DNA from: Streptomyces sp. WP-1
GTDB lineage: Bacteria; Actinomycetota; Actinomycetes; Streptomycetales; Streptomycetaceae
Assembly (NCBI RefSeq): GCF_030450125.1
Contig: NZ_CP123923.1
Coordinates: 992,001-1,056,000 of the forward strand
Length of the DNA stretch: 64,000 nt
Direction of reading: 5' to 3'
Under the pieces are notes generated by a model. The model saw only the letters and a list, made by a program, of their open reading frames with translations, did no database searches and was not told where the DNA came from. Both the position numbers and the translations under genes were made by a program. Shown here one piece after another: positions 1 through 64,000 of the stretch; position 1 is the first letter of the stretch; each line of letters opens with the position of its first letter.

Positions 1-2
1 TC

Positions 3-1964
3 CTGCCGTACCGGGCACGGATCGTGGCCGTCGGTGTGCTGACCGCCGGGGCCGGGGTGGGTGGTGCGGTGGCGGGCGTGGCCACGCTCGGCGGCGCCCG
101 CTGGGCGGCCGTGCTGCCCGGACTGCTGCCGCTGGCCGGGACGCGGGTGGCGGTGGACGCGCTCGGGGGGCTGTTCATGGCGGTGGCGGGCACGGTCGTG
201 GCCGCCGTCGGGGTGTACGGCATCGGGTACGCGTCCGGGCACGGCCCGCGCGGGGTCGGCTCGCGGACCGCGCAGGCGGTGCTGCCGCTGTTCGCGCTGA
301 CCCTCGTCCTCGTCCCGGTGGCGGCCTCGGTGTCGACGTTCCTGGCGCTGTGGGAACTGATGGCGCTGGCCTCCCTGTCGCTGGTGCTCACCGAGCACGC
401 CGAGCGGCGGACGGTGCGGCAGGCCGGCCTCTGGTACGCGGTGCTGACCCATCTCGGACTCGTCCTGCTGCTCGCCGGGTTCGCGCTGTTCGCGGCCGGG
501 GCGCACGGGGAGACCTTCACCGCGCTGCGCACCGGCGCCCACCTCCTCTCCCCCGCCGCCCGCTCAGTGGTCTTCGTGCTGGTGACGGCGGCGTTCGCGT
601 CGAAGGCGGGCGCGGTGCCACTGCACGCCTGGCTGCCCAGGGCGCACCCCGAAGCGCCCAGCCCCGTCTCGGCGTTGATGAGTGCCGCCATGGTCAACCT
701 CGGCGTGTACGGCCTCGTGCGCACCGGCCTCGATCTGCTGGGCGGCGGCCCCGCCTGGTGGTGGCTCGTGCTGCTGGCCCTCGGTGGCCTGAGTGCCGTG
801 CACGGCATCCTCCAGGCCGCGATGGCCGCCGATCTCAAGCGGCTGCTGGCGTACTCGACCAGCGAGAACATGGGGCTCGTCCTCGTCGGGGTGGGCGCGT
901 GCGGGCTGTTCGCGGCCGGCGGGGAGCGTCCGCTGGCCGCGCTGGCGCTCGCCGCGGCGCTGCTGCACCTCGTCAACCACGCCGCTTTCAAGGCCCTGTT
1001 GTTCTGCGCGGCCGGGTCCGTGCTGCGGGCCACGGGGCTGCGGGACCTGGACCGGCTGGGCGGGCTGCGCCCCCGGATGCCCGTGACGACCGCCTTCTTC
1101 GCGCTGGCCGCGCTCGGCGCCGTGGCGCTGCCGCCCGGCAACGGGTTCATCGGCGAGTGGCTGCTGCTCCAGTCCCTGATCCATGGCATGAGGGTGCCCG
1201 GGGTCGCGGTCGCCGTCGTACTGCCGCTGTCGGTGGCGCTGATCGCGCTGTCGGCCGGGATCGCCGCCGCCGTGTTCGTGAAGGCGCTCGGGGTCGGTTT
1301 CTTCGCCCGGCCGCGCGACGCGCGGGCCGCCGCGGCACGTGAGGCACCGCCGCCGATGCTCGCCGGGATGGCCCTGCTCGCGGCGGCCACGGTGGCGCTC
1401 GCGGTGGTGCCGGGGCTGCTCGGTGACGGCCTCGACCGGGTGGTGGGCACGGTCGGGCTGCCCGGCGCGGGCGCGCTGACCGGCGGCGGTCTGCGGGTGC
1501 GGCTGACCGGGATCTCCGCCTCGCTCTCCCCGCTGTGGGTGGCGGCCGCCCTCACCGCGGCGCTCGCGCTCGCCACCGGGCTGCCCCGCCGCTACGGCCG
1601 TCGCGGGCGCCGCACGGGCGCCCGGCTGTGGGACTGCGGGGGCGGGGCGCCGACGCCGCGCATGGCGTACACGGCGACCTCGTTCGCCGAGCCGTTGCAG
1701 CGGGTCTTCGACGGGGTGCTCGCCCCGGAGCAGGAGGTGTCCGTCACCTCGGTGCACGGCTCGGCGTATCTGGTGGAGCGGGTGCGGTTCCGGCGCCGGG
1801 TGCCCGACCGGATCGAACACCGGTTGTACGAGCCGGTGTTGCGGGCGCTGGACCGGACCGGCCGGGCGGCGCGGCGGCTCGCGGGCGGCCGGGTGCATGT
1901 GTATCTCGGCTACGGCTTCGCGGGTCTCGTGGTCCTGCTCTCGGCGCTGGTGGTGGGCTGGTGA
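3..1964 (+). CDS. hyfB: HyfB-like proton-translocating membrane subunit (5' partial)
   Basis: The reading frame is open to the left edge, so the true start may lie outside the window; the first in-window GTG is at 24. The protein is a string of hydrophobic helices of the NuoL/M/N antiporter-like family. It shows the broken-helix lysine region around 'FKALLF' and the 'HAWLPRAHPEAPSPVSALMS' block typical of these proton channels. The soluble tail (about residues 530-625, 'LWDCGG...') is typical of HyfB/HycC. It overlaps the next gene by GTGA, so it is the first visible gene of a tightly coupled five-gene operon encoding a membrane complex related to hydrogenase-4 and complex I. It presumably pumps ions across the cytoplasmic membrane. 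Family call is firm; the electron donor is unknown. Confidence 0.88.
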   Translation: MPYRARIVAVGVLTAGAGVGGAVAGVATLGGARWAAVLPGLLPLAGTRVAVDALGGLFMAVAGTVVAAVGVYGIGYASGHGPRGVGSRTAQAVLPLFALTLVLVPVAASVSTFLALWELMALASLSLVLTEHAERRTVRQAGLWYAVLTHLGLVLLLAGFALFAAGAHGETFTALRTGAHLLSPAARSVVFVLVTAAFASKAGAVPLHAWLPRAHPEAPSPVSALMSAAMVNLGVYGLVRTGLDLLGGGPAWWWLVLLALGGLSAVHGILQAAMAADLKRLLAYSTSENMGLVLVGVGACGLFAAGGERPLAALALAAALLHLVNHAAFKALLFCAAGSVLRATGLRDLDRLGGLRPRMPVTTAFFALAALGAVALPPGNGFIGEWLLLQSLIHGMRVPGVAVAVVLPLSVALIALSAGIAAAVFVKALGVGFFARPRDARAAAAREAPPPMLAGMALLAAATVALAVVPGLLGDGLDRVVGTVGLPGAGALTGGGLRVRLTGISASLSPLWVAAALTAALALATGLPRRYGRRGRRTGARLWDCGGGAPTPRMAYTATSFAEPLQRVFDGVLAPEQEVSVTSVHGSAYLVERVRFRRRVPDRIEHRLYEPVLRALDRTGRAARRLAGGRVHVYLGYGFAGLVVLLSALVVGW

Positions 1965-2920
1965 GGAACGCGATCGGGTACACGGCCGTGGTCGGCCAGG
2001 TCGTGGCCGTGGTGGCCGGGGCGCCGCTGCTGACGGGGTGGATGCGGCTGGTGCGGGCCCGCCTGGAGGGGCGGGCGGGGGCCGGGGTGCTGCAACCCTG
2101 GCGGGACGCGCGCAAGTTGCTGCGCAAGGAGTCCGTCACCCCGGCCGGGACCGGACCCGCCTTCCGGGTCGCGCCCGCACTGCTGGTCGCCACCACCGTG
2201 GTGGCCGCCGCGCTGGTGCCGCTGCTGTCCACCGCCACACCGGTGAGCGGGCACGCGGATCTCATCCTGGTGGTGGCGCTGTTCGCGCTCGGCACCCTCG
2301 CGCTCGCCCTGGCTGCCCTGGACACCGGCACCGCGTTCGGCGGGATGGGCGCCTCCCGGGAGATGACGGTGGCGGCGCTGGTCGAACCGACCATCCTGCT
2401 CTCGGTGTTCGCGCTGTCGCTCCCCGCCGGGACCACCAACATCCCGGCCATCGTCGCCGACGCCGTCGGACAGCCGGCGCGGTTCGCCTCGCCGGCCGGG
2501 CTGCTCGCCGTCGCCGCGCTCGCGGTGGCGGTGCTCGCCGAGACCGGCCGGATCCCGGTGGACAACCCCTCCACGCACCTCGAACTCACCATGATCCATG
2601 AGGCGATGGTGCTGGAGTACGCGGGCCCCGACCTGGCGCTCGTCGAACTCGGGGCGCAGCTGCGGCTGACGCTGCTGCTCGGGCTGCTCTCCTCGCTGGC
2701 CGTGCCCTGGGGCATCGCCACCGGCGCCTCCTGGGCCGCGCTGCCGGTGGCCCTGGTGCTGTGCGCGGTGAAGGTGGCCGTGCTGGGCGCGCTGCTCGCG
2801 GCGGCCGAGGTGTGCTGGGCGAAGGTACGGCTGTTCCGGGTGCCCGAACTCCTCGCCGGTTCCTTCCTGTTGGCGCTGCTCTCGGTGTCCGCGTCGTACT
2901 TCCTGGACGGAGCGTCATGA
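1961..2920 (+). CDS. hyfC: HyfC/NuoH-like membrane subunit
   Basis: 319 residues starting at a GTG that overlaps the stop of the previous gene. It is an integral membrane protein of the NuoH/HyfC/EchB family, which anchors the peripheral arm and forms the quinone or electron-entry end of the membrane arm. The diagnostic block 'ETGRIPVDNPSTHLELTMIH', followed by 'EAM', lies near residue 195, with the conserved Glu, Arg, Pro and His residues intact. A basic cytoplasmic loop ('PWRDARKLLRKESV') follows the first helix, as in HyfC. It ends in an ATGA overlap with the next gene. The long open frame upstream of 1961 belongs to the preceding gene in another frame, so the short start is preferred. Confidence 0.9.
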   Translation: MRNAIGYTAVVGQVVAVVAGAPLLTGWMRLVRARLEGRAGAGVLQPWRDARKLLRKESVTPAGTGPAFRVAPALLVATTVVAAALVPLLSTATPVSGHADLILVVALFALGTLALALAALDTGTAFGGMGASREMTVAALVEPTILLSVFALSLPAGTTNIPAIVADAVGQPARFASPAGLLAVAALAVAVLAETGRIPVDNPSTHLELTMIHEAMVLEYAGPDLALVELGAQLRLTLLLGLLSSLAVPWGIATGASWAALPVALVLCAVKVAVLGALLAAAEVCWAKVRLFRVPELLAGSFLLALLSVSASYFLDGAS

Positions 2921-3594
2921 GCGGCGGCCTGTACACCCGGCTCCTCGATCTGGCCTGCGGGGTCTTCCTGCTGGCGGCCGTACTGGTGCTGTGGCGGCGT
3001 GAACTCGCCGCGATCATCCGGGTGTTCGCCCTCCAGGGGGTGGCGCTGGCCGTTCTCGCGGTCCTGCTCGGGGCGCACGAGGGCCGGTGGGACCTGGTCG
3101 GGGTGGGCCTCGGCATCGGGCTGCTGCGGGCGGGTCTCCTGCCGTACCTGATGCGGCGCGCGCTGGCCGCGCCGGCCGCGGGCCGGGGCGGCGAGGAGGT
3201 CCGCGAGACCCGGCCGCTGGTCGATGTGGGGGCCTCGCTGCTGACCGCGGCCCTGCTCACGCTGCTCGCCTGCGCGGTGTCCCGGCCGCTGACCCTGCTC
3301 GATCCGACCCCGGCCACCCGGGCGCTGCCGGTGGGGCTCGCCGCCGTCCTGATCGGGTTCTTCGTACTGGCGACCCGGCGCCGGGCGCTCGCCCAGGTGG
3401 TGGGGTTCCTGCTGCTGGACAACGGCATCACCGCCACCGCCTTCCTCGCCACCTCCGGGGTGCCGCTCATCGTCGAACTGGGCGTCTCCTTCGATGTGTT
3501 GCTGGCGGTGCTGGTGCTCCAGATCCTCACCGCCCGGATGCGGGCGGCCTTCGGCACGACCGACATCGACGACCTGCGGGAGCTGCACGACTGA
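2917..3594 (+). CDS. hyfE: HyfE-like membrane subunit
   Basis: 225 residues, start ATG overlapping the upstream stop. It is hydrophobic throughout with roughly six to seven predicted helices, resembling HyfE (a NuoK-like membrane subunit with extra helices). The central polar loop ('GRGGEEVRETRPLVDVGASL', about residues 88-107) separates the N-terminal NuoK-like part from a second helical hairpin. The gene sits between hyfC-like and hyfF-like genes, the canonical hyf order with hyfD absent. It probably contributes to ion translocation in the membrane arm. Assignment relies on operon position and hydropathy more than on sharp motifs. Confidence 0.8.
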   Translation: MSGGLYTRLLDLACGVFLLAAVLVLWRRELAAIIRVFALQGVALAVLAVLLGAHEGRWDLVGVGLGIGLLRAGLLPYLMRRALAAPAAGRGGEEVRETRPLVDVGASLLTAALLTLLACAVSRPLTLLDPTPATRALPVGLAAVLIGFFVLATRRRALAQVVGFLLLDNGITATAFLATSGVPLIVELGVSFDVLLAVLVLQILTARMRAAFGTTDIDDLRELHD

Positions 3595-5453
3595 TGAACG
3601 CGACGCCGACCGCCGCCCTGCTCACCGCGCCCGCCGCCGTACCGCTGCTCGCGGCCGCCGCGTACGCGCTCACCCCGGTGCGGCCACCCCGACCGGCTCC
3701 GGTGCGGGTGCGGGTACGACAGCCGGTGGGGGTGGGGGCGGCCGGGGGTACGGCGGACCCGCCGTCCGATCAGGTGACGGGGGCGCTCGCCGGTCACGAG
3801 GCGGGGGAGCTTCCCGGGCGGGCGTCGGGGCTGCTTCCCGGCCGGGCGTCGGGGCTGCTTCCCGGCCGGGTGAGGGGGTTGCCTCCCGGCCGGGCGACGG
3901 GGTTGCCTTCCGGCCGGGTGACGGGGTTGCCTTCCGGCCGGGTGAGGAGGCTGCTTCCCGGTCAGGCCACCGAGGCACCGGACGGCGGCCCCCGCGTCAC
4001 ACCGCCGGGCCCCCCGGGCCCCCCGGACCCTCCGGGCCCCCCGGGGTTCCCGCACCGGCAGCCCGCCGCCTGGGCCGGTCTCGTCTCCCCCCTGGTGATC
4101 CTGCTCTGCGGGGGCCTGCTCGCCGTCCGGGTGCCGCGCACGGGGCCGTTGACCGCCTGCTCCGGGCTGCTGCGGGCGGACGCCCTCAGCGTCTGGATGC
4201 TGCTGGTGGTGGGCGCCGTGGCGCTGACCGCGTGCGGGTCGGCGCCCGCGTACCTGGCGGGAGAGCGTGCCGCGGGGCGGGCGAGCCGCCGTACGGCCTG
4301 GCGGTACCAGGTGCTGGTGCAGGCGTTCCTGGCCGCGATGTGCCTGGCCGTGGTGACCGCGAATCTCGGGGTGCTGTGGGTGGCGGTGGAGGCCACCACC
4401 ATCGTCACGGCGTTCCTGGTGGGGCACCGCCGCACCCGCACCTCGGTGGAGGCCGCCTGGAAGTACGTGGTGATCTGCTCGGCGGGCATCGCGCTCGCCT
4501 TCCTCGGCACCGTGCTGATCTACTACGCGGCCCGGCAGGCGGGCGTCGCCGAGTCCTGGGCGCTGGACTGGCCCACGCTGGTGGCCCACGCCGGCCGCCT
4601 CGACGCGGGGGTCACCCGGCTCGGCATCACCCTGATCGTCCTCGGTTTCGGCGCCAAGGCGGGCCTGGTCCCGCTGCACGCCTGGCTGCCGGACGCGCAC
4701 AGCCAGGCGCCCGCGCCGGTGTCGGCGCTGATGTCGGGGGTGCTGCTGTCCGTGGCGTTCTCGGCGATCCTGCGCTACCGGGTCATCGCGGACGCGGCCC
4801 TCGGCGCCGGTTTCACCCGGGGGCTGCTGGCCGGGATCGCCCTGCTCACACTGGCCGTCGCCGCCGCTCTGCTGCTGGCGCAGCGCGACCACAAGCGGAT
4901 GCTGGCCTACTCCAGCATGGAGCACATGAGCCTGATCGCCCTGGCCACGGCGGTCGGGAGCCCCCTCGCCCTGTCGGCGGCGCTGCTGCACATCGCCGGG
5001 CACGGTCTGGCCAAGTCGGCGGCGTTCTGCGCCTCGGGCCGGATCCTCCAGCTGACCGGCACCTCGCGCATCGGCCGGATCCGGGGGCTGCTCGGCCGGG
5101 CACCGCTTCTGGGCGGGGTGTTCGGCTGCGCGGTGCTCGCGCTGCTGGGCTTCCCGCCGTTCGGCCTCTTCGCCTCCGAACTCGGCATCGCCCGCGCGGG
5201 TTTCGCCGCCGGTACCAAGCTCGCCTGGGCGACGGCGGCGGCCCTGCCGCTGGTGCTCACCGCCTTCGCCGCGCTGGCCGTCCGCACCGCCCATATGCTG
5301 CTCGGCCCGGCCCCCGACCGGCCGGCGGACGAGTCACGCACGGGCACATGGCCCTCGCTGCTCGCCCTGGCCGCCTGCGCCGCCCTGGGCACCGCCACCG
5401 GACCCCTCACCGGCCTGCTGCGCGCCGCCGCCGACACGATCGGAGGGCACTGA
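3594..5453 (+). CDS. hyfF: HyfF-like proton-translocating subunit with repeat insertion
   Basis: 619 residues, start ATG overlapping the previous stop by one base. From about residue 150 it is a NuoL/N-type antiporter subunit, with 'KAGLVPLHAWLPDAHSQAPA' and the following 'VSALMSG' as the core signature. Between the first hydrophobic segment (residues about 5-23) and the remaining membrane part lies an insertion of about 120 residues, unlike ordinary HyfF of roughly 500 residues. This contains an eight-residue tandem repeat of the type LPGRASGL, encoded by a 24-bp minisatellite, then a short collagen-like Gly-Pro-Pro stretch. The insertion would form a disordered polar loop outside the core fold. 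Function otherwise as for the neighbouring membrane subunits. Confidence 0.87.
   Translation: MNATPTAALLTAPAAVPLLAAAAYALTPVRPPRPAPVRVRVRQPVGVGAAGGTADPPSDQVTGALAGHEAGELPGRASGLLPGRASGLLPGRVRGLPPGRATGLPSGRVTGLPSGRVRRLLPGQATEAPDGGPRVTPPGPPGPPDPPGPPGFPHRQPAAWAGLVSPLVILLCGGLLAVRVPRTGPLTACSGLLRADALSVWMLLVVGAVALTACGSAPAYLAGERAAGRASRRTAWRYQVLVQAFLAAMCLAVVTANLGVLWVAVEATTIVTAFLVGHRRTRTSVEAAWKYVVICSAGIALAFLGTVLIYYAARQAGVAESWALDWPTLVAHAGRLDAGVTRLGITLIVLGFGAKAGLVPLHAWLPDAHSQAPAPVSALMSGVLLSVAFSAILRYRVIADAALGAGFTRGLLAGIALLTLAVAAALLLAQRDHKRMLAYSSMEHMSLIALATAVGSPLALSAALLHIAGHGLAKSAAFCASGRILQLTGTSRIGRIRGLLGRAPLLGGVFGCAVLALLGFPPFGLFASELGIARAGFAAGTKLAWATAAALPLVLTAFAALAVRTAHMLLGPAPDRPADESRTGTWPSLLALAACAALGTATGPLTGLLRAAADTIGGH
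3811..3968. repeat. 24-bp in-frame tandem repeat inside hyfF-like gene
   Basis: About 6.6 copies of a 24-bp unit begin at 3811, 3835, 3859, 3883, 3907, 3931 and 3955. Each copy encodes a variant of LPGR-x-x-GL. Copies differ by several substitutions, so the array is not newly expanded. Because the unit is a multiple of three, copy-number changes preserve the frame. Confidence 0.85.
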
Positions 5454-5457
5454 CCCC

Positions 5458-6936
5458 ATGCGCACGACGGAGATCCTCGCCCTGTCCCAACTCCCCCCGC
5501 GCGCCGAAGCGTTGCTGAGGGACGGTCACCGGCTCGCGCTGGTCTGCGCCCATCACGACAAGCTCGGCATCCGCGTGGTGTACCTGTTCGTCGCCGGACC
5601 GCCCGACACCCGCGTCGAACTCCACGTGCTCCTCGACCCGGACCGCCCCGAGCTGCCGACGCTGGCCCATCTCTGCTACCCGGCGGGCCGGTTCGAGCGG
5701 GAGATGCGGGATCTGTTCGGCATCGTGCCGCTCGGGCATCCGCTGCCCCGCCGGCTGGTACGGCACTTCCACTGGCCGCGCGGCTGGTATCCGATGCGCC
5801 CGGACGCCGGGCCCCCGCCGCCCTTCGGGGAGCAGGAGGGGCCGTACCCCTTCCTGGAGGTCGAGGGCGACGGCGTGTACGAGATCCCGGTCGGGCCGGT
5901 GCACGCGGGGCTGATCGAGCCGGGCCACTTCCGGTTCTCCGTGGTCGGCGAGACCATCCTCCGGCTCAAGGCCCGCCTGTGGTTCGTGCACAAGGGCGTG
6001 GAGAAGCTGTTCCAGGGCCGCACCATCGCGGCCGGGCTGCCGCTGGCCGAGCGGATCAGCGGCGACACGGCCGTCGGCCACGCCCTCGCGTACTGCCTCG
6101 CCGTGGAGGAGGCGACCGGCGCCGAGGTCCCGGCCGAGGCCCGGCGCGCCCGTGCCCTGCTCCTCGAACTGGAGCGGATCCACAACCATGTGGCCGACCT
6201 CGGCATGCTCTGCAACGACGTGGGGCACGGCATCCTCAACGCCCACGCCCAGCGAGTCCGCGAGCAACTCCTGCGCCTCAACCGGGAGATCACCGGTCAC
6301 CGGCTGCTGCGCGGCGGGATCGTCCCCGGCGGCGCGACCCTGCGCTCCGTGCCCGACGTACGGCGACTCACCGCGATCGGCGAGGACATCCGCGAACTCA
6401 CCGGCCTCGCCCTCGGCCACTCCACGGTCCGCGACCGCTTCACCGGCACCGCCGTGCTGCCCGCCGACGCCGCCCGGGACATCGGCTGCCTCGGCTATGT
6501 GGCCCGCGCCAGCGGCCTCGGCTACGACGCCCGCGCCGCACACCCCTTCCTCGACGACCACGCGCCCCGGGCCGCCGTCCGCAGCGGCGGCGATGTACTG
6601 GCCCGCTTCCTGGTGCGGGCCGAGGAGATCGACAGCTCCCTCGCGCTGGCCGGGCGGTTCACCGAGGAACTCGCCGGGCCGGTCACCGCGCTGGGCGTGC
6701 CACCGGTGCCGGGGACGGGGCCCCGCAGCGGGGTGGGTCTGGTGGAGGGCTGGCGCGGCACCATCGCCACCCGGGTCGAACTCGCCCCCGACGGGACGCT
6801 GCGCCGGGTCAAGCCCGTCGACCCGTCCTTCTTCAACTGGCCCGCGCTGCCGGTCGCGTTGACCGACACGATCGTGCCGGACTTCCCGCTGACCAACAAG
6901 AGCTTCAACCTGTCGTACGCGGGGAACGACCTGTGA
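5458..6936 (+). CDS. hyfG: HyfG/NuoCD-like large subunit lacking [NiFe] ligands
   Basis: 492 residues, ATG four bases after the previous stop. Residues 1-150 match the NuoC/30-kDa domain ('YPAGRFEREMRDLFGI'); residues 165-492 match the NuoD/HycE large subunit ('VHKGVEKLFQGR', 'ERIHNHVADLGML'). In true [NiFe] hydrogenases the first metal motif reads CxxC after an Arg; here the aligned stretch is 'ERISGDTAV' (residues about 198-206). The C-terminal DPCxxC is replaced by 'DPSFFNW' near residue 455. All four nickel-binding cysteines are therefore missing and hydrogenase activity is not expected. This fits the Ehr class of complexes. No NuoB/HyfI-like small subunit follows; it may lie left of the window. 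Confidence 0.88.
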   Translation: MRTTEILALSQLPPRAEALLRDGHRLALVCAHHDKLGIRVVYLFVAGPPDTRVELHVLLDPDRPELPTLAHLCYPAGRFEREMRDLFGIVPLGHPLPRRLVRHFHWPRGWYPMRPDAGPPPPFGEQEGPYPFLEVEGDGVYEIPVGPVHAGLIEPGHFRFSVVGETILRLKARLWFVHKGVEKLFQGRTIAAGLPLAERISGDTAVGHALAYCLAVEEATGAEVPAEARRARALLLELERIHNHVADLGMLCNDVGHGILNAHAQRVREQLLRLNREITGHRLLRGGIVPGGATLRSVPDVRRLTAIGEDIRELTGLALGHSTVRDRFTGTAVLPADAARDIGCLGYVARASGLGYDARAAHPFLDDHAPRAAVRSGGDVLARFLVRAEEIDSSLALAGRFTEELAGPVTALGVPPVPGTGPRSGVGLVEGWRGTIATRVELAPDGTLRRVKPVDPSFFNWPALPVALTDTIVPDFPLTNKSFNLSYAGNDL

Positions 6937-7447
6937 GCGCGCGGGCCCCCGGCGCCCCGGCGAACGCGCCGGTCCGGTGCTCGGCGCCGCGCGGCCACAG
7001 CACCTCCACGTCGACTCCGTGACTGCGGGCGTAGGCCACCAAGTGGGCGGTCGCGTCACGGCCGTTGGAGGGTGAGCCGTCCCAGACGGCCAGCACCCGG
7101 GCGCAGGAGCGGACCAGGGCCTCGTCGGCGCCGATGCAGGAGGCGCGGTCGCCGGGGTCGTACTCGACCAGGCGCACCATCTGCGACAGCAGCAGCAGTT
7201 CACCGGCCGCCTTGCGGTCCGGCTCGGCGACGCGGGAGGGCACGCCTTTGAGGGACGGCAGGACCGTCACCAGGGCGAGCCCCGCCTTGCGCGCGGCCCG
7301 TCCGAACACCACGGGCAGGCCCCCGCCGGCCCGGACCAGTCCGGCGCGGCCGGTGCGGGCGCTGTCGGCCAGCCGCGAGCGCAGCTCCTCCTCCAGGAGG
7401 GTCAGCGTCGGCAGGGTGAGATCCGGATGTCCGACGACGGCGATCAC
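6905..7447 (-). CDS. Conserved hypothetical protein, Rossmann/SLOG-like
   Basis: 180 residues, start ATG at 7447. Not firmly recognised. The N-terminus ('MIAVVGHPDLT') looks like a beta strand with a phosphate-binding turn. A middle 'AGGGLPVVFGRAARKAGLALVTVLP' pattern (split here as glycine turn plus strand) and a late 'CARVLAVWDGSPSNGRDATAHLVAYA' pattern recall nucleotide-binding SLOG/LOG-type Rossmann folds. The C-terminus reads antisense into the last 32 bases of the hyfG-like gene, so the two genes converge with a small overlap. A role linked to the membrane complex or the adjacent LysR gene is possible but unsupported. Coding confidence comes from length, codon bias and a globular composition. 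Confidence 0.6.
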   Translation of the reverse strand: MIAVVGHPDLTLPTLTLLEEELRSRLADSARTGRAGLVRAGGGLPVVFGRAARKAGLALVTVLPSLKGVPSRVAEPDRKAAGELLLLSQMVRLVEYDPGDRASCIGADEALVRSCARVLAVWDGSPSNGRDATAHLVAYARSHGVDVEVLWPRGAEHRTGAFAGAPGARALTGRSPRTTG

Positions 7448-7693
7448 TGCTGGGTCTCCCTTCCTCGCATGCGCTGATCATCGTCATGCGCGGGCGCCGC
7501 GCACAGGGGCCTGTCGGCAGAGATTCCGGGGCCGGACGACCCATGGACGGGGACGGCCGTGAGGTGCCCGGCCGGGGCGCGGGGGATTCGGCCGGTTTCA
7601 TGGCCCCGGAACGATCTGTGCGGTAGTTTGAGACGCAGGTCACACACGCCACGCATGCACAGGCGCATCCGTGGTGATCAGGGGAGGTTCTGG

Positions 7694-8656
7694 TTGACCC
7701 CGGCACAGCTGCGGGCGTTCTCGGCGACGGTCCGGCTCGGCTCCGTGAAGGCAGCGGCGGCGGACCTCGCGGTGACCGAGGCCGCCGTCTCGCTGCACAT
7801 CGCCCATCTGCGCCGGGAGCTCGGCGACAAGCTGTTCACCCGTACGGGCAGCGGGCTGGCGTTCACCCCGGGCGGGCTGCGGCTCGCCAGCCGGGCGGCG
7901 CAGATGCTGGGCCTCCAGGACCAGACCGTGCTGGAGGTGCAGCAGGCCGGCTCCGGGCGGCGGCTGCTGCGGGTCGCCACATCGAGCCTGTTCGCCGAGT
8001 ACGCGGCGCCCGGCCTGATCGAACTCTTCGCGGGGCGTGCCGACGACCTCGACGTGGAACTGAGCGTGCACGATCCGCAGCGTTTCCCGCTGCTGCTGAT
8101 GGAACGGGCGGTGGACGTGGCCATCGGACCCCGGCCCGCCACCGTGGACGCCTCGATGAGCTGCACGCACTTCCTCAACTACCAGATGATCGCGGTCGTC
8201 GGCGCCACCCATCCGCTCGCCGCCCGCACCGGGCCCGCCGGGGTGGCGGAGCTGCGCGAGCAGACCTGGCTGCTCGGGCCCTCGGCGGTGGGGCGGGCCG
8301 GGATAGTGCCGTCCGTGCTGCGGCGGCTCCAGATCCCCGAGGACCGCCAGCGGATCTTCCAGAGCCACACCGCGGCGGTGGACGAGGCGAAGCACGGCAC
8401 CGGGGTGGCGCTCGCGGTGACCTTCGCGGTCAGCAAGGACCTCGCCGACGGTGACCTGCGGCAGATCGGCGGCCCCCAGCTGCCCGCGCGCGGCTCCTGG
8501 AACCTCCTCGCCCTCGGCGACCGCGAGGCCCCGCCGGCCGCCGCCGAACTCCGCCGCTTCGTCACCACGCCCCGCGCCACCCAGGCCATGCTGCGCGGCG
8601 CCGGGGTCACGGCGGGCCGGTTCCGTCCGGCGATCCATGTGACGCTGTGGAGCTGA
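7694..8656 (+). CDS. LysR-family transcriptional regulator
   Basis: 320 residues. The chosen start is TTG at 7694, because an AGGGGAGG ribosome binding site ends six bases upstream and the protein then begins 'LTPAQLRAF', the usual beginning of this family; the frame is open further upstream but lacks a better site. Residues 1-60 form the winged helix-turn-helix ('GSVKAAAADLAVTEAAVSLH'), and residues about 90-300 the periplasmic-binding-like effector domain. It lies convergent to the cox accessory genes and is the only LysR gene near the CO dehydrogenase locus. It is therefore a candidate activator acting at the symmetric operator near 16828-16890; that link is inference. Confidence 0.88.
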   Translation: MTPAQLRAFSATVRLGSVKAAAADLAVTEAAVSLHIAHLRRELGDKLFTRTGSGLAFTPGGLRLASRAAQMLGLQDQTVLEVQQAGSGRRLLRVATSSLFAEYAAPGLIELFAGRADDLDVELSVHDPQRFPLLLMERAVDVAIGPRPATVDASMSCTHFLNYQMIAVVGATHPLAARTGPAGVAELREQTWLLGPSAVGRAGIVPSVLRRLQIPEDRQRIFQSHTAAVDEAKHGTGVALAVTFAVSKDLADGDLRQIGGPQLPARGSWNLLALGDREAPPAAAELRRFVTTPRATQAMLRGAGVTAGRFRPAIHVTLWS

Positions 8657-8812
8657 GCCGCGGCATCACCGCCGCGGTGCGAAACGGCGTCGCCGGAACG
8701 ATCCCGACCAGAACGGCCCGATCGAGAACGGTCCCGTCCTGTGCACGCCGAGGATCGCGTCCCGGCCGGGACGACACGGCCGGGACAATACGACGGACGG
8801 GCGCGGGGGATC

Positions 8813-10063
8813 CTACTGCCGCGCCCTCACCTGGCGCCTGGGCGGGCCGCCGCGCCCGGTCAGCCGGGCCACCTCCGGGGCCACGCGCAGCAGGGAGGCG
8901 AACGTATCGGCGGGGAGGAGCAGGTCGATGTACGGGAGCGCGGCGGTCATCGTCGTCGTTCGGGGGGCGTAACCCGGGGCGCCCGCGCGGGGGTTGAGCC
9001 AGACGACCGTATGGGCGCGGCGGCGCAGGCGGGCCATGGCCGCGGCGAGGCGTTCGGGCGGGTCGCCGTCCCAGCCGTCGGAGGCGACGAGGACGACCGC
9101 GCCGCGCAGCGCGCCCCCGTGGTGGGAGGCGAGCAGGGTCTCCAGGCAGTGCGCGATCCTGGTGCCGCCGAACCGGTCCGCGACCCGCTGCGACGCCTCC
9201 TCGAACGCCGTCTCGGCCGAGCGGTGCGCGAGCACATTGGTGAGCCGGGTCAGCGAGGTGGCGAAGGCGAACACCTCGGCCCGCGTGGTCAGCGCGAGCG
9301 CCCGCATCAGATGCAGATACGCCACCGCCTGCGCCTGCATCGACCGGCTCACGTCGCACAGCACCACCACCCGCCGGGGCCGGTCCAGGGGCCCGGTGCG
9401 CACCAGCCTTACCGGTTCCCAGCCGGTGCGCCGGGAGCGGGCCAGCGTCTCCCGGAGCGCCACCCGGGAGCCGCCCGGGCGCCGCGCGTACCGGCGGGAG
9501 CGGCGGGTCGGCCACTGCCGCAGCCCCGTCTCCAGCCACTGCCCGAGCAGCGCCGCCTCCCGCTCCCCCAGCCGCTCGAAGGGGGTGTCCACGGCACCGG
9601 CCAGCTCGGTCGGCAGCCGCTGCGGCACGGTCAGTACGTGCTCCTCGCCCGGCTCGGCCGCCCCCACCACCGGCGGCAGCGTCACCCACGGCAGCCCCGC
9701 GTCCTCCACCGGATCGCCGTCCGCGCCCGCGGGCAGCGGGGCGCGCGCGTCGTCCCGGGCCGGTGGCACGGCGCCCCGGCCGGTACGGCGGGCATGCGGG
9801 TCCAGGGACAGCACGGCGTCCCCGAACACCGCGTCGAATACCTCGTCGAAGCGGGCCAGGTACGGCCGGTCGCGGACCAGGGTGACCCGGGCCGTCCAGT
9901 ACAGGGCGGACCGCGTGGCGGGCCAGGACGCGGCCAGCGCGGACACGAAGTCCCGGGCGGCGGTCAGGCCCACGGGCACGCCCCGGCTCCGCAGCCGGTC
10001 GGCGAGCGCCACGGCGAACGCGGCCCGGTCCACGGCGGGCAGGAACGGCTGGGTCGGCGTCAT
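8813..10063 (-). CDS. coxE: CoxE-like VWA-domain protein
   Basis: 416 residues of the CoxE/VWA-containing family. A metal-ion-dependent adhesion site is visible as 'CDVSRSM' (residues 236-242; Asp237, Ser239, Ser241), followed by 'FGGTRIAHCLETLL' and 'ASDGWDGD', the second and third MIDAS segments. In Oligotropha-type CO dehydrogenase loci CoxE and the MoxR-type ATPase CoxD form a chaperone pair that helps assemble the copper-sulfur-molybdenum active site. Here it lies downstream of the CoxG-like and CoxD-like genes on the same strand, consistent with that role. Arg-rich segments near residues 185-230 are typical. Confidence 0.85.
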   Translation of the reverse strand: MTPTQPFLPAVDRAAFAVALADRLRSRGVPVGLTAARDFVSALAASWPATRSALYWTARVTLVRDRPYLARFDEVFDAVFGDAVLSLDPHARRTGRGAVPPARDDARAPLPAGADGDPVEDAGLPWVTLPPVVGAAEPGEEHVLTVPQRLPTELAGAVDTPFERLGEREAALLGQWLETGLRQWPTRRSRRYARRPGGSRVALRETLARSRRTGWEPVRLVRTGPLDRPRRVVVLCDVSRSMQAQAVAYLHLMRALALTTRAEVFAFATSLTRLTNVLAHRSAETAFEEASQRVADRFGGTRIAHCLETLLASHHGGALRGAVVLVASDGWDGDPPERLAAAMARLRRRAHTVVWLNPRAGAPGYAPRTTTMTAALPYIDLLLPADTFASLLRVAPEVARLTGRGGPPRRQVRARQ

Positions 10064-10096
10064 CGCGCGGGCCCCGGTGCCACCGCCCCGCCGGGC

Positions 10097-11059
10097 TCAG
10101 CGCACCGCCCAGTAGATCACCACGCCGACGACGACCGCGCCGACCGCCACGGGGACGAGCCGCTTGTACACCGACTTCCCGGCGTACTGCATCAGGTCCA
10201 GGGGTTCGTTCTCCCGCACGGGCGGCCGCGGGCGGGTGGCCGGCCGGGGCGCGGCGGCGGCCTCGGGCCGAGGGGGCGGTGAGGGTCGTACGGCAGCGGC
10301 ATCGGCAGCGGCGGCGCTCTGCTCGACGGTGCTCGGCTCGGCGGCGCTCTGCTCGACGGTGCCCGGCCCGGCGGCGCTCTGCGCTACGGTGCCCGGCCCG
10401 GCGGCGCTCTGCGCTACGGTGCCCGGCCCGGCGGCGCTCTGCGCTACGGTGCCCGGCCCGGCGGCGCTCTGCGCTACGGTGCCCGGCCCGGCGGTGGTCG
10501 AGGACGAGGGTGCGGGCTCGGCCGCCGGGGCCGGTGCCCCCGCGGAATCCCCTGATGCCCCCGGTACCTCCGTTTCCTCCGGTGTCTTGCCTCCCCCTGG
10601 CGCCGTCGCTTCCGGCTTGTGCAGCAGCTGTTCCTCCACGTTCGCCACGAACTGCGCGAACAGCTTCTCGGAGATCTCCTTGATCATGCCGCTGCCGAAC
10701 TGGGCCAGTTTTCCGCTGATGTTGAGGTCGGTGCTGACGCTCACCGCGGTGCCCGTGCCGTCGGGCCGCAGCCGGGCGTGCACGGTCGCGGAGGCGTTGC
10801 CCTGGCCCCGCGTGTCCTTGCCGGACGCGCTGATGACCGCGCTGTGGTCGGCCTCGTCCTGCTCGGTGAAGCGGGCGGTGCCCTGGAACTGGCTGATCAC
10901 CGGCCCGACCTTGACCTTCACCTTGCCCCGGTAGACATCGCCGTCGACCCCGGTGAGCTGGGCGCCGGGCATGCAGGGGGCGAGGCTCTCCAGATCGGTG
11001 AGCGCCTGCCAGGTCCGCTCCAGGGGCGCGTCCACCCGGAACTCGTTGTCGATCTTCAT
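10097..11059 (-). CDS. coxG: CoxG-like SRPBCC protein with repeat linker and membrane anchor
   Basis: 320 residues. Residues 1-145 are a CO dehydrogenase subunit G (SRPBCC/START-like) domain beginning 'MKIDNEFRVDAPLERTWQAL' and containing 'APCMPGAQLTG'. CoxG proteins help attach CO dehydrogenase to the membrane. A long low-complexity linker (about 150-290) includes six tandem ten-residue units of the type SAAGPGTVAQ, encoded by a 30-bp repeat. The C-terminus (about residues 299-318) is a single hydrophobic helix suited to membrane anchoring. The gene is separated from coxD-like by three bases and probably shares its transcript. Confidence 0.85.
   Translation of the reverse strand: MKIDNEFRVDAPLERTWQALTDLESLAPCMPGAQLTGVDGDVYRGKVKVKVGPVISQFQGTARFTEQDEADHSAVISASGKDTRGQGNASATVHARLRPDGTGTAVSVSTDLNISGKLAQFGSGMIKEISEKLFAQFVANVEEQLLHKPEATAPGGGKTPEETEVPGASGDSAGAPAPAAEPAPSSSTTAGPGTVAQSAAGPGTVAQSAAGPGTVAQSAAGPGTVAQSAAGPGTVEQSAAEPSTVEQSAAAADAAAVRPSPPPRPEAAAAPRPATRPRPPVRENEPLDLMQYAGKSVYKRLVPVAVGAVVVGVVIYWAVR
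10311..10490. repeat. 30-bp tandem repeat in coxG-like linker
   Basis: Six 30-bp units start at 10311, 10341, 10371, 10401, 10431 and 10461. The four units from 10371 to 10490 are identical base for base, which points to recent expansion. The unit is in frame and encodes SAAGPGTVAQ-type decapeptides on the minus strand. Confidence 0.92.
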
Positions 11060-11062
11060 GGC

Positions 11063-11956
11063 TTACGGTCTCCTCGCTTCTTCGGGGTAGCCGAGCTCGC
11101 CGAGGGCCCCGGTGATGGCCGTGCGGTCGTCGGGGCTCTTGGCGACCGCGCTGAGGGTGCTGATCACATCGCGGCGGGCCAGCCGGGACACGCGCAGCGC
11201 GGCGAGCGCGGACACCCAGTCGATGGCCTCCGCCATGCCGGGCGCCTTGTCCAGGTCCAGCGCGCGGACCTTGCCGATGAACGCGGTGGCGGACGCGATC
11301 AGCGGTTCGTTCGCGGCCGGCACCGAGCGGCGCAGGATCTCCGCCGCGCGCTCGGGGCCGGGATAGTCGATCCAGTGGTAGAGGCAGCGGCGGCGCAGCG
11401 CGTCGTGGAGTTCGCGGCTGCGGTTGGAGGTGAGGACCACCACCGGGGGCCGGGCGGCGGCGAAGGTGCCCAGCTCGGGGATGGTGATGCTCCACTCCCC
11501 CAGGAACTCGAAGAGCAGCGCCTCGAATTCGTCGTCCGCGCGGTCGATCTCGTCGATCAGGAGCACGGGCGGCAGCGGTCCCTGATGGCGTACGGCGCGC
11601 AGCAGCGGCCGGTCCAGCAGGAACTCCTCGGTGAACAGGTCGGCGTCGGCCAGATGCTGCCCGCGGGCCTCGGTCAGCCGTACGGCGAGCAGTTGGCGCT
11701 GGTAGTTCCACTCGTACAGGGCCTCGCCCGCCGTCAGGCCCTCGTAGCACTGGAGGCGGATCAGGGGCGTGGCGAGGGTCTCGGCGAGCGACTTGGCCGC
11801 GCTGGTCTTGCCCACGCCCGGCTCGCCCTCCAGGAGCAGCGGCCGGTCGAGGGCGCTCGCCAGGTAGAGGGCGGTGGCGGTGCCCTCGTCCACGAGGTGG
11901 CCGACTTCGGCGAGACGGCGCCGTACGTCCTCGGCGTCCAGGAAGAGTGCGCTCAC
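11063..11956 (-). CDS. coxD: CoxD-like MoxR-family AAA+ ATPase
   Basis: 297 residues. Walker A is 'GEPGVGKT' (44-51) and Walker B 'VLLIDEID' (131-138), with the MoxR-type 'LTSNRSRELHDALRRRC' sensor region about residues 175-195. In CO dehydrogenase loci CoxD is a membrane-associated AAA+ chaperone that partners with the VWA protein CoxE and is needed for sulfuration and copper insertion at the active site. It sits between the XdhC-like maturation gene and the CoxG-like gene with gaps of only three bases, so it is part of the coxM-S-L transcript or a tightly coupled extension. Confidence 0.88.
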   Translation of the reverse strand: MSALFLDAEDVRRRLAEVGHLVDEGTATALYLASALDRPLLLEGEPGVGKTSAAKSLAETLATPLIRLQCYEGLTAGEALYEWNYQRQLLAVRLTEARGQHLADADLFTEEFLLDRPLLRAVRHQGPLPPVLLIDEIDRADDEFEALLFEFLGEWSITIPELGTFAAARPPVVVLTSNRSRELHDALRRRCLYHWIDYPGPERAAEILRRSVPAANEPLIASATAFIGKVRALDLDKAPGMAEAIDWVSALAALRVSRLARRDVISTLSAVAKSPDDRTAITGALGELGYPEEARRP

Positions 11957-11959
11957 CCG

Positions 11960-12847
11960 TTAGCCCACCAGCCCCGCCGCGTAGCGGTCCCGGCAGCCGG
12001 TGCCGCAGAACCAGAACTCCTTGTCCCCGGCGGCGAGAGAAGGAGTGCCGGCGGTGACGGTGACCGTCATCCCGCACACCGGGTCGACGGCCTTGGCCGG
12101 CTGTTCGGGAAGGGCCGTCGGCGGTGGTGCGCCGCGCGCGTGTACGGACTCCACCACCTCCGCCAGGATGGACAGTGCCACCTCGGGCGCCGTGCGGGCG
12201 CCGATGTCCAGACCGGCCGGGGTGTGCACACGGGCCCGCTCGGCCTCGCCGAGACCGAGTTCGTCCAGCAGGGCGGCGCCCCGGCGGCGGCTGGCGACCA
12301 GGGCGATGTGCGGGACGTCCGCGTCCAGGGCGGCGCGCAGCGCCTCGGCGTCGCCCCGGCCCTGTCCGGCCACGATCACCGCGCCGGTGTACTCGGCGGG
12401 CGGGCCGTCGGGCAGGGAGCGCGCGGTGGCGTACCCGAGGACGTCGGCGAGGGCGACGAACGCCTCGGCGATCGGGGTGGTGCCGACGACCTCGATCAGC
12501 GGCGGCGGCAGCACCGGCTCCAGGAAGATCTCCAGCGCCCCGCCGGACAGGCAGGGGTTGACCACCACCTTCGCGCCCGGGGTGTCCGGGAAGGCCACCT
12601 CGCCCGCCGGCAGTACCCGCAGCAGCAGCGGCCCGCCGCCGTTGAGGGCGTTCAGCGCCGCCGTGCGCACCGAGCCCTCGGCGCACATCCCGCCGACGAA
12701 TCCGTCGATCGTGCCGTCGCCGTACACGATCGCCTCGTCGCCCGGGTGCGCGGACGCGGGCGCCTGGGCGCGCACCACGCGGGCGTGCACGAACGGCACG
12801 CGCCGCTGGGCCAGTTCGAGCGCACGCGCGCTCACCGTCTTGGGCAC
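11960..12847 (-). CDS. XdhC/CoxF-type maturation protein with C-terminal YHS domain
   Basis: 295 residues from a GTG at 12847, chosen because an AGGAGGTG ribosome binding site lies about seven bases upstream; the frame is open back to 12889. The N-terminal part has the XdhC/CoxI signature ('GFVGGMCAEGSV', a Cys-containing loop) and the middle part a Rossmann domain ('AGLDIGARTAPEVALSILAE'). XdhC proteins bind the molybdenum cofactor and deliver it, sulfurated, to xanthine-oxidase-family enzymes. The C-terminal 45 residues form a YHS metal-binding domain ('AVDPVCGMTV', then 'FWFCGTGC'). This two-domain arrangement suggests handling of a metal, perhaps copper, during assembly of the Mo-Cu centre; that is inference. 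Confidence 0.83.
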   Translation of the reverse strand: MPKTVSARALELAQRRVPFVHARVVRAQAPASAHPGDEAIVYGDGTIDGFVGGMCAEGSVRTAALNALNGGGPLLLRVLPAGEVAFPDTPGAKVVVNPCLSGGALEIFLEPVLPPPLIEVVGTTPIAEAFVALADVLGYATARSLPDGPPAEYTGAVIVAGQGRGDAEALRAALDADVPHIALVASRRRGAALLDELGLGEAERARVHTPAGLDIGARTAPEVALSILAEVVESVHARGAPPPTALPEQPAKAVDPVCGMTVTVTAGTPSLAAGDKEFWFCGTGCRDRYAAGLVG

Positions 12848-12898
12848 CCCGGTCACCTCCTCGACTCCGTCACCGTCTCCTGTACGCACCGCCCCGGG

Positions 12899-15291
<2,393 letters not shown>

Positions 15292-15295
<4 letters not shown>

Positions 15296-15846
15296 GAGGT
15301 GCTCCCCTGGGCCGACGCGACGGACTGCTGGTGCCGGTCGGCGGGTGCGACGGTGCGCTCGGGCTCCTCGGCGGTGGTGCGGGTGCCGGCCTGTTCGGCG
15401 GCGGCCCAGCGGATCGAGCGGACGATGGTGGCGTAGCCGGTGCAGCGGCAGATCTGGCCGGAGATGGCCTCGCGGATCTCCTCGTCGGAGGGGTCCGGGT
15501 TCCGGTCGAGCAGGGCGCGGGAGGTCATCATCATGCCGGGGGTGCAGAAGCCGCACTGGAGGCCGTGGCATTCCATGAACCCGCGCTGGATCGGGTCGAG
15601 TTCGCCGTTCTGCTCCAGGCCCTCGACGGTGCGTACCTCGTGGCCGCCCGCCATCGCGGCCAGCACCGTACAGGACTTGACGGGCTCGCCGTCCAGCCAG
15701 ACCACGCAGGTGCCGCAGTTGCTGGTGTCGCAGCCCCAGTGGGTGCCGGTCAGCTGGAGGTGGTCGCGCAGGAAGTGCACCAGCAGCAGCCGGCCCTCGA
15801 TCTCCCGGGTGATCTCTTCGTCGTTGACGGTCATGGTGACCTGCAC
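15292..15846 (-). CDS. coxS: CO dehydrogenase small [2Fe-2S] subunit
   Basis: 184 residues from GTG at 15846, seven bases after an AGGAGG; another GTG at 15852 is only one base from it and is less likely. The N-terminal plant-type ferredoxin cluster motif appears as 'GCDTSNCGTC' plus a later 'VKSC', and the C-terminal four-helix cluster as 'CGFCTPGMM' and 'CRCTGY'. These two [2Fe-2S] centres relay electrons from the Mo-Cu site of CoxL to FAD in CoxM. The C-terminus is about 20 residues longer than typical CoxS and rich in Thr, Glu and Ala. It overlaps CoxL by four bases, and its ribosome binding site overlaps the end of coxM. Confidence 0.95.
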
Positions 15847-15848
15847 GA

Positions 15849-16730
15849 TCACACCTCCTGTCCGTTGAGCCGGGCCATGGCCCGGCGCAGTACGCGCATC
15901 GTCAGCTCACGGGCCAGATGCCGCTTGTACTCGGCGCTGCCACGCCGGTCGGTGGCCGGGGAGCAGGACTCGGCCGCGATGTCGCCGGCCCGCGCCCACA
16001 GCTCCTCGGCGGGCGGCCGGCCGCGCAGGGCGCCGGCGATCCCGGGAATGCCGGCGGTGTTCGGTCCGACGGCGGCGAGGCCGACCCGGGCGTCCGCGAT
16101 CAGCCCTGACCCGTCCAGCCAGAGCGCCGCGCCCGCCGAGACGACCGCCCAGTCCCCGGCGCGCCGCTCGACCTTCTCGTAGGCGCTGGATCCGCGCGGG
16201 CGGACCGGGAAGCGCACCTCGGTGAGGATCTCCGCGTCGCCGACGGCGGTCTCGTACGGCCCCTGGTGGAAGTCCTCCATGGGGACCACGCGCTCGCCGT
16301 CCATCCCGCGGATCACGCAGGACGCGTCCAGCGTGGTGCACACCGCCGACAGGTCCTCGGAGGGGTCCGCCTGGCACAGGGAGCCGCCCAGGGTGCCCCG
16401 GTTGCGCACCACGGGGTCGGCGATCACCCGTTCGGCGTCGCGGAAGATCGGGAAGGCGGCGGCGAGTTCGTCGGACTCCAGCAGCTCGCGGTGCCGGGTC
16501 ATCGCGCCGATACGGATCAGGCCGGGTTCGACGCGGATATAGCCCAGTTCGTCGTGCAGCTCATTGATGTCGATGAGGTATTCGAAATTGGCCAGCCGGA
16601 GTTTCATCATCGGGAGGAGGCTGTGTCCGCCGGCCACCAGCCGGGCGGTGTCGCCGAGCCGGTCCAGAAGCGTGACCGCCTCGTCCACCGTGCCCACCCG
16701 CTGGTATTCGAACGGAGCGGGAACCTGCAT
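15849..16730 (-). CDS. coxM: CO dehydrogenase medium FAD subunit
   Basis: 293 residues, ATG at 16730 preceded by AGGGGAG. It is the FAD-binding (VAO/PCMH-type) subunit of the CO dehydrogenase heterotrimer, with the FAD pyrophosphate loops 'AGGHSLLPMMKLR' (about 34-46) and 'TLGGSLCQADPSED' (about 113-126). It collects electrons from CoxS and hands them to the quinone or cytochrome pool. First gene of a minus-strand operon coxM-coxS-coxL followed by the accessory genes; the promoter region holds a symmetric operator pair shared with the divergent coxI-like gene. Confidence 0.95.
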   Translation of the reverse strand: MQVPAPFEYQRVGTVDEAVTLLDRLGDTARLVAGGHSLLPMMKLRLANFEYLIDINELHDELGYIRVEPGLIRIGAMTRHRELLESDELAAAFPIFRDAERVIADPVVRNRGTLGGSLCQADPSEDLSAVCTTLDASCVIRGMDGERVVPMEDFHQGPYETAVGDAEILTEVRFPVRPRGSSAYEKVERRAGDWAVVSAGAALWLDGSGLIADARVGLAAVGPNTAGIPGIAGALRGRPPAEELWARAGDIAAESCSPATDRRGSAEYKRHLARELTMRVLRRAMARLNGQEV

Positions 16731-16816
16731 GCCGCACTCCCCTGTCTCGCCCGGCGGGCAGCCGGGCGCGTCGGGCGCCGTTGTCCAAAGATCATTGCGC
16801 CTCCGTCCGGGCGGGG

Positions 16817-16901
16817 TGTCAATCGCTGCTTAAGCCTTCGCTTAACTCGCTCGACACGACGGGCGCGGTCACTTAAGCGAAGACTTAAGCTGCCGTTGAC
16901 A
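16817..16901. promoter_or_regulatory. Symmetric divergent cox promoter/operator
   Basis: Two 18-bp arms, 16828-16845 and 16873-16890, are inverted copies of each other with one mismatch. Each arm itself contains a small dyad TTAAG-N6-CTTAA. Exactly five bases outside each arm lies a perfect TTGACA -35 hexamer: minus strand at 16817-16822 (toward coxM) and plus strand at 16896-16901 (toward coxI). A -10-like CATGAT is at 16920-16925 on the plus side; the minus-side -10 is less clear. Operators placed upstream of both -35 boxes fit an activator or a co-regulator of both operons. The rest of the 343-base gap 16731-17073 shows no further structure apart from the coxI ribosome binding site. Confidence 0.8.
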
Positions 16902-17073
16902 TGCGGCGGACGGCATTCGCATGATCCGGACGCCGGACGGGGGAGAACGGCCGCCACGGGGTTTGGGCGGGGGCCGGGCGCCGAGGCGCGGACCGCCGTA
17001 CGGCCTGCGCAGAGGCCCGAACGGGTATGCGGTGGGTGTGGCGGTGAGGGACGCCGCCGAAGGAGGCACACGG

Positions 17074-18198
17074 ATGCGGGACATCGCGGAGGGCCTCTCC
17101 GCCTGGAGTGCGTCGGGCAAGCGATTCGCGGTGGCGACGGTCGTACGGACCTGGAGGTCGGCGCCGCGCCAGGCGGGCTCCTCGCTGGCGGTCGCCGAGG
17201 ACGGCGAGGTGATCGGGAGCGTCTCGGGAGGCTGTGTGGAGGGCGCGGTGTACGAGCTGGCGAGCGAGGTCCTGGAGAGCGGCGAGCCCGCCCTCGTGAC
17301 CTACGGCGTCAGCGACGACGACGCGCTCGCGGTCGGCCTGACCTGCGGCGGGATCATCGAGATCCTGGTACGGCCGGCGGGCGCGGGCCGTTTCCCGGGG
17401 CTGCCGGGGGTGCTGGAGGCGATGGGCGCGGGGCGGCCGGTGGCGGTGGTGTCGCCGCTGCCGGACGAGGGCGGCGGCGCGGAGCCGGATCCCACGGCCG
17501 CGCCCGCCGGTCAGCTGATCGTCACGCCGTCCGGTGGGCGGGGCACGCTCGGTGACGCCCGCCTCGACGCCTCCGTGGTCGAGCGGGCGCAGGGGCTGCT
17601 GGCGCAGGGCAGTACCGGGGTGGTGCGGGTCGGGCGCGCGGGCGAGGAGCGGCGCGACGACGTCGCCGTGTTCGTGGAGTCCTTCGCGCCGCCGCCGCGG
17701 ATGCTGGTGTTCGGCGCCATCGACTTCGCGTCCGCGGTGGCCCGGATCGGCAAGTTCCTCGGCTATCACGTCACCGTGTGCGACGCCCGCCCGGTGTTCG
17801 CCACCCGCCGCCGCTTCCCGGACGCGGACGAGCTGGTGGTGGAGTGGCCGCACCGGTATCTGGAGTCGACCGAGGTGGACGAGAACACGGTGATCTGCGT
17901 CCTCACCCACGACCCGAAGTTCGATGTGCCGCTGCTCCGGCGGGCGTTGCGCACACCCGCCCGCTACATCGGCGCGATGGGCAGCCGCCGTACCCATGAG
18001 GACCGGCTGCGGCGGCTGCGCGAGGAGGGCATGAGCGAGGCGGAGCTGTCCCGGCTGGCCGCGCCGATCGGGCTCGACCTGGGCGCCCGTACGCCGGAGG
18101 AGACGGCGGTGGCCATCATGGCCGAGGTCATCGCCCTGCGGTGGGGCGGCACGGGGCGGCGGCTGGTGGAGATGACCCCGCTGCCGATCCATCGCTGA
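17074..18198 (+). CDS. coxI: XdhC/CoxI-family maturation protein
   Basis: 374 residues from ATG 17074, preceded by an AGGAGG nine bases upstream; the frame is open earlier but without support. N-terminal XdhC_CoxI domain: 'WRSAPRQAGSSLAV' and 'SVSGGCVEGAVYE' with the conserved cysteine; C-terminal Rossmann domain: 'RMLVFGAIDFASAVARIGKF' and 'RYIGAMGSRRTHEDRL' with 'GLDLGARTPEETAVAIMAE'. These proteins bind and sulfurate the molybdenum cofactor for insertion into xanthine-oxidase-family enzymes such as CO dehydrogenase. It is divergent from coxM and shares the symmetric regulatory region, which argues that it serves the same enzyme. It is a second, distinct XdhC-type protein in this locus. Confidence 0.88.
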   Translation: MRDIAEGLSAWSASGKRFAVATVVRTWRSAPRQAGSSLAVAEDGEVIGSVSGGCVEGAVYELASEVLESGEPALVTYGVSDDDALAVGLTCGGIIEILVRPAGAGRFPGLPGVLEAMGAGRPVAVVSPLPDEGGGAEPDPTAAPAGQLIVTPSGGRGTLGDARLDASVVERAQGLLAQGSTGVVRVGRAGEERRDDVAVFVESFAPPPRMLVFGAIDFASAVARIGKFLGYHVTVCDARPVFATRRRFPDADELVVEWPHRYLESTEVDENTVICVLTHDPKFDVPLLRRALRTPARYIGAMGSRRTHEDRLRRLREEGMSEAELSRLAAPIGLDLGARTPEETAVAIMAEVIALRWGGTGRRLVEMTPLPIHR

Positions 18199-18350
18199 CG
18201 CGGGGCGCCGGCGCCGGTCCCCGGGGGTCGCGCGGGTGCCGGTGGCCGGCGTCACCGAGAAAGGCCGGCCGGACGTGGACCGGCCCCCGGGAGCGGGTAG
18301 TGGAATATTGAACTGACTGGTGCCGTTGTGGCCGCCGAAGGAGGTCACAG

Positions 18351-18698
18351 GTGGAGACCACGTACTACGGCCACGGCACCCCGGCCGAGCGCTGGGAGCG
18401 CGCCCAGGCGTTCTTCGCGGCCAAGGACTACGCGGGGGCGGCGCGCGTGCTGGCCGCCCTGGTGGAGGAGGTACCGGAGCAGACCGGGCCCCGGCTGCTG
18501 CTGGCCCGCGCGTACTACCACTCGGCGCAGCTGCGGCGGGCCGAGGACCAGCTGCGGACGATCGTGGAGCGCGATCCGGTGGAGCACTACGCCCGGCTGA
18601 TGCTGGGCCGCACGCTCGAACGGCAGTCGCGGCACGCGGAGGCGGAGCGGCATCTGCGGATCGCCGCCGCGCTGGCGGGCGAGCCCGCGCGAGGCTGA
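18351..18698 (+). CDS. Small tetratricopeptide-repeat protein
   Basis: 115 residues from GTG 18351, with a near-ideal AAGGAGGT six bases before it. The sequence folds as about three TPR-like helical hairpins: 'ERAQAFFAAKDYAGAARVLA', then 'RLLLARAYYHSAQLRRAEDQ', then 'ARLMLGRTLERQSRHAEAER'. There is no signal peptide or membrane helix, so it is probably a cytoplasmic adaptor. It stands alone between the coxI-like gene and a minisatellite; no partner is evident. Confidence 0.82.
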   Translation: METTYYGHGTPAERWERAQAFFAAKDYAGAARVLAALVEEVPEQTGPRLLLARAYYHSAQLRRAEDQLRTIVERDPVEHYARLMLGRTLERQSRHAEAERHLRIAAALAGEPARG

Positions 18699-18776
18699 GG
18701 CGCCGTGGCGCGACACCGGGCGCCGAGGTCCCACGCCCCGGCGCCCGGCCACGCGCCCGCCCCGGGCCGCGCGCCT

Positions 18777-19031
18777 CGTGCCCACCCCGGGCCGCGCCCC
18801 TCGTACCCACCCCGGGGCCGCGCGCCTCGTACCCACCCCGGGTCCGCGCCTCGTGCCCGCCCCGGGGCCGCGCCCCTCGTACCCACCCCGGGGCCGCGCC
18901 CCTCGTACCCACCCCGGGGCCGCGCGCCTCGTACCCACCCCGGGTCCGCGCCTCGTGCCCGCCCCGGGGCCGCGCCCCTCGTACCCACCCCGGGGCCGCG
19001 CCCCTCGTACCCACCCCGGGGTGGGCGCCTC
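18777..19031. repeat. GC-rich minisatellite with 102-bp higher-order unit
   Basis: Units of 24-26 bp beginning CGTACCC or CGTGCCC start at 18777, 18802, 18828, 18852, 18878, 18904, 18930, 18954, 18980 and 19006. The four units at 18802-18903 (26+24+26+26 bp) recur exactly at 18904-19005, so a 102-bp block has duplicated precisely. The array fills most of the 367-base gap between the TPR gene and peptide deformylase; I see no gene in it, although its length keeps frames open. Confidence 0.92.
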
Positions 19032-19065
19032 GTCCCCGGCTGGGCCCCCGTGGCATCCTGGCGCG

Positions 19066-19710
19066 ATGGCATCCGACCGTGATCACGCACCGCTCGCCGA
19101 ACGGGTCGAGGAACTCCTCGCCGCCGGCGGCCCCCTGCCCATCGTCGCCGCCGGCCGGCCGGTGCTGCGCCGCCCCACCGAGGCGTACGACGGCCAGCTC
19201 GGCCCCGCCCTGCTGGCCCGTTTCGTCGAGGCGCTGCGTCTGACCATGCACGCCGCGCCCGGCGTGGGCCTCGCCGCGCCCCAGGTCGGTGTGGAGCTGC
19301 GGATCGCGGTCCTGGAGGACCCGGCACCGGTGCCGGACGAGATCGCCGCGGTCCGGGGCCGGCGTCCGCAGCCCTTCCGGGTCCTGGTGAACCCGGTGTA
19401 CGAGCCCGTCGGCACGACGCGCGCCGCGTTCTTCGAGGGCTGCCTCAGCGTGCCCGGCTGGCAGGCGGTGGTGGCCCGGCACACCGAGGTGCGGCTGCGC
19501 GCCGAGGACGAGTGCGGGCGCCCGGTGGACGAGGTGTTCACCGGGTGGCCCGCCCGCATCGTGCAGCACGAGACGGACCACCTCGACGGCACCCTCTACC
19601 TCGACCGCGCCGAACCGCGCTCCCTGTCCACCAACGAGGCCGTCGCCGCCCTGTGGTCCCAGCCGACCCCCTCGACGGCGGCGACCGCCCTCGGCTTCGA
19701 ACTGCCGTAA
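19066..19710 (+). CDS. def: Peptide deformylase
   Basis: 214 residues, ATG 19066. It removes the N-terminal formyl group from nascent proteins. All three family motifs are present: 'GVGLAAPQVG' (66-75), 'EGCLSVPG' with the metal-binding Cys, and 'QHETDHLDG' with the HExxH zinc/iron site. The start sits just after the minisatellite, and no strong ribosome binding site is apparent, so the exact start is less certain. Streptomycetes usually carry several deformylase genes, so this may be a paralogue. Confidence 0.93.
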   Translation: MASDRDHAPLAERVEELLAAGGPLPIVAAGRPVLRRPTEAYDGQLGPALLARFVEALRLTMHAAPGVGLAAPQVGVELRIAVLEDPAPVPDEIAAVRGRRPQPFRVLVNPVYEPVGTTRAAFFEGCLSVPGWQAVVARHTEVRLRAEDECGRPVDEVFTGWPARIVQHETDHLDGTLYLDRAEPRSLSTNEAVAALWSQPTPSTAATALGFELP

Positions 19711-19718
19711 CGCGCCTC

Positions 19719-21158
19719 TCAGTTGTCCCGGTACGCCTCCAGCAGCCGCAGCCAGACCTCGCTCAGGGTCGGGTACGAGGGGACCACGTGCCACAGGCGG
19801 CTGATCGGGACGTGGGCCGCGACGGCGATCGTGGCCGAGTGGATGAGTTCGCCGACGCCGGGGCCGACGAAGGTGACGCCCCGCAGGATCTCGTCCTCCA
19901 GGTCCACGACCATGCGGGCGCGGCCCTTGTAGCCGTCGCCGTACAGGGCCGCACCGGCGACGGAGGAGAACTCCACGTCGACCGCGCGGACCCGGTGGCC
20001 GGCCTCCTCCGCCTCGGCGAGGGAGAGCCCGACCGCGGCGGCCTCGGGGTCGGTGAACACGACCTGCGGTACGGCCTCGTGGTCGGCGGTGGCCGCGTGC
20101 GGGCCCCAGGGGCCGTCCAGCAGCGGGGTACCGGCCGCGCGGGCACCGATGGCGGCACCGGCGATACGGGCCTGGTACTTGCCCTGATGGGTGAGGAGCG
20201 CGCGGTGGTTGACGTCACCGGCGGCGTACAGCCAGTCGGTCCCGGCGACCCGCAGGGTGTCGTCGGTCTCCAGCCAGGAACCGGGCTCCAGGCCGACCGT
20301 GTCGAGGCCGATGTCGTCGGTCTGCGGGACGCGGCCGGTGGCGAAGAGGATCTCGTCGGCCTCGAACCTCTCACCCGTACGGGTGAGGGCCACGACGGTG
20401 CCGTTCTCCCGGGTGACGGAGGTGACGGACGCGCCCGTGCGCACGTCCACCCCGGCCTCGGTGAGCGCCTCGGCGACCAGTTCCCCGGCGAACGGCTCCA
20501 TGCGGCCGAGCAGGCCCTTGCCGCGCACCAGCAGGGTCACCCGGGAGCCGAGCGCCGCCCAGGCGGTGGCCATCTCGGTGGCGACGACACCGCCGCCGAC
20601 GACGAGCAGCCGGCCGGGGGCCGTGTCCGCGCTGGTGGCCTCCCGGCTGGTCCACGGCCGCACCTCGGCGAGTCCGGGCAGGTCGGGCAGCTGGGCGCGG
20701 GTGCCGGTGCAGACCACGACGGCGTGCCGGGCGGTGAGGGTGGTGACGCCGCCGTCGGACACGGTGACGGTGACCGTGCGCGGTCCCGCGAGGCGGCCGT
20801 GGCCCCGGTAGAGGTCGGCGCCGATGCCCTCCACCCAGTCGACCTGCCCGTCGTCCTGCCAGTGGGAGGTGAAGTTGTCGCGTCGCTCCAGCACGGCCGG
20901 GGTGTCGAGGGGGCCCTGGACCGCCGCGGCGAGGCCGGGCAGCCGGCGGCCGTCGGCCTGGGCGATGACCGGCCTGAGCAGCGCCTTGCTGGGCATGCAC
21001 GCCCAGTAGGAGCACTCGCCGCCGACCAGTTCGCTCTCCACGATCGCGGTGGTGAGGCCGGCCGCGCGGGTGCGGTCGGCGACGTTCTCCCCCACGGGCC
21101 CGGCCCCGAGCACCACGACGTCGTACGCGATGGTTTCCGATTCCGTCGTTTCCGTCAT
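19719..21158 (-). CDS. Pyridine nucleotide-disulfide oxidoreductase
   Basis: 479 residues, ATG 21158. FAD-binding 'VVLGAGPVGENVADR' (about 16-30), redox-active CxxxxC disulfide 'CSYWAC' (Cys49/Cys54) with 'MPSKAL', NAD-binding 'LLVVGGGVVATEMATAWAAL', and FAD-binding 'TDWLYAAGDVN'. It resembles lipoamide dehydrogenase and mercuric reductase, but the C-terminal catalytic dyad that reads HAHPTLSE in lipoamide dehydrogenase is 'PSYPTLSE' here, so the base histidine is replaced by tyrosine. It is therefore unlikely to be a lipoamide dehydrogenase; another disulfide, quinone or metal reductase role is possible. It is divergent from a thioredoxin gene. Confidence 0.85.
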   Translation of the reverse strand: MTETTESETIAYDVVVLGAGPVGENVADRTRAAGLTTAIVESELVGGECSYWACMPSKALLRPVIAQADGRRLPGLAAAVQGPLDTPAVLERRDNFTSHWQDDGQVDWVEGIGADLYRGHGRLAGPRTVTVTVSDGGVTTLTARHAVVVCTGTRAQLPDLPGLAEVRPWTSREATSADTAPGRLLVVGGGVVATEMATAWAALGSRVTLLVRGKGLLGRMEPFAGELVAEALTEAGVDVRTGASVTSVTRENGTVVALTRTGERFEADEILFATGRVPQTDDIGLDTVGLEPGSWLETDDTLRVAGTDWLYAAGDVNHRALLTHQGKYQARIAGAAIGARAAGTPLLDGPWGPHAATADHEAVPQVVFTDPEAAAVGLSLAEAEEAGHRVRAVDVEFSSVAGAALYGDGYKGRARMVVDLEDEILRGVTFVGPGVGELIHSATIAVAAHVPISRLWHVVPSYPTLSEVWLRLLEAYRDN

Positions 21159-21283
21159 GGGGTCAGTCTGGTGGGTGGTGTGCGCGGCGGCCACATGGGT
21201 ACGAGCGCGCACACGGGCGCCCGGGTGCGCGAGAGGCATCCGGGTGCGCCCGGGCAGTGCCCGCGCCGACGCGGGAACTGCCC

Positions 21284-21309
21284 GGAATAGGCGGCCCACC
21301 GGCCGTGTT
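21284..21309 (+). promoter_or_regulatory. SigR-type promoter upstream of thioredoxin
   Basis: GGAAT at 21284-21288 and GTT at 21307-21309 are separated by exactly 18 bases, matching the Streptomyces SigR consensus GGAAT-N18-GTT. SigR answers thiol oxidation and drives thioredoxin genes in S. coelicolor. The predicted transcript would start about 35-40 bases before the trx start codon. Confidence 0.75.
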
Positions 21310-21353
21310 TCCGCCGTCGGCACACCCCCGGACCAGGAAGAGGGACCCAGGCC

Positions 21354-21740
21354 ATGAGCGGCACCGTGGAACTGACCAAGGACAACTTCGACCAGACGGT
21401 CACGGACAACGACTTCGTGCTCATCGATTTCTGGGCGTCCTGGTGCGGTCCGTGCCGGCAGTTCGCGCCGGTGTACGAGAAGGCCGCGAAGGACAATCCG
21501 GACCTGGTGTTCGGCAAGGTGGACACCGAGGCCCAGCCGGAGCTGGCGCAGGCCTTCGGTATCCAGTCGATCCCCACGCTGATGATCGTGCGGGACCGGG
21601 TGGCCGTGTTCGCCCAGCCGGGCGCGCTGCCCGAGGCGGCCCTGACGGACGTCATCGGCCAGGCCCGCGGGCTGGACATGGACGAGGTCCGCAAGAGCAT
21701 CGCCGCCCAGGAGGGCGCCGAGGAGGGCCAGGCCCAGTAG
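21354..21740 (+). CDS. trxA: Thioredoxin
   Basis: 128 residues. The active site 'WCGPC' has Cys31 and Cys34, and the cis-proline segment reads 'SIPTL'. It is slightly longer than a minimal thioredoxin because of an acidic C-terminal tail of about 20 residues. It reduces protein disulfides in the cytoplasm. A SigR-type promoter lies upstream, as expected for an oxidative-stress-inducible thioredoxin; in position and tail it may correspond to the TrxC-type paralogue of Streptomyces. The divergent disulfide oxidoreductase could be a functional partner, but classical thioredoxin reductase it is not. Confidence 0.95.
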   Translation: MSGTVELTKDNFDQTVTDNDFVLIDFWASWCGPCRQFAPVYEKAAKDNPDLVFGKVDTEAQPELAQAFGIQSIPTLMIVRDRVAVFAQPGALPEAALTDVIGQARGLDMDEVRKSIAAQEGAEEGQAQ

Positions 21741-21769
21741 CCGCCGGGGGGCCGGGCCGGGACCGGGAT

Positions 21770-22765
21770 TCAGGTGGACTCGCGTCGTACGACCGAGGAG
21801 CCGAGGACCCGGTGCACCTCGGGTTCGCCGCCCGGGTCGCGCACCGCGCGGTCGACCAGGGCGGCGAGGTCGCGGCCCGCGGGCAGTTCGATGCGGACGG
21901 TGCTCAGCCGGGGCCGCAGCAGCCGGCCGAGCATCAGGTCGTCGGCGCCGATCACGGCCACGTCCTCGGGGATGCGCCGCCCGGCGTCCTGGAGGCCGCG
22001 CATCAACAGCATGGCGTACTCGTCGTTGTAGGCGAACACCGCGTCCAACCCGGGCCAGTTCGCCGCGAGTTCGGCGGCGGCCCGCTCGGTGTAGGCGAGC
22101 GGCACGCCGATGACGCTCGCCCCGGTGCCGCGCAGCGCCTGCCGCGCGCCGTCGAGCCGGGGCCTCGAATAGACCTCCAGGCCGGGCTCCTCGGGTACGA
22201 CGACCCCGATCCGCCGCCTGCCGCGTTCGTACAGGTGGGCGGCCGCGCACCGGCCCACGGCGTCATGGTCCATCAGCAGGGCGTGGGCGCCCTCGACGCG
22301 TTCGGGCCCGAGGGTGACGACCGCGCGGGCGCCGGAGCGTTTGAGGACGGCGACGCCCCGCGGGCCGATCCCGGTACCGGGCACCAGGACGGCCACGGGC
22401 CGTAACTCGGCCCAGGCGCGGGCGGCTTCGTCGCCCGGGAGGCCGACGGAGCCGTACTGGACGACGGTGTAGTCGAGCCGGCCCAGGGCGCTGTGGACCT
22501 CGTTGAGGAACGCGCTGTAGAGGGGTCCGACGGGGATCGCCGGGGCGGGCATGAGCACGGTACGGCTGTGTCCGGCGCGCAGGCTGCGGGCGGCCGCGTG
22601 GGGGACGTACCCCAGTTCCCGCGCGGCCTCGTGGACGCGCCGCCGCGTGGGTTCGCTGATCCGCACGGTGTCGGTGTTGTTGAGCACGTAGGACACGGTC
22701 GCGCGCGAGACGCCGGCCAGGCGGGCCACATCGGCACTCGTGGGAGTGTTCGGTATCTGCACCAT
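21770..22765 (-). CDS. LacI-family transcriptional regulator
   Basis: 331 residues from ATG 22765; an ATG four codons upstream (22777) is an equal alternative, with no strong ribosome binding site for either. The helix-turn-helix is 'SADVARLAGVSRATVSYVLN' (about 10-29), followed by the hinge 'RRRVHEAARELGYVPHAAAR' and a periplasmic-binding-protein-like sensor domain to the C-terminus. The family usually represses sugar utilisation operons. It lies between trxA and a TetR gene, with no sugar genes adjacent, so the regulon cannot be named. Confidence 0.9.
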   Translation of the reverse strand: MVQIPNTPTSADVARLAGVSRATVSYVLNNTDTVRISEPTRRRVHEAARELGYVPHAAARSLRAGHSRTVLMPAPAIPVGPLYSAFLNEVHSALGRLDYTVVQYGSVGLPGDEAARAWAELRPVAVLVPGTGIGPRGVAVLKRSGARAVVTLGPERVEGAHALLMDHDAVGRCAAAHLYERGRRRIGVVVPEEPGLEVYSRPRLDGARQALRGTGASVIGVPLAYTERAAAELAANWPGLDAVFAYNDEYAMLLMRGLQDAGRRIPEDVAVIGADDLMLGRLLRPRLSTVRIELPAGRDLAALVDRAVRDPGGEPEVHRVLGSSVVRREST

Positions 22766-22869
22766 GACAGACCGCATCTTGGCAGAGCGGTCCGGGGGTG
22801 TGGCGGGCGGGGGAATGTGGTTCGCTTTTTGACCAACTCCCGCGCGCGCACCGGCTGTTCGGCCTCTTG

Positions 22870-23532
22870 TCAGACGGGCCGCTGCGTGCGCGTCACCCGT
22901 GCGACCAGGTCCACCCAGGCCGCCTCCAGACGGGCCATGGGCATTCCGCGCTGCCGGGTCAGATGGTGGATGAGCGCCGGGTCGAGGGAGGCCAGCAGGG
23001 TCTGGGAGAGCAGTTCGCAGTCCGCGTCGGGCACGATCTGGCGCAGCAGCATGGTCACATGGGTGCGCAGCGCCTGCGTCGCGGGGTGGGAGAAGCGGCG
23101 GCACGCCTCGGGCTGGGCGGCGAGTTGCAGCTCCAGCTGCTCGGCCGAGCGGTAGAGCACCGCGATGCCGAACGCCCGCAGCCGCTCCAGGGGCGGCGCG
23201 CCGGGGCCGAGCGGCGGGGGGCCGCCGAGGAAGTCGGCCTGGAGCCAGCGGCCCGAGTGGTCGAGCAGGGCCATCAGGAGTCCGGTGCGGTCGCCGAAGC
23301 GCCGGAAGACCGTGCCCTTGCCGACCTGGGCCGCCGCGGCGACGGCCTCCATGGTGACGCCGGCCACGCCGTGCTCCGCGATCAGGCGGGCGGCGGCCTC
23401 CAGCAGCCGGGCGCGGTTGCGGGCCGCGTCGGCGCGCAGGCAGGGCTCCTCGGGAGCCGTGCCGAGCTCCAGCAGGGGTGGCGCGTCGGAGGGCTCCTGC
23501 GGCGTCGGGAAGGGCTGCGGCGCGCTGGACAT
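22870..23532 (-). CDS. TetR-family regulator of the divergent FMN reductase
   Basis: 220 residues from ATG 23532; an upstream start at 23550 is less likely because the family begins just before the helix-turn-helix. DNA-binding domain: 'RARLLEAAARLIAEHGVAGV' then 'TMEAVAAAAQVGKGTVFRRF' (about residues 38-85). The remainder is the ligand/dimerisation domain. Two palindromic sites lie in the intergenic region with the divergent FMN reductase, so it probably represses itself and that gene until a quinone-like or electrophilic ligand binds; the ligand is a guess. Confidence 0.9.
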   Translation of the reverse strand: MSSAPQPFPTPQEPSDAPPLLELGTAPEEPCLRADAARNRARLLEAAARLIAEHGVAGVTMEAVAAAAQVGKGTVFRRFGDRTGLLMALLDHSGRWLQADFLGGPPPLGPGAPPLERLRAFGIAVLYRSAEQLELQLAAQPEACRRFSHPATQALRTHVTMLLRQIVPDADCELLSQTLLASLDPALIHHLTRQRGMPMARLEAAWVDLVARVTRTQRPV

Positions 23533-23563
23533 GACGACAGAGTAAAGCATCGGGAACAGAACT

Positions 23564-23611
23564 GGACCCCGGTCCGGTTGTGGTGGTAGAAATTTAAACG
23601 GACCTTGGTCC
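23564..23611. promoter_or_regulatory. Paired TetR operators
   Basis: Two 12-bp dyads of the form GGACC-N2-GGTCC lie at 23564-23575 and 23600-23611, centres 36 bases apart, between the divergent TetR and FMN reductase genes. The second extends by one base each side. An AT-rich stretch between them may hold the overlapping promoters. Confidence 0.78.
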
Positions 23612-23650
23612 GGATCGTAACGGCGATGTTTCAGCCCCTGGAGATTTCAC

Positions 23651-24214
23651 ATGTCTGTTCGTATCCTCGCGCTCGTCGGCAGCCTGCGTGCCGGTTCGCA
23701 CAACCGTCAGCTGGCCGAGGCGGCCGCCAAGCTCGCCCCCGAGGGCGCCGAGGTCGTGATCTTCGAGGGCCTCGCCGATGTGCCCTTCTACAACGAGGAC
23801 ATCGACGTCGAGGGCAGCGTCCCGGCCGCCGCCGCGGCCCTGCGTGCGGCCGCCCAGGGCGCCGACGCGTTCCTGCTGTTCTCGCCCGAGTACAACGGCA
23901 CCATGCCGGCCGTCCTGAAGAACGCCATCGACTGGCTGTCCCGCCCGTACGGCGCCGGCGCCTTCGGCGGCAAGCCCGTCGCCGTGATCGGCACCGCGTT
24001 CGGCCAGTTCGGCGGCGTGTGGGCGCAGGACGACACCCGCAAGTCGGTCGGCATCGCCGGCGGCAAGGTGATCGAGGACATCAAGCTCTCCATCCCCGGC
24101 TCCATGACCCGCTTCGCCGAGACCCACCCGGCCGACGACGCCGAGGTCGCCGCCCAGCTGACCGAGGTCGTCACGCGCCTGCACGGCACCGCGGCGCAGA
24201 TCACGGCCGCCTGA
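23651..24214 (+). CDS. NADPH-dependent FMN reductase
   Basis: 187 residues, ATG 23651 with GGAG upstream. Flavodoxin-like fold of the NADPH-dependent FMN reductase/azoreductase family: phosphate-binding 'GSLRAGSHNRQLAEA' (about 10-24), 'SPEYNGTMPAVLKNAIDW' (about 78-95) and 'FGGKPVAVIGTAFG'. It reduces FMN or quinones using NAD(P)H. It is controlled, on the evidence of paired operators, by the divergent TetR regulator. A strong hairpin terminator follows the stop. Confidence 0.92.
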   Translation: MSVRILALVGSLRAGSHNRQLAEAAAKLAPEGAEVVIFEGLADVPFYNEDIDVEGSVPAAAAALRAAAQGADAFLLFSPEYNGTMPAVLKNAIDWLSRPYGAGAFGGKPVAVIGTAFGQFGGVWAQDDTRKSVGIAGGKVIEDIKLSIPGSMTRFAETHPADDAEVAAQLTEVVTRLHGTAAQITAA

Positions 24215-24227
24215 GCCCACCCGAACC

Positions 24228-24270
24228 ACCCGTAGGGACCGGAGCCGAGCGGCCTCCGGTCCCTACGGGT
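24228..24270 (+). terminator. Rho-independent-type terminator hairpin
   Basis: A perfect 17-bp stem (24228-24244 paired with 24254-24270) and nine-base loop begin 14 bases after the FMN reductase stop. It has only a weak T run, as is common in Streptomyces. The following 252 bases (24271-24522) hold no gene that I can support and form the left edge of the biosynthetic island. Confidence 0.85.
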
Positions 24271-24522
24271 CTTGGGGGGCTTTGCGCCGGAAGGGTCCGG
24301 TGCCGCGCTGTCCCGGCGCCGCCGGCGAGGAGGACGGGCGAACGCGACGTCGGACTGCCGTACGGCACTCGCCGCGAACGGAGATTCGGCCGGGAGCTCC
24401 GCCGAGTCGCCCGGCGTCACGGCGGGCGTACTCGGTTCCGTGAACGACCTCGGGGGGGGGCGGCGGGCCATGTGCCCCCTGCGCACCCGTCAGCCAGGTC
24501 ACGCGGACACCGGTCGATCCGC

Positions 24523-25737
24523 TCAGGCGGCGTCCAGGATGCCGGCGGGGACGCGCGGGCCCGAGACGAGCAGGAAGTCGCCGAGAGGGGTGGACAGCCT
24601 GCGGCGGCCCCGCAGGACGGCGGTCTCCTGGAGAGCCGGGGGCGTGTCGCCGAGGGCGGGAGTGCGGGCGTGGTCCCCGAGCGCCTCGGCGGGGATGCCG
24701 AAGGCCCACATGCCACCGCGGAACGCGGTGGGTGCGTCGATGCGCATGCTGAGCCGCTCCCAGACGGCGCTGCGCAGTCGGGACGGGCCGCGGTAGAAGC
24801 CGGCCCACTGGAGCCAGTTCAGGACGGCGATGTCCGGGCGCCGCAGCGTGGGCCTTCGGCGGCGCGGGCGGGGTGCCCCGGGCAGGAGCCCGCCGTCGGC
24901 CAGCAGTCCGGCGCGCCCCGCCGCAGCGACCATGCGCCGGTAGCCGTCGTGCAGCCCCAGCCGGTCGATCAGCTCGGTCAGCAGGGCGCGGTCCTCTGCT
25001 GTCAGCCGGACGGCGAGAAGCCAGGTGTCGACGGCGTCCCGCAGACCCAGGGCGCGTTCGAGTCCTTCGAGACAGAGGAAGAGCAGACTGGTCACGACGT
25101 CGTCCGCCGGCAGGCCCTCGCGCGCTGCGCCGTCCGCAGCGGCAGTGGCGGGAAGAGTGCGCCGGGGCATGCTGCGGCGGCCGTCACCGAGCCAGGCGAC
25201 GTCGGTCAGTTCGACGTAGAGCGGGCGAGCCAGGTCGTCACCGTGCGGGCGGTAGAACGTCAGCAGGTGGGCAGGGGCGTGGTCGACCTGGCGCACCGCG
25301 AGGTCGGTGTGCTGCCAGCCGTCCGAGATCAGCGCCTGCGCGGCGCGCCACAGCCCCGCTTCATCGGGGACGTGCAGATCGAGGTCGCCCTGGTGGCGCA
25401 GCAACGGGGCGGGGTAGCAGGCGGAGATGGCCAGGCCTTTGACCGGGCTCAGCCCGGGGACCACCTGGGCGAGCCGGTCCCGGACGGCGGCGTACGCCGC
25501 CAACCGGGCGCGGGCCTCGTCGAGTTCATGGACGCGGGAGGCGGACAGCGCCCCGGGGTGCGCGTGGTGGTAGGCGCTGAGCAGGGTGAGGCGGAACTTG
25601 GGGTCCGAGCGCTCGGCCCGGTGCAGCAGGCGGTCGGGGCGGTCCTGGTCCAGGCCGTAGTAGTCGCGGGTGGCCTGCACGATGCGTTCGGCCGAGTGCG
25701 GCGGATCGAGGTGTGGTGAGGCGTCCATGACGGGCAT
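24523..25737 (-). CDS. Nucleotidyltransferase-family protein (NTP_transf_5 type)
   Basis: 404 residues, ATG 25737. The segment 'KGLAISACYPAPLLRHQGDL' followed by 'DLHV' (about residues 99-122) has the Lys, Tyr-Pro, Arg and Gly-Asp-x-Asp pattern of the uncharacterised nucleotidyltransferase family PF14907; the Asp pair would bind metal. Members occur in some lasso-peptide and other ribosomal-peptide clusters, where their reaction is not settled. Here it is the last gene of a minus-strand unit with the FemAB-like and radical SAM genes. It could add a nucleotidyl group to an intermediate or act on the small peptide at 40287; both are inference. Confidence 0.7.
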   Translation of the reverse strand: MPVMDASPHLDPPHSAERIVQATRDYYGLDQDRPDRLLHRAERSDPKFRLTLLSAYHHAHPGALSASRVHELDEARARLAAYAAVRDRLAQVVPGLSPVKGLAISACYPAPLLRHQGDLDLHVPDEAGLWRAAQALISDGWQHTDLAVRQVDHAPAHLLTFYRPHGDDLARPLYVELTDVAWLGDGRRSMPRRTLPATAAADGAAREGLPADDVVTSLLFLCLEGLERALGLRDAVDTWLLAVRLTAEDRALLTELIDRLGLHDGYRRMVAAAGRAGLLADGGLLPGAPRPRRRRPTLRRPDIAVLNWLQWAGFYRGPSRLRSAVWERLSMRIDAPTAFRGGMWAFGIPAEALGDHARTPALGDTPPALQETAVLRGRRRLSTPLGDFLLVSGPRVPAGILDAA

Positions 25738-25763
25738 GTCGGGCTCCGAACGGTGCGTCGCGG

Positions 25764-26771
25764 TCAGCGGGCGGTGAGGGGCGCGGCGGGCAGCAGGTAA
25801 GCCGGGGTGGGGTAGGGCCGTGCGCCGAGCGACTCCTTGAAGCGGGTGACGCCCCCCGGGTGGGAGTCGCCCATGTGGTAGTGGGTGCAGCCCGCGTCGG
25901 CGGCCTCCTGGAGCGCCAGTTCATGCAGCAGGTGGTTGGCGCGGGTGGGCGCGGCCAGCGGCTGGGACATGGCACCCCGCCAGTACTTCGCCTGGCGGCC
26001 CTGGCGCAGCAGGATCACCGAGGCGGCGGCTTCGCCGCGGTACCAGGCCGTCCACACGGAGCAGGCGCCGCCGAGGCGGTCGCGGACCGTGCGCAGCTTG
26101 CGCAGCGGGTCGCGGGCCTCGATCCGGCGCCGCACCTGGTCCGCCGGCTCGCCGGACCGTGTGGCCCAGCGGTCCATGGACTGCTGGTAGAGGGCGTAGA
26201 AGACCTCCAGGTCGTGCGCGGTGCTGCCGCGGGTGACGTCCAGGCCGGAGCGGGCCGCCTTGCGCATGGAGCGTCGGGCGCCGGGGTGGAGCCGCTGCCG
26301 CCAGGCGCCGGCCGGGCCCGCGAGATCGACCACATGGGTGGTGCGCGGGGTGCGCCCGGCCCGCTCGGGAACGGCCTCGGCCCAGGGCCCCGCGGTGAGC
26401 GGGCCGATGCGCAGCCGGACCCGGCCGGGCACGTCGGCCAGGTCCGCCAGGACGGCCGCGGTATGCGCCGGAGTGGGCGGCCCGTCCGGGCAGAGCGGGC
26501 CGCCCACTCCCCATTCGGTGGGCCAGGAGGCCAGTTCGGGGCTGCCGGGTCCGGGCGGTCCGGTGTGCGTGACCAGCGGGAGCACGATCCGGGTGCCGTC
26601 GTCCCACCGGTAGAGGCGGCCCGCCTCCGCCCAGGGGCCCTCGGCACAGATCGCGTCCAGCCAGCCCGGGGTCTGTGTCGCCATCGCCTGCGGGTCCTGC
26701 CGCAGAGCCTGTTCCCAGACGGCGCGCGTCAGCGGGACGACCTCGGGCGGCGCGGCGCTCGCGCGGATCAC
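25764..26771 (-). CDS. FemAB/GNAT-like acyl or aminoacyl transferase
   Basis: 335 residues from GTG 26771, which overlaps the stop of the radical SAM gene (GTGA). The C-terminal half resembles the Acetyltransf_6/FemAB group: 'HPGARRSMRKAARSGLDVTR' (about 175-194), 'RLGGACSVWTAWYRGEAAAS', then 'QEAADAGCTHYHMGDSHPGG' and 'VTRFKESLGARPYP'. FemX-type relatives can transfer an amino acid from aminoacyl-tRNA, as PacB does in the uridyl peptide antibiotic pacidamycin; others transfer acyl groups from CoA. In this island it is a candidate for forming an amide on the nucleoside or peptide. Fold assignment is reasonable; donor and acceptor are not known. Confidence 0.75.
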   Translation of the reverse strand: MIRASAAPPEVVPLTRAVWEQALRQDPQAMATQTPGWLDAICAEGPWAEAGRLYRWDDGTRIVLPLVTHTGPPGPGSPELASWPTEWGVGGPLCPDGPPTPAHTAAVLADLADVPGRVRLRIGPLTAGPWAEAVPERAGRTPRTTHVVDLAGPAGAWRQRLHPGARRSMRKAARSGLDVTRGSTAHDLEVFYALYQQSMDRWATRSGEPADQVRRRIEARDPLRKLRTVRDRLGGACSVWTAWYRGEAAASVILLRQGRQAKYWRGAMSQPLAAPTRANHLLHELALQEAADAGCTHYHMGDSHPGGVTRFKESLGARPYPTPAYLLPAAPLTAR

Positions 26772-28114
26772 GTGGACGCGGGCGCGGGGACCGGCGCGGC
26801 GGCCCGCGGGATGCGCTCCTGAACCCTCGTCAGCCGGGACTCGGGACCGAAGATGTGGGAGTAGTGCTGCTCCGCCAGCTCGGGCGGCGTCGGTGTGGTC
26901 AGGGTGTGCCGGTTGTAGCGGCTGACCTCGGCGGTGGTCATGGTGGGCCGCAGGTCGTGCAGGGGTGTGTAGAGGGTGGGGCGCACCCGGACGTCGAGCG
27001 AGCGTGCGAAGGCGACGGTGGCGGCGGTGCCTTCGGGGGACGTACCGGGCAGGCCGACCATCACGAACGCGTTGAGTTCGATCCCCGCGTCGGCGCACCA
27101 GCGGGCCAGGCTCTCGAACCGGTCCTGGTGCACCCGCTTGGAGCGGGGCAGCGAACCGTGGCCGTCCTCGTCCAGGGTCTCCAGGCCGACCGAGATGCGC
27201 ACGCAGCCGGCGGCGCCCATCAGTTGCACCATTTTCTCGTCCAGGTGCGGCACCGTGGTGGTGCACTTCCACGGCAGACGGTCGGGCTGCTCCAGCAGGC
27301 GGCGGCACAGTTCCCTGGTCCAGGGGCGGTTCAGGGTGAAGGTCGGGGCGTAGAAGGACACGTACTCGAACGAGGGTTCCGCCTCGCGGGCGGCGGCGAT
27401 GTACTCCAGCACGGCGTCGACGCCCAGGCGGCGCTCGCGCAGGCCGAAGATCTCGTGCACATCGCAGTAGGAACAGCCGACGGGGCACCCCCGGGCGATC
27501 GGCACGACCAGTTCACGGCGGAACGGGATGCCGCAGAACTTGCGGTCGTCGCGGGCGTACAGGCGCTCGTAGGCCTCGTAGGGGATCTCGCGGACGTCGG
27601 GCAGCGCCCACTCGTCCGGTTCCAGGGTGCGGCCCGGGGCGGTGGGCGCGGTCCAGCCGTCGGCGGTGCGTACCTGGACACCTGGCAACGGCCGCTCGGG
27701 CTCCCCGGCGAGTACGGCCTCGACGTAGTCGCCCACCCCGCACTCGACGTCCCCCGAGCGCACCACGGCGTCAAGGTCGTAGCGCAGAAAGTGCCCGGGG
27801 TTCTGCGCGGACAGGCGGCCGAAGGTGATCACCTTGGCACCGGGGGACAGCTCGCGGGCGTAGGAGAGGAAGCGCTCGAACCCGTCGACGGCGTCGTAGT
27901 CGTTCATCATCGCGATGACGTCGTAACGGCCCTGGTACAGGGTGGCGCCGAGGTCCTTCCAGTTCACGTTCAGCGCTCCGCCGTCGAGCGCGTCGACCCG
28001 CTCGACACCGGGGCGGCGACGCAGGTACTCGGCGACTTCGAAGAGCGGCGTGTGGTGTCCGGCATTGAAGTAGCCGGGGACGTGTGGCGGCCAGACCACC
28101 AGGATTTTCGACAT
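26768..28114 (-). CDS. Radical SAM enzyme with B12-like N-domain (NikJ/PolH candidate)
   Basis: 448 residues, ATG 28114. Residues 1-130 look like a cobalamin-binding-type Rossmann domain ('MSKILVVWPPHVPGYF'). The radical SAM core carries the CxxxCxxC iron-sulfur motif 'CPVGCSYC' (Cys210, Cys214, Cys217), and later 'RISVGLETLDEDG' and 'ELNAFVMVGLPGTSPEG', as in B12-radical-SAM and MiaB-like enzymes. In nikkomycin/polyoxin biosynthesis the radical SAM enzyme NikJ/PolH cyclises 3'-enolpyruvyl-UMP to octosyl acid phosphate; the surrounding genes make that the leading hypothesis. Modification of the small peptide is less likely because the peptide has no Cys and no aromatic residue except His. It is first in a minus-strand unit and divergent from the aminotransferase. 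Confidence 0.88.
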   Translation of the reverse strand: MSKILVVWPPHVPGYFNAGHHTPLFEVAEYLRRRPGVERVDALDGGALNVNWKDLGATLYQGRYDVIAMMNDYDAVDGFERFLSYARELSPGAKVITFGRLSAQNPGHFLRYDLDAVVRSGDVECGVGDYVEAVLAGEPERPLPGVQVRTADGWTAPTAPGRTLEPDEWALPDVREIPYEAYERLYARDDRKFCGIPFRRELVVPIARGCPVGCSYCDVHEIFGLRERRLGVDAVLEYIAAAREAEPSFEYVSFYAPTFTLNRPWTRELCRRLLEQPDRLPWKCTTTVPHLDEKMVQLMGAAGCVRISVGLETLDEDGHGSLPRSKRVHQDRFESLARWCADAGIELNAFVMVGLPGTSPEGTAATVAFARSLDVRVRPTLYTPLHDLRPTMTTAEVSRYNRHTLTTPTPPELAEQHYSHIFGPESRLTRVQERIPRAAAPVPAPAST

Positions 28115-28173
28115 CAGCTCGCCTCACAGATCGACGGATCGCGACAGAGGTATATGACACCATTGATTTTCGT

Positions 28174-28238
28174 GAGTCAAGTAATCCTGACAGAACATGA
28201 CTCGCAATATTGACTTGCATTGACAGCATGCTTACTGT
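28174..28238. promoter_or_regulatory. Divergent island promoter with TGAC repeats
   Basis: In the AT-richer gap between the radical SAM and aminotransferase genes, TGAC motifs begin at 28188, 28198, 28211 and 28221 (spacings 10, 13, 10), and an inverted copy (TTGACTC on the minus strand) is at 28174-28180. TTGACT at 28210-28215 followed after 17 bases by TACTGT at 28233-28238 is a plausible promoter toward the aminotransferase. Similar arrays precede the MurA-like gene and the small peptide. Confidence 0.62.
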
Positions 28239-28290
28239 GCTTTCGTGCGCTCGGTCCCGCCGCGCGCCGGTGATCAGGAAGAAGGCCGCC

Positions 28291-29454
28291 ATGAAGGCTG
28301 CAAGCGCCGTGAGGACGCGCCCGACGATGCTGGAGGCGGTCGCCGCCTCGCCGGTGCAGGCCCTGCGGCCCTACCGCCGCCGCCGGGTCCCCGGTGCCGT
28401 CAATCTGGCCAGCAACGAACTGCGCCACCCCGTCCTGGAGCGGCTGGCGGGAGAGGCCCTGTCCGACCTGCCGGCCGCGGACCTGGCCGGCTATCCCTCC
28501 GGGACCGCGGTCACCCGGCTGCTGGCCGACCGCCTGCGCACCAGCCCCGAATCGCTGCTGCTGGTGGCCGGGTCGGACGACGCCTACCGGCTGCTCACCG
28601 AGGCGCTGGGCCCCACGCTCGGTGCCGCCGCGGTCACCCAGCAGCTCAACTACCAGTCGCTGCCGGACTACGCGCGGCTGCGCGGACTAGAGCTGCTGAC
28701 CGCCCCCTACCTGCCGCAGCGGCACGCCTTCGACACCGCGGAGCTGATCCGGCTCCAGGCCGCCCGTCCCGGGCGGGCCGTGGTGTGGCTGTCCAACCCC
28801 AACGGCCCCACCGGCGCGGTGCACACGCCGGAGGAACTGGAAAACCTCTGCGCGACGGTCGCCGCCGCCGGCAACCTGCTGGTCGTCGACGAGGTGTACC
28901 GCGACTTCCAGGACGGTCCGCGCTGGGCCGGCCCCGCGCGGACCGGGCACCACCGGCACCTGCTCCGGCTCCGCTCCTTCTCCAAGGGCTACGGACTGGC
29001 CGGGGCCCGCCTGGGCTACCTGCACGGCCACCCCGACCTGATCTCCTACCTGGCCCGCTGGAACACCCCGGGGCCGGTCTCCGTCACCGCGCTGCACCTG
29101 GCCGCGCATCTGCTGCGCCACGGCGACGAGGTCGCCGCCGTCCACCGCGAGGTCGCCGCCGACCGCGCCTGGTTCGCCACGGCGGCCGACGCCCTGCCGG
29201 GCTTCACCGCGCTGCCCTCGCAGGGGAACTTCGTCGCGGTGCGCGCCGGCACCGACCAGTTGGTGCGGCGCGGGCTGGACGCCTTGGCCGAGGAGGGGAT
29301 CACCGTCCGGGATCTGCGCCCGCTGGGCGTCATGGGACCGGTGCTGCGGGTCGGCATGGCGCAGCGGCCGGTGCTGCGGCGGGCGCTCACCGCGTTGTCC
29401 CAGGCGGCCGATGACCAGGCCACGCGCGACGGGGCGGGGGCGGGGCGGGAGTGA
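28291..29454 (+). CDS. HisC-like PLP aminotransferase (NikK/PolI candidate)
   Basis: 387 residues from ATG 28291, preceded by a GAAGAAGG site; the frame is open to 28210 but that would place the start inside the promoter. Class I/II aminotransferase of the histidinol-phosphate type: 'NPNGPTG' (169-175), 'VVDEVYRDF' (Asp200), PLP-lysine in 'SFSKGYGLAGARLGY' (Lys232) and the carboxylate-binding Arg240. In nikkomycin/polyoxin the HisC-like NikK/PolI installs the 5'-amino group of aminohexuronic acid, so this is the candidate for that step. It overlaps the following P-loop kinase by GTGA, which ties those two activities together. Confidence 0.88.
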   Translation: MKAASAVRTRPTMLEAVAASPVQALRPYRRRRVPGAVNLASNELRHPVLERLAGEALSDLPAADLAGYPSGTAVTRLLADRLRTSPESLLLVAGSDDAYRLLTEALGPTLGAAAVTQQLNYQSLPDYARLRGLELLTAPYLPQRHAFDTAELIRLQAARPGRAVVWLSNPNGPTGAVHTPEELENLCATVAAAGNLLVVDEVYRDFQDGPRWAGPARTGHHRHLLRLRSFSKGYGLAGARLGYLHGHPDLISYLARWNTPGPVSVTALHLAAHLLRHGDEVAAVHREVAADRAWFATAADALPGFTALPSQGNFVAVRAGTDQLVRRGLDALAEEGITVRDLRPLGVMGPVLRVGMAQRPVLRRALTALSQAADDQATRDGAGAGRE

Positions 29455-30155
29455 CGGCGGACCGAGCAGGCGGCGGACCGGCCCCCGAGCGGGTGGTGCT
29501 CGGGGCGCTGGCGCAGGCCCGGCGGGTGGCCGTGGTCGGCTGTCCGGGCAGCGGCAAGACCTGGCTGGCGACGCGCCTCGCCGCGCTCACCGGTCTGCCC
29601 TACGTCGGCCTGGACGACCACTACTTCGACCGGGCCTGGCAGGTCCGCGGTCCTGCGGAGCGGTGGCGGGCCGACCACGAGGTTCTTGTGCAGGGCACGT
29701 CCTGGGTGATGGACGGCCTGCACAGCACGACCCTTCCCGACCGGCTGCACCGGGCCGATGCGGTGGTGTGGCTGGACTACCCCACCCGGGTCTGCGTCCT
29801 CGGCTACCTGCGCCGCACCGCCCGCTGGCGGCTGACCGGACGTGCCCCCGGCTACGCCTCGGCCGCGGACGGCGCGGTGCGGCTCCCGCCGGACGCGGCG
29901 TCCTTCCTCCGCTTCATCCTCACCTTCCGCCGCCGCAGGCGCCCGGCGCTGGCGGAACTGCTGGCCCGTCAGGGCGCGGACTGCCCGGTGGTCCGCCTGA
30001 CCAGGCGGAGCCAGGTGCCGGGACTGCTGGAGGCGTTGACGGCGTCGGTGGACAGCGGTGAGGCGTTGACGGCGTCGGTGGACAGCGGTGGGCAGGGCAG
30101 GCCGGCTCGGCGGGACCGGAGGGACGCCGTGGCCGCCCCGGACGACAACCGTTAG
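29451..30155 (+). CDS. P-loop small-molecule kinase-like protein
   Basis: 234 residues from GTG 29451 (GTGA overlap). Walker A 'GCPGSGKT' at 30-37 follows a hydrophobic strand. The rest ('YVGLDDHYF', 'WVMDGLHSTTL', 'AVVWLDYP') resembles adenylate-kinase-like or FlaR-type topology-modulation P-loop proteins with an Arg-rich lid ('YLRRTARWRLTGR'). The nikkomycin/polyoxin pathway contains a cryptic 2'-phosphorylation of the nucleoside early in AHA assembly; this protein, co-translated with the aminotransferase, is the best candidate for such a kinase. A perfect 30-bp duplication adds ten residues near the C-terminus, in a disordered basic tail. Confidence 0.75.
   Translation: MTADRAGGGPAPERVVLGALAQARRVAVVGCPGSGKTWLATRLAALTGLPYVGLDDHYFDRAWQVRGPAERWRADHEVLVQGTSWVMDGLHSTTLPDRLHRADAVVWLDYPTRVCVLGYLRRTARWRLTGRAPGYASAADGAVRLPPDAASFLRFILTFRRRRRPALAELLARQGADCPVVRLTRRSQVPGLLEALTASVDSGEALTASVDSGGQGRPARRDRRDAVAAPDDNR
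30031..30090. repeat. Perfect 30-bp tandem duplication
   Basis: Bases 30031-30060 are repeated exactly at 30061-30090, giving EALTASVDSG-type decapeptides twice in a row within the kinase-like protein's tail. Identity of the copies indicates a recent event; the frame is kept. Confidence 0.95.
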
Positions 30156-30201
30156 CGGCCGCGGGCCGGCCGGCCCGCGGCCGGCCCGGAGCGACCGAGG
30201 C

Positions 30202-30744
30202 TCAGCGTTGTTCCGGTCGGGGCGGGGCGACGCCCAGTGCTTCCAGCGCCCGCGCGATGAACGGCGCCTTCGCGTCGTTGTAGCGGTGCACGTCCTCGGG
30301 CGCGGCCACGAGAGCGGCGCGCTTGGCGGCCTCATAGCCCGCGCGCAGCGCCGGGTCCTGGCGCAGGGCGTCGCGGAAGGCGAGGGTCTGGCGCCACATC
30401 GGATCGCCGCGGCGCACCAGGTGGACATTGGCGATCCGGACCCCGTCGGCGGTGCTGCGCGTGAGGTACCGGCGATCCGGCATGGCCGCCTCGAAGTCCG
30501 GCTTGTAGCGGTAGCCGTTCGCGACCAGCGCGCGCACGCACGCGGCACCCTCCGGCTCCAGCGCGGCCACGCCCACGAGCACGTCGAGCACGGGTTTGGC
30601 GGCCAGACCGGGCACGGCCGTGGAGCCGATGTGCTCCACGGCCGTGCCGACAGGGCACACGGCGGCGATCCGCGCCGCCTCGACGGCGAACGCCTCGGGC
30701 CAGACGGGGTCGTAAGCGGTGATGACCATGGGGTGGCGGCTCAC
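30202..30744 (-). CDS. GrpB-family protein
   Basis: 180 residues, ATG 30744, overlapping the stop of the upstream SDR gene (ATGA). The signature 'EHIGSTAVPGLAAKPVLDVL' (about 37-56) is diagnostic of the GrpB/UPF0157 family, a nucleotidyltransferase-like fold of uncertain reaction that is sometimes fused to dephospho-CoA kinase. The residues Gly-Ser and Asp-x-x-Val at the putative active site are present. It ends a three-gene minus-strand unit (phosphatase, SDR, GrpB) in the biosynthetic island, so it may act on a nucleotide intermediate; no direct precedent is known to me. Confidence 0.85.
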   Translation of the reverse strand: MSRHPMVITAYDPVWPEAFAVEAARIAAVCPVGTAVEHIGSTAVPGLAAKPVLDVLVGVAALEPEGAACVRALVANGYRYKPDFEAAMPDRRYLTRSTADGVRIANVHLVRRGDPMWRQTLAFRDALRQDPALRAGYEAAKRAALVAAPEDVHRYNDAKAPFIARALEALGVAPPRPEQR

Positions 30745-31571
30745 GTGCGCTGCTGCTCCACTTCCCCGCGTTCCTCGCGGTTCGGGTGTGTGCCCACGGG
30801 CCGGAGCGTATCCGGCCTCGGGTGCGGCGGCGGATCGGGCACCGGGCCGTGGAAGGACAACAAAGGGCTGCCCTCGGCACCAGGGCGCTTGTCGCGCTGG
30901 ATCACGGCATGGGTCAGCGGTTCGGTCTGGGTGTCCGCCAGCCGCCAGACCAGCTCGGCGACGTGGACCGGGTCGAGTGTGGTGCCGTAGTCCATGGCCG
31001 GGTACGGCGGCAGCGGCGGGACGGCCAGGCCGCCCAGCTCGACCAGCGTCGCCCGGCCGTCCGGTGAGTGCTCCCGTAGCTCCGGGAGCAGATTCCGGGT
31101 GAGCGCGGACTGCGCGGCGCGCAGGGCGCAGTAGTACGCCTGGTGCTGCCGGGCGCGCCAGGCGGAGACAGAGCCGACGGTGACCAGGTGCACCGGGTGC
31201 GGGTCCGCGGCGAGAATCCGGGCCAGCAGGGCGGCCGGCCCGGTGAGGCTGTGCCGGGTCAGGGCTTCGGCGTCGGCGGCGGTGAGTTCGGCGAAGGGCT
31301 GCTGGAGGAAGCGTCCGGCGACCCAGAACACCAGAGCGGGGCCGGGCAGGGCAGGGTCGACGGTCCAGGGCTGTGCGGCGTCGGCGAGGTCGACCAGGCG
31401 CGACTCGGCGCCCGGGGGGCTGCCCGCGCAGTCCTCGGCGCTGCCGAAGCGGAAGACGGGGACGCCCTGGCGCAGTGCCAGCTCCGTGAGAGCCCGGCCG
31501 AGTCCGGCGGCCTCACCGATGACGGCCGCGACCCGCGGAGCAGCGGTGGCACCCGGGGCTGCGGTGCTCAC
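30741..31571 (-). CDS. Degenerate short-chain dehydrogenase-like protein
   Basis: 276 residues from GTG 31571 (GTGA overlap with the phosphatase). It has a Rossmann N-terminus ('VAAVIGEAAGLGRALTELAL', a loose GxxxGxG), a serine segment 'TVGSVSAWRARQHQ', and then 'YCALRAAQSALTRNL', where the SDR active-site YxxxK has become YxxxR. It is clearly homologous to the SDR at 35206-36120, which keeps YxxxK. Loss of the catalytic lysine suggests altered chemistry or a structural role, perhaps as a partner of the other SDR. Substrate unknown. Confidence 0.78.
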   Translation of the reverse strand: MSTAAPGATAAPRVAAVIGEAAGLGRALTELALRQGVPVFRFGSAEDCAGSPPGAESRLVDLADAAQPWTVDPALPGPALVFWVAGRFLQQPFAELTAADAEALTRHSLTGPAALLARILAADPHPVHLVTVGSVSAWRARQHQAYYCALRAAQSALTRNLLPELREHSPDGRATLVELGGLAVPPLPPYPAMDYGTTLDPVHVAELVWRLADTQTEPLTHAVIQRDKRPGAEGSPLLSFHGPVPDPPPHPRPDTLRPVGTHPNREERGEVEQQRT

Positions 31572-32311
31572 GCGGCCGCCCCCGCGGTGAGCAGCGCGCC
31601 GATGCGGTCCAGGTCCGCTGGGGAGACGCCGCGGTCCAGCAGCGCCGGGACCAGGCCGCCGTGTTCGCGGCGCATGGTGGCCAGGAACAGCAGCATCGTC
31701 TCCTGGCGGGTCTGCCCCAGGCGGGCCAGGAAGTCCTCGCGGGTGTGGCCGTAGCCGGTCCACAGCCGGGAGAAGTGATCCACATGGGGGATCAGGCCCT
31801 CGGCCGTGCGCCCGTACTCGGTGGCCACACAGGCGTCGTCGCAGCCCGCGAGGACCATCAGCGCGGCGGTGACCACGCCGGTGCGGTCCTTGCCGCAGTA
31901 GCAGGCCAGCAGGAAGGGCTCGTGCGCGACTCGGGCCACCGTGGCGAAGAGGGCGCGCAGGTCCTCGGAGCTGCTCCGGCGGACCATCCCGGTGTAGTAG
32001 CGGGCGTAGTCGGCCGCGCCGGGACGCGGGGAGCCGATCGGGTCGTGCGGGTAGCCGGTGAGCGGCACATGGTGGTCCACGAGGCCCAGCCCGGAGGCGG
32101 CCGTGGCCGGCAGTCCGTCGCGCTCGCGCTCGGGCGCGCTGCGCAGGTCGAGTACGGCGCGGACGCCGTATTCGCCGTACAGCCTGCCGCATTCCTCGGG
32201 GCTGAGGGTGCGCAGGTCGGCGGACCGGTGCAAGTGGCCCGGCCGCAGGTGCGGGCACTGCACGGGGCGGAAGTTGATGCCCAGATTCTGGAGGGCGGGG
32301 GCATCTGCCAT
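31568..32311 (-). CDS. Tyrosine-phosphatase-like phosphatase (NikL/PolJ candidate)
   Basis: 247 residues, ATG 32311. It belongs to the Y_phosphatase3/tyrosine-phosphatase-like family: the N-terminal 'SADLRTLSPEECGRLYGEYG' and 'AVLDLRSAPERE' blocks, then the phosphate loop 'CYCGKDRTG' with Cys137 and Arg143 (CX5R). The residue before the nucleophile is Ala where many relatives have His. In nikkomycin/polyoxin biosynthesis the phosphatase NikL/PolJ is of this type and removes phosphate from AHA intermediates at the end of the sequence, making this the candidate for that step. It is first in a minus-strand unit, divergent from the MurA-like gene. Confidence 0.85.
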   Translation of the reverse strand: MADAPALQNLGINFRPVQCPHLRPGHLHRSADLRTLSPEECGRLYGEYGVRAVLDLRSAPERERDGLPATAASGLGLVDHHVPLTGYPHDPIGSPRPGAADYARYYTGMVRRSSSEDLRALFATVARVAHEPFLLACYCGKDRTGVVTAALMVLAGCDDACVATEYGRTAEGLIPHVDHFSRLWTGYGHTREDFLARLGQTRQETMLLFLATMRREHGGLVPALLDRGVSPADLDRIGALLTAGAAA

Positions 32312-32378
32312 CGCGGTGGCCTCGATTCCGGTTCGGTGATTCTCGGTTTACTCGGTCCCGGCAGCATCCCACAGTTTA

Positions 32379-32428
32379 TTGACTGACTGCAATGACTATG
32401 CTTGACTCCAAAGTGACTAGACTTGACC
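32379..32428. promoter_or_regulatory. TGACT repeat array between phosphatase and MurA-like genes
   Basis: TGACT/TGACC motifs begin at 32380, 32384, 32393, 32403, 32414 and 32424, that is almost one per helical turn, all on the plus strand. The flanks are AT-rich for this genome. Such phased direct repeats are typical of binding sites for multimeric activators such as SARP proteins; no such regulator is encoded in the window. Confidence 0.65.
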
Positions 32429-32522
32429 ACCCAATACTGGTGGGTTTTGCAGCTCAGAGGACTTCCCCCCCCGTCAGCCGATTGTCCGGCGGTCGGGAGA
32501 GCCGAAGGAGATGGCGTCCCGA

Positions 32523-33917
32523 ATGGTGCTCATCGCGCAGGCCGTCCCGGCCTCTTCCCGATCCGCCGCGGCGGATCTCCCCGCTGTCGTCGTCCACGGC
32601 GGCGGCCGCATCGGCGGCCAGGTCCGGGTGGCCGGGCACAAACACTCGATGGTCGCGGCGTTCGCGGCCACGCTGGCCCTGGGGGTACGGGCCACGCTCA
32701 CCGGCGTTCCCCAGGTGACCGAACGCGACGTGCTGCTGGAGCAACTGGAACTGCTCGGCTGCACCTGGTCGGTCGAGGGCGACCAGGTGGTGCTCGACGC
32801 CACCGCCGCCCGCCCCGCCCCGCTCAGCGCCCGGCTGACCCGGAAGATCCACGGCTCCCTCTATCTGCTGCCCGCCATGCTCGCCCGGTTCGGTGAGGTG
32901 GAGTTCCCCGGCGCCGGCGGCGACCAGCTGGGTGACTTCGAGATGGGCCAGGGGCGGCCCTTCCTGCACCTGCTGGAGATGCTGGAGCGATTCGGCTGCC
33001 GTTTCGAGGTGTCCGCCGACGGCTCCGTGCACGGCCGCCGCGACCGCCGCCTCTGCGCCGACGTCGAGTTGCTGGACTGGTCCGACGACCCGAGAACCAT
33101 CGCCGGCTCCCGGATGTCGAGCGTGACCAAGGCGGCCCTGCTGCTGGCCGCGGCGACCGACGGGACCAGCCGACTGCGCCATCCGCTGGTGCTCTGGTCC
33201 ACCCAGGACCTGATGTCCTTCCTCGGCGCGGCGGGCGTCGGCGTCGCGGTGGACCCGGACGGCGGCGCCGTCACCATCCGCGGCCGCGGCCCCGGGCACG
33301 GCCGGGCCGCCGCGCAGCTCGCCCCCGACTGCCTGGAATCGGTGACCTGGGCCGCCTGCGCCGTGGCGACCGGGGGCACCGTCGAGATCCGTACCGGAGC
33401 CCCGGACCGGATGCGGCGGATGATGCACCACGAACTGGCCGCGCTGGCCCAGCTCGGCGTCCAGCACGAGTGGGAGGGCGACCGCCTCACCGTCACCGGC
33501 GACCCGGGCACCCTGCGCCCGGCCGACCTGGTGGCCCGCAACGCCACCCTGTCCACCGACGCGCTCCCGCTCTACACCACCGTCATGATGCGGGCCCCCG
33601 GCCGCTCCAGCGTCAGCGACCTGGTCTGGCCCGGCCGTTATGCCTACGCCGAGCACCTCGGCCGCGTCGGGGTGCCGACCAGCACCACCGGCGCGGGCCT
33701 CACCGTCGTCGGCGGCGCCCCGCTGCGCCCGGCGGACGCGCCGCTGACACCGGGCGACACCCGCTCCGGCGCGGTCGCGCTCATCACGGCGCTCGCCGCC
33801 CCCGGCCGCACCGAGGTGCACGGCCTGGACCATGTCCACCGCGGCTACGCGGACATGCTCGGCAAACTCACCGCGCTCGGGGCCGGGCTCACACCGTGCC
33901 CGGTCCCCGCGCCCTGA
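32523..33917 (+). CDS. MurA/EPSP-synthase-family enolpyruvyl transferase (NikO/PolA candidate)
   Basis: 464 residues from ATG 32523; ATG 32511 is alternative but directly abuts the AAGGAG site. The protein is a two-domain enolpyruvyl transferase: 'GGQVRVAGHKHSMVAAFAAT' matches the MurA start region with the catalytic Lys kept but the following Asn replaced by His; the Cys115 loop (PGGC in MurA) becomes 'PGAGGDQLG'; 'STDALPLYTT' replaces PTDMQAQ; and 'DTRSGAVALITAL' keeps the Arg of the last motif. These changes suggest a substrate other than UDP-GlcNAc. NikO/PolA of this family transfers enolpyruvate to UMP as the first step to AHA nucleosides, the best hypothesis here. Confidence 0.85.
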   Translation: MVLIAQAVPASSRSAAADLPAVVVHGGGRIGGQVRVAGHKHSMVAAFAATLALGVRATLTGVPQVTERDVLLEQLELLGCTWSVEGDQVVLDATAARPAPLSARLTRKIHGSLYLLPAMLARFGEVEFPGAGGDQLGDFEMGQGRPFLHLLEMLERFGCRFEVSADGSVHGRRDRRLCADVELLDWSDDPRTIAGSRMSSVTKAALLLAAATDGTSRLRHPLVLWSTQDLMSFLGAAGVGVAVDPDGGAVTIRGRGPGHGRAAAQLAPDCLESVTWAACAVATGGTVEIRTGAPDRMRRMMHHELAALAQLGVQHEWEGDRLTVTGDPGTLRPADLVARNATLSTDALPLYTTVMMRAPGRSSVSDLVWPGRYAYAEHLGRVGVPTSTTGAGLTVVGGAPLRPADAPLTPGDTRSGAVALITALAAPGRTEVHGLDHVHRGYADMLGKLTALGAGLTPCPVPAP

Positions 33918-33982
33918 CCGCGCGCCCCGACCCCGCGCGGCTTCCCCGCGCCCGACCCACGCGACCCGTACTGGAGCCTGCC

Positions 33983-35209
33983 TTGCCGTCAGCCACCGAT
34001 TCGCCCTCGGCCACCGTCCCGGGCCCGACCGCTCCCGGGGCCCCGCCCGCGCCGTGCGCCGCGCCGCGCTCCGAGTCCTTCACACTCGGCTACGCCTTCG
34101 CCGCCCTGCACGTCGACTCCCGTGTCCCGGATGTGCGGGAGTTGCTCCCGCGCGTTCTCGGACCCGCCTTCGCCACGACCGATTCCGGCGCCGGTGCCCC
34201 CGCCGGTGTGCTCCGGCTGACCGTGCGCCTACGGGGCTCCGAGGAGCCCACCGCGGCCACCGTCCACGGCCTGGAGCGCATGCCGACCCTGCTGCTCGAC
34301 GGCACCCGCCAGGTCGTCCTGGCCCGCACGCCCGAGGTGGTGACGGTGCTGCAACTCGCCGAGGAGGACGCCACCGAGCTGCTGCTCACCGCACACCCCG
34401 GCACGGGCGAGGTCGACCTCGCGTTGCCCGACGGCTCACCGGGCGCGCTGCGCGCCGTGGCCCGAACGGTGAAGTTCCTGGTCGGCGCCCAGCTGACGGC
34501 CGCCGGGCTGCCCGTCTTCCACGGCTCGGCCGTGGCCAGGGACGGGGAGGGCATCGTGGTCGTCGGACCCAGCGGCAGCGGCAAGTCCTCGCTGATGTTC
34601 CTCGTCGCCACCCGCGCGGGCTGGGACTTCGTCTCCGACGACCTGGTCTTCGCCTGGGCCGGTGCCGACGGGGCGCCCCGGATGAGCGGCTGGTCCAACC
34701 GCATCGGCCTCAGCGTGGCCACGCTCAGCGGGCACCCGGCCCGGCGGCGGTTCGAAGAGGCCCGGCTGCGCCGCTACGACCAGCCGATCGGCCCGCTCGA
34801 CGTGGACGCCGACCGCCCCTGGTCCCGGGCCGACCGGGTGCGGGTCTACTGCGACATCGACGAGTTCCTGGAGGTCGCCCGGATCGGCGGCGCGGCGGCG
34901 GTGCGCCCGCGCGGCGTGGTCGTCCCGGTCGCCGAACGTGACCGGAAGGGCTGGGAGATCACCGTCGAGGAGCCCGGCGACCTGCGCTGGCGCAGCGACT
35001 TCGACGCGAACATCCGGCAGCTCAAGCATGTCACCGACTTCCTGGGGCTGGTGCCGCGGCCGGCAACGGCCGGCAACGGCGCGGTAGGTGTCGGGGCGGC
35101 GCTGGACGCCATGCCCGTGGTCCGGGCGCGGTACGGGCGGGACATGCTCGACGACGTGCCCCGGTTCTGGGCCGAGGTGACCGAGGCGCTCCAGCGGGCC
35201 CGCCGATGA
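33983..35209 (+). CDS. HPr-kinase-like P-loop protein
   Basis: 408 residues from TTG 33983, six bases after a GGAG; the frame is open upstream through the previous gene. Residues 1-30 are Pro/Ala-rich; 30-175 are a beta-rich domain without a name I can give; 176-330 resemble the HPr kinase catalytic core, with 'VFHGSAVARDGEG', Walker A 'GPSGSGKSS' (195-203) and 'FVSDDLVF' (217-220 Ser-Asp-Asp). Homologues in some lasso-peptide clusters phosphorylate the peptide. Here it may phosphorylate the nucleoside or the peptide; the peptide has one Thr and no Ser, so a small-molecule substrate is at least as likely. ATGA overlap with the next gene. Confidence 0.78.
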   Translation: MPSATDSPSATVPGPTAPGAPPAPCAAPRSESFTLGYAFAALHVDSRVPDVRELLPRVLGPAFATTDSGAGAPAGVLRLTVRLRGSEEPTAATVHGLERMPTLLLDGTRQVVLARTPEVVTVLQLAEEDATELLLTAHPGTGEVDLALPDGSPGALRAVARTVKFLVGAQLTAAGLPVFHGSAVARDGEGIVVVGPSGSGKSSLMFLVATRAGWDFVSDDLVFAWAGADGAPRMSGWSNRIGLSVATLSGHPARRRFEEARLRRYDQPIGPLDVDADRPWSRADRVRVYCDIDEFLEVARIGGAAAVRPRGVVVPVAERDRKGWEITVEEPGDLRWRSDFDANIRQLKHVTDFLGLVPRPATAGNGAVGVGAALDAMPVVRARYGRDMLDDVPRFWAEVTEALQRARR

Positions 35210-36120
35210 GCGGTGCAAAGGGGCCGCGTGGGATCGCCGCGGTGCTCGGCGGCACTCGGGGGCTCGGCCGTGAACTGGCTCGCGAGGCAATGCGGCACGA
35301 CTGCGGCGTCGTCGTCTACGGCCGTTCCGCGGCCCCGGCCGAGGCGCCTGCGGCGGAGGTGCCCGAGGCGGAGACGCTCGCGGCGGAGGTGACCGCAGCG
35401 GCTGTGCCCGCGGCCCGGGCACAGCCGCTCCGCGCCCGGGCGCTGGACCTCACCGACCCTGCGGCCGTCGACGCCGTCGACCTGGCCGAACTGCGCGGGC
35501 CCGGCCCGCTGTACCTGTTCTGGGTCGCCGGGGAGTTCCGGAAACAGCCGCTCGCCGAGACCGCGGCCGAGGACGCCGACCGCCTCACCGCGCTGCTGTG
35601 GCAGGGGCCCGTGCGGCTGCTGCGCCGCCTTCTCGCCGACCGGCTGCGGCAGCCCTCGCCGCCGCAGCCGCTGCACCTGGTCACCGTCGCCTCGGCGTCC
35701 TCCTGGCGCGCCCGCGAGGAACAGAGCCTGTACTGCGGGCTCAAGGCGGCCCAGGCCGCGTTCACCCGGGCGCTCACGCCCGAACTGCTGCGCGCCGACC
35801 CGCGCAACCGCGTCACCCTGATCCAGCCCGGCGCCATGGCGACGCCCGGCTTCCACGATGTCCTCGGTCTGACACCGGAGGAGCTGGACGCCTTCATGGA
35901 CCCCGCCGTGGTCGCCGCTCACATCTGGCAGCTCGTCAACCGGCCCGAACACCCCGCCCGGCGGTTCCTCGAAGCGCATCTGCTGCGTGGCCCCGCCGAC
36001 CCGGTCACCGGGCACGCCGTGCCCCGCCTGCTGCTCGGCCCACAGGCTCCCGAAGCACCGCCGCCGCCCGACCGCCCGCACCGCTCCGGCCGGCCGCTGC
36101 CCGAGGCAGCCCGGCTGTGA
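35206..36120 (+). CDS. Short-chain dehydrogenase/reductase
   Basis: 304 residues, ATG 35206 overlapping the HPr-kinase-like stop. Cofactor loop 'VLGGTRGLGRELAREAM' (about 13-29), catalytic Ser in 'VTVASASSW', and YxxxK in 'YCGLKAAQAAF'. It is a homologue of the degenerate SDR at 30741-31571; both share the unusual 'FWVAG' strand and 'SW/AWRAR' segment. A low-complexity Ala/Glu stretch (residues about 42-68) interrupts the region after the first strand. Probably an NAD(P)-dependent oxidoreductase acting on a sugar or nucleoside intermediate. Conventional AHA pathways do not need an SDR, so it marks a difference from nikkomycin and polyoxin. Confidence 0.85.
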   Translation: MSGAKGPRGIAAVLGGTRGLGRELAREAMRHDCGVVVYGRSAAPAEAPAAEVPEAETLAAEVTAAAVPAARAQPLRARALDLTDPAAVDAVDLAELRGPGPLYLFWVAGEFRKQPLAETAAEDADRLTALLWQGPVRLLRRLLADRLRQPSPPQPLHLVTVASASSWRAREEQSLYCGLKAAQAAFTRALTPELLRADPRNRVTLIQPGAMATPGFHDVLGLTPEELDAFMDPAVVAAHIWQLVNRPEHPARRFLEAHLLRGPADPVTGHAVPRLLLGPQAPEAPPPPDRPHRSGRPLPEAARL

Positions 36121-36149
36121 CCCCCGAACCCCATCGCACGGAGGAGACC

Positions 36150-36767
36150 ATGCTCGACCTCGACGCTCCCGTCACGGCGCACCGGACGCCCTACATCTGG
36201 GCCCAGGCCGACGGCCTGCTGCCCCTCCCCCTGCTGGAGCGACTGCGCGGCGCGCTGCCCGCGACGGACCTGTTCGACCGCAAGGAGCGTGCCGCGGGCG
36301 GCGACAAGGCCTACGCCATGCAGGTGCTGCCGCTGGTGCGGGGGGGCGCGGACTGCGCGGTGCTGGACCGGCTGGACCCGGTCTGGCGCGACCTCGTCGA
36401 CGCCCTGCGCACCCCCGCCTACCTGGACTGGGTCCAGCGCGCCGTCGAGGTGCCCGTCACCGCGAGGCACGCCGAGATCGGGCTGTTCGTCTTCGGGACC
36501 GACGACCATGTCAGCTGCCACACCGACAAGTCCGGCAAGCTCGCCAGCCACGTCATCTACCTCAACGAAGCCTGGGGCCCGGACGACGGCGGCGCCTTCG
36601 AGGTGCACACCTCCGGCAGCGGCGGCACCCCGCACGCCACGCTGCCCCCCGAGGCGCCGCGCTCGGTGGTCTTCGCCCGGTCCGAGCACTCCTGGCACGC
36701 CGTGGAGCCGGTCCGCGCCGACGTCGGCCGGCTGCGCTGGACCATCCAGGTGGAGCTGTGGGCGTGA
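36150..36767 (+). CDS. 2-Oxoglutarate/Fe(II) oxygenase 1 (NikI/NikM-type candidate)
   Basis: 205 residues from ATG 36150 with GGAGGAGA upstream. Iron-binding facial triad: 'CHTDKSG' gives His124 and Asp126, 'SWHAV' gives His183; Arg194 or Arg196 ('GRLRWT') would bind 2-oxoglutarate. The strand order and spacing fit prolyl-4-hydroxylase-like oxygenases. Two such oxygenases (NikI/PolD and NikM/PolK) act in sequence on octosyl acid during AHA biosynthesis, and here too two lie side by side. Hydroxylation of the small peptide is an alternative. The next gene starts inside this stop codon (GTGA). Confidence 0.85.
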   Translation: MLDLDAPVTAHRTPYIWAQADGLLPLPLLERLRGALPATDLFDRKERAAGGDKAYAMQVLPLVRGGADCAVLDRLDPVWRDLVDALRTPAYLDWVQRAVEVPVTARHAEIGLFVFGTDDHVSCHTDKSGKLASHVIYLNEAWGPDDGGAFEVHTSGSGGTPHATLPPEAPRSVVFARSEHSWHAVEPVRADVGRLRWTIQVELWA

Positions 36768-37420
36768 ACGCGGGCGTGATCGACCTCCAGACGCCGGGCC
36801 ACCGCACGGTCCAGCAGGACCCCTATCCGTGGGCGGTGCTGCACGAGTGCTTCGGGGACCAGGGCGCCGCCGCGGACCTGGCCGCGCACTTCCCGGCCGG
36901 CGGATACACCCTGCGCGCCGGGGACGCCGCCACCGGCAAGGGCTACAGCACCTACAACCTCACCCTGGCCGACCGCGGCGAGCCCGCCCCCGAGGTGCGC
37001 GGGCTGGCGCCGCAGTGGCGCAGCCTGGTGGCGACGCTGCTCGGCGACGACTACCGGGCGTGGGTCGCGCGGACGATGGACACCGACCTGAACGGCTGTA
37101 CCGCGCACCTGCGCGCCGTCCGGTACGCACAGCAGGGCTGGATCGACCCGCACACGGACCGGGCGGACAAGGCGGTCACCCAGATCTGGTACTTCAACCC
37201 GGTCTGGCCGCCCGAATGGGCGGGCGCGCTGCGGGTGCTGCGCTCAGCCGACCCGGAGGACGTGGCGGCCGAGGTACGACCGCTGCTCGGCACCTCGGTG
37301 CTGATGCGGCCCTCGGCGAATTCCTGGCACTGCGTCACCCCGGTGGCGCCCGGTGCTCCGGACCGGCTCACCCTGCTGTTGCACTTCGTGCGGCCCGAGC
37401 CGACGGAGGGCGGGCGATGA
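36764..37420 (+). CDS. 2-Oxoglutarate/Fe(II) oxygenase 2 (NikI/NikM-type candidate)
   Basis: 218 residues from GTG 36764. Facial triad His130 and Asp132 ('DPHTDRADK') with His189 ('SWHCV'), and Arg201 for 2-oxoglutarate. 'IWYFNPVWPPEWAGALRVL' between them is the usual core strand pair. It shares fold but little sequence with the preceding oxygenase, so they are probably sequential enzymes and not a recent duplication. ATGA overlap with the ABC transporter ATPase places biosynthesis and export in one transcript. Confidence 0.87.
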   Translation: MNAGVIDLQTPGHRTVQQDPYPWAVLHECFGDQGAAADLAAHFPAGGYTLRAGDAATGKGYSTYNLTLADRGEPAPEVRGLAPQWRSLVATLLGDDYRAWVARTMDTDLNGCTAHLRAVRYAQQGWIDPHTDRADKAVTQIWYFNPVWPPEWAGALRVLRSADPEDVAAEVRPLLGTSVLMRPSANSWHCVTPVAPGAPDRLTLLLHFVRPEPTEGGR

Positions 37421-38448
37421 CGCGGGCCACCACCCCGGGCACCGACCCGGCCGGGGGCGGCGCGGTCGCTCCTTCCCCCGGTGCGGCCGTGTCGGTGCGC
37501 GCGCTGCGCCGCACCTTCCGCACCGGAGGCCGGCGGCGTGGTGCCGACACCGGCGAGCGGGTCGCCCTCCAGGGGATCGACCTGGACATCGCCGAGGGCG
37601 AGGTGCACGGACTGCTCGGACCGAACGGTGCCGGCAAGACCACCCTGTGCAAGATCCTTTCCACGGTGCTGCTGCCCAGCTCGGGCTCCGTGCACGTGCT
37701 CGGGCACGACGTGGCCGCCGACCCGGGGGCGGTGCGCCCGCTCATCGGCATCGTCTTCGGCGGTGAGCGCGGACTCTACGACCGGCTGACCGCCCGGCAG
37801 AACCTGGTCTACTGGGCCTCGTTGTACGGCATGTCGGGCCGCCGGCTGGCGACCCGCAGCGCCGAACTGCTGGAGCAGCTGGGGCTGGGCGCGCATGCCG
37901 ACGACCGGGTGGAGCGTTTCTCGCGCGGGATGAAGCAGCGCCTGCACCTGGCCCGGGGCCTGGTGCACGATCCGCAGGTGGTGCTCCTGGACGAGCCGAC
38001 CGCGGGCATGGACCCGGTCTCCGCGCACGGTTTCCGCGACCTGGTGACCGGGCTGCGCGCCGAGGGCCGCACGGTGCTGGTGACCACGCACGACATGGGC
38101 GAGGCGGAGGCGATCTGCGACCGGGTCACGCTGATCAACCGGGGCACGGTCGTCGCCAGCGCCACCCCGGCCGAGCTGGGCGCATGGGTGGCGGAGAGCG
38201 AGCGGGTGGTCGCGCGCGACGTGCCGCCCGGCGTCCTGGCCCGGCTGACGGGACTCACGGACGTCGAGGTCGTTCCCGCGGACGCCCAGGGGCTCACCGT
38301 GCTGCGCGTCGGCCCGGGCGGCGACACCTCCGCCGTCCTGCAACTGCTCGTCGGCGCCGGGGTGCGGGAGCTGTCCACCTCGCAGCCCGGCCTGGAGGAG
38401 GTCTACCTCCGGCTGATCGGGCGGCGCGGCATGGAGGTGTCGCGATGA
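37417..38448 (+). CDS. ABC transporter ATP-binding protein
   Basis: 343 residues, ATG 37417. Walker A 'GPNGAGKTT', signature 'FSRGMKQRLHLARGL', Walker B 'VVLLDEPTAGMDP' and the switch His in 'VTTHDMGEAEAI'. It resembles the DrrA/NatA type of drug and polysaccharide exporters (ABC-2). The N-terminal 35 residues are a low-complexity extension. With the next two genes it forms an exporter, presumably for the product of the island and likely also conferring self-resistance. Confidence 0.92.
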   Translation: MTRATTPGTDPAGGGAVAPSPGAAVSVRALRRTFRTGGRRRGADTGERVALQGIDLDIAEGEVHGLLGPNGAGKTTLCKILSTVLLPSSGSVHVLGHDVAADPGAVRPLIGIVFGGERGLYDRLTARQNLVYWASLYGMSGRRLATRSAELLEQLGLGAHADDRVERFSRGMKQRLHLARGLVHDPQVVLLDEPTAGMDPVSAHGFRDLVTGLRAEGRTVLVTTHDMGEAEAICDRVTLINRGTVVASATPAELGAWVAESERVVARDVPPGVLARLTGLTDVEVVPADAQGLTVLRVGPGGDTSAVLQLLVGAGVRELSTSQPGLEEVYLRLIGRRGMEVSR

Positions 38449-39266
38449 GCGCGGCAGTCACACCGCCGGGCGCGGCCAGGAGGCGGGCGGCGCGGGACAC
38501 CCGGGCCGCCGCGGCGGCGTTCCGGGTGCAACTCCTGCTGATCAGACGCTCGGTGGGCGATCTGCGGGTGCTGTTCACCGTGCCGCTGTACGCGCTGATC
38601 TTCCTGTCCATCGCGGCGGTGTCCGGCGACCACTCGCTGACCGCCTATGCGGTGCTGGCGCCGGGTCTGATCTCGCTGTGGAGCATGATGCTGTTCGCGG
38701 CGGGGGACCTGATCGGCCAGGACCGTTCCGCGGGCCGGCTGGAGGCCGTGGTGGCCACCCCGGTGCCGCTGTTCACCGTCGTCGCGGCGCGCCTGTCGGC
38801 TGTGGCGGCGGTGAGCCTGCTCTCCCTGGCCGAGTCCTGGGCTGTGGCCCGTTGGGTGTTCGACGCGCATGTGACGGTCGTGCACCCGTTGGCGTTCTGC
38901 GCGAGCCTGCTGGTCACCGCGTTCGCCATGACGGGCACGGCGACGGCGATGGCGTGTGCCTTCGTGCTCAGCCGTTCGGCACGGATCTTCCAGAACTCGC
39001 TCAGCTACCCCGTATACCTGCTGGGCGGAGTGCTGACCCCGGTGAGCACGCTCCCGCAGTGGCTGCGCCCGGCCAGTCGGCTGGTGTTCCTGACCTGGTC
39101 GGGCGGGCTGCTGCGGGACTCGCTGGCCGAGCGGGCGGTATCCGATCCGGCCGGCAGGCTGCTGGCGGTGCTGGCGCTGGGGCTCGTGGGCTTCGGCGCG
39201 GCCGCATGGCTGATGCGCAACGTCCTGGCGCGGGTGCGCGCCGCGGGCACCATGGGGCTCGCATGA
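38445..39266 (+). CDS. ABC-2 type transporter permease 1
   Basis: 273 residues, ATG 38445 (ATGA overlap). After a basic N-terminus there are about six hydrophobic helices, with the ABC-2 permease pattern 'QDRSAGRLEAVVATPVPLFT' in the first cytoplasmic loop and 'LGGVLTPVSTLPQWLRPASR' before the last helices. It pairs with the following permease and the preceding ATPase to form a heterodimeric exporter. Confidence 0.87.
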   Translation: MSAAVTPPGAARRRAARDTRAAAAAFRVQLLLIRRSVGDLRVLFTVPLYALIFLSIAAVSGDHSLTAYAVLAPGLISLWSMMLFAAGDLIGQDRSAGRLEAVVATPVPLFTVVAARLSAVAAVSLLSLAESWAVARWVFDAHVTVVHPLAFCASLLVTAFAMTGTATAMACAFVLSRSARIFQNSLSYPVYLLGGVLTPVSTLPQWLRPASRLVFLTWSGGLLRDSLAERAVSDPAGRLLAVLALGLVGFGAAAWLMRNVLARVRAAGTMGLA

Positions 39267-40066
39267 GTGCCCGGGTGCCCGCGTGGCGGATCGTGCGGTG
39301 CAGCGCCGTCAACGCCGCGGCCGACCTGCGGGCCACATACACCTGGTCGACCTGGCTCCTGGGCTGGCTGGTGCGGATGCTGTGCCAGGTGCTCTTCTTC
39401 ACCCTGGCCGGGCGGACCTTCTCGGGCGGAACGCACGAACGGTTCCTCTTCCTGGGCAACTCGCTCGCCTTGTGCGCGATCGAGGCGATGATGGTCGTCG
39501 CCTCCAGCGCCTGGGAACGCCGTGCGGGCACGCTGCCGTTGCTGGTGGCCGCGCCCGCGGACGTGGCCTGGATCTTCGTCGGCCGCAGCCTCCAGTGGCT
39601 GCCGAGCGGCATCGGCACCTCGCTGGTGGCACTGCTCGGCCTGGGGCCCTTTTTCGGCGTCCACTGGACCCCGGCCACGGCCGCGGTGGCGGCGCTGCTG
39701 GTCGCGTCGACCGCAGTGGGCATCTACTGCTTCGGACTGCTGCTGGCCGCGCTCGTACTGGGAGCCAGTTCCTGGCGCAATGTCGCGTCCAACGTCGCCT
39801 ATCTGTCGATGATGGCCGTCTGCGGCGTCGAAGTCCCGGTCGACTTCTGGCCGCCGCCCGTACGGGTGGTGGCCTGGGCCATGCCGTTGACCCATGGACT
39901 CGACGCGTTGCGGGCGCTGGTGGACGGCGGCGGCGCCGCGACCGTGGCCAGGGCCGCCCTGCTGTGCCTGGCCGTGGGCGCGGCCTGGCTGGTCGCCGCG
40001 CTCCTGCTGCTGCGCGGCATGGCGGCGCGCGGGCGGCGCGACGGCAGCATCGCATTCGCGATCTGA
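39263..40066 (+). CDS. ABC-2 type transporter permease 2
   Basis: 267 residues, ATG 39263 (ATGA overlap). Six hydrophobic helices; 'SSAWERRAGTLPLLVAAPAD' is the ABC-2 loop equivalent to that of permease 1, and 'MAVCGVEVPVDFWPPPVRVV' the typical late segment. Last gene of the long plus-strand transcript that starts at the MurA-like gene. Its stop codon is itself part of a TGACT motif at the head of the next promoter region. Confidence 0.86.
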   Translation: MSARVPAWRIVRCSAVNAAADLRATYTWSTWLLGWLVRMLCQVLFFTLAGRTFSGGTHERFLFLGNSLALCAIEAMMVVASSAWERRAGTLPLLVAAPADVAWIFVGRSLQWLPSGIGTSLVALLGLGPFFGVHWTPATAAVAALLVASTAVGIYCFGLLLAALVLGASSWRNVASNVAYLSMMAVCGVEVPVDFWPPPVRVVAWAMPLTHGLDALRALVDGGGAATVARAALLCLAVGAAWLVAALLLLRGMAARGRRDGSIAFAI

Positions 40067-40130
40067 CTTTCGTGAATTGAATGTGACAAGGGATATTGAC
40101 TCTCCAGTCACGTTCATGTTGGATATAAAT
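40064..40130 (+). promoter_or_regulatory. Promoter region of the small peptide with TGAC motifs
   Basis: TGAC motifs begin at 40064, 40084 and 40097, with an inverted copy at 40107-40111. TTGACT at 40096-40101 is a good -35; the -10 is uncertain (TTGGAT after 17 bases, or the TATAAA-like stretch near 40124). The 220-base gap from the permease to the peptide otherwise holds a GC-rich stretch with weak dyads and no gene. Confidence 0.58.
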
Positions 40131-40286
40131 CACGGCGCCGGGGAAACCCCGCCGGTCAAGACCGCGGGAACTGCGCGGCGGGCTTCGGTCCGCACGCAGC
40201 CCGCCGGGGCCGCGAAGGGAGCGGACCGGTCCGCCCGCCCCTGAGGTCTTCCGAGGGCCACCGCACATCGAGAGGAGGAATCCACC

Positions 40287-40355
40287 ATGATCCGTAACCA
40301 CGCCACCGCCATGCGTCCGCGCATCGACAAGATCAAGGTCCGCGCCGGCAAGTGA
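40287..40355 (+). CDS. 22-residue basic peptide, candidate ribosomal precursor or scaffold
   Basis: A small gene starts at ATG 40287, eight bases after a full AGGAGG, and encodes MIRNHATAMRPRIDKIKVRA plus a final GK. The peptide has four Arg, three Lys, one His and one Asp (about +6), no Cys, no Ser and no aromatic residue except His. It ends 17 bases before a perfect terminator hairpin, and a zinc M16 peptidase gene follows. Its own promoter, strong ribosome binding site and terminator mark it as a highly expressed short transcript, the usual design of a ribosomally made peptide-product precursor. Which residues are modified is unknown; coupling of its carboxyl end or a side chain to an AHA-like nucleoside is inference. 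Confidence 0.72.
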   Translation: MIRNHATAMRPRIDKIKVRAGK

Positions 40356-40372
40356 GCCGCTGAGTGACCGAC

Positions 40373-40405
40373 GGGGTGCCGCCAGGCCGAGCCTGGCGGC
40401 ACCCC
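40373..40405 (+). terminator. Terminator/attenuator hairpin after the small peptide gene
   Basis: A perfect 15-bp stem (40373-40387 with 40391-40405) and a three-base loop lie between the small peptide gene and the M16 peptidase. There is no T run. It would give a short abundant peptide mRNA with limited read-through into the peptidase. Confidence 0.88.
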
Positions 40406-40466
40406 GCCCTCATGTCGTCGTACGCCCTACCGCCTCGCGCGTCCCCGCCACCACCAGGAGACTCCC

Positions 40467-41681
40467 GTGACCGAACAACTGAGGGTCGGTAACGTGCCGG
40501 TCCTGCTGACTCACGAGCCCCGGCTCCGCACCACCAGCCTCTGTCTGGCCCTCGGCTTCGGCGGCCGCCACGACCCTGCGGGCGCCGAAGGCACCGCCCA
40601 CCTCTTCGAACACCTGGTCATGGCCCGCCCGCTGGACGGTGGAGCGCCCCTGTGCGAGCGGGTGGAGATGGCGGGCGGCTCGGTCAACGCCCGCACCGGC
40701 CCGGAGACGTTGCTGATCCACGCCCAGGTGCTCGCCGAGGACGCGCCGCAGACCCTGGAGTGGATGTCCCGCGCCCTGCTCGACTTCCAGCTCACCCAGG
40801 ACTGCCTGGACAGCGAGCGGCGGGTGGTGCTCCAGGAGATCGCCGCAGCTGTCGCCGATCCCAGTGACACGGTCCAGGACGCCTTCCTCGCGGCCCTGTT
40901 CGCCGGGCATCCGCTCGGCTCCCCGGTGGCAGGTGATCCCGCCAGCGTCGGCGCGATCACCCTGGACGGCATCCGCGGCGCCCATGCCGACGCACTGGCC
41001 ACCAGCCCCGTCGCCCTCGCCGCCGTGGGCGGCACCGACCCCGACGCGCTGCGCCGTGCTCTGGACGCCACCGGCCTCGGCGCCCTGACCGCGCAGCCGG
41101 TGCCCCGCCCCGCGGCCGAACCCGGCCCGGTGCGGCCGGCCACCGTCACTGCCTGGCCCGAGGACTTCACCTGGGTGATGGCCGGAGGCCGCGCGCCCGG
41201 CGCCGGGGACCCGCGCCGCCATGCCTACAACGTGCTCGCCCACCTGCTCGGTGCCAGCCCTGCCTCGCTTCTCTACGCCCGGCTGCGCAACAAGGAGGCG
41301 CTGGCGTACGACTTCCGCTCCTGGGCCCGCAACTACAGCGACGCCGGCGCCTGGCGGATGCTGGCGGGTGCCGAGCCCGGTAACGCGCCGCGCCTGCTCG
41401 ACGCCTTCCAGGAGATCCTGCGGCACGTCGCTGCCGAGGGCCCGGGCGACGAAGCCCTCGCCACCGCCGTGCACCAGGCCGTCGTCGAGACCGTGCTGGA
41501 GTCCGAGGCCCCGCTGGACCTGGCCATGGCGTTGGCCTCGCAGCGCGTCATGGTCGAGGAACCGTGGGACCCGGCGACGGAGATCGAGGCCCTGCGCGCG
41601 GTAACGGCCGAGCAGGTGGTCACCGCCGCGACCGAGCTGACCGCCGGGCTCGTCTGCGTGGTCCAGCCCCAGTCCGCGTGA
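40467..41681 (+). CDS. M16-family zinc peptidase
   Basis: 404 residues from GTG 40467 with CAGGAG upstream. The inverted zinc motif HxxEH is 'HLFEH' (His45, Glu48, His49), and Glu124 ('LQEIAAA') follows 74 residues later, exactly the HXXEH(X)74E spacing of active M16 peptidases. The C-terminal half contains the usual 'RLRNKEALAYDFRSWARN' pattern. Single-size M16 peptidases process ribosomal peptide precursors in several pathways (for example PqqF for PQQ and AlbF for subtilosin). Located directly behind the small peptide, it is the likely protease that trims or releases it. No inactive partner half is encoded nearby, so it may act as a homodimer. Confidence 0.88.
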   Translation: MTEQLRVGNVPVLLTHEPRLRTTSLCLALGFGGRHDPAGAEGTAHLFEHLVMARPLDGGAPLCERVEMAGGSVNARTGPETLLIHAQVLAEDAPQTLEWMSRALLDFQLTQDCLDSERRVVLQEIAAAVADPSDTVQDAFLAALFAGHPLGSPVAGDPASVGAITLDGIRGAHADALATSPVALAAVGGTDPDALRRALDATGLGALTAQPVPRPAAEPGPVRPATVTAWPEDFTWVMAGGRAPGAGDPRRHAYNVLAHLLGASPASLLYARLRNKEALAYDFRSWARNYSDAGAWRMLAGAEPGNAPRLLDAFQEILRHVAAEGPGDEALATAVHQAVVETVLESEAPLDLAMALASQRVMVEEPWDPATEIEALRAVTAEQVVTAATELTAGLVCVVQPQSA

Positions 41682-41804
41682 ACGCCTCACCGGGCGCCGC
41701 AACGCCCGCGCCGTCGTTCGCCGTGCGCCCCGCCTACCTCGCGGCGGCGCGGGCCGCCGGGCCGGCCCGGCGGCCCGGCCCGCACTGCTGGAGGATCCGC
41801 GGCG

Positions 41805-41978
41805 GCTGCCCTCAGGGAAGCACGCGATCAGCCAGGCGGTGAGCGCGGCCGACCGGGGGCCGGCGTCGATCAGACGCACCCGCAGGCCGCGTGCGACCAA
41901 GGCCATGGCCGACTCGAAGGCGGTCAGGACCTTCCCGGCGCCGCCTTCCTGGTTCGCCACGGTGAGGACACGCGGCAT
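41805..41978 (-). pseudogene. ParA-like ATPase remnant
   Basis: A 58-codon stretch from ATG 41978 matches the N-terminus of ParA ATPases: 'VLTVANQEGGAGKVLTAFES', then 'RVRLIDAGPRSAALTAWL'. The P-loop has decayed (ParA has GGVGKTT), and similarity stops after about 58 residues although the frame stays open. It is probably a gene relic with no function. Confidence 0.55.
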
Positions 41979-42114
41979 GCGCGGGCCGGGCCGGAATGTG
42001 TCCGGGACGACGACCGAGACCCGCCGGTCGTGAGAGGCCAACCGCCGGCGATCGGGCCTCACGCCGATGGCGCCGTCCCCGTCGCCTCGATTCCACTTTG
42101 GCTCCGGTCGCGAA

Positions 42115-42267
42115 CTACCGGAGAGACCTGATGGAGCCCTTGGCCCCGTCAAGCAGTTCCTTCACGATGTCCGCACGCCCCTCGTGCCGCCCGCTCTCCT
42201 CACCGCGATGGATGAGCATCCAGCGGGAATTGACGTTGCCGAAGCAGCAGGCGGAGCAGCGGTCGAC
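42115..42267 (-). pseudogene. DinB/DUF664-family C-terminal remnant
   Basis: Read on the minus strand, the piece ends 'WMLIHRGEESGRHEGRADIV' then 'KELLDGAKGSIRSLR' and a TAG stop, resembling the C-terminus of DUF664 (DinB-like) proteins (typical form: ILVHMIEETARHNGHADLLRE). Nothing recognisable lies upstream. With the ParA relic it fills most of the 703-base gap 41682-42384; the remainder shows nothing. Confidence 0.5.
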
Positions 42268-42384
42268 ATCCTACAAAGAGGCCGCGGCTACGATTCGCTG
42301 CTTCGGGTGCACGGCGCCTCGTACGACGCACGCGCGTGCACCCCATCGCTTCGCGGGTTCCGGATGCGCGCCACCGGCCGTCAT

Positions 42385-43122
42385 TCAGGCCCGGGTGTAG
42401 CCGCCGTCGGCGAAGAGTTCGGCGCCGGTGACGAACGACGAGGCGTCCGAAGCCAGGAAGAGGGCGGCCGCGGCGATCTCCTCCGCGTCGGCCAGCCGGC
42501 CCAGCGGCACGACGGCCTCGGCGAACCGGTCGGCGTCCGGGCCCGCGGCGCTCAGCAGGGCCGGGGTCCGCGTGGGTCCCGGGCTGAGCACGTTGACCCG
42601 GAACCGGCGCTCCCGGGACTGCCGGGCCCAGTTGTGCACGAGGTTGCTCAGCGCCGCCTTCGAGGCGCTGTAGACCTCGAGTTGCTCATTGGGCCGCACG
42701 CTGTTGCTGGAGCCGATGACCAGAATGGAGGCGTTCTCCGCCAGCAGCGGGAGCGCCTTCTGCACGGTGAACAGCGGGCCCTTGACGTTGACGGCGAGCG
42801 TCAGGTCGACGTTCGCCTCGGTGTGGGCACCGAGCGCGGCGTCCGCGACGATTCCCGCGTTGGCCACCAGTACGTCGATGCGTCCGGCCTCTTCGCGGAC
42901 CCGCGCGTAGAGAGCGTCCAGGTCGGCCAGGACCGAGACGTCGGACCGTACACCGGTGGCCGCAGGTCCGATCTCCCTGACCGCCGCTTCGAGGCGGTCG
43001 ATGTCCCGGCCGGTCACGAAGACCTGTGCGCCTTCCCGGGCGAAGCGGTGGGCGATGGCCAGCCCGATCCCGCTGCTCCCTCCGGTGATCACGGCCACCT
43101 TCTCCTGCAGCACGCCTGTCAT
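42385..43122 (-). CDS. SDR-family oxidoreductase
   Basis: 245 residues, ATG 43122. Classical SDR: cofactor motif 'GGSSGIG' (14-20), 'VANAGI', catalytic Ser in 'VIGSSNS', and YxxxK in 'YSASK'. The C-terminus 'DASSFVTGAELFADGGYTRA' is the standard SDR end. It is divergent from a TetR gene with a palindromic site between them, a very common arrangement in which the reductase is the regulated target. It resembles 3-oxoacyl-ACP reductase-like detoxifying reductases; substrate unknown. Confidence 0.92.
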   Translation of the reverse strand: MTGVLQEKVAVITGGSSGIGLAIAHRFAREGAQVFVTGRDIDRLEAAVREIGPAATGVRSDVSVLADLDALYARVREEAGRIDVLVANAGIVADAALGAHTEANVDLTLAVNVKGPLFTVQKALPLLAENASILVIGSSNSVRPNEQLEVYSASKAALSNLVHNWARQSRERRFRVNVLSPGPTRTPALLSAAGPDADRFAEAVVPLGRLADAEEIAAAALFLASDASSFVTGAELFADGGYTRA

Positions 43123-43145
43123 GTCGAACCCCTTCAGTTATGGAA

Positions 43146-43182
43146 TCGATCGTCCACAACGTAGACCGTTATGGACGATCGA
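43146..43182. promoter_or_regulatory. TetR operator, 11-bp inverted repeat
   Basis: TCGATCGTCCA (43146-43156) and its exact reverse complement TGGACGATCGA (43172-43182) flank a 15-base spacer in the gap between the SDR and TetR genes. Each half may be a half-site of the TetR dimer or one of two operators. Confidence 0.8.
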
Positions 43183-43206
43183 GTCAAGAACCGGTAGGCT
43201 GAGACC

Positions 43207-43848
43207 ATGCCGAGACCACGCGCATTCGACGAGGGCCACGTCCTGGAGCAGGCCCGCGAACAGTTCTGGGCGACCGGCTACGCCGGCACCCGAATGGACG
43301 ACATCGCCCGGGCGACCGGCCTGGGCAAGGGCAGCCTGTACGGCGCGTTCGGCGACAAGAGCAAGCTGTTCCACCGTGTGTTCGGCGACTGGTGCACCGC
43401 AGTCGTCGAGGTGGCCGAAGAGCGGCTGGCAGGCGGACCGGACGCAGAAGCCTTGGACCGGCTGTCGGGATACGTGCACCTCATGGCGGAGAACACCGCC
43501 TCCGACACCGAACACCGCGGGTGCCTGCTGGCCAAGGGCGCCGCGGAACTGGCCCAGCACGATCCGGCAGTCGCCGGGCGGTCGGCCGAGACCATGACGG
43601 CACTGCTGGCCCTCCTGCGGACGGAGATCAGCGCCGCCCAGCGCCACGGCGACATCGATAGCACCGCGGATCCGGAGCGGTTGGCGGCACTGCTGCTGAC
43701 GGTGGTCCGCGGCATCGAGGCGGTAGGCAAGGCCGGCCTGGCCCCGGAGACACTGCGGGACATCGCAGACACCGCACTGGCGGTCCTGCCCATACCCGAG
43801 AACCGCAGACGCCTCGCGACCAGGCGCAGTCCGGTCCACGAGAACTAA
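43207..43848 (+). CDS. TetR-family regulator of the divergent SDR
   Basis: 213 residues, ATG 43207. N-terminal helix-turn-helix 'GYAGTRMDDIARATGLGKGS' followed by 'LYGAFGDKSKLF' (about 24-57); the C-terminal domain with 'RGCLLAKGAAELAQHDP' is of the TetR_C_16/AcrR-like kind that often responds to electrophiles. It probably represses the divergent SDR through the inverted repeat between the genes. Confidence 0.92.
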   Translation: MPRPRAFDEGHVLEQAREQFWATGYAGTRMDDIARATGLGKGSLYGAFGDKSKLFHRVFGDWCTAVVEVAEERLAGGPDAEALDRLSGYVHLMAENTASDTEHRGCLLAKGAAELAQHDPAVAGRSAETMTALLALLRTEISAAQRHGDIDSTADPERLAALLLTVVRGIEAVGKAGLAPETLRDIADTALAVLPIPENRRRLATRRSPVHEN

Positions 43849-43924
43849 CCCGGCGCCATCGCGGCGACACCAGGGCCGCCTGGGCGAGTAGTTCCGATCG
43901 CGGGGTTGACCGCACGGTACGCGC

Positions 43925-44116
43925 ATGTCGATGACGACTGTGGACTCCACCCCGGTCGAACGCGCCCGCTCCCGCGAGACCGTCAAGTATTCCGACCTGG
44001 CTGGATGGGCGAACCACGGCGTGGCCCAGCGGACCCTGGCGATGACCTGCGTCATCTGGCACAACCGGACCATCGGCGCACCCGTCACCAGATCACTGAT
44101 CGCCTACGACCGCTGA
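43925..44116 (+). pseudogene. Transposase remnant with internal deletion
   Basis: 63 codons. The first 27 ('DSTPVERARSRETVKYSDLA' and following) match the DDE-transposase segment that in intact elements continues to YGYCASHSRFFWG; the last 25 ('VIWHNRTIGAPVTRSLIAYD') match the usual C-terminus of the same transposase type. The middle is missing, so the element is inactive. No terminal repeats are evident. The 436-base gap 43849-44284 holds nothing else I can identify. Confidence 0.7.
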
Positions 44117-44284
44117 ACCGCATCGGAACTACTCATCCGGGGGACCGTTCCGCCCCTCCCCCGGGGCGTCGTTACGGCAGCCGGGCGTCCGGCGGCGCGT
44201 CGTGTCCGACTTCCGGGGCCGGTCAGGGGTATGCGGACGATGGCCGTACGGCCATGATCGTGTCAGCCGCCCGAGGAGGAAGCC

Positions 44285-45244
44285 GTGTCCCTGGTCCCGC
44301 CCCCGTTCGACCCGGAACTGGCCGCGTGCCTGGAGTCGCTCGGGGACGCGGCCGCGCCCGGGTTCCGGCTGGAGGATCTCGACGCCGTCCGGCGCGGCAC
44401 CTCACTGGCAGCACCGGACCTCACCCTCGGCGGCACCTTCGAGGTGAGCGAGCACGCGGTGCCCGGTCCGCCGGGTGCCCCCGGGGTCCCGCTGCTGGTC
44501 TGCCGCCCGCGCGGGACGACCGCTCCGCTGCCGGTGCTCTACCACGTGCACGGCGGCGGCATGATGGCCGGCACCGACCGGGCCGGGGTGGAGGTCCCGC
44601 TGGACTGGGCGCGGGAGCTGGGCGCGGTGGTAGTGTCCGTCGACTACCGGCTCGCCCCCGAACACCCGCACCCGGCCCCGGTCGAGGACGTCTACGCGGG
44701 CCTCGTCTGGACCGCCGCGCACACGGCGGAGATCGGCGGCGCCCCGGGTCGCATCGTCGTCGCGGGGGCCAGCGCGGGCGGCGGTCTCGCGGCGGCCGCG
44801 GCGCTGCTCGCCCGGGACCGGCAAGGGCCCTGCCCGCTCGGCCAGTTGCTGATGAGCCCCATGCTGGACGACCGCAACGACACCGTCTCCAGCCGCCAGA
44901 TGACCGGCCGCGGCCTGTGGGACCGCACGGCCAACGACACGGCCTGGACAGCCCTGCTGGGAGCGGACAAGGGCGGCCCGGACGTCTCCGCGTACGCGGC
45001 CCCGGCCCGCGCCGCCGACCTGTCCGGGCTGCCCCCCGCCTATCTCGACGTCGGCTCGGCGGAGACCTTCCGGGACGAGACGGTCGCCCACGCGTCCCGC
45101 CTCTGGGCAGCCGGTGGGCGGGCCGAACTCCATGTCTGGCCCGGCGCGTTCCACGGCTTCGACACCCTCGCCCCGAAGGCCGCCCTGTCCCGCACGGCAC
45201 GCGCCGCCCGACTCGACTGGCTGCGGCGGCTGTTGGCGGGCTGA
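44285..45244 (+). CDS. Alpha/beta hydrolase, HSL-type esterase
   Basis: 319 residues from GTG 44285 with GAGGAGG about six bases upstream. Hormone-sensitive-lipase family: oxyanion motif 'HVHGGGMM' , 'VDYRLAPEHPHPAPVEDVYA', nucleophile elbow 'GASAGGG', Asp in 'DVGSAETFRDE' and catalytic His in 'FHGFD'. Cytoplasmic, no signal peptide. It would hydrolyse short-chain esters or related xenobiotics. No obvious operon partner; the following amidase has its own promoter region. Confidence 0.92.
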   Translation: MSLVPPPFDPELAACLESLGDAAAPGFRLEDLDAVRRGTSLAAPDLTLGGTFEVSEHAVPGPPGAPGVPLLVCRPRGTTAPLPVLYHVHGGGMMAGTDRAGVEVPLDWARELGAVVVSVDYRLAPEHPHPAPVEDVYAGLVWTAAHTAEIGGAPGRIVVAGASAGGGLAAAAALLARDRQGPCPLGQLLMSPMLDDRNDTVSSRQMTGRGLWDRTANDTAWTALLGADKGGPDVSAYAAPARAADLSGLPPAYLDVGSAETFRDETVAHASRLWAAGGRAELHVWPGAFHGFDTLAPKAALSRTARAARLDWLRRLLAG

Positions 45245-45284
45245 GTCAGGAGCCCGGGCGGAAGCCCCTCCCCGGCCCGGCTTG

Positions 45285-45303
45285 TTGACGTTACCGTTCG
45301 GTA
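45285..45303 (+). promoter_or_regulatory. -35 box with adjoining TACCG-N2-CGGTA operator
   Basis: TTGACG at 45285-45290 is followed directly by a dyad TACCG-TT-CGGTA at 45292-45303, upstream of the amidase start. A TetR-type repressor bound here would cover the promoter. No regulator gene is adjacent. Confidence 0.6.
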
Positions 45304-45338
45304 GACCCGTGTCCGGAGCCTCCCGGAGGTATTCGCCC

Positions 45339-46748
45339 ATGACACCGCCCGACCGCTCCCCCGGTCTCGCCGAGTCCGCCCGTGCGCTCGCCGCCGGGGA
45401 GGTGACCTCCCGGACGCTGGTGCAGCGGACCCTGGCCCGGATCGAGGCCAGCTCACCGGTGCTGAACGCCTTCCGCGTCGTGCGCGCCGAGGCCGCGCTC
45501 GCCGAAGCGGACGCCGCCGACCGGGAGTTGGCGGCGGGCGGGCGGCGGCCGCTGCTCGGGGTGCCGGTCGCGGTGAAGGACGACACGGACGTGGCGGGTG
45601 AGCCGACGGCGTTCGGCTGCGCGGGGGACTTCCCGCCGGTGGCCGAGGACGGGGAGGCGGTGCGGCGGCTGCGCGCGGCCGGTGCGGTGATCGTCGGCAA
45701 GACGAACACCTGCGAGCTGGGGCAGTGGCCGTTCACGGAGGGGCGGGCCTTCGGCGACACCCGCAACCCCTGGCACCCCGGGCACACCCCCGGCGGCTCC
45801 TCGGGCGGCTCGGCGGCCGCGGTGGCGGCGGGCCTGGTCCCGGCCGCGCTCGGCTCCGACGGCGCCGGTTCGGTGCGCATACCGGCCGCCTGGACCCGGC
45901 TGATCGGCATCAAGCCGCAGCGCGGCCGCATCTCCACCTGGCCGCGCCCCGACCCGTTCCAGGGGATCACGGTCAACGGCACGCTGGCCCGCACGGTCGC
46001 CGACGCGGCCCTGCTGCTCGACGCGGCGAGCGGCAGCCACGCCCGGGACGTGCACCGGCCGCCCGCGCTGACGGTGGCGGACGCGGTCGGCCGCGACCCC
46101 GGCCGGCTGCGGATCGCGCTGTCCCTGAAGCCGCCGTTCACCGCCGTACCGGCCCGGCTGCATCCGCAGATCCGCGCCCGGGTCACCGAACTCGCCGGGC
46201 AGCTGGCCGCGTTGGGGCACGAGGTGGCGGAGGACGACCCGCCGTACGGGCAGATCGGGCTGGCCTTCGTGCCCCGCGCCACCGCCGGGATCGCCGAACT
46301 GGTCGCCGAGGCCCCCGACCCCGCGCTGCTCGACGCCCGCACCCGGGGCGCGGCCCGGCTCGGCCGGCTGCTCGGCGGGGCCCCGCTGCGGGCGGCCCGG
46401 CACGCGGAGGTGGCGCTGCAACGGCGGATCGGCGCCTTCTTCCGGTCGTACGACGTGATCCTCGCCCCGACCACGGCGGCGCCCCCGCCCCGTATCGGCG
46501 CGCTGTACGGGCTCGGCGGGGCGGCCACGGACCGGGCGATGATCGGCGCGTGTCCCTATGCGTGGCCCTGGAATGTGCTGGGCTGGCCGGGGGTCAACGT
46601 GCCCGCCGGGTTCGCCGGGGACGGGCTGCCGGTGGGGGCGCAGCTGCTCGGGCCCGCGGGCAGCGAACCGCTGCTGGTGTCGCTCGCGGCGCAGTTGGAG
46701 GCGGAGTTGCGCTGGCACGAGCGGTGGCCGCCGGAACCGGCCGGGTGA
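45339..46748 (+). CDS. Amidase-signature enzyme
   Basis: 469 residues from ATG 45339, with GGAGG twelve bases upstream; the frame is open earlier without support. Amidase-signature family catalytic triad: Lys in 'VAVKDDTDVAG', cis-Ser and nucleophile Ser in 'GGSSGGSAAAVAAG', and 'GSDGAGSVRIPAAW'. It hydrolyses an amide to the acid and ammonia; substrate cannot be inferred. Not a GatA, because no gatB or gatC is near and it stands alone downstream of an esterase. Confidence 0.92.
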   Translation: MTPPDRSPGLAESARALAAGEVTSRTLVQRTLARIEASSPVLNAFRVVRAEAALAEADAADRELAAGGRRPLLGVPVAVKDDTDVAGEPTAFGCAGDFPPVAEDGEAVRRLRAAGAVIVGKTNTCELGQWPFTEGRAFGDTRNPWHPGHTPGGSSGGSAAAVAAGLVPAALGSDGAGSVRIPAAWTRLIGIKPQRGRISTWPRPDPFQGITVNGTLARTVADAALLLDAASGSHARDVHRPPALTVADAVGRDPGRLRIALSLKPPFTAVPARLHPQIRARVTELAGQLAALGHEVAEDDPPYGQIGLAFVPRATAGIAELVAEAPDPALLDARTRGAARLGRLLGGAPLRAARHAEVALQRRIGAFFRSYDVILAPTTAAPPPRIGALYGLGGAATDRAMIGACPYAWPWNVLGWPGVNVPAGFAGDGLPVGAQLLGPAGSEPLLVSLAAQLEAELRWHERWPPEPAG

Positions 46749-47023
46749 GAGTGCTCGGCGCGGGCGCCCCGGACGCGCCCCGGCCGGTCGCCTCGCCGAG
46801 GGCGCCCTGGTGTTGCCGCCGCGCCGGTTCCACCCGCGGCATCGGCGCCGGTGAGCGACGCCTGGCCCGTCTCACCGCGCACAACCGCCGCCCCGGTGTG
46901 GGCGTCACCGCCCGGCCCGCCGACGGACCGTCCCGGCCCATATCCGGACCGACCCGGACAGGGCTCAACCGGGATACGACAGGCGCCCGTCACCCCTGCG
47001 GGACGTGCCACTAGGGTGCCCCC

Positions 47024-47476
47024 GTGAGCACGTTTACCGACACCGATGAGAACGTCCCCGGCCGCCGCGGGCCGCACGCCACCGCCGAGGCCGACCCGCG
47101 CGAGGTCGGCCGGGTGCGCACCGAGTACTCCCCTGCCCACGACGGCGACCCGGACCCCGGCGAGATCGTGTGGACCTGGGTGCCGTTCGAGGAGAACGAC
47201 GGCCGGGGCAAGGACCGCCCGGTGCTGGTCGTCGCCCGCGAGGCGGCGGGCACCTTCCTGGCCGTGCAGCTCTCCAGCAAGCGGCACGACGGCGACCGGG
47301 AGTGGGTGGCCGTCGGCAGCGGCCCCTGGGACCGCTCGGGCCGGGACTCCTGGGTGGACGTGGACCGGGTACTGCGCCTCCACGAGGACGGCATGCGCCG
47401 CGAGGCCTGCGCCCTGGACCGGATGCGGTTCAACCTGGTCCGGCAGCGGCTGCGCGAGCGGTACGGCTGGACCTGA
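47024..47476 (+). CDS. PemK/MazF-family toxin-like protein
   Basis: 150 residues from GTG 47024. After a 45-residue charged N-terminal extension the PemK-like domain begins at 'GEIVWTWVPFEENDGRGKDR', followed by 'PVLVVAR', 'LSSKRHDG' and 'WVDVDRVLRL', the usual strands of these endoribonucleases. No antitoxin gene is adjacent, so this is an orphan; such solitary PemK proteins are frequent in Streptomyces. Toxicity is therefore doubtful. The 275 bases upstream of it contain no recognised feature. Confidence 0.78.
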   Translation: MSTFTDTDENVPGRRGPHATAEADPREVGRVRTEYSPAHDGDPDPGEIVWTWVPFEENDGRGKDRPVLVVAREAAGTFLAVQLSSKRHDGDREWVAVGSGPWDRSGRDSWVDVDRVLRLHEDGMRREACALDRMRFNLVRQRLRERYGWT

Positions 47477-47563
47477 CGGCCGACGGGCGAGAGGGGCGGG
47501 CCCCGGCTCACCGGGACAGGCGCCCATGAGCGCCGACGCCGGGCCGGGACCGCCCCGCCCGCC

Positions 47564-48385
47564 TCACACCCCGGCCGACGCGAACGCTCGTACGAATGCT
47601 TCCCGGACCGTCGTCCCGGGCGTCCGGTCCAGCACCCCGAACACGATCTGCTCGAACGTCCGCTCGAAGCGGCCCCCGGCGCCGAGCAGCTTCCGGAACG
47701 CGCCCGCGACCTGCGCCGGATCGTTCTGGAAGACGCCGCAGCCCCAGGCGCCCAGCACCAGCCTGCGGTACCCATGGGCCGCGGCGGTCTCCAGGACCCG
47801 CTCGGCGCGGGTCGCGAGGGCGGCCGGGATCTCGGCGGCGCGTCCGGGTGCCGTACGCCGCAGGACGCCCGCGTTCGGCGCGGCGGCGGTCAGGAAACCC
47901 ACCTGGCAGGGCTCGGCGAGGAGCCGGCCCCGGTCGTCGCGGAAGACGGGGACGCCGGGGCTGTGGATCACCCGGTCGGAGTAGAGCGGATCCCGGTCGG
48001 CGCGGTGATGGTCGTAGAACTCCCTGGCTTCCAGCAGGCAGGTGTACAGCGCGGAGGCGCGGCACAGGGCCTCTTCCTGGGCCTGGGCGCCGTTCAGACA
48101 GCCGCCGCCGGGATTTCTCGCCGAGGCGAAGTTCAGGACGGCGACCGGCGCGTCGGCCAGCCGCCGGGCCGCCTCCGTGCTGCTCTCGCCGGTCACCTCG
48201 ACGACCGTGTCCAGGCCGGGCGGCGAGGGCACCGGAACCGGCCCGGGGCCGTACGTCCGGGTGCCGGTCCGGGCGGCGGCCGTCGCGTCCGCGAGGGGCA
48301 CCTCCCGGCCGTCCGGGGCCCGGTAGCGGCCCGCGGCCACGATCTGTTCCGTCTCTGAGGCGATTCCGCGCAGACGCGCGCTCAT
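47564..48385 (-). CDS. TIGR02452-family PARG-like protein
   Basis: 273 residues, ATG 48385. The microbial-type PARG (poly/mono ADP-ribose glycohydrolase) signature, a Gly triplet followed by Gln-Glu-Glu, is visible as 'NPGGGCLNGAQAQEEALCRA' (about residues 91-110); 'RLVLGAWGCGVFQNDP' near residue 208 is the second ADP-ribose-binding loop. It should remove ADP-ribose from proteins or nucleic acids, or bind ADP-ribose. It is convergent with the PemK-like gene and divergent from egtA; no ADP-ribosyltransferase is nearby. Confidence 0.9.
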   Translation of the reverse strand: MSARLRGIASETEQIVAAGRYRAPDGREVPLADATAAARTGTRTYGPGPVPVPSPPGLDTVVEVTGESSTEAARRLADAPVAVLNFASARNPGGGCLNGAQAQEEALCRASALYTCLLEAREFYDHHRADRDPLYSDRVIHSPGVPVFRDDRGRLLAEPCQVGFLTAAAPNAGVLRRTAPGRAAEIPAALATRAERVLETAAAHGYRRLVLGAWGCGVFQNDPAQVAGAFRKLLGAGGRFERTFEQIVFGVLDRTPGTTVREAFVRAFASAGV

Positions 48386-48660
48386 GGCGCCACCCCCGTG
48401 GACGCCATGACCGCGGCCCGCGCGGCCTCCCCCGTTGTGCTCATACGGTCATCCTGGGTGATGCTGGTGGGGCGGTGCAACGGAGTTTCCCGGCCCCGGA
48501 ATCCGCCGCGAACGCACGCGGTCACGACGACGACCGGTCGGGAACGCCCGGGAGGGCGCTCTTGTGCGATCCGGCACGAGGGTCTTGGCTGGTACGAGTG
48601 CCGGGCCGGCCGACCGAACGCCGGACCGCAGACATGGTGGAATCTCAGGAGGATCCCGAC

Positions 48661-49995
48661 ATGTCCGATGCGACGGACGAGGGTGGCGACTGTACGGGGC
48701 ACCGTACGGCCGTCACCGAGGCCGAGGTGGACGCCCTGGTCCAGGGCATCTGCTTCAAGAACGGCCCGCCCCGCACCCTCGGTGTGGAGCTGGAGTGGCT
48801 CATCCATGAGCGGGACCTGCCGCAGCGTCCCGTGCCACCCGAACGACTGCGCGCGGCCCACGCCGCCGTGCGTGCCCTGCCCCTCGGTTCGGCGTTCACC
48901 GTCGAACCCGGCGGCCAGCTGGAGCTGAGTTCGCCGCCCGCCGCCTCCCTGATGGAGTGCGTCGGCACCGTCTCCGCCGACCTCGCGGCCGTCCGCGCCG
49001 TCCTCGACGCGCAGGGCCTCGCCCTCGTCGGTCTCGGCCATGATCCCTTCCACGTCCCGGACCGGTTCCTGCGCGAGCCGCGCTACGACGCGATGGAGAC
49101 CTGCCTGGACCGCACCGGACCGGCCGGCCGGCACATGATGCGCGCCTCCGCCTCCGTGCAGGTCTGCGTGGACGCGGGCCACGAGGAGCCGGGCCCGCTG
49201 GGGCACGGGCGGCGCTGGTGGCTGGCGCACCAGCTGGGCGCGGTCCTGGTGGCCGCGTTCGCCAACTCCCCGCTGATCGGCCGGCTGCCGACCGGCTGGC
49301 TGTCCACCCGACAGCTGATGTGGGCGCGGATCGGTGCCGACCGGGCGGGCGCGCCGCCGCTGCACGAGGAGCCGCGGTCCGCGTGGGCCCGGCATGTGCT
49401 GGACGCCCCGGTGATGTGCGTGCGCCGGGACGGCGGGCCCTGGGAGGTGCCCGAGGGGCTGACCTTCCGGGAGTGGACGCGCGGGCAGGGGCCCCGGCCG
49501 CCCACCCGGGCGGACCTCGACTACCACCTGACGACCCTGTTCCCGCCGGTCAGACCGCGTGGCCATCTGGAGCTTCGGATGATCGACGCGCAGCCGGGCG
49601 AGGACGGCTGGATCGTGCCGCTCGCGGTGACGGCGGCGCTCTTCGACGATCCGCAGGCCGCCGAGACCGCCTACCGGTGTGTGAAGCCCCTGGCCGAGCG
49701 GGCTCTGAACCTGCCGGCCCCGCACAATCCGCTGTGGAGCGACGCGGCCCGGCTCGGGCTCGCCGATCCGGAGCTGCGGGAGGCGGCCGCCGCCTGTTTC
49801 GCGGCGGCGCTGGACGCGCTGCCCCGGCTCGGTGCCGGCGCCGAGGTGACGGACGCCGTTGCGGGGTACCTGGAGCGCTATGTCGCCCGGGGCCGCTGTC
49901 CGGCCGACGATCTGCTGGACGCGCTGCCCGGCATCCGTACCGGCCCGGCCGGGAGCGGCCCCGCCGCCCAGGGCAGGAAGGACATCCCCTCATGA
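48661..49995 (+). CDS. egtA: Ergothioneine biosynthesis glutamate-cysteine ligase EgtA
   Basis: 444 residues from ATG 48661, six bases after AGGAGG; an upstream ATG at 48634 is in frame but lacks this site. Glutamate-cysteine ligase family 2: 'TLGVELEWLIHERD' (about 40-53) and 'GHLELRMIDAQPG' carry the conserved Glu and Arg residues. It makes gamma-glutamylcysteine, the sulfur donor for EgtB. First gene of egtABCD, which is tightly coupled by overlaps. The 275-base gap upstream, shared with the divergent PARG-like gene, shows no clear operator. Confidence 0.93.
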   Translation: MSDATDEGGDCTGHRTAVTEAEVDALVQGICFKNGPPRTLGVELEWLIHERDLPQRPVPPERLRAAHAAVRALPLGSAFTVEPGGQLELSSPPAASLMECVGTVSADLAAVRAVLDAQGLALVGLGHDPFHVPDRFLREPRYDAMETCLDRTGPAGRHMMRASASVQVCVDAGHEEPGPLGHGRRWWLAHQLGAVLVAAFANSPLIGRLPTGWLSTRQLMWARIGADRAGAPPLHEEPRSAWARHVLDAPVMCVRRDGGPWEVPEGLTFREWTRGQGPRPPTRADLDYHLTTLFPPVRPRGHLELRMIDAQPGEDGWIVPLAVTAALFDDPQAAETAYRCVKPLAERALNLPAPHNPLWSDAARLGLADPELREAAAACFAAALDALPRLGAGAEVTDAVAGYLERYVARGRCPADDLLDALPGIRTGPAGSGPAAQGRKDIPS

Positions 49996-51329
49996 CCGCC
50001 CCCGAGGCCGAGGCCACCACCGCGGAGCCGGACACCGAGGCGCTGCGCGAGCGCGCGCTGGCCTCGCTCACCACCGCCCGGGACCGCACCACCCTGCTGA
50101 CCACGTGCGTGGACGAACCCGATCTCACCGCGCAGCACTCGCCGTTGATGTCCCCGCTGGTGTGGGACCTCGCGCACATCGGCAACCAGGAGGAGCTGTG
50201 GCTGCTGCGGACGGTCGGCGGACGGGAGGCGATGCGTCCCGAGATCGACGGCCTGTACGACGCCTTCGAGCATCCGCGCGCGGAGCGGCCCTCGCTGCCG
50301 CTGCTGCCGCCCGCGGAGGCCCGGCACTACGCGGCCGAGGTGCGCGGCCGGGTCATGGACGTACTGGAGTCCGCCGATCTGAGCGGCACCCGGCTGACCG
50401 AGGCCGGGTTCGCCTTCGGGATGGTCGCGCAGCACGAACAGCAGCACGACGAGACGATGCTGATCACCCATCAGCTGCGCACGGGTCCGGCGGTGCTGAC
50501 CGCGCCGGACCCGGAGCCGGGCCCGCCGTTCACGGGCCCGGCCGAAGTCCTGGTCCCCGGTGGCCCGTTCACCATGGGCACCTCGGCCGAACCGTGGGCG
50601 CTGGACAACGAACGCCCGGCGCATCCACGGGAGGTGGCGCCGTTCTGGATCGACACCACCCCGGTGACGAACGCGGCGTACCAGGCGTTCATCGAGGACG
50701 GCGGCTACGACACCGAGCGCTGGTGGGCGCCCGAGGGCTGGGCGCACATCCGGCGGAGCGGCATCGACGCGCCGCTGTTCTGGCGCCGGGAGGGCGAGCG
50801 CTGGCTGCGCCGCCGCTTCGGCACCACCGAGGTGGTGCCGCCGGACCAGCCGGTGCTGCATGTGTGCTGGTACGAGGCCGACGCGTACGCCCGCTGGGCC
50901 GGGCGCCGGCTGCCCACCGAGGCGGAGTGGGAGAAGGCCGCCCGGCACGACCCGGCCACCGGCCGCTCCCGGCGCTACCCCTGGGGCGACGCCGACCCGG
51001 GCCCCGAGCACGCCAATCTCGGCCAGCGGCACCTGGGCCCCGCCCCGGCCGGCAGCTACCCGGCGGGGGAATCACCGCTCGGGGTACGGCAGTTGATCGG
51101 CGACGTGTGGGAGTGGACGGCGAGCGACTTCCTGCCGTACCCGGGGTTCCGGGCGTTCCCGTACAAGGAGTACTCGGAGGTGTTCTTCGGGTCCGAGCAC
51201 AAGGTGCTGCGCGGCGGTTCGTTCGCCGTGGACCCGGTGGCCTGCCGGGGCACCTTCCGCAACTGGGACTATCCGATCCGGCGGCAGATCTTCTCCGGTT
51301 TCCGCACCGCCCGTTCGGAGAGCGCCTGA
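49992..51329 (+). CDS. egtB: Ergothioneine sulfoxide synthase EgtB
   Basis: 445 residues, ATG 49992 (four-base overlap with egtA). N-terminal DinB-like domain with iron ligands His62 ('DLAHIGN'), His148 and His152 ('HEQQHDE'); C-terminal formylglycine-generating-enzyme-like domain ('VPGGPFTMGT', 'RLPTEAEWEKAARHD', 'GDVWEWTASDF', 'KVLRGGSFAVDP'). It is an iron-dependent, oxygen-using enzyme that joins gamma-glutamylcysteine to N-alpha-trimethylhistidine as a sulfoxide. Confidence 0.96.
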   Translation: MTAPEAEATTAEPDTEALRERALASLTTARDRTTLLTTCVDEPDLTAQHSPLMSPLVWDLAHIGNQEELWLLRTVGGREAMRPEIDGLYDAFEHPRAERPSLPLLPPAEARHYAAEVRGRVMDVLESADLSGTRLTEAGFAFGMVAQHEQQHDETMLITHQLRTGPAVLTAPDPEPGPPFTGPAEVLVPGGPFTMGTSAEPWALDNERPAHPREVAPFWIDTTPVTNAAYQAFIEDGGYDTERWWAPEGWAHIRRSGIDAPLFWRREGERWLRRRFGTTEVVPPDQPVLHVCWYEADAYARWAGRRLPTEAEWEKAARHDPATGRSRRYPWGDADPGPEHANLGQRHLGPAPAGSYPAGESPLGVRQLIGDVWEWTASDFLPYPGFRAFPYKEYSEVFFGSEHKVLRGGSFAVDPVACRGTFRNWDYPIRRQIFSGFRTARSESA

Positions 51330-52108
51330 TGTGCCGTCATCTCGCCTATGTGGGTCCGGAGTTGCCACTGGAACGGCTGCTGACGGAGCCCCCGCACAGC
51401 CTGTTCCGGCAGTCGTGGGCGCCCAGGCGGCAGCGGTACGGGACGGTCAACGCCGATGGCTTCGGCGTCGGTTGGTACGCCCCCGGTGATCCCGAGCCCG
51501 CCCGTTACCGGCGGGCCGGGCCGATCTGGGCCGACTTGTCCTTCACCGATCTGGCCCGGGTGGTGCGCTCCGGCGCGGTGCTCGCCGCCGTACGGGACGC
51601 CACCCTCGCGGGGGCGGACGCCGAGGCCGCGGCGGCGCCGTTCGCCGCGGGGCGCCGGCTGTTCAGCCACAACGGGGCGGTCGCGGGCTGGCCGGACGCG
51701 GCGGCGCCCCTGGTGACCACGCTGCCCCCGGTGGACCTGCTGTCGCTGCCCGCGCGCACCGACTCGGCGTTCGTCTGGGCCCTGGTGCTGCACCGGCTGC
51801 GCACCGGGGCGAGCCCGGAGCGGGCCCTCGCGGAGACGGTGCGCGAGGTGGCACGAGCCGCCCCCGCCTCCCGGCTGAACCTGCTGCTGACGGACGGCAC
51901 CACCATCGCGGCCACCGCCTGGGGCGACAGCCTCTGGTACCGCGCGGAGCCCGGCCGGGGCACGGTCGTCGCCTCCGAGCCCTACGACGACGACCCGCTG
52001 TGGCGGGAGGTCCCCGACCGCACCGTGCTCACCGCGGACAGCACCGGTGTGCTGCTCGCCCCGGCGGCGCGACCGGCCGCCGTACCCCCTAAGGAGCCCT
52101 GCACGTGA
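51329..52108 (+). CDS. egtC: Ergothioneine biosynthesis amidohydrolase EgtC
   Basis: 259 residues, ATG 51329 in a TGATG overlap. The N-terminus is Met-Cys, so Cys2 becomes the nucleophile of this class II glutamine-amidotransferase-like (Ntn) hydrolase. 'NADGFGVGWYAPG' and 'RLFSHNGAVAGW' are the expected substrate-binding segments. It removes the gamma-glutamyl group from the EgtB product. Confidence 0.95.
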   Translation: MCRHLAYVGPELPLERLLTEPPHSLFRQSWAPRRQRYGTVNADGFGVGWYAPGDPEPARYRRAGPIWADLSFTDLARVVRSGAVLAAVRDATLAGADAEAAAAPFAAGRRLFSHNGAVAGWPDAAAPLVTTLPPVDLLSLPARTDSAFVWALVLHRLRTGASPERALAETVREVARAAPASRLNLLLTDGTTIAATAWGDSLWYRAEPGRGTVVASEPYDDDPLWREVPDRTVLTADSTGVLLAPAARPAAVPPKEPCT

Positions 52109-53067
52109 GCCCTCTGCACGTCACCCGCACCCTCCCCGAGGACGCGACGGAGGCCGCGCTGCGCGCCGATGTCGAACACGGCCTGACCGACGACCCCAAG
52201 TGGCTGCCGCCGAAGTGGTTCTACGACGCCCGGGGCAGCGAACTCTTCGACCGGATCACCGAGTTGCCCGAGTACTACCCCACCCGGGCCGAGCGGGAGA
52301 TCCTGGCCGCCCGCTCCGGTGAGATCGCCGCCGCGAGCGGGGCCCGGACGCTGGTCGAGCTGGGCTCGGGATCCTCGGAGAAGACCCGCTATCTGCTCGA
52401 CGCCCTCACCTCGCTCGCCGCGTACGTCCCGGTCGACGTCAGCGAGAGCGCCCTCACCCAGGCCGGGCGGGCGCTCATCGCGGAGCGCCCGGACCTGGAC
52501 GTGCACGCGCTGATCGCCGACTTCACCGCGCCGCTCGACCTGCCCGCCACGCCGGGCCCCCGGCTGGTGGCGTTCCTCGGCGGCACCATCGGCAATCTGC
52601 TGCCCGCCGAGCGCGCCGCGTTCCTCGCCTCGGTGCGCGCCCTGCTCGAACCCGGCGACGGCCTGCTGCTCGGCACCGACCTGGTCAAGGACGAGGAGGT
52701 GCTGGTGCGGGCGTACGACGACGCGGCCGGGGTGACGGCCGCGTTCGACAAGAACGTGCTGAACGTCGTCAACCGCGAACTGGGCGCCGACTTCGACCCG
52801 GACGCCTTCGAGCACGTGGCGCTGTGGGACGCCCGCCGCGAGTGGATCGAGATGCGTCTGCGCGCGCGCACCGCCCAGACGGTGAAGGTCCCCGCGCTGG
52901 GCCTCGCGGTCGAGTTCGCGCCGGGCGAGGAGCTGCGCACCGAGGTGTCGGCGAAGTTCCGCAAGGACGGGGTGAGCCGGGAACTGGCCGCCGCCGGGCT
53001 CGGGTTGACCCATTGGTGGACCGATGAGCAGGACCGGTTCGCGCTGTCGCTGAGCGTGGCGCGGTGA
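52105..53067 (+). CDS. egtD: L-histidine N-alpha-methyltransferase EgtD
   Basis: 320 residues from GTG 52105 (GTGA overlap with egtC). SAM-binding 'VELGSGSSEKTRYLLDAL' (about 77-94), 'YVPVDVSE', and the EgtD-specific 'FLGGTIGNLLP' and C-terminal 'EVSAKF' with conserved Glu. It trimethylates histidine to hercynine, the first committed step. EgtE is not in the window, as is usual for Streptomyces. It converges on the solute-binding-protein gene with only three bases between the stops. Confidence 0.96.
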   Translation: MSPLHVTRTLPEDATEAALRADVEHGLTDDPKWLPPKWFYDARGSELFDRITELPEYYPTRAEREILAARSGEIAAASGARTLVELGSGSSEKTRYLLDALTSLAAYVPVDVSESALTQAGRALIAERPDLDVHALIADFTAPLDLPATPGPRLVAFLGGTIGNLLPAERAAFLASVRALLEPGDGLLLGTDLVKDEEVLVRAYDDAAGVTAAFDKNVLNVVNRELGADFDPDAFEHVALWDARREWIEMRLRARTAQTVKVPALGLAVEFAPGEELRTEVSAKFRKDGVSRELAAAGLGLTHWWTDEQDRFALSLSVAR

Positions 53068-53070
53068 GCA

Positions 53071-54351
53071 TCAGAGGTTCGGGGTGAGCTCCTCGGTGAT
53101 CTTCCGTGACGCCCGGCGGGCCTCCGTCGCCGGGTCGGCCCCGTCCAGCACCCTGGTCATGTACTGCTTGATCGGGTTGTCGGCCTCGACGTCCGCCCAC
53201 TGAGGGGTGTTGGGGGTCGCCCTGCCGTGCGCCGCGCCCGCGGCCATGGCGGCGACCCCCTCCTCGCCGGAGACGGCGGCGGCCAGCGTGGTCTTGTTGG
53301 GCACGTAGTTCATGGTGCGGGCCAGTTCGGTGTCCCACTTGGCGCCGGTGAGCGCCCCGACGACGGCGGTCGCCGCGAACTGGTCCTTGGTGTTCTGCGG
53401 GACGACGAGGTCGGAACCGCCGGTGAACACGGCACCGGGCCGGGAGGCGTTCGGTCCGGGGACCGGGAAGTAGCCGAGTTTTCCCTTGAGTTCCGGGTTC
53501 TGCTTCACGATCGCCTGGGCGAGCCCCGGTACGGCGACGATCTGCGCCACCTTGCCGCCGGCGAACACCCCGGCCTGGGGCGGGTGTTCCTCGTCGGCAC
53601 CCTTGGGCCCGTCGCCCAGCGACTGGAGCCGCCGGTAGAAGTCCATGCCGCGCAGCGCGGCGGGGGTGTCCAGGGCGCCCTTCCACTGGTAGTCGCCGAC
53701 CTTGCGGGCGAGGTCGCCGCCCTCGTCCCAGATGAAGCCGGAGAGCGTGTACCAGTCCTGTCCGGCGAGGTAGATCCCCTGGTCCGGGCCGGAGTCGAGC
53801 TTCTCGGTGTCGGCGAGCCATTCGGCGCGGGTGCGCGGCGGACGGGCGATACCGGCCTGCGCGAACAGGTCCTTGCGGTAGATGACGACGCGGTTGGCGG
53901 CGTACCAGGGGATGCCGTACTGCGAGCTGCCGTCCTTGCCGGGTTCGGCGAGACCGGGCAGCCACTTGTCCTTGCCCCAGTCGCGCATCGACTCCAGGGT
54001 CAGGTCGGCGAGCCGGCCGCCGTCGGCGTACAGCGGCACCTGGGTGTTGCCGACCTCGACCACGTCGGGCGCGTCGCCGGAGGTGTCCGCGAGCGCCTTG
54101 CGGACCTTCGCCACGATGCCGGTCCAGTCCTGGACGCGGATGTCCAGGCGCAGGTCCGGGTGGGTGCGTTCGAAGTCCTTGGTGAAGCGGTCGAGGAAGT
54201 CCGCCGAGGCGCTGTCCTTCATCAGCCACACGGTGACGGTCTCGCGCTGATGGGTGCCGGGGAGCATCCCGCAGCCGCTGACGAGGCAGCCGGTGACACA
54301 GCCGAGGGCGAGCAGACGACGTCTCACGAGGGGTCCTGTTCTGTCTGGCAT
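53071..54351 (-). CDS. ABC transporter solute-binding lipoprotein (sugar type)
   Basis: 426 residues from ATG 54351; the open frame further upstream runs through the promoter. A basic stretch (Arg-Arg-Arg), a hydrophobic core and the lipobox 'VSGC' (Cys about 29) define a lipoprotein signal. The mature part is a family 1 (sugar) solute-binding protein: 'VTVWLMKDSASADFLDRFTK', 'APDVVEVGNTQVPLYA', 'YGIPWYAANRVVIYRKDLFA'. No permease or ATPase gene is adjacent, so it is an orphan that must work with a transporter encoded elsewhere. A DasR-like site lies about 80 bases upstream, suggesting an amino-sugar or chitooligosaccharide ligand. Confidence 0.9.
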   Translation of the reverse strand: MPDRTGPLVRRRLLALGCVTGCLVSGCGMLPGTHQRETVTVWLMKDSASADFLDRFTKDFERTHPDLRLDIRVQDWTGIVAKVRKALADTSGDAPDVVEVGNTQVPLYADGGRLADLTLESMRDWGKDKWLPGLAEPGKDGSSQYGIPWYAANRVVIYRKDLFAQAGIARPPRTRAEWLADTEKLDSGPDQGIYLAGQDWYTLSGFIWDEGGDLARKVGDYQWKGALDTPAALRGMDFYRRLQSLGDGPKGADEEHPPQAGVFAGGKVAQIVAVPGLAQAIVKQNPELKGKLGYFPVPGPNASRPGAVFTGGSDLVVPQNTKDQFAATAVVGALTGAKWDTELARTMNYVPNKTTLAAAVSGEEGVAAMAAGAAHGRATPNTPQWADVEADNPIKQYMTRVLDGADPATEARRASRKITEELTPNL

Positions 54352-54424
54352 GGCGCATGCGCACAGGGGTGAAGACCCGGCGTGGGGGGACGAGCGCACA
54401 GGCTCGTACGGGTGTGGCTGGATT

Positions 54425-54438
54425 TTGGTATGGACCAA
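54425..54438. promoter_or_regulatory. Candidate DasR-responsive element
   Basis: TTGGTATGGACCAA is nearly palindromic and matches the core of the Streptomyces DasR element (TGGTCTAGACCA) at 10 of 12 core positions. It lies 74-87 bases upstream of the solute-binding-lipoprotein start, and also upstream of the divergent dodecin gene. Confidence 0.6.
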
Positions 54439-54554
54439 TGCCGAGGTCAAGGGGTATCGGCGACTACGCGAGGTCACGGCCGCTACGCCGTGCGGAGCGG
54501 GCCGGGATACGGCACCGTGGAGTACGGCGTGTCCCCCGGCCCAAGGAGCCCCCG

Positions 54555-54770
54555 ATGACGAACCACACCTACCGGGTCACCGAGATCGTCGGCACCTCGC
54601 ACGAGGGCCTCGACCAGGCCATCCGCAACGGCATCACGCGCGCCGGCCGGACGCTGCGCAACCTGGACTGGTTCGAGGTGACGCAGGTCCGCGGCCAGAT
54701 CGAGGACGGCCGCATCGAGCACTACCAGGTGGGCCTGAAGGTGGGCTTCCGCATCGAGGACGGCGACTGA
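54555..54770 (+). CDS. Dodecin family flavin-binding protein
   Basis: 71 residues from ATG 54555, with AAGGAG nine bases upstream. Typical dodecin: 'VTEIVGTSHEGLDQAIRNGI' then 'LRNLDWFEVTQVRGQIEDG' and 'YQVGLKVGFRIED'. Trp39 ('LDWFEV') and the Gln of 'YQVG' are the flavin-stacking and binding residues. The protein forms a hollow dodecamer that stores flavin and limits its photoreactivity. Confidence 0.94.
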   Translation: MTNHTYRVTEIVGTSHEGLDQAIRNGITRAGRTLRNLDWFEVTQVRGQIEDGRIEHYQVGLKVGFRIEDGD

Positions 54771-54780
54771 CCGTCCCGCC

Positions 54781-55272
54781 TCAGGTACGGCCCTCCTTCT
54801 CCTGCGCCTCGTGCAGCGCGGCGGAGTCCTCGGCCCAGCGGGCCCGCACCACGGTGAATCCGGCGCGCTCGGCGTCGTCGCACACCACCGCGTCGTCGTC
54901 CGCGAGGAAGCGCACCTCGCGGCCCTGGGCGAGCCGGCGCAGGGTCGCGAGCTTGGTGAACCGGGCGGGCCTGCGGTCCGCGTCACCGCGCATGTGCAGG
55001 TCCCCCGCGGGCAGTTCGTGCGCGGCGAGCCAGTCCAGGGTGTCACGCCGGTACCGCTCCGGACGGCCGGTCAGATAGACGACCTCGCAGTCCCGGGCGC
55101 TGCGCCGGGCCAGCTCGACGCCCTCGGCGAGCGGCGGATCCGCGGGCGCGGCACCGAAGAACCCGTCCCAGTCCTTGGGCCGCCGCCGCAGGAAGTGCTG
55201 CCGGTGGGCGGTGTCCGCCAGGGTGTTGTCGAGGTCGAACACGGCGATCGGCCGCTCACTGTTGTCGCTCAC
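54781..55272 (-). CDS. HAD-family phosphatase, polynucleotide-kinase-3'-phosphatase-like
   Basis: 163 residues, ATG 55272. Motif I 'VFDLDNTLADT' with the nucleophile Asp and following DxD, motif II Thr in 'VYLTGRPERYR', and motif IV 'FLADDDAVVCDDA' are all intact. The order and the 'LTGRPE' segment resemble the phosphatase domain of T4 polynucleotide kinase and related small HAD proteins. Substrate is not certain. It is convergent with the dodecin gene. Confidence 0.88.
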   Translation of the reverse strand: MSDNSERPIAVFDLDNTLADTAHRQHFLRRRPKDWDGFFGAAPADPPLAEGVELARRSARDCEVVYLTGRPERYRRDTLDWLAAHELPAGDLHMRGDADRRPARFTKLATLRRLAQGREVRFLADDDAVVCDDAERAGFTVVRARWAEDSAALHEAQEKEGRT

Positions 55273-55328
55273 ACCAAGACCTTAGCGAGGTGCGGGAATC
55301 CGCGGGCGGTCGGAGCGTTGAACCGTAC

Positions 55329-56336
55329 GTGAGCAGTTCAGTGATCGCCCGGACCAGGTTCTCCGTCCTCGACCGTTCGCGGATCCGGCAGGGGCACTCG
55401 GCCGCCGAGGCGCTGCGGGACACCGTGGCGCTGGCGCGGGAGGCGGAGGCGCTCGGCTACCACCGGTTCTGGGTGTCCGAGCACCACGGTGTGCCCGGTG
55501 TCGCCGGTTCCGCGCCGACCGTGCTGGCCGCCGCCGTGGCCGCCGCCACCCGGACCGTCCGGGTGGGCACCGGCGGGGTGATGCTGCCCAACCACCGGCC
55601 GCTGGTCGTCGCCGAGCAGTTCGGGGTGCTGGAGTCGCTGTTCCCGGGGCGGATCGACATGGGGCTCGGGCGTTCGGTGGGCTTCACGGACGGGGTGCGC
55701 CGGGCGCTCGGCCGGGACAAGGGCGACGCGGAGGAGTTCGGGGCCCAGCTCGGCGAACTGCTCGACTGGTTCTCCGGGGCGTCCCCCACGGGGGTGCGCG
55801 CCCGGCCCGCGGACGGTCTGCGGGTGCCACCGTTCGTGCTGGCCCTCGGCGAGGGCGCCGAGATCGCGGCGCGGGCCGGACTGCCCCTGGTCATCGGGGA
55901 CCTGCGGGGCCGGGAGCGGCTGCTGCGCGGCATCGAGCGCTACCGTGCCGGGTTCCGCCCCTCCCCCTGGTCGGCCGAGCCGTACGTGGTGATCTCCGGG
56001 ACGGTCGCGGTCGCCGGCACCGAGGAGGCGGCGCGGCGGCTGCTGGTCCCGGAGGCGTGGTCGATGGCGTACGCCCGCACGCACGGCACCTTCCCGCCGC
56101 TCGCCCCGGCCGAGGAGACCGAGGCCCGGTCGCTGACCGCGCGGGAGCGGGAGGCGTACGACGCCCAGCTCGCCGGGCAGCTCGCGGGCACCCCGGACCA
56201 GGTCGCGCACGAGCTGGAGGCGGTGCTGAAGGAGACCGGCGCGGCCGAGGTCCTGGTCACGACCAGCAGCTACGACCGTACGGCGCTGCTGGACTCCTAC
56301 CGGGCGCTGGCCGCGCTCTTCGCCCCCGCTCCCTGA
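55329..56336 (+). CDS. LLM-class flavin-dependent oxidoreductase
   Basis: 335 residues from GTG 55329; an upstream start at 55290 overlaps the divergent promoter. Luciferase-like monooxygenase fold (MsnO8 subgroup): 'AREAEALGYHRFWVSEHHGV', 'TRTVRVGTGGVMLPNHRPLV', 'VAEQFGVLESLFPGRIDMGL' and 'GRSVGFTDG'. It uses reduced FMN from a separate reductase. The oxidised substrate is unknown. Confidence 0.92.
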   Translation: MSSSVIARTRFSVLDRSRIRQGHSAAEALRDTVALAREAEALGYHRFWVSEHHGVPGVAGSAPTVLAAAVAAATRTVRVGTGGVMLPNHRPLVVAEQFGVLESLFPGRIDMGLGRSVGFTDGVRRALGRDKGDAEEFGAQLGELLDWFSGASPTGVRARPADGLRVPPFVLALGEGAEIAARAGLPLVIGDLRGRERLLRGIERYRAGFRPSPWSAEPYVVISGTVAVAGTEEAARRLLVPEAWSMAYARTHGTFPPLAPAEETEARSLTAREREAYDAQLAGQLAGTPDQVAHELEAVLKETGAAEVLVTTSSYDRTALLDSYRALAALFAPAP

Positions 56337-56422
56337 CCCCCGGCGCGGCGCCCCGAGATGCGGGGCGGGCCCGTGCCGGTGACCCTGAGAGGGCAAGAAC
56401 GCCAGCGAGGAGGAGGACCGCC

Positions 56423-56617
56423 ATGTCCTTCATGGACAAGCTCAAGGGCATGATCAAGGGCCACGAAAGCCAGGCCGACAAGGGCATCGACAAGGGCGGG
56501 GACTACATCGACCAGCGCACCGGCAACAAGTACCAGAAGCAGGTCGACACCGCTCAGGACAAGGCGCGGGACGAGTTCGGCACCCGGCAGGACCCGGGCA
56601 ACCCTCCGCGGCCCTAG
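56423..56617 (+). CDS. Small MT0933-like 'antitoxin' protein
   Basis: 64 residues from ATG 56423, with GAGGAGGAG upstream. 'MSFMDKLKGMIKGHESQADK' and 'YIDQRTGNKYQKQVDTAQDK' are typical of the actinobacterial Rv0909/MT0933-type family annotated as antitoxin. It is charged, probably helical or disordered. No toxin partner is adjacent, so the antitoxin name may be misleading; a stress-related CsbD-like role is possible. Confidence 0.85.
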   Translation: MSFMDKLKGMIKGHESQADKGIDKGGDYIDQRTGNKYQKQVDTAQDKARDEFGTRQDPGNPPRP

Positions 56618-56646
56618 CGGGCGGGGGCGGATAGGGTGTGTCTTCC

Positions 56647-58980
56647 ATGCACCACAGCCCCCATGATCCCTACGTCCGCGTGCGCGGCGCCCGTGAGCAC
56701 AATCTCCGGTGCGTCGACGTGGACGTCCCGCGTGACGTACTGGCCGTGTTCACCGGGGTGTCCGGCTCGGGGAAGTCGTCCCTGGCGTTCGGCACGATCT
56801 ATGCCGAGGCCCAGCGCCGCTACTTCGAGTCGGTCGCGCCCTACGCCCGCCGGCTGATCCACCAGGTCGGCGCGCCGAAGGTCGGCGAGATCACCGGGCT
56901 GCCGCCCGCGGTCTCGCTCCAGCAGCGCCGAGCGGCCCCCACCTCGCGCTCCTCGGTGGGCACGGTCACCAATCTCTCCAACTCCCTGCGCATGCTGTTC
57001 TCGCGTGCCGGGGAGTACCCGCCGGGCGCGGAGCGCCTGGATTCCGACGCGTTCTCGCCGAACACGGCGGCGGGCGCCTGCCCCCGATGCCACGGTCTGG
57101 GGCAGGTGCACGACACCAGCGAGGAGTTGCTGGTGCCGGATCCCTCGCTGTCGGTGCGCGAGGGCGCGATCGCCGCGTGGCCGGGTGCCTGGCAGGGCAA
57201 GAACCTGCGGGACATCCTGGACGCGCTCGGCTACGACGTGGACGTCCCCTGGCGTGAGCTGCCCGCCGAGCAGCGGCACTGGATCCTGTTCACGGACGAG
57301 CAGCCCGTCGTCACCGTGCATCCGGTGCGGGACGCGGACCGTATCCAACGCCCGTACCAGGGCACCTACATGAGCGCCCGCCGGTATGTGCTCAAGACGT
57401 TCGCCGACACCAAGTCGCCGACCCTGCGCACCAAGGCGGAGCGCTTTTTGACCAGCGCGCCCTGCGCGGGGTGCGGGGGCAGCCGGCTGCGGCCCGAGTC
57501 GATGGCGGTGACCTTCGGCGGCCGGACCATCGCCGAGCTGGCGTCGCTGCCCCTGACCGGCCTCGCGCAGCTGCTGGAGGGCGACTCGGAGACGGCCCGG
57601 GTCCTCACCGAGGACCTGAAGTCGCGGATCGCGCCGGTGGTCGAACTCGGCCTCGGCTACCTCAGCCTGGACCGCTCCACACCCACGCTCTCGGCGGGCG
57701 AGCTGCAACGGCTGCGGCTGGCCACCCAGTTGCGGTCGGGGCTGTTCGGTGTGGTGTACGTGCTGGACGAACCGTCCGCCGGGCTGCATCCGGCGGACAC
57801 CGAGGCGCTGCTGACCGTGCTGGCCCGGCTCAAGGCGGCGGGGAACTCGGTGTTCGTGGTGGAGCACCATCTGGAGGTGGTGCGCGGCGCCGACTGGCTG
57901 GTGGACGTGGGCCCCGGCGCGGGCGAGCACGGCGGGCGGGTGCTGTACAGCGGGCCGCCGGCCGAACTGGCGTCGGTGGAGGAGTCGGCGACGGCCGCGT
58001 TCCTCTTCGACGAGGCACCGGGACCGCCACGTGAAGTCCGCCGGCCGCGCGGCTGGTTGCAGGTCGGCCCGGTGACCCGGCACAACCTGCGCGAGGTGAC
58101 GGCCGCGTTCCCGCTCGGCGCGTTCACCGCCGTCACCGGCGTCTCCGGATCCGGGAAGTCCACGCTGATCGGGGAGTTGACGCAGGAGCTGGAGGGCGTC
58201 GAGCGGCTGGTGCGGGTCGACCAGAAGCCGATCGGCCGTACCCCGCGCTCCAACCTGGCCACGTACACCGGCCTGTTCGACGTGGTGCGGAAGGTGTTCG
58301 CGGCGACCGACGAGGCGCGGACGCGCGGGTACGGCGTCGGACGGTTCTCCTTCAATGTCGCCGGGGGCCGCTGCGAGACCTGCCAGGGCGAGGGGTTCGT
58401 CAGCGTCGAGCTGCTGTTCCTGCCGAGCACGTACGCGCCCTGCCCGGACTGCGGCGGCGCCCGCTACAACCCCGAGACGCTCCAGGTGACGTACCGGGGG
58501 CGGAACATCGCCGAGGTGCTGGACCTCACGGTGGAGGCGGCGGCGGAGTTCTTCGCGGACGTCCCGGCCGCCGCCCGCAGCCTCGGCACACTGCTCGACG
58601 TGGGTCTCGGCTACCTGGGCCTCGGCCAGCCCGCGACCGAGCTGTCCGGCGGCGAGGCCCAGCGGATCAAGCTGGCGAGCGAGCTGCAACGCGGTCGCCG
58701 CGGCCACACCCTGTATCTGCTGGACGAGCCGACCACCGGGCTGCACCCGGCCGATGTCGAGGTCCTGATGGACCGGCTGCACGGCCTGGTCGACGACGGG
58801 CACACGGTCGTCGTGGTCGAGCACGACATGACGGTGGTCGCCACCGCCGACTGGGTCATCGACCTCGGCCCGGGCGGCGGCGACCAGGGCGGCCGGATCG
58901 TCGCCGCGGGGCCGCCGCAGCGGGTGGCCCGGGCGGAGGGCAGCGCGACGGCGCCGTATCTGGCCCGGGTGATGCCGTAA
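56647..58980 (+). CDS. UvrA-like ABC ATPase (UvrA paralogue)
   Basis: 777 residues from ATG 56647 (GTG 56638 is alternative). Two ABC modules: Walker A 'GVSGSGKSS' and 'GVSGSGKST'; Walker B regions 'YVLDEPSAGLHP' and 'YLLDEPTTGLHP'; zinc-finger pairs 'CPRCHG'/'CAGCGG' and 'CETCQGEG'/'CPDCGG'. It is about 160-180 residues shorter than true UvrA (about 950), lacking part of the UvrB-binding insert region. This fits the UvrA2/DrrC group, linked to DNA-damaging-drug tolerance in actinobacteria, and not the housekeeping excision-repair subunit. It stands alone. Confidence 0.9.
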   Translation: MHHSPHDPYVRVRGAREHNLRCVDVDVPRDVLAVFTGVSGSGKSSLAFGTIYAEAQRRYFESVAPYARRLIHQVGAPKVGEITGLPPAVSLQQRRAAPTSRSSVGTVTNLSNSLRMLFSRAGEYPPGAERLDSDAFSPNTAAGACPRCHGLGQVHDTSEELLVPDPSLSVREGAIAAWPGAWQGKNLRDILDALGYDVDVPWRELPAEQRHWILFTDEQPVVTVHPVRDADRIQRPYQGTYMSARRYVLKTFADTKSPTLRTKAERFLTSAPCAGCGGSRLRPESMAVTFGGRTIAELASLPLTGLAQLLEGDSETARVLTEDLKSRIAPVVELGLGYLSLDRSTPTLSAGELQRLRLATQLRSGLFGVVYVLDEPSAGLHPADTEALLTVLARLKAAGNSVFVVEHHLEVVRGADWLVDVGPGAGEHGGRVLYSGPPAELASVEESATAAFLFDEAPGPPREVRRPRGWLQVGPVTRHNLREVTAAFPLGAFTAVTGVSGSGKSTLIGELTQELEGVERLVRVDQKPIGRTPRSNLATYTGLFDVVRKVFAATDEARTRGYGVGRFSFNVAGGRCETCQGEGFVSVELLFLPSTYAPCPDCGGARYNPETLQVTYRGRNIAEVLDLTVEAAAEFFADVPAAARSLGTLLDVGLGYLGLGQPATELSGGEAQRIKLASELQRGRRGHTLYLLDEPTTGLHPADVEVLMDRLHGLVDDGHTVVVVEHDMTVVATADWVIDLGPGGGDQGGRIVAAGPPQRVARAEGSATAPYLARVMP

Positions 58981-58989
58981 GTGATCCCG

Positions 58990-59107
58990 TGGGGGACGCT
59001 CCCCAGGGCATGACCCATGACCCATGACCCTGTCTGATCATGCTCTCCGGGTCGTCCCCTCAGGGTCACCCCCACGGGGACATCCCCTCAGGGTCGTCCC
59101 CGCCCGG
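58990..59107. repeat. Short imperfect GGTCATCCCC-type repeats
   Basis: Between the convergent UvrA-like and acyltransferase genes, CATGACC occurs three times in close succession (about 59010-59030), followed by several copies of GGGTCGTCCCC, GGGTCATCCCC and related strings. Their mix of orientations could form hairpins that terminate both transcripts. No gene is seen. Confidence 0.5.
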
Positions 59108-59986
59108 TCATGCCCGCCGGGTCATCCCCGCCTGGTCGGCCGCCGGGGTCCGGCCGAGGGAGCGGGGGGCCGTGCGGTGGACGTCGACCAGGGCCGCGTG
59201 CGTCCAGGCCGGGGCGGGGGCGATCGGCTGGGCCGCGGTGGCGAGGGCGCGGCGGTCGGGGTGGGCGCCCGGGGGGATCAGCGGGCGTACCTCGACCTCG
59301 GCGACCAGGCCCCGGGTGCGCGCCACCCGCCACAGGGAGGCGAGCAGGGTGTCCTCGCCGACGAAGGCCGCGGCGGTGCCCGTGCCGCCGTCCCGGAGCC
59401 AGTACCGCAGGCGGACCGGCTGCACGGGCACGCCCGCGTCCAGCGCCGCCTGGAAGACGGCCCGGTGGAAGCGGCCGTGCGCGCGCCCGCACCAGGTGCT
59501 GCCCTCCGGGAACGCGGCCACCGCCGAGCCGGTGCGCAGGGCGTCGGCGATCACCGCGACCGTGCCGGGCAGGGCGCGCAGCCGGTCCCGTTCGATGAAC
59601 AGCGTCCCGCCGCGCGCCGCCAGCGCGCCCGCCACCGGCCAGCGCCGTATCTCCGTCTTGCCGAGCATCCTGGCCGGCCGCAAGGCGGTGAGCAGCGGGA
59701 CGTCCAGCCAGGACACATGGTTGGCGACCAGCAGCAGCCCGCCGCCCGGCGCGACCGCGCCGGTGACGCGCGCCCGTACCCCGATGGCCCGTACGACGGC
59801 CCGGCTCCAGCGCCCGATCCACTCGGCGGGGATCCGCCGGCCGAGCGGGGACAGGGCGATCCCGGCCAGCACCAGGACGGCGACGGCGGTCAGCCGCAGC
59901 ACGGCCCGGGGTACCGCGACGGCGGCGGGCGCCGGTTCCACACAGGCGTCCGGGGTGCAGGGCGCTGTGGGCAGCCAGACACTCAT
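59108..59986 (-). CDS. 1-acylglycerol/lyso-ornithine-lipid O-acyltransferase (PlsC/OlsA-like)
   Basis: 292 residues from ATG 59986. A hydrophobic helix (about 27-47) precedes the acyltransferase motifs: 'NHVSWLD' (the HX4D catalytic pair), 'FIERDR' and 'FPEGST'. The start codon shares one base with the stop of the upstream GNAT-type acyltransferase, so the two are co-translated. That pair is the arrangement of ornithine-lipid synthesis, in which OlsB makes lyso-ornithine lipid and OlsA adds the second acyl chain. A general PlsC role cannot be excluded. Confidence 0.85.
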   Translation of the reverse strand: MSVWLPTAPCTPDACVEPAPAAVAVPRAVLRLTAVAVLVLAGIALSPLGRRIPAEWIGRWSRAVVRAIGVRARVTGAVAPGGGLLLVANHVSWLDVPLLTALRPARMLGKTEIRRWPVAGALAARGGTLFIERDRLRALPGTVAVIADALRTGSAVAAFPEGSTWCGRAHGRFHRAVFQAALDAGVPVQPVRLRYWLRDGGTGTAAAFVGEDTLLASLWRVARTRGLVAEVEVRPLIPPGAHPDRRALATAAQPIAPAPAWTHAALVDVHRTAPRSLGRTPAADQAGMTRRA

Positions 59987-60756
59987 CAGGCCGGTACGAG
60001 GGAGAGGAAGTGCCGCAGATAGCGCGGGTTGACCCGGCGCATCGACAGCAGCACGTACAGGTCGGCGACCCCGAACTCCGGGTCGTGCGCGGGCTCCCCG
60101 CACACCCAGGCGCCGAGGCGGAGGTAGCCGCGCAGCAGGGCGGGCAGGTCGGCGCGTCCGGCGGGGGCCTCGGCGTTCGGCGTCCAGGGTGTGAGCGGTC
60201 GTACCCGGAACTCCTCGGGCGCCAGGTGCTTGTCGCGCACCCGCTCCCAGGTGGCGGTGGCGAGGGCGCCGCCGTCGGCGAGCGGTATCGAGCAGCAGCC
60301 GGCCAGCCACTCGTGGCCGCGGTCGGTCATGTAGCGGGCGATGCCGGCCCAGATCAGGCCGATGACCGCGCCGTCGCGGTGCTCGGGGTGCACACAGGAG
60401 CGGCCGACCTCGACCAGGCCGGGCCGGATCGCGTCGAGCGCGCCGATGGTGAACTCGCCCTCGGAGTAAAGCCGTCCGGCGGCCGCGGCCCGCTCGGGCG
60501 GCAGCAGCCGGTAGGTGCCGACGACCTGCCCGGTCACGGTGTCGCGGACCAGCAGATGGTCGCAGTGGGCGTCGAAGGCGTCGATGTCGTGGCCCGGCCG
60601 GGGGGTGGCGAGCGAAGCGCCCATCTCCCCGGCGAAGACGTCGTACCGCAGCCGCTGCGCGGCCCGTACGTCGTCCTCGTCGCGGGCGAGCGCGACGGTG
60701 TAGCGGGCGGGCGCCAAGGGCCCCGGGGGACGGTCGAGGGTGGAAACGCCGGTCAT
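59986..60756 (-). CDS. OlsB-like N-acyltransferase (ornithine lipid)
   Basis: 256 residues, ATG 60756. GNAT-type 'hemolysin'/OlsB family: 'AAQRLRYDVFAGEMGA' (about 32-47), 'DIDAFDAHCDHLLVRD', 'VGTYRLLPPERA', and 'LVEVGRSCVHPEHRDGAVIG' as the acyl-carrier pantetheine-binding loop. It would transfer a 3-hydroxyacyl group to ornithine's amino group. TGATG overlap with the PlsC-like gene. The 289-base gap upstream (60757-61045) contains no gene that I can support. Confidence 0.85.
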   Translation of the reverse strand: MTGVSTLDRPPGPLAPARYTVALARDEDDVRAAQRLRYDVFAGEMGASLATPRPGHDIDAFDAHCDHLLVRDTVTGQVVGTYRLLPPERAAAAGRLYSEGEFTIGALDAIRPGLVEVGRSCVHPEHRDGAVIGLIWAGIARYMTDRGHEWLAGCCSIPLADGGALATATWERVRDKHLAPEEFRVRPLTPWTPNAEAPAGRADLPALLRGYLRLGAWVCGEPAHDPEFGVADLYVLLSMRRVNPRYLRHFLSLVPA

Positions 60757-61045
60757 GGCTCTCTCCTGTCACGGGGCCGGGTCGGCGGCAGCGGCGGCGG
60801 GCCGGTGGTCAACGGCCCGCCGCTCCTGTTCTTCCGACGCCGGTTGGCCGGCGCGTGACGGGTGCCGGGAGAGCGGATGTGGGGATGCTGAACGGCCGGG
60901 GGCGGAGGGCGCGCTCCGGGGCGAGGGCGCAGCTCCTGGGCCCGGGAAAGACCAGACGGGGCCGGGTGAGCACCATCCCCCGGCCCCGCCCGCCCGCCTT
61001 TGTCGGCGAACGGTCTGTGACGCGGACGCCGCGTCCGGTACGGAT

Positions 61046-61791
61046 CTACCGCTTGCCCGCCTTCCGGGTGGCCCGCAGCCACTCCCGGTTCATGCCGGTG
61101 ATGGACATCAGCGGGATGCCCTTGGGGCAGGCGGTGGCGCACTCCCCCGTCAGGGTGCAGCCGCCGAAGCCCTCGTCGTCCATCTGCGCCACCATGTCGA
61201 GGACCCGGGTCTCCCGCTCGGGCGCGCCCTGCGGCAGCACGTTCAGATGGTTGATCTTGGCCGAGGTGAACAGCATCGCCGCGCCGTTGGGGCACGCCGC
61301 CACACAGGCCCCGCAGCCGATGCACTCGGCGTGCTCGAAGGCGAAGTCGGCGTCGGCCTTCGGCACCGGCGTGGAGTGCGCCTCGGGCGCGGATCCGGTG
61401 GGCGCGGTGACGTAGCCGCCGGCCTGGATGATCCGGTCGAACGCGGACCGGTCGACCACGAGGTCCTTGATCACCGGAAACGCGGCGGCCCGCCAGGGCT
61501 CGATGTCGATCGTGTCGCCGTCCTCGAAGGACCGCATGTGCAGCTGGCAGGTGGTGGTCCGCTCGGGTCCGTGCGCGTCGCCGTTGATCACCAGGGAGCA
61601 GGCGCCGCAGATGCCCTCGCGGCAGTCGTGGTCGAAGGCGACCGGGTCCTCGCCGGAGAGGATGAGCCGCTCGTTGAGGAGGTCCAGCATCTCCAGGAAG
61701 GACATGTCGGACGAGATGCCGTCCACCTCGTAGGTGGACATCGTGCCGTCGGCGTCGGCGTTCTTCTGCCGCCAGACGCGCAGGGTGAGCC

Positions 61792-61795
<4 letters not shown>
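61046..61795 (-). CDS. sdhB: Succinate dehydrogenase/fumarate reductase iron-sulfur subunit
   Basis: 249 residues from ATG 61795, overlapping sdhA by ATGA. [2Fe-2S] motif 'CREGICGAC' plus later 'TTTC'; [4Fe-4S] motif '[11 protein letters not shown]'; [3Fe-4S] region 'CTLTGEC' and 'CPKGIP'. It relays electrons from SdhA to the membrane haem/quinone subunit. Last gene of sdhCAB. Confidence 0.96.
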
Positions 61796-63741
<1,946 letters not shown>

Positions 63742-63742
63742 G

Positions 63743-64000
63743 TCAGCTCACCACTCCGGTCATGACGCCCACGGGCACGGCGATGAAGCCGGCCGTGAGC
63801 AGCAGCGCGAGAACGTTCGCGGCGGTCTTCAGGGCGCGGTCGCGGGCGCGGCTGCCGACGCCGAGGGTCTGCGCGGCGCTCCAGAAGCCGTGCCGGATGT
63901 GCAGGCCGAGCGCGAGCATCGCGACGATGTAGATCACGTCGCCGTACCAGGTGGAGAAGGTGTCCACGACGTTCTGGTAGGGGTGGCCGGGCTGGAAGCC
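63743..64000 (-). CDS. sdhC: Succinate dehydrogenase cytochrome b subunit (5' partial)
   Basis: Only the C-terminal 85 or so codons are inside the window; the frame is open to the right edge. Two hydrophobic helices are seen ('[20 protein letters not shown]' and '[20 protein letters not shown]'). 'LHIRHGFW' probably carries a haem-binding His. It lies directly before sdhA on the minus strand. The GTG at 63967 is internal and not the start. Confidence 0.9.

Follow-up and report, generated by a model that had tools for sequence, protein, structure and literature searches.

The stretch of DNA analysed here, referred to as the window, comprises 64,000 nt of Streptomyces sp. WP-1 (NZ_CP123923.1), and all coordinates are positions in it. 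Between 24523 and 41681, 18 genes are called that form one island (Table 1), and the same island is kept gene for gene in Streptacidiphilus neutrinimicus. Families were assigned with Pfam and NCBIfam profiles. An earlier note on this DNA had described the region as a single island combining nucleoside and peptide genes, and gene calls, profiles and motifs confirm both this and the families that it listed. Its gene list omits the GrpB-family gene and has been corrected at two points, namely the tandem-GNAT remnant and the start of the second SDR, which is most likely 35206 rather than 35290.

Table 1. Genes and sequence features of the island, in window coordinates.
Feature	Position	Strand	Basis
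NTP_transf_5 (PF14907) nucleotidyltransferase, peptide module	24523..25737	-	Pfam 7.5e-12
FemAB-like / Acetyltransf_6 transferase (GNAT fold), nucleoside side	25764..26771	-	profile, PF13480 9.6e-14
Radical SAM protein, NikJ/PolH group, CPVGCSYC	26768..28114	-	profile 4.7e-21
HisC-like class I/II aminotransferase, putative NikK/PolI-like role	28327..29454	+	profile 3.1e-40
Small P-loop kinase, putative PolQ2-like role	29493..30155	+	weak Pfam; NCBIfam P-loop family
GrpB-family protein	30202..30744	-	profile 7.8e-45
SDR protein, Arg in place of catalytic Lys	30741..31571	-	profile, motif
Tyrosine-phosphatase-like protein, putative PolJ/NikL-like role	31568..32311	-	profile 2.1e-32
NikO-like enolpyruvyl transferase (EPSP/MurA family, 2e-26)	32523..33917	+	best PDB match NikO 4fqd
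HPr-kinase-like (HprK-like) protein, P-loop GPSGSGKS, SDD	33983..35209	+	weak profiles, motifs
Second SDR, YxxxK	35206..36120	+	profile, motif
2OG-Fe(II) oxygenase, HxD...H intact	36117..36767	+	profile, motif
Second 2OG-Fe(II) oxygenase, HxD...H intact	36758..37420	+	profile, motif
ABC exporter ATPase (DrrA-like), peptide module	37417..38448	+	profile
ABC-2 permease, peptide module	38445..39266	+	profile
ABC-2 permease, peptide module	39275..40066	+	profile
Ribosome-binding site AGGAGG of peptide gene	40273..40278	+	sequence
22-residue peptide gene MIRNHATAMRPRIDKIKVRAGK	40287..40355	+	conserved family of 22 loci
Hairpin, 16-bp stem, between peptide and M16 genes	40372..40406	+	-44.2 kcal/mol
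M16 peptidase, N and C domains, active site complete, peptide module	40467..41681	+	profile, motif
Tandem-GNAT gene remnant (truncated in this genome)	41678..41768 (end approximate)	+	intact homologue start, L031:19237-20091

The nucleoside side of the island is of the nikkomycin/polyoxin type, as the earlier note had claimed. Among 36 PDB matches of the MurA-like protein, NikO (4fqd) is the best with 199 bits, and the best MurA reaches 108 bits. The radical SAM protein, whose CxxxCxxC motif reads CPVGCSYC, is 54% identical to a homologue from Streptomyces asoensis (P0107, presumed PolH) and is placed in the same tree; many of its homologues bear the name B12-binding-domain radical SAM. The phosphatase, 2OG oxygenases, aminotransferase and kinase are present at the family level, as judged by profiles, and would have roles like those of the named enzymes of the route, the phosphatase like that of PolJ/NikL. 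For the small kinase, the Pfam matches are weak and the NCBIfam P-loop family match (1.2e-24) is under that family's cut-off; its P-loop is intact. The closest NCBIfam model for both 2OG proteins is the peptide-modifying YhhC, below cut-off, and they may therefore not serve the nucleoside. Judged by its sequences, the set belongs to the NikO/NikJ(PolH) octosyl-acid/AHA group, and the malayamycin and polyoxin accounts (PMC8724604, PMC5365060) describe the same kinds of enzyme. TruD homologues, present both in G540, which has the peptide, and in G523, which is without it, point the same way. Together these proteins would convert UMP to an amino-octosyl or AHA-like nucleoside.

The 22-residue peptide has no match in Pfam or NCBIfam. 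Its pattern, MxRNHxxxLRPRLDKxxxxxx, is found at 22 loci, with M1, H5, P11, R12 and K15 kept in all 22 sequences. Conservation is strongest at H5 and R10-K15, the variable ends are short, and the family contains no conserved Ser/Thr as phosphate acceptor. In a control comprising 438,241 bases of other loci, the core expression has 0 occurrences. An RBS-like sequence, the peptide, a hairpin and the M16 gene are found together at the 22 loci, with the hairpin 3' of the peptide stop codon in every case. The window hairpin has a z score of -5.08 relative to dinucleotide shuffles (0/200 shuffles), and a search of the window for terminator-like T runs gave none. The peptide gene proposed in the earlier note is thus real and conserved, and more than a chance ORF. 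In eight plasmid records that have gene tables, no gene is annotated under the peptide match.

The peptide is present in 16 of 392 Streptomyces-like genomes and in 7 of 70 Kitasatospora-like ones. At E <= 1.3e-4, the peptide HMM matches 17 loci in 16/392 genomes (our own included), all 17 with an M16 gene; three of these loci (the window, G111 and G150) were part of the profile. In the reverse test, M16 was searched first and then the peptide, in the 70 Kitasatospora-like genomes. Module-type M16 proteins (439-587 bits) occur in nine of them: six have the peptide just upstream, one is split at contig ends, and two show no peptide and have a damaged HxxEH motif. A distant M16 (199-219 bits) is found in all 70 genomes, and none of the 11 inspected has the peptide.

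The active site of the window M16 is complete, in agreement with the earlier note, with HxxEH at residues 45-49 and the Glu downstream of it both intact. An M16 gene is present at 22/22 peptide loci and adjoins the peptide gene downstream on the same strand in 21 of them; at G101 the peptide gene is directed away from the operon. Tandem GNAT, NTP_transf_5 and ABC exporter accompany the peptide at 20-21 of the 22 loci (the exporter at 21), and the constant peptide set consists of these three, the peptide and M16. The motif KG..YP..R..DxD..E is invariant in an alignment of 14 module NTP_transf_5 homologues. The window protein, encoded 15 kb away from the peptide gene, retains GDLDL and shares only 24-28% identity with the aligned module members outside S. 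neutrinimicus. Other NTP_transf_5 proteins scanned against PF14907 match weakly (above cut-off in 1/7), and the predicted structure is poor (pLDDT 47). At G151 the GNAT and NTP_transf_5 genes are fused.

It should be pointed out that the peptide set is not tied to nucleosides, a point on which the earlier reading needs to be amended. In the DNA inspected, the module lies next to NikO/NikJ genes at 5/22 loci and without them at 17/22; conversely, 11 NikO/NikJ loci divide into five with the module and six without. The peptide is found in all five loci that combine the M16 module with NikO/NikJ, so that the outcome which by the note's own test would have refuted its reading, homologous clusters lacking a conserved small peptide gene, is not observed. 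The module also stands beside at least five other biosynthesis-like gene sets, including a second copy in the same genome. On the M16 tree the five nucleoside loci fall in three places, and a single clade is rejected (p-AU 9.6e-67); with the second M16 of G111 included, there are four changes (p-AU 1.4e-95). The radical-SAM tree is compatible with a single origin of the peptide-linked loci (p-AU 0.16). The M16 tree points to a portable module that has switched partners at least three times. The earlier reading is supported in part: the nucleoside set and the conserved peptide gene stand, the bond between nucleoside and peptide stays a proposal, and the portability of the module had been missed. 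Large BTAD-type regulators lie close to many module copies.

The HprK-like and FemAB-like genes, previously taken as ribosomal-peptide markers, also occur at two peptide-less NikO/NikJ loci (the FemAB-like gene at G698 and G523) and are therefore no such markers. The HprK-like protein itself has a weak Pfam match (0.0054) and an NCBIfam HprK_rel_B match (1.9e-7) below cut-off. In the DNA inspected, HprK was not found at 15/22 module loci, and the joining chemistry can thus not rest on HprK alone.

Taken together, we read the island, with moderate confidence, as a nikkomycin/polyoxin-like nucleoside gene set combined with a portable module centred on a conserved ribosomal peptide of ~20 residues, the likely product being a nucleoside covalently carried by the peptide. 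By analogy, the ribosomal peptide probably carries the nucleoside through a phosphate link made by the nucleotidyltransferase. The peptide would be produced in excess, since the hairpin 3' of its gene would keep read-through towards M16 low. M16 would remove the conserved N-terminal part, so that the core would be the basic C-terminal tail, which varies within the family. Export of the conjugate would fall to the ABC transporter, and competitors would perhaps take it up as a Trojan horse.

The analogy for the link is the lasso peptide pseudomycoidin, for which an HPr-kinase homologue and a nucleotidyltransferase are reported to attach phosphate-linked sugars together (PMC8498205). The island likewise has an HprK-like gene (profiles below cut-off) and a nucleotidyltransferase gene, and these two would form the phosphate linkage between peptide and nucleoside. 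It differs in that no lasso asparagine-synthetase-like cyclase or B protein (B1/B2) is among its Pfam matches, the peptide lacks a conserved C-terminal Ser, and HprK is far from constant, as noted above. The lasso nucleotidyltransferase is presumably of the same PF14907 family as the island NTP_transf_5. More generally, known RiPP class-defining enzymes (LanB/LanM, YcaO, lasso cyclase and others) give no island Pfam or NCBIfam match above curated cut-off, and RiPP-class profiles give sub-threshold matches only, e.g. ApyD and YhhC.

Nikkomycin-type peptidyl nucleosides are made with an ATP-grasp amide ligase (NikS/PolG). The island shares the NikO-like and NikJ(PolH)-like enzymes, phosphatase, kinase, 2OG oxygenases and aminotransferase with nikkomycin, polyoxin and malayamycin. 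Unlike these, it has a ribosomal peptide gene, M16, NTP_transf_5, HprK-like and FemAB-like proteins and an ABC-2 exporter, and none of its 18 proteins has an ATP-grasp match in Pfam at E <= 0.01. In microcin C, a ribosomal peptide of 7 residues is joined to a nucleotide by the ThiF-type adenylating enzyme MccB. The tiny peptide gene, the nucleotide-type partner, the exporter and, at most other module loci, the GNAT are similar here. However, no ThiF-type ligase is among the island's Pfam matches, the peptide has ~20 residues, and a single peptide family stands beside many partner gene sets. As to the aminoacyl-tRNA-dependent peptide synthases Sba18/Sbb17 and FemX, with which the module GNAT might be compared, many other GNATs score equally or higher, and the window copy is a remnant.

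An alternative, possible although we consider it unlikely, is that the peptide serves only for a time, as a carrier or leader on which the small molecule would be assembled or handled, and that M16 then removes nearly all or all of the peptide. PQQ, which is excised from the ~20-residue PqqA by a pathway with an M16 peptidase, a PqqE-type radical SAM enzyme and PqqD, and the amino-group carrier proteins offer comparable cases. The pairing of a ~20-residue peptide with M16, present at every locus, the conservation centred on H5 and R10-K15 between short variable ends, and the occurrence of one family beside quite different gene sets all fit such a role. On the other hand, inspection by eye finds no counterpart of the Glu-Tyr pair of PqqA, the island radical SAM is NikJ-like, with no PqqE-type or PqqD match on the island, and no ATP-grasp carrier ligase is among its Pfam matches. 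The exporter in the module (21/22 loci) fits an exported conjugate equally well or better.

It is also rather improbable that the module makes a secreted signal or bacteriocin of its own and is only inherited along with biosynthetic clusters, without being part of their products. That it is nearly always whole or absent, changes partners and often lies near the BTAD-type regulators would agree with this. In such a case, however, NTP_transf_5 and the tandem GNAT would need to modify the peptide only, and on the M16 tree the module has come to the same nucleoside route through three switches or more. No constant receptor is seen either, since no non-module gene is common to all loci compared.

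It is very unlikely that the short ORF is a leader peptide with a regulatory role, in which an attenuator hairpin would control the M16 operon. A short ORF and hairpin do stand directly ahead of the M16 gene at 21/22 loci, but it is the peptide residues that are conserved among loci while the hairpin sequences vary, the peptide has no single-amino-acid run, the window lacks a terminator-like T run, and the G101 peptide gene faces away from the operon. Finally, the 6/11 NikO/NikJ loci without the peptide might suggest an ordinary nikkomycin-like cluster next to an unrelated chance ORF, a reading of negligible probability that we reject in view of the 22-locus family with its M16 genes and hairpins and of the empty control.

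Returning to the peptide-carried nucleoside, we tentatively suggest a wider scheme, in which streptomycetes would use the ~20-residue family, with its own M16, tandem GNAT, nucleotidyltransferase and exporter, as a plug-in peptide tag on at least six small-molecule pathways to give peptide-carried Trojan horses, the window being the octosyl-nucleoside version. As part of the same tentative scheme, many partner pathways would be nucleotide-like, and some would have additional tRNA synthetases as a guard. We found no description of such a system in the open-access literature, and one may exist elsewhere. If the scheme holds, a family of hybrid natural products combining nucleoside-like warheads with ribosomal peptides has been overlooked in Streptomyces genomes, because precursor genes of 60-70 bases are easily missed. 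The use of one carrier for numerous warheads would amount to a new principle of antibiotic building and delivery, and NTP_transf_5 and the nameless tandem-GNAT family would gain a function. The peptide motif together with M16 provides a simple search handle.

The 22-residue peptide encoded in the island belongs to a real family (pattern MxRNHxxxLRPRLDKxxxxxx) accompanied by a portable module for maturation and export, which here is coupled to an octosyl-type nucleoside pathway. Similar open reading frames lie upstream of the M16 peptidase gene in Streptacidiphilus neutrinimicus and in the compared genomes G111, G150, G540, G532 and G542, whose clusters were all located via NikO and HprK and not via the peptide. 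A search with the peptide itself gave seven Streptomyces plasmids (77% identity) and an eighth as a weak match; a related M16 gene is found on all eight, and none of the eight records annotates a gene at the peptide match, the gene table being incomplete. With a peptide profile, which was built with the window, G111 and G150 among others, 17 loci were found in 16 of 392 Streptomyces-like genomes at E <= 1.3e-4, those three recurring among them, and M16 is present at each of the 17.

Five of the 22 profile matches have E >= 0.02. Four of these stretches (L114-L117) were read and dropped, being without M16 or any other module gene except for one unspecific ABC match. The fifth (L099), at a distance of 6 kb from the genuine G372 copy, was not used. 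Matches outside Streptomycetaceae with E of 1e-3 to 8e-3 (L142-L144, about 3 kb each) carry no module genes and were also dropped. The family has no counterpart in Pfam or NCBIfam, and searches of an open-access library gave no earlier description of the module.

Features of the island and of related loci (positions refer to the window unless a stretch of DNA, L-, or a genome, G-, is named)
Feature	Position	Remarks
Peptide ORF	40287-40355	perfect AGGAGG upstream, strong hairpin downstream
First SDR of the island	30741-31571	cofactor motif kept, catalytic Lys replaced by Arg (YCALR), likewise in S. neutrinimicus
GNAT gene remnant	41678-41768	at the point where likeness to S. neutrinimicus stops
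Second full module copy of strain WP-1	L100:10001-16027 (G000:C1:5156344 onward)	beside a gene set like that of the S. goshikiensis plasmids
TruD homologue of G540	L054:3749-4795	in a peptide-bearing cluster
GNAT/NTP_transf_5 fusion of G151	L103:6723-8663	646 aa
B12-binding radical SAM gene of G151	L103:5100-6617	adjoins the fusion

The reading covered 22 loci in total, with the group of seven similar plasmids entered as one. The constant companions of the peptide are M16 (22 loci), a tandem GNAT protein (20), the nucleotidyltransferase NTP_transf_5 (PF14907; 21) and an ABC-2 exporter (21 for each subunit). At 21 loci M16 follows directly on the same strand; at the remaining one, G101, the peptide gene is divergent from the operon. 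Every locus has a sequence resembling a ribosome binding site, weakest at G540, and a hairpin 3' of the stop codon, with z values from -1.4 (the second copy in the WP-1 genome) to -6.1 against mononucleotide shuffles; the dinucleotide-shuffle test was applied to the window only. A scan around the window peptide gene found no promoter-like site. Residues M1, H5, P11, R12 and K15 are invariant and L13 is kept in 21 of 22, the C-terminal four to seven residues being the most variable part. Over nine peptide pairs with changes pN/pS is 0-0.8, the single-pair tests being weak, and one further pair is unchanged. That the peptide is a chance open reading frame can be rejected, since the family is conserved together with M16 across loci and its core motif is absent from 438,241 bases of control DNA.

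Some loci are less regular. The M16 genes of G168, G038 and G097 were recovered by the gene finder only as fragments, and G168 is without GNAT, NTP_transf_5 and ABC genes within 20 kb. In G111 the module is split: one M16 gene adjoins the peptide and GNAT, and at a distance of 19 kb the other adjoins NTP_transf_5 and ABC; the two belong to different branches of the M16 tree.

Searching in the reverse direction, we found module-type M16 (439-587 bits) in nine of 70 Kitasatospora-like genomes, all 70 of which hold a distant M16 that scores far lower (199-219 bits). The peptide is directly upstream in six of the nine, among which G540, G532 and G542 are in the profile; in G572 the peptide is cut at one contig end and M16 lies at another. 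At the module-type M16 genes of G424 and G518, which have no intact HxxEH, no peptide was seen; the altered motifs read HLLER (L152) and HLLAR (L153), and these proteins are possibly a catalytically dead branch. Nor was a peptide present at the 11 distant-M16 loci read. It is to be noted that the surveys are samples of genomes and that several loci were covered over only 20-36 kb. Two homology searches gave at least 11 and at least 23 matches, the latter including a GNAT homologue from Crossiella (protein P0146), which suggests that the reach of the module may be wider; no peptide module lies outside Streptomycetaceae among the matches listed (197 genomes).

The module is accompanied by several partner gene sets, which, judging from their gene families, would make small molecules. 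It adjoins NikO/NikJ genes, i.e. octosyl-acid-type nucleoside sets, at five loci (the window, S. neutrinimicus, G111, G540 and G532). A set with AMP-ligase, NDK-like, pentapeptide and UDP-sugar genes is found with it in the WP-1 genome at 5156344, in S. goshikiensis and in G272, the first two with an extra HisRS. Since the HisRS of this second WP-1 cluster shares only 31% identity with the other HisRS of the genome, it would be an extra copy of the self-resistance kind. A histidyl-tRNA synthetase may be what the product of this cluster acts on. In G324 (L101/L118) and G095 (L102/L119) the set comprises a class III aminotransferase and a MetRS-like protein of 511-512 aa (85.5% mutual identity), which could serve self-resistance or be a synthetase-like ligase; the P450/dCTP-deaminase-like set of G110 is possibly related. 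Further partners are a NUDIX/thymidylate-kinase-like set (G300, with G168 placed by gene order), a histidine-phosphatase/PPDK/ARMT1 set (G226, with G038 placed by gene order) and S-adenosylhomocysteinase-like sets (G542, HUAS 15-9/G101). This grouping leaves aside the partners of G097, G024, G372, G150 and G151.

Within window positions 24523-41681 the gene finder called 18 genes, and the S. neutrinimicus stretch (L031) has identical gene content and order, with protein identities of 71-90%. The DNA likeness, tested at both ends, extends from 24527 to about 41768; the segment is one conserved island. The profile-based families are in line with those that the earlier note listed for it, and the note's observation is confirmed. 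By sequence comparison the enolpyruvyl transferase is a relative of NikO and not MurA, and the radical SAM protein has 54% identity to an S. asoensis protein, presumably PolH. Octosyl acid is formed from 3'-enolpyruvyl-UMP by PolH and PolJ (PMC5365060). Like enzyme kinds are described for malayamycin (MalO, MalJ, MalL, MalM/MalI and MalK) in a review (PMC8724604), which for C-nucleosides also mentions an enzyme resembling TruD. TruD homologues occur in G540 and in the peptide-less cluster of G523. No island gene matches an aminoacyl-tRNA synthetase, and for the window we propose no Trojan-horse action on such enzymes. The second SDR has YxxxK, and the two SDRs are perhaps an inactive/active pair.

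The NikO search matched 16 of 394 genomes. With 109-118 bits, six of these (G414, G512, G514, G524, G561 and G563) are in the range of MurA and were left out of the NikO loci; G414 (L058), the sole one read, has no NikJ-like gene. The other ten and G111 make up 11 NikO/NikJ loci, six of which contain no M16, GNAT, NTP_transf_5 or either permease in the DNA read (20 kb each for G503, G573 and G548). The five module-bearing nucleoside loci are scattered over three parts of the M16 tree, and a single clade is strongly rejected; the second M16 of G111 had no nucleoside label there, and counting it as nucleoside-linked gives four changes with the verdict unchanged. Parsimony on this tree does not distinguish gains from losses. 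This scatter, together with the absence of the module elsewhere, therefore indicates that one nucleoside route occurs with the module from at least three module lineages. For radical SAM the five loci form no clade in the best tree, and the test does not reject a single clade (p-AU 0.16). Mesorhizobium huakuii plasmid p_3 (L077) carries genes for a NikJ-like radical SAM protein, TruD, a 2OG oxygenase, a phosphatase and a carbamoyltransferase, with no M16, GNAT, NTP_transf_5 or either permease in 31 kb. G698 (L057, L067, L068) has a NikO/NikJ set that includes HprK-like and FemAB-like genes but no peptide module. Next to it is a giant ORF, probably an NRPS or PKS, which spans at least 8050 residues and continues past the end of the DNA read; this locus is perhaps a non-ribosomal counterpart.

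HprK matches 67 of 392 genomes, strongly only in WP-1, G150 and G111, and three of 70 Kitasatospora-like genomes and one of 394 at class level (WP-1 only). Because NikO/NikJ loci without the peptide also contain it, it was dropped as a module marker. Neither HprK nor NTP_transf_5 gave a match when searched against plasmids.

The earlier note had the cluster attach an AHA-like nucleoside to a ribosomally made peptide. That reading is supported in part and is widened by the portability of the module: an octosyl-type set does lie beside a real peptide family, and the attachment itself we infer by analogy. Pseudomycoidin offers the precedent: there a nucleotidyltransferase and a homologue of HPr kinase act jointly to decorate a ribosomal peptide with phosphate-linked hexoses (PMC8498205). 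By this analogy NTP_transf_5, which keeps the nucleotidyltransferase signature in 14 of 14 aligned sequences, would join the partner molecule to the peptide, with the phosphate coming from the HprK-like or another partner-pathway kinase. The peptide family has no conserved Ser or Thr, and the candidate bond sites are Lys15, His5 and the C terminus. M16 might cleave the peptide close to K15. Sequence searches of the PDB yielded no informative match for the NTP_transf_5, GNAT or HprK profile, and the predicted NTP_transf_5 model is too poor for a structure search. The GNAT model (pLDDT 88.9) is a tandem GNAT and has tRNA-dependent peptide synthases, FemX and mycothiol synthase among its structural neighbours. 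We claim no FemX/Sba18-type function, the likeness being in fold only and other GNATs scoring as high; the protein could acylate the conjugate or confer resistance. In G151 it is fused with NTP_transf_5 in a single protein. As for the window, the right end of the island may have been lost by deletion.
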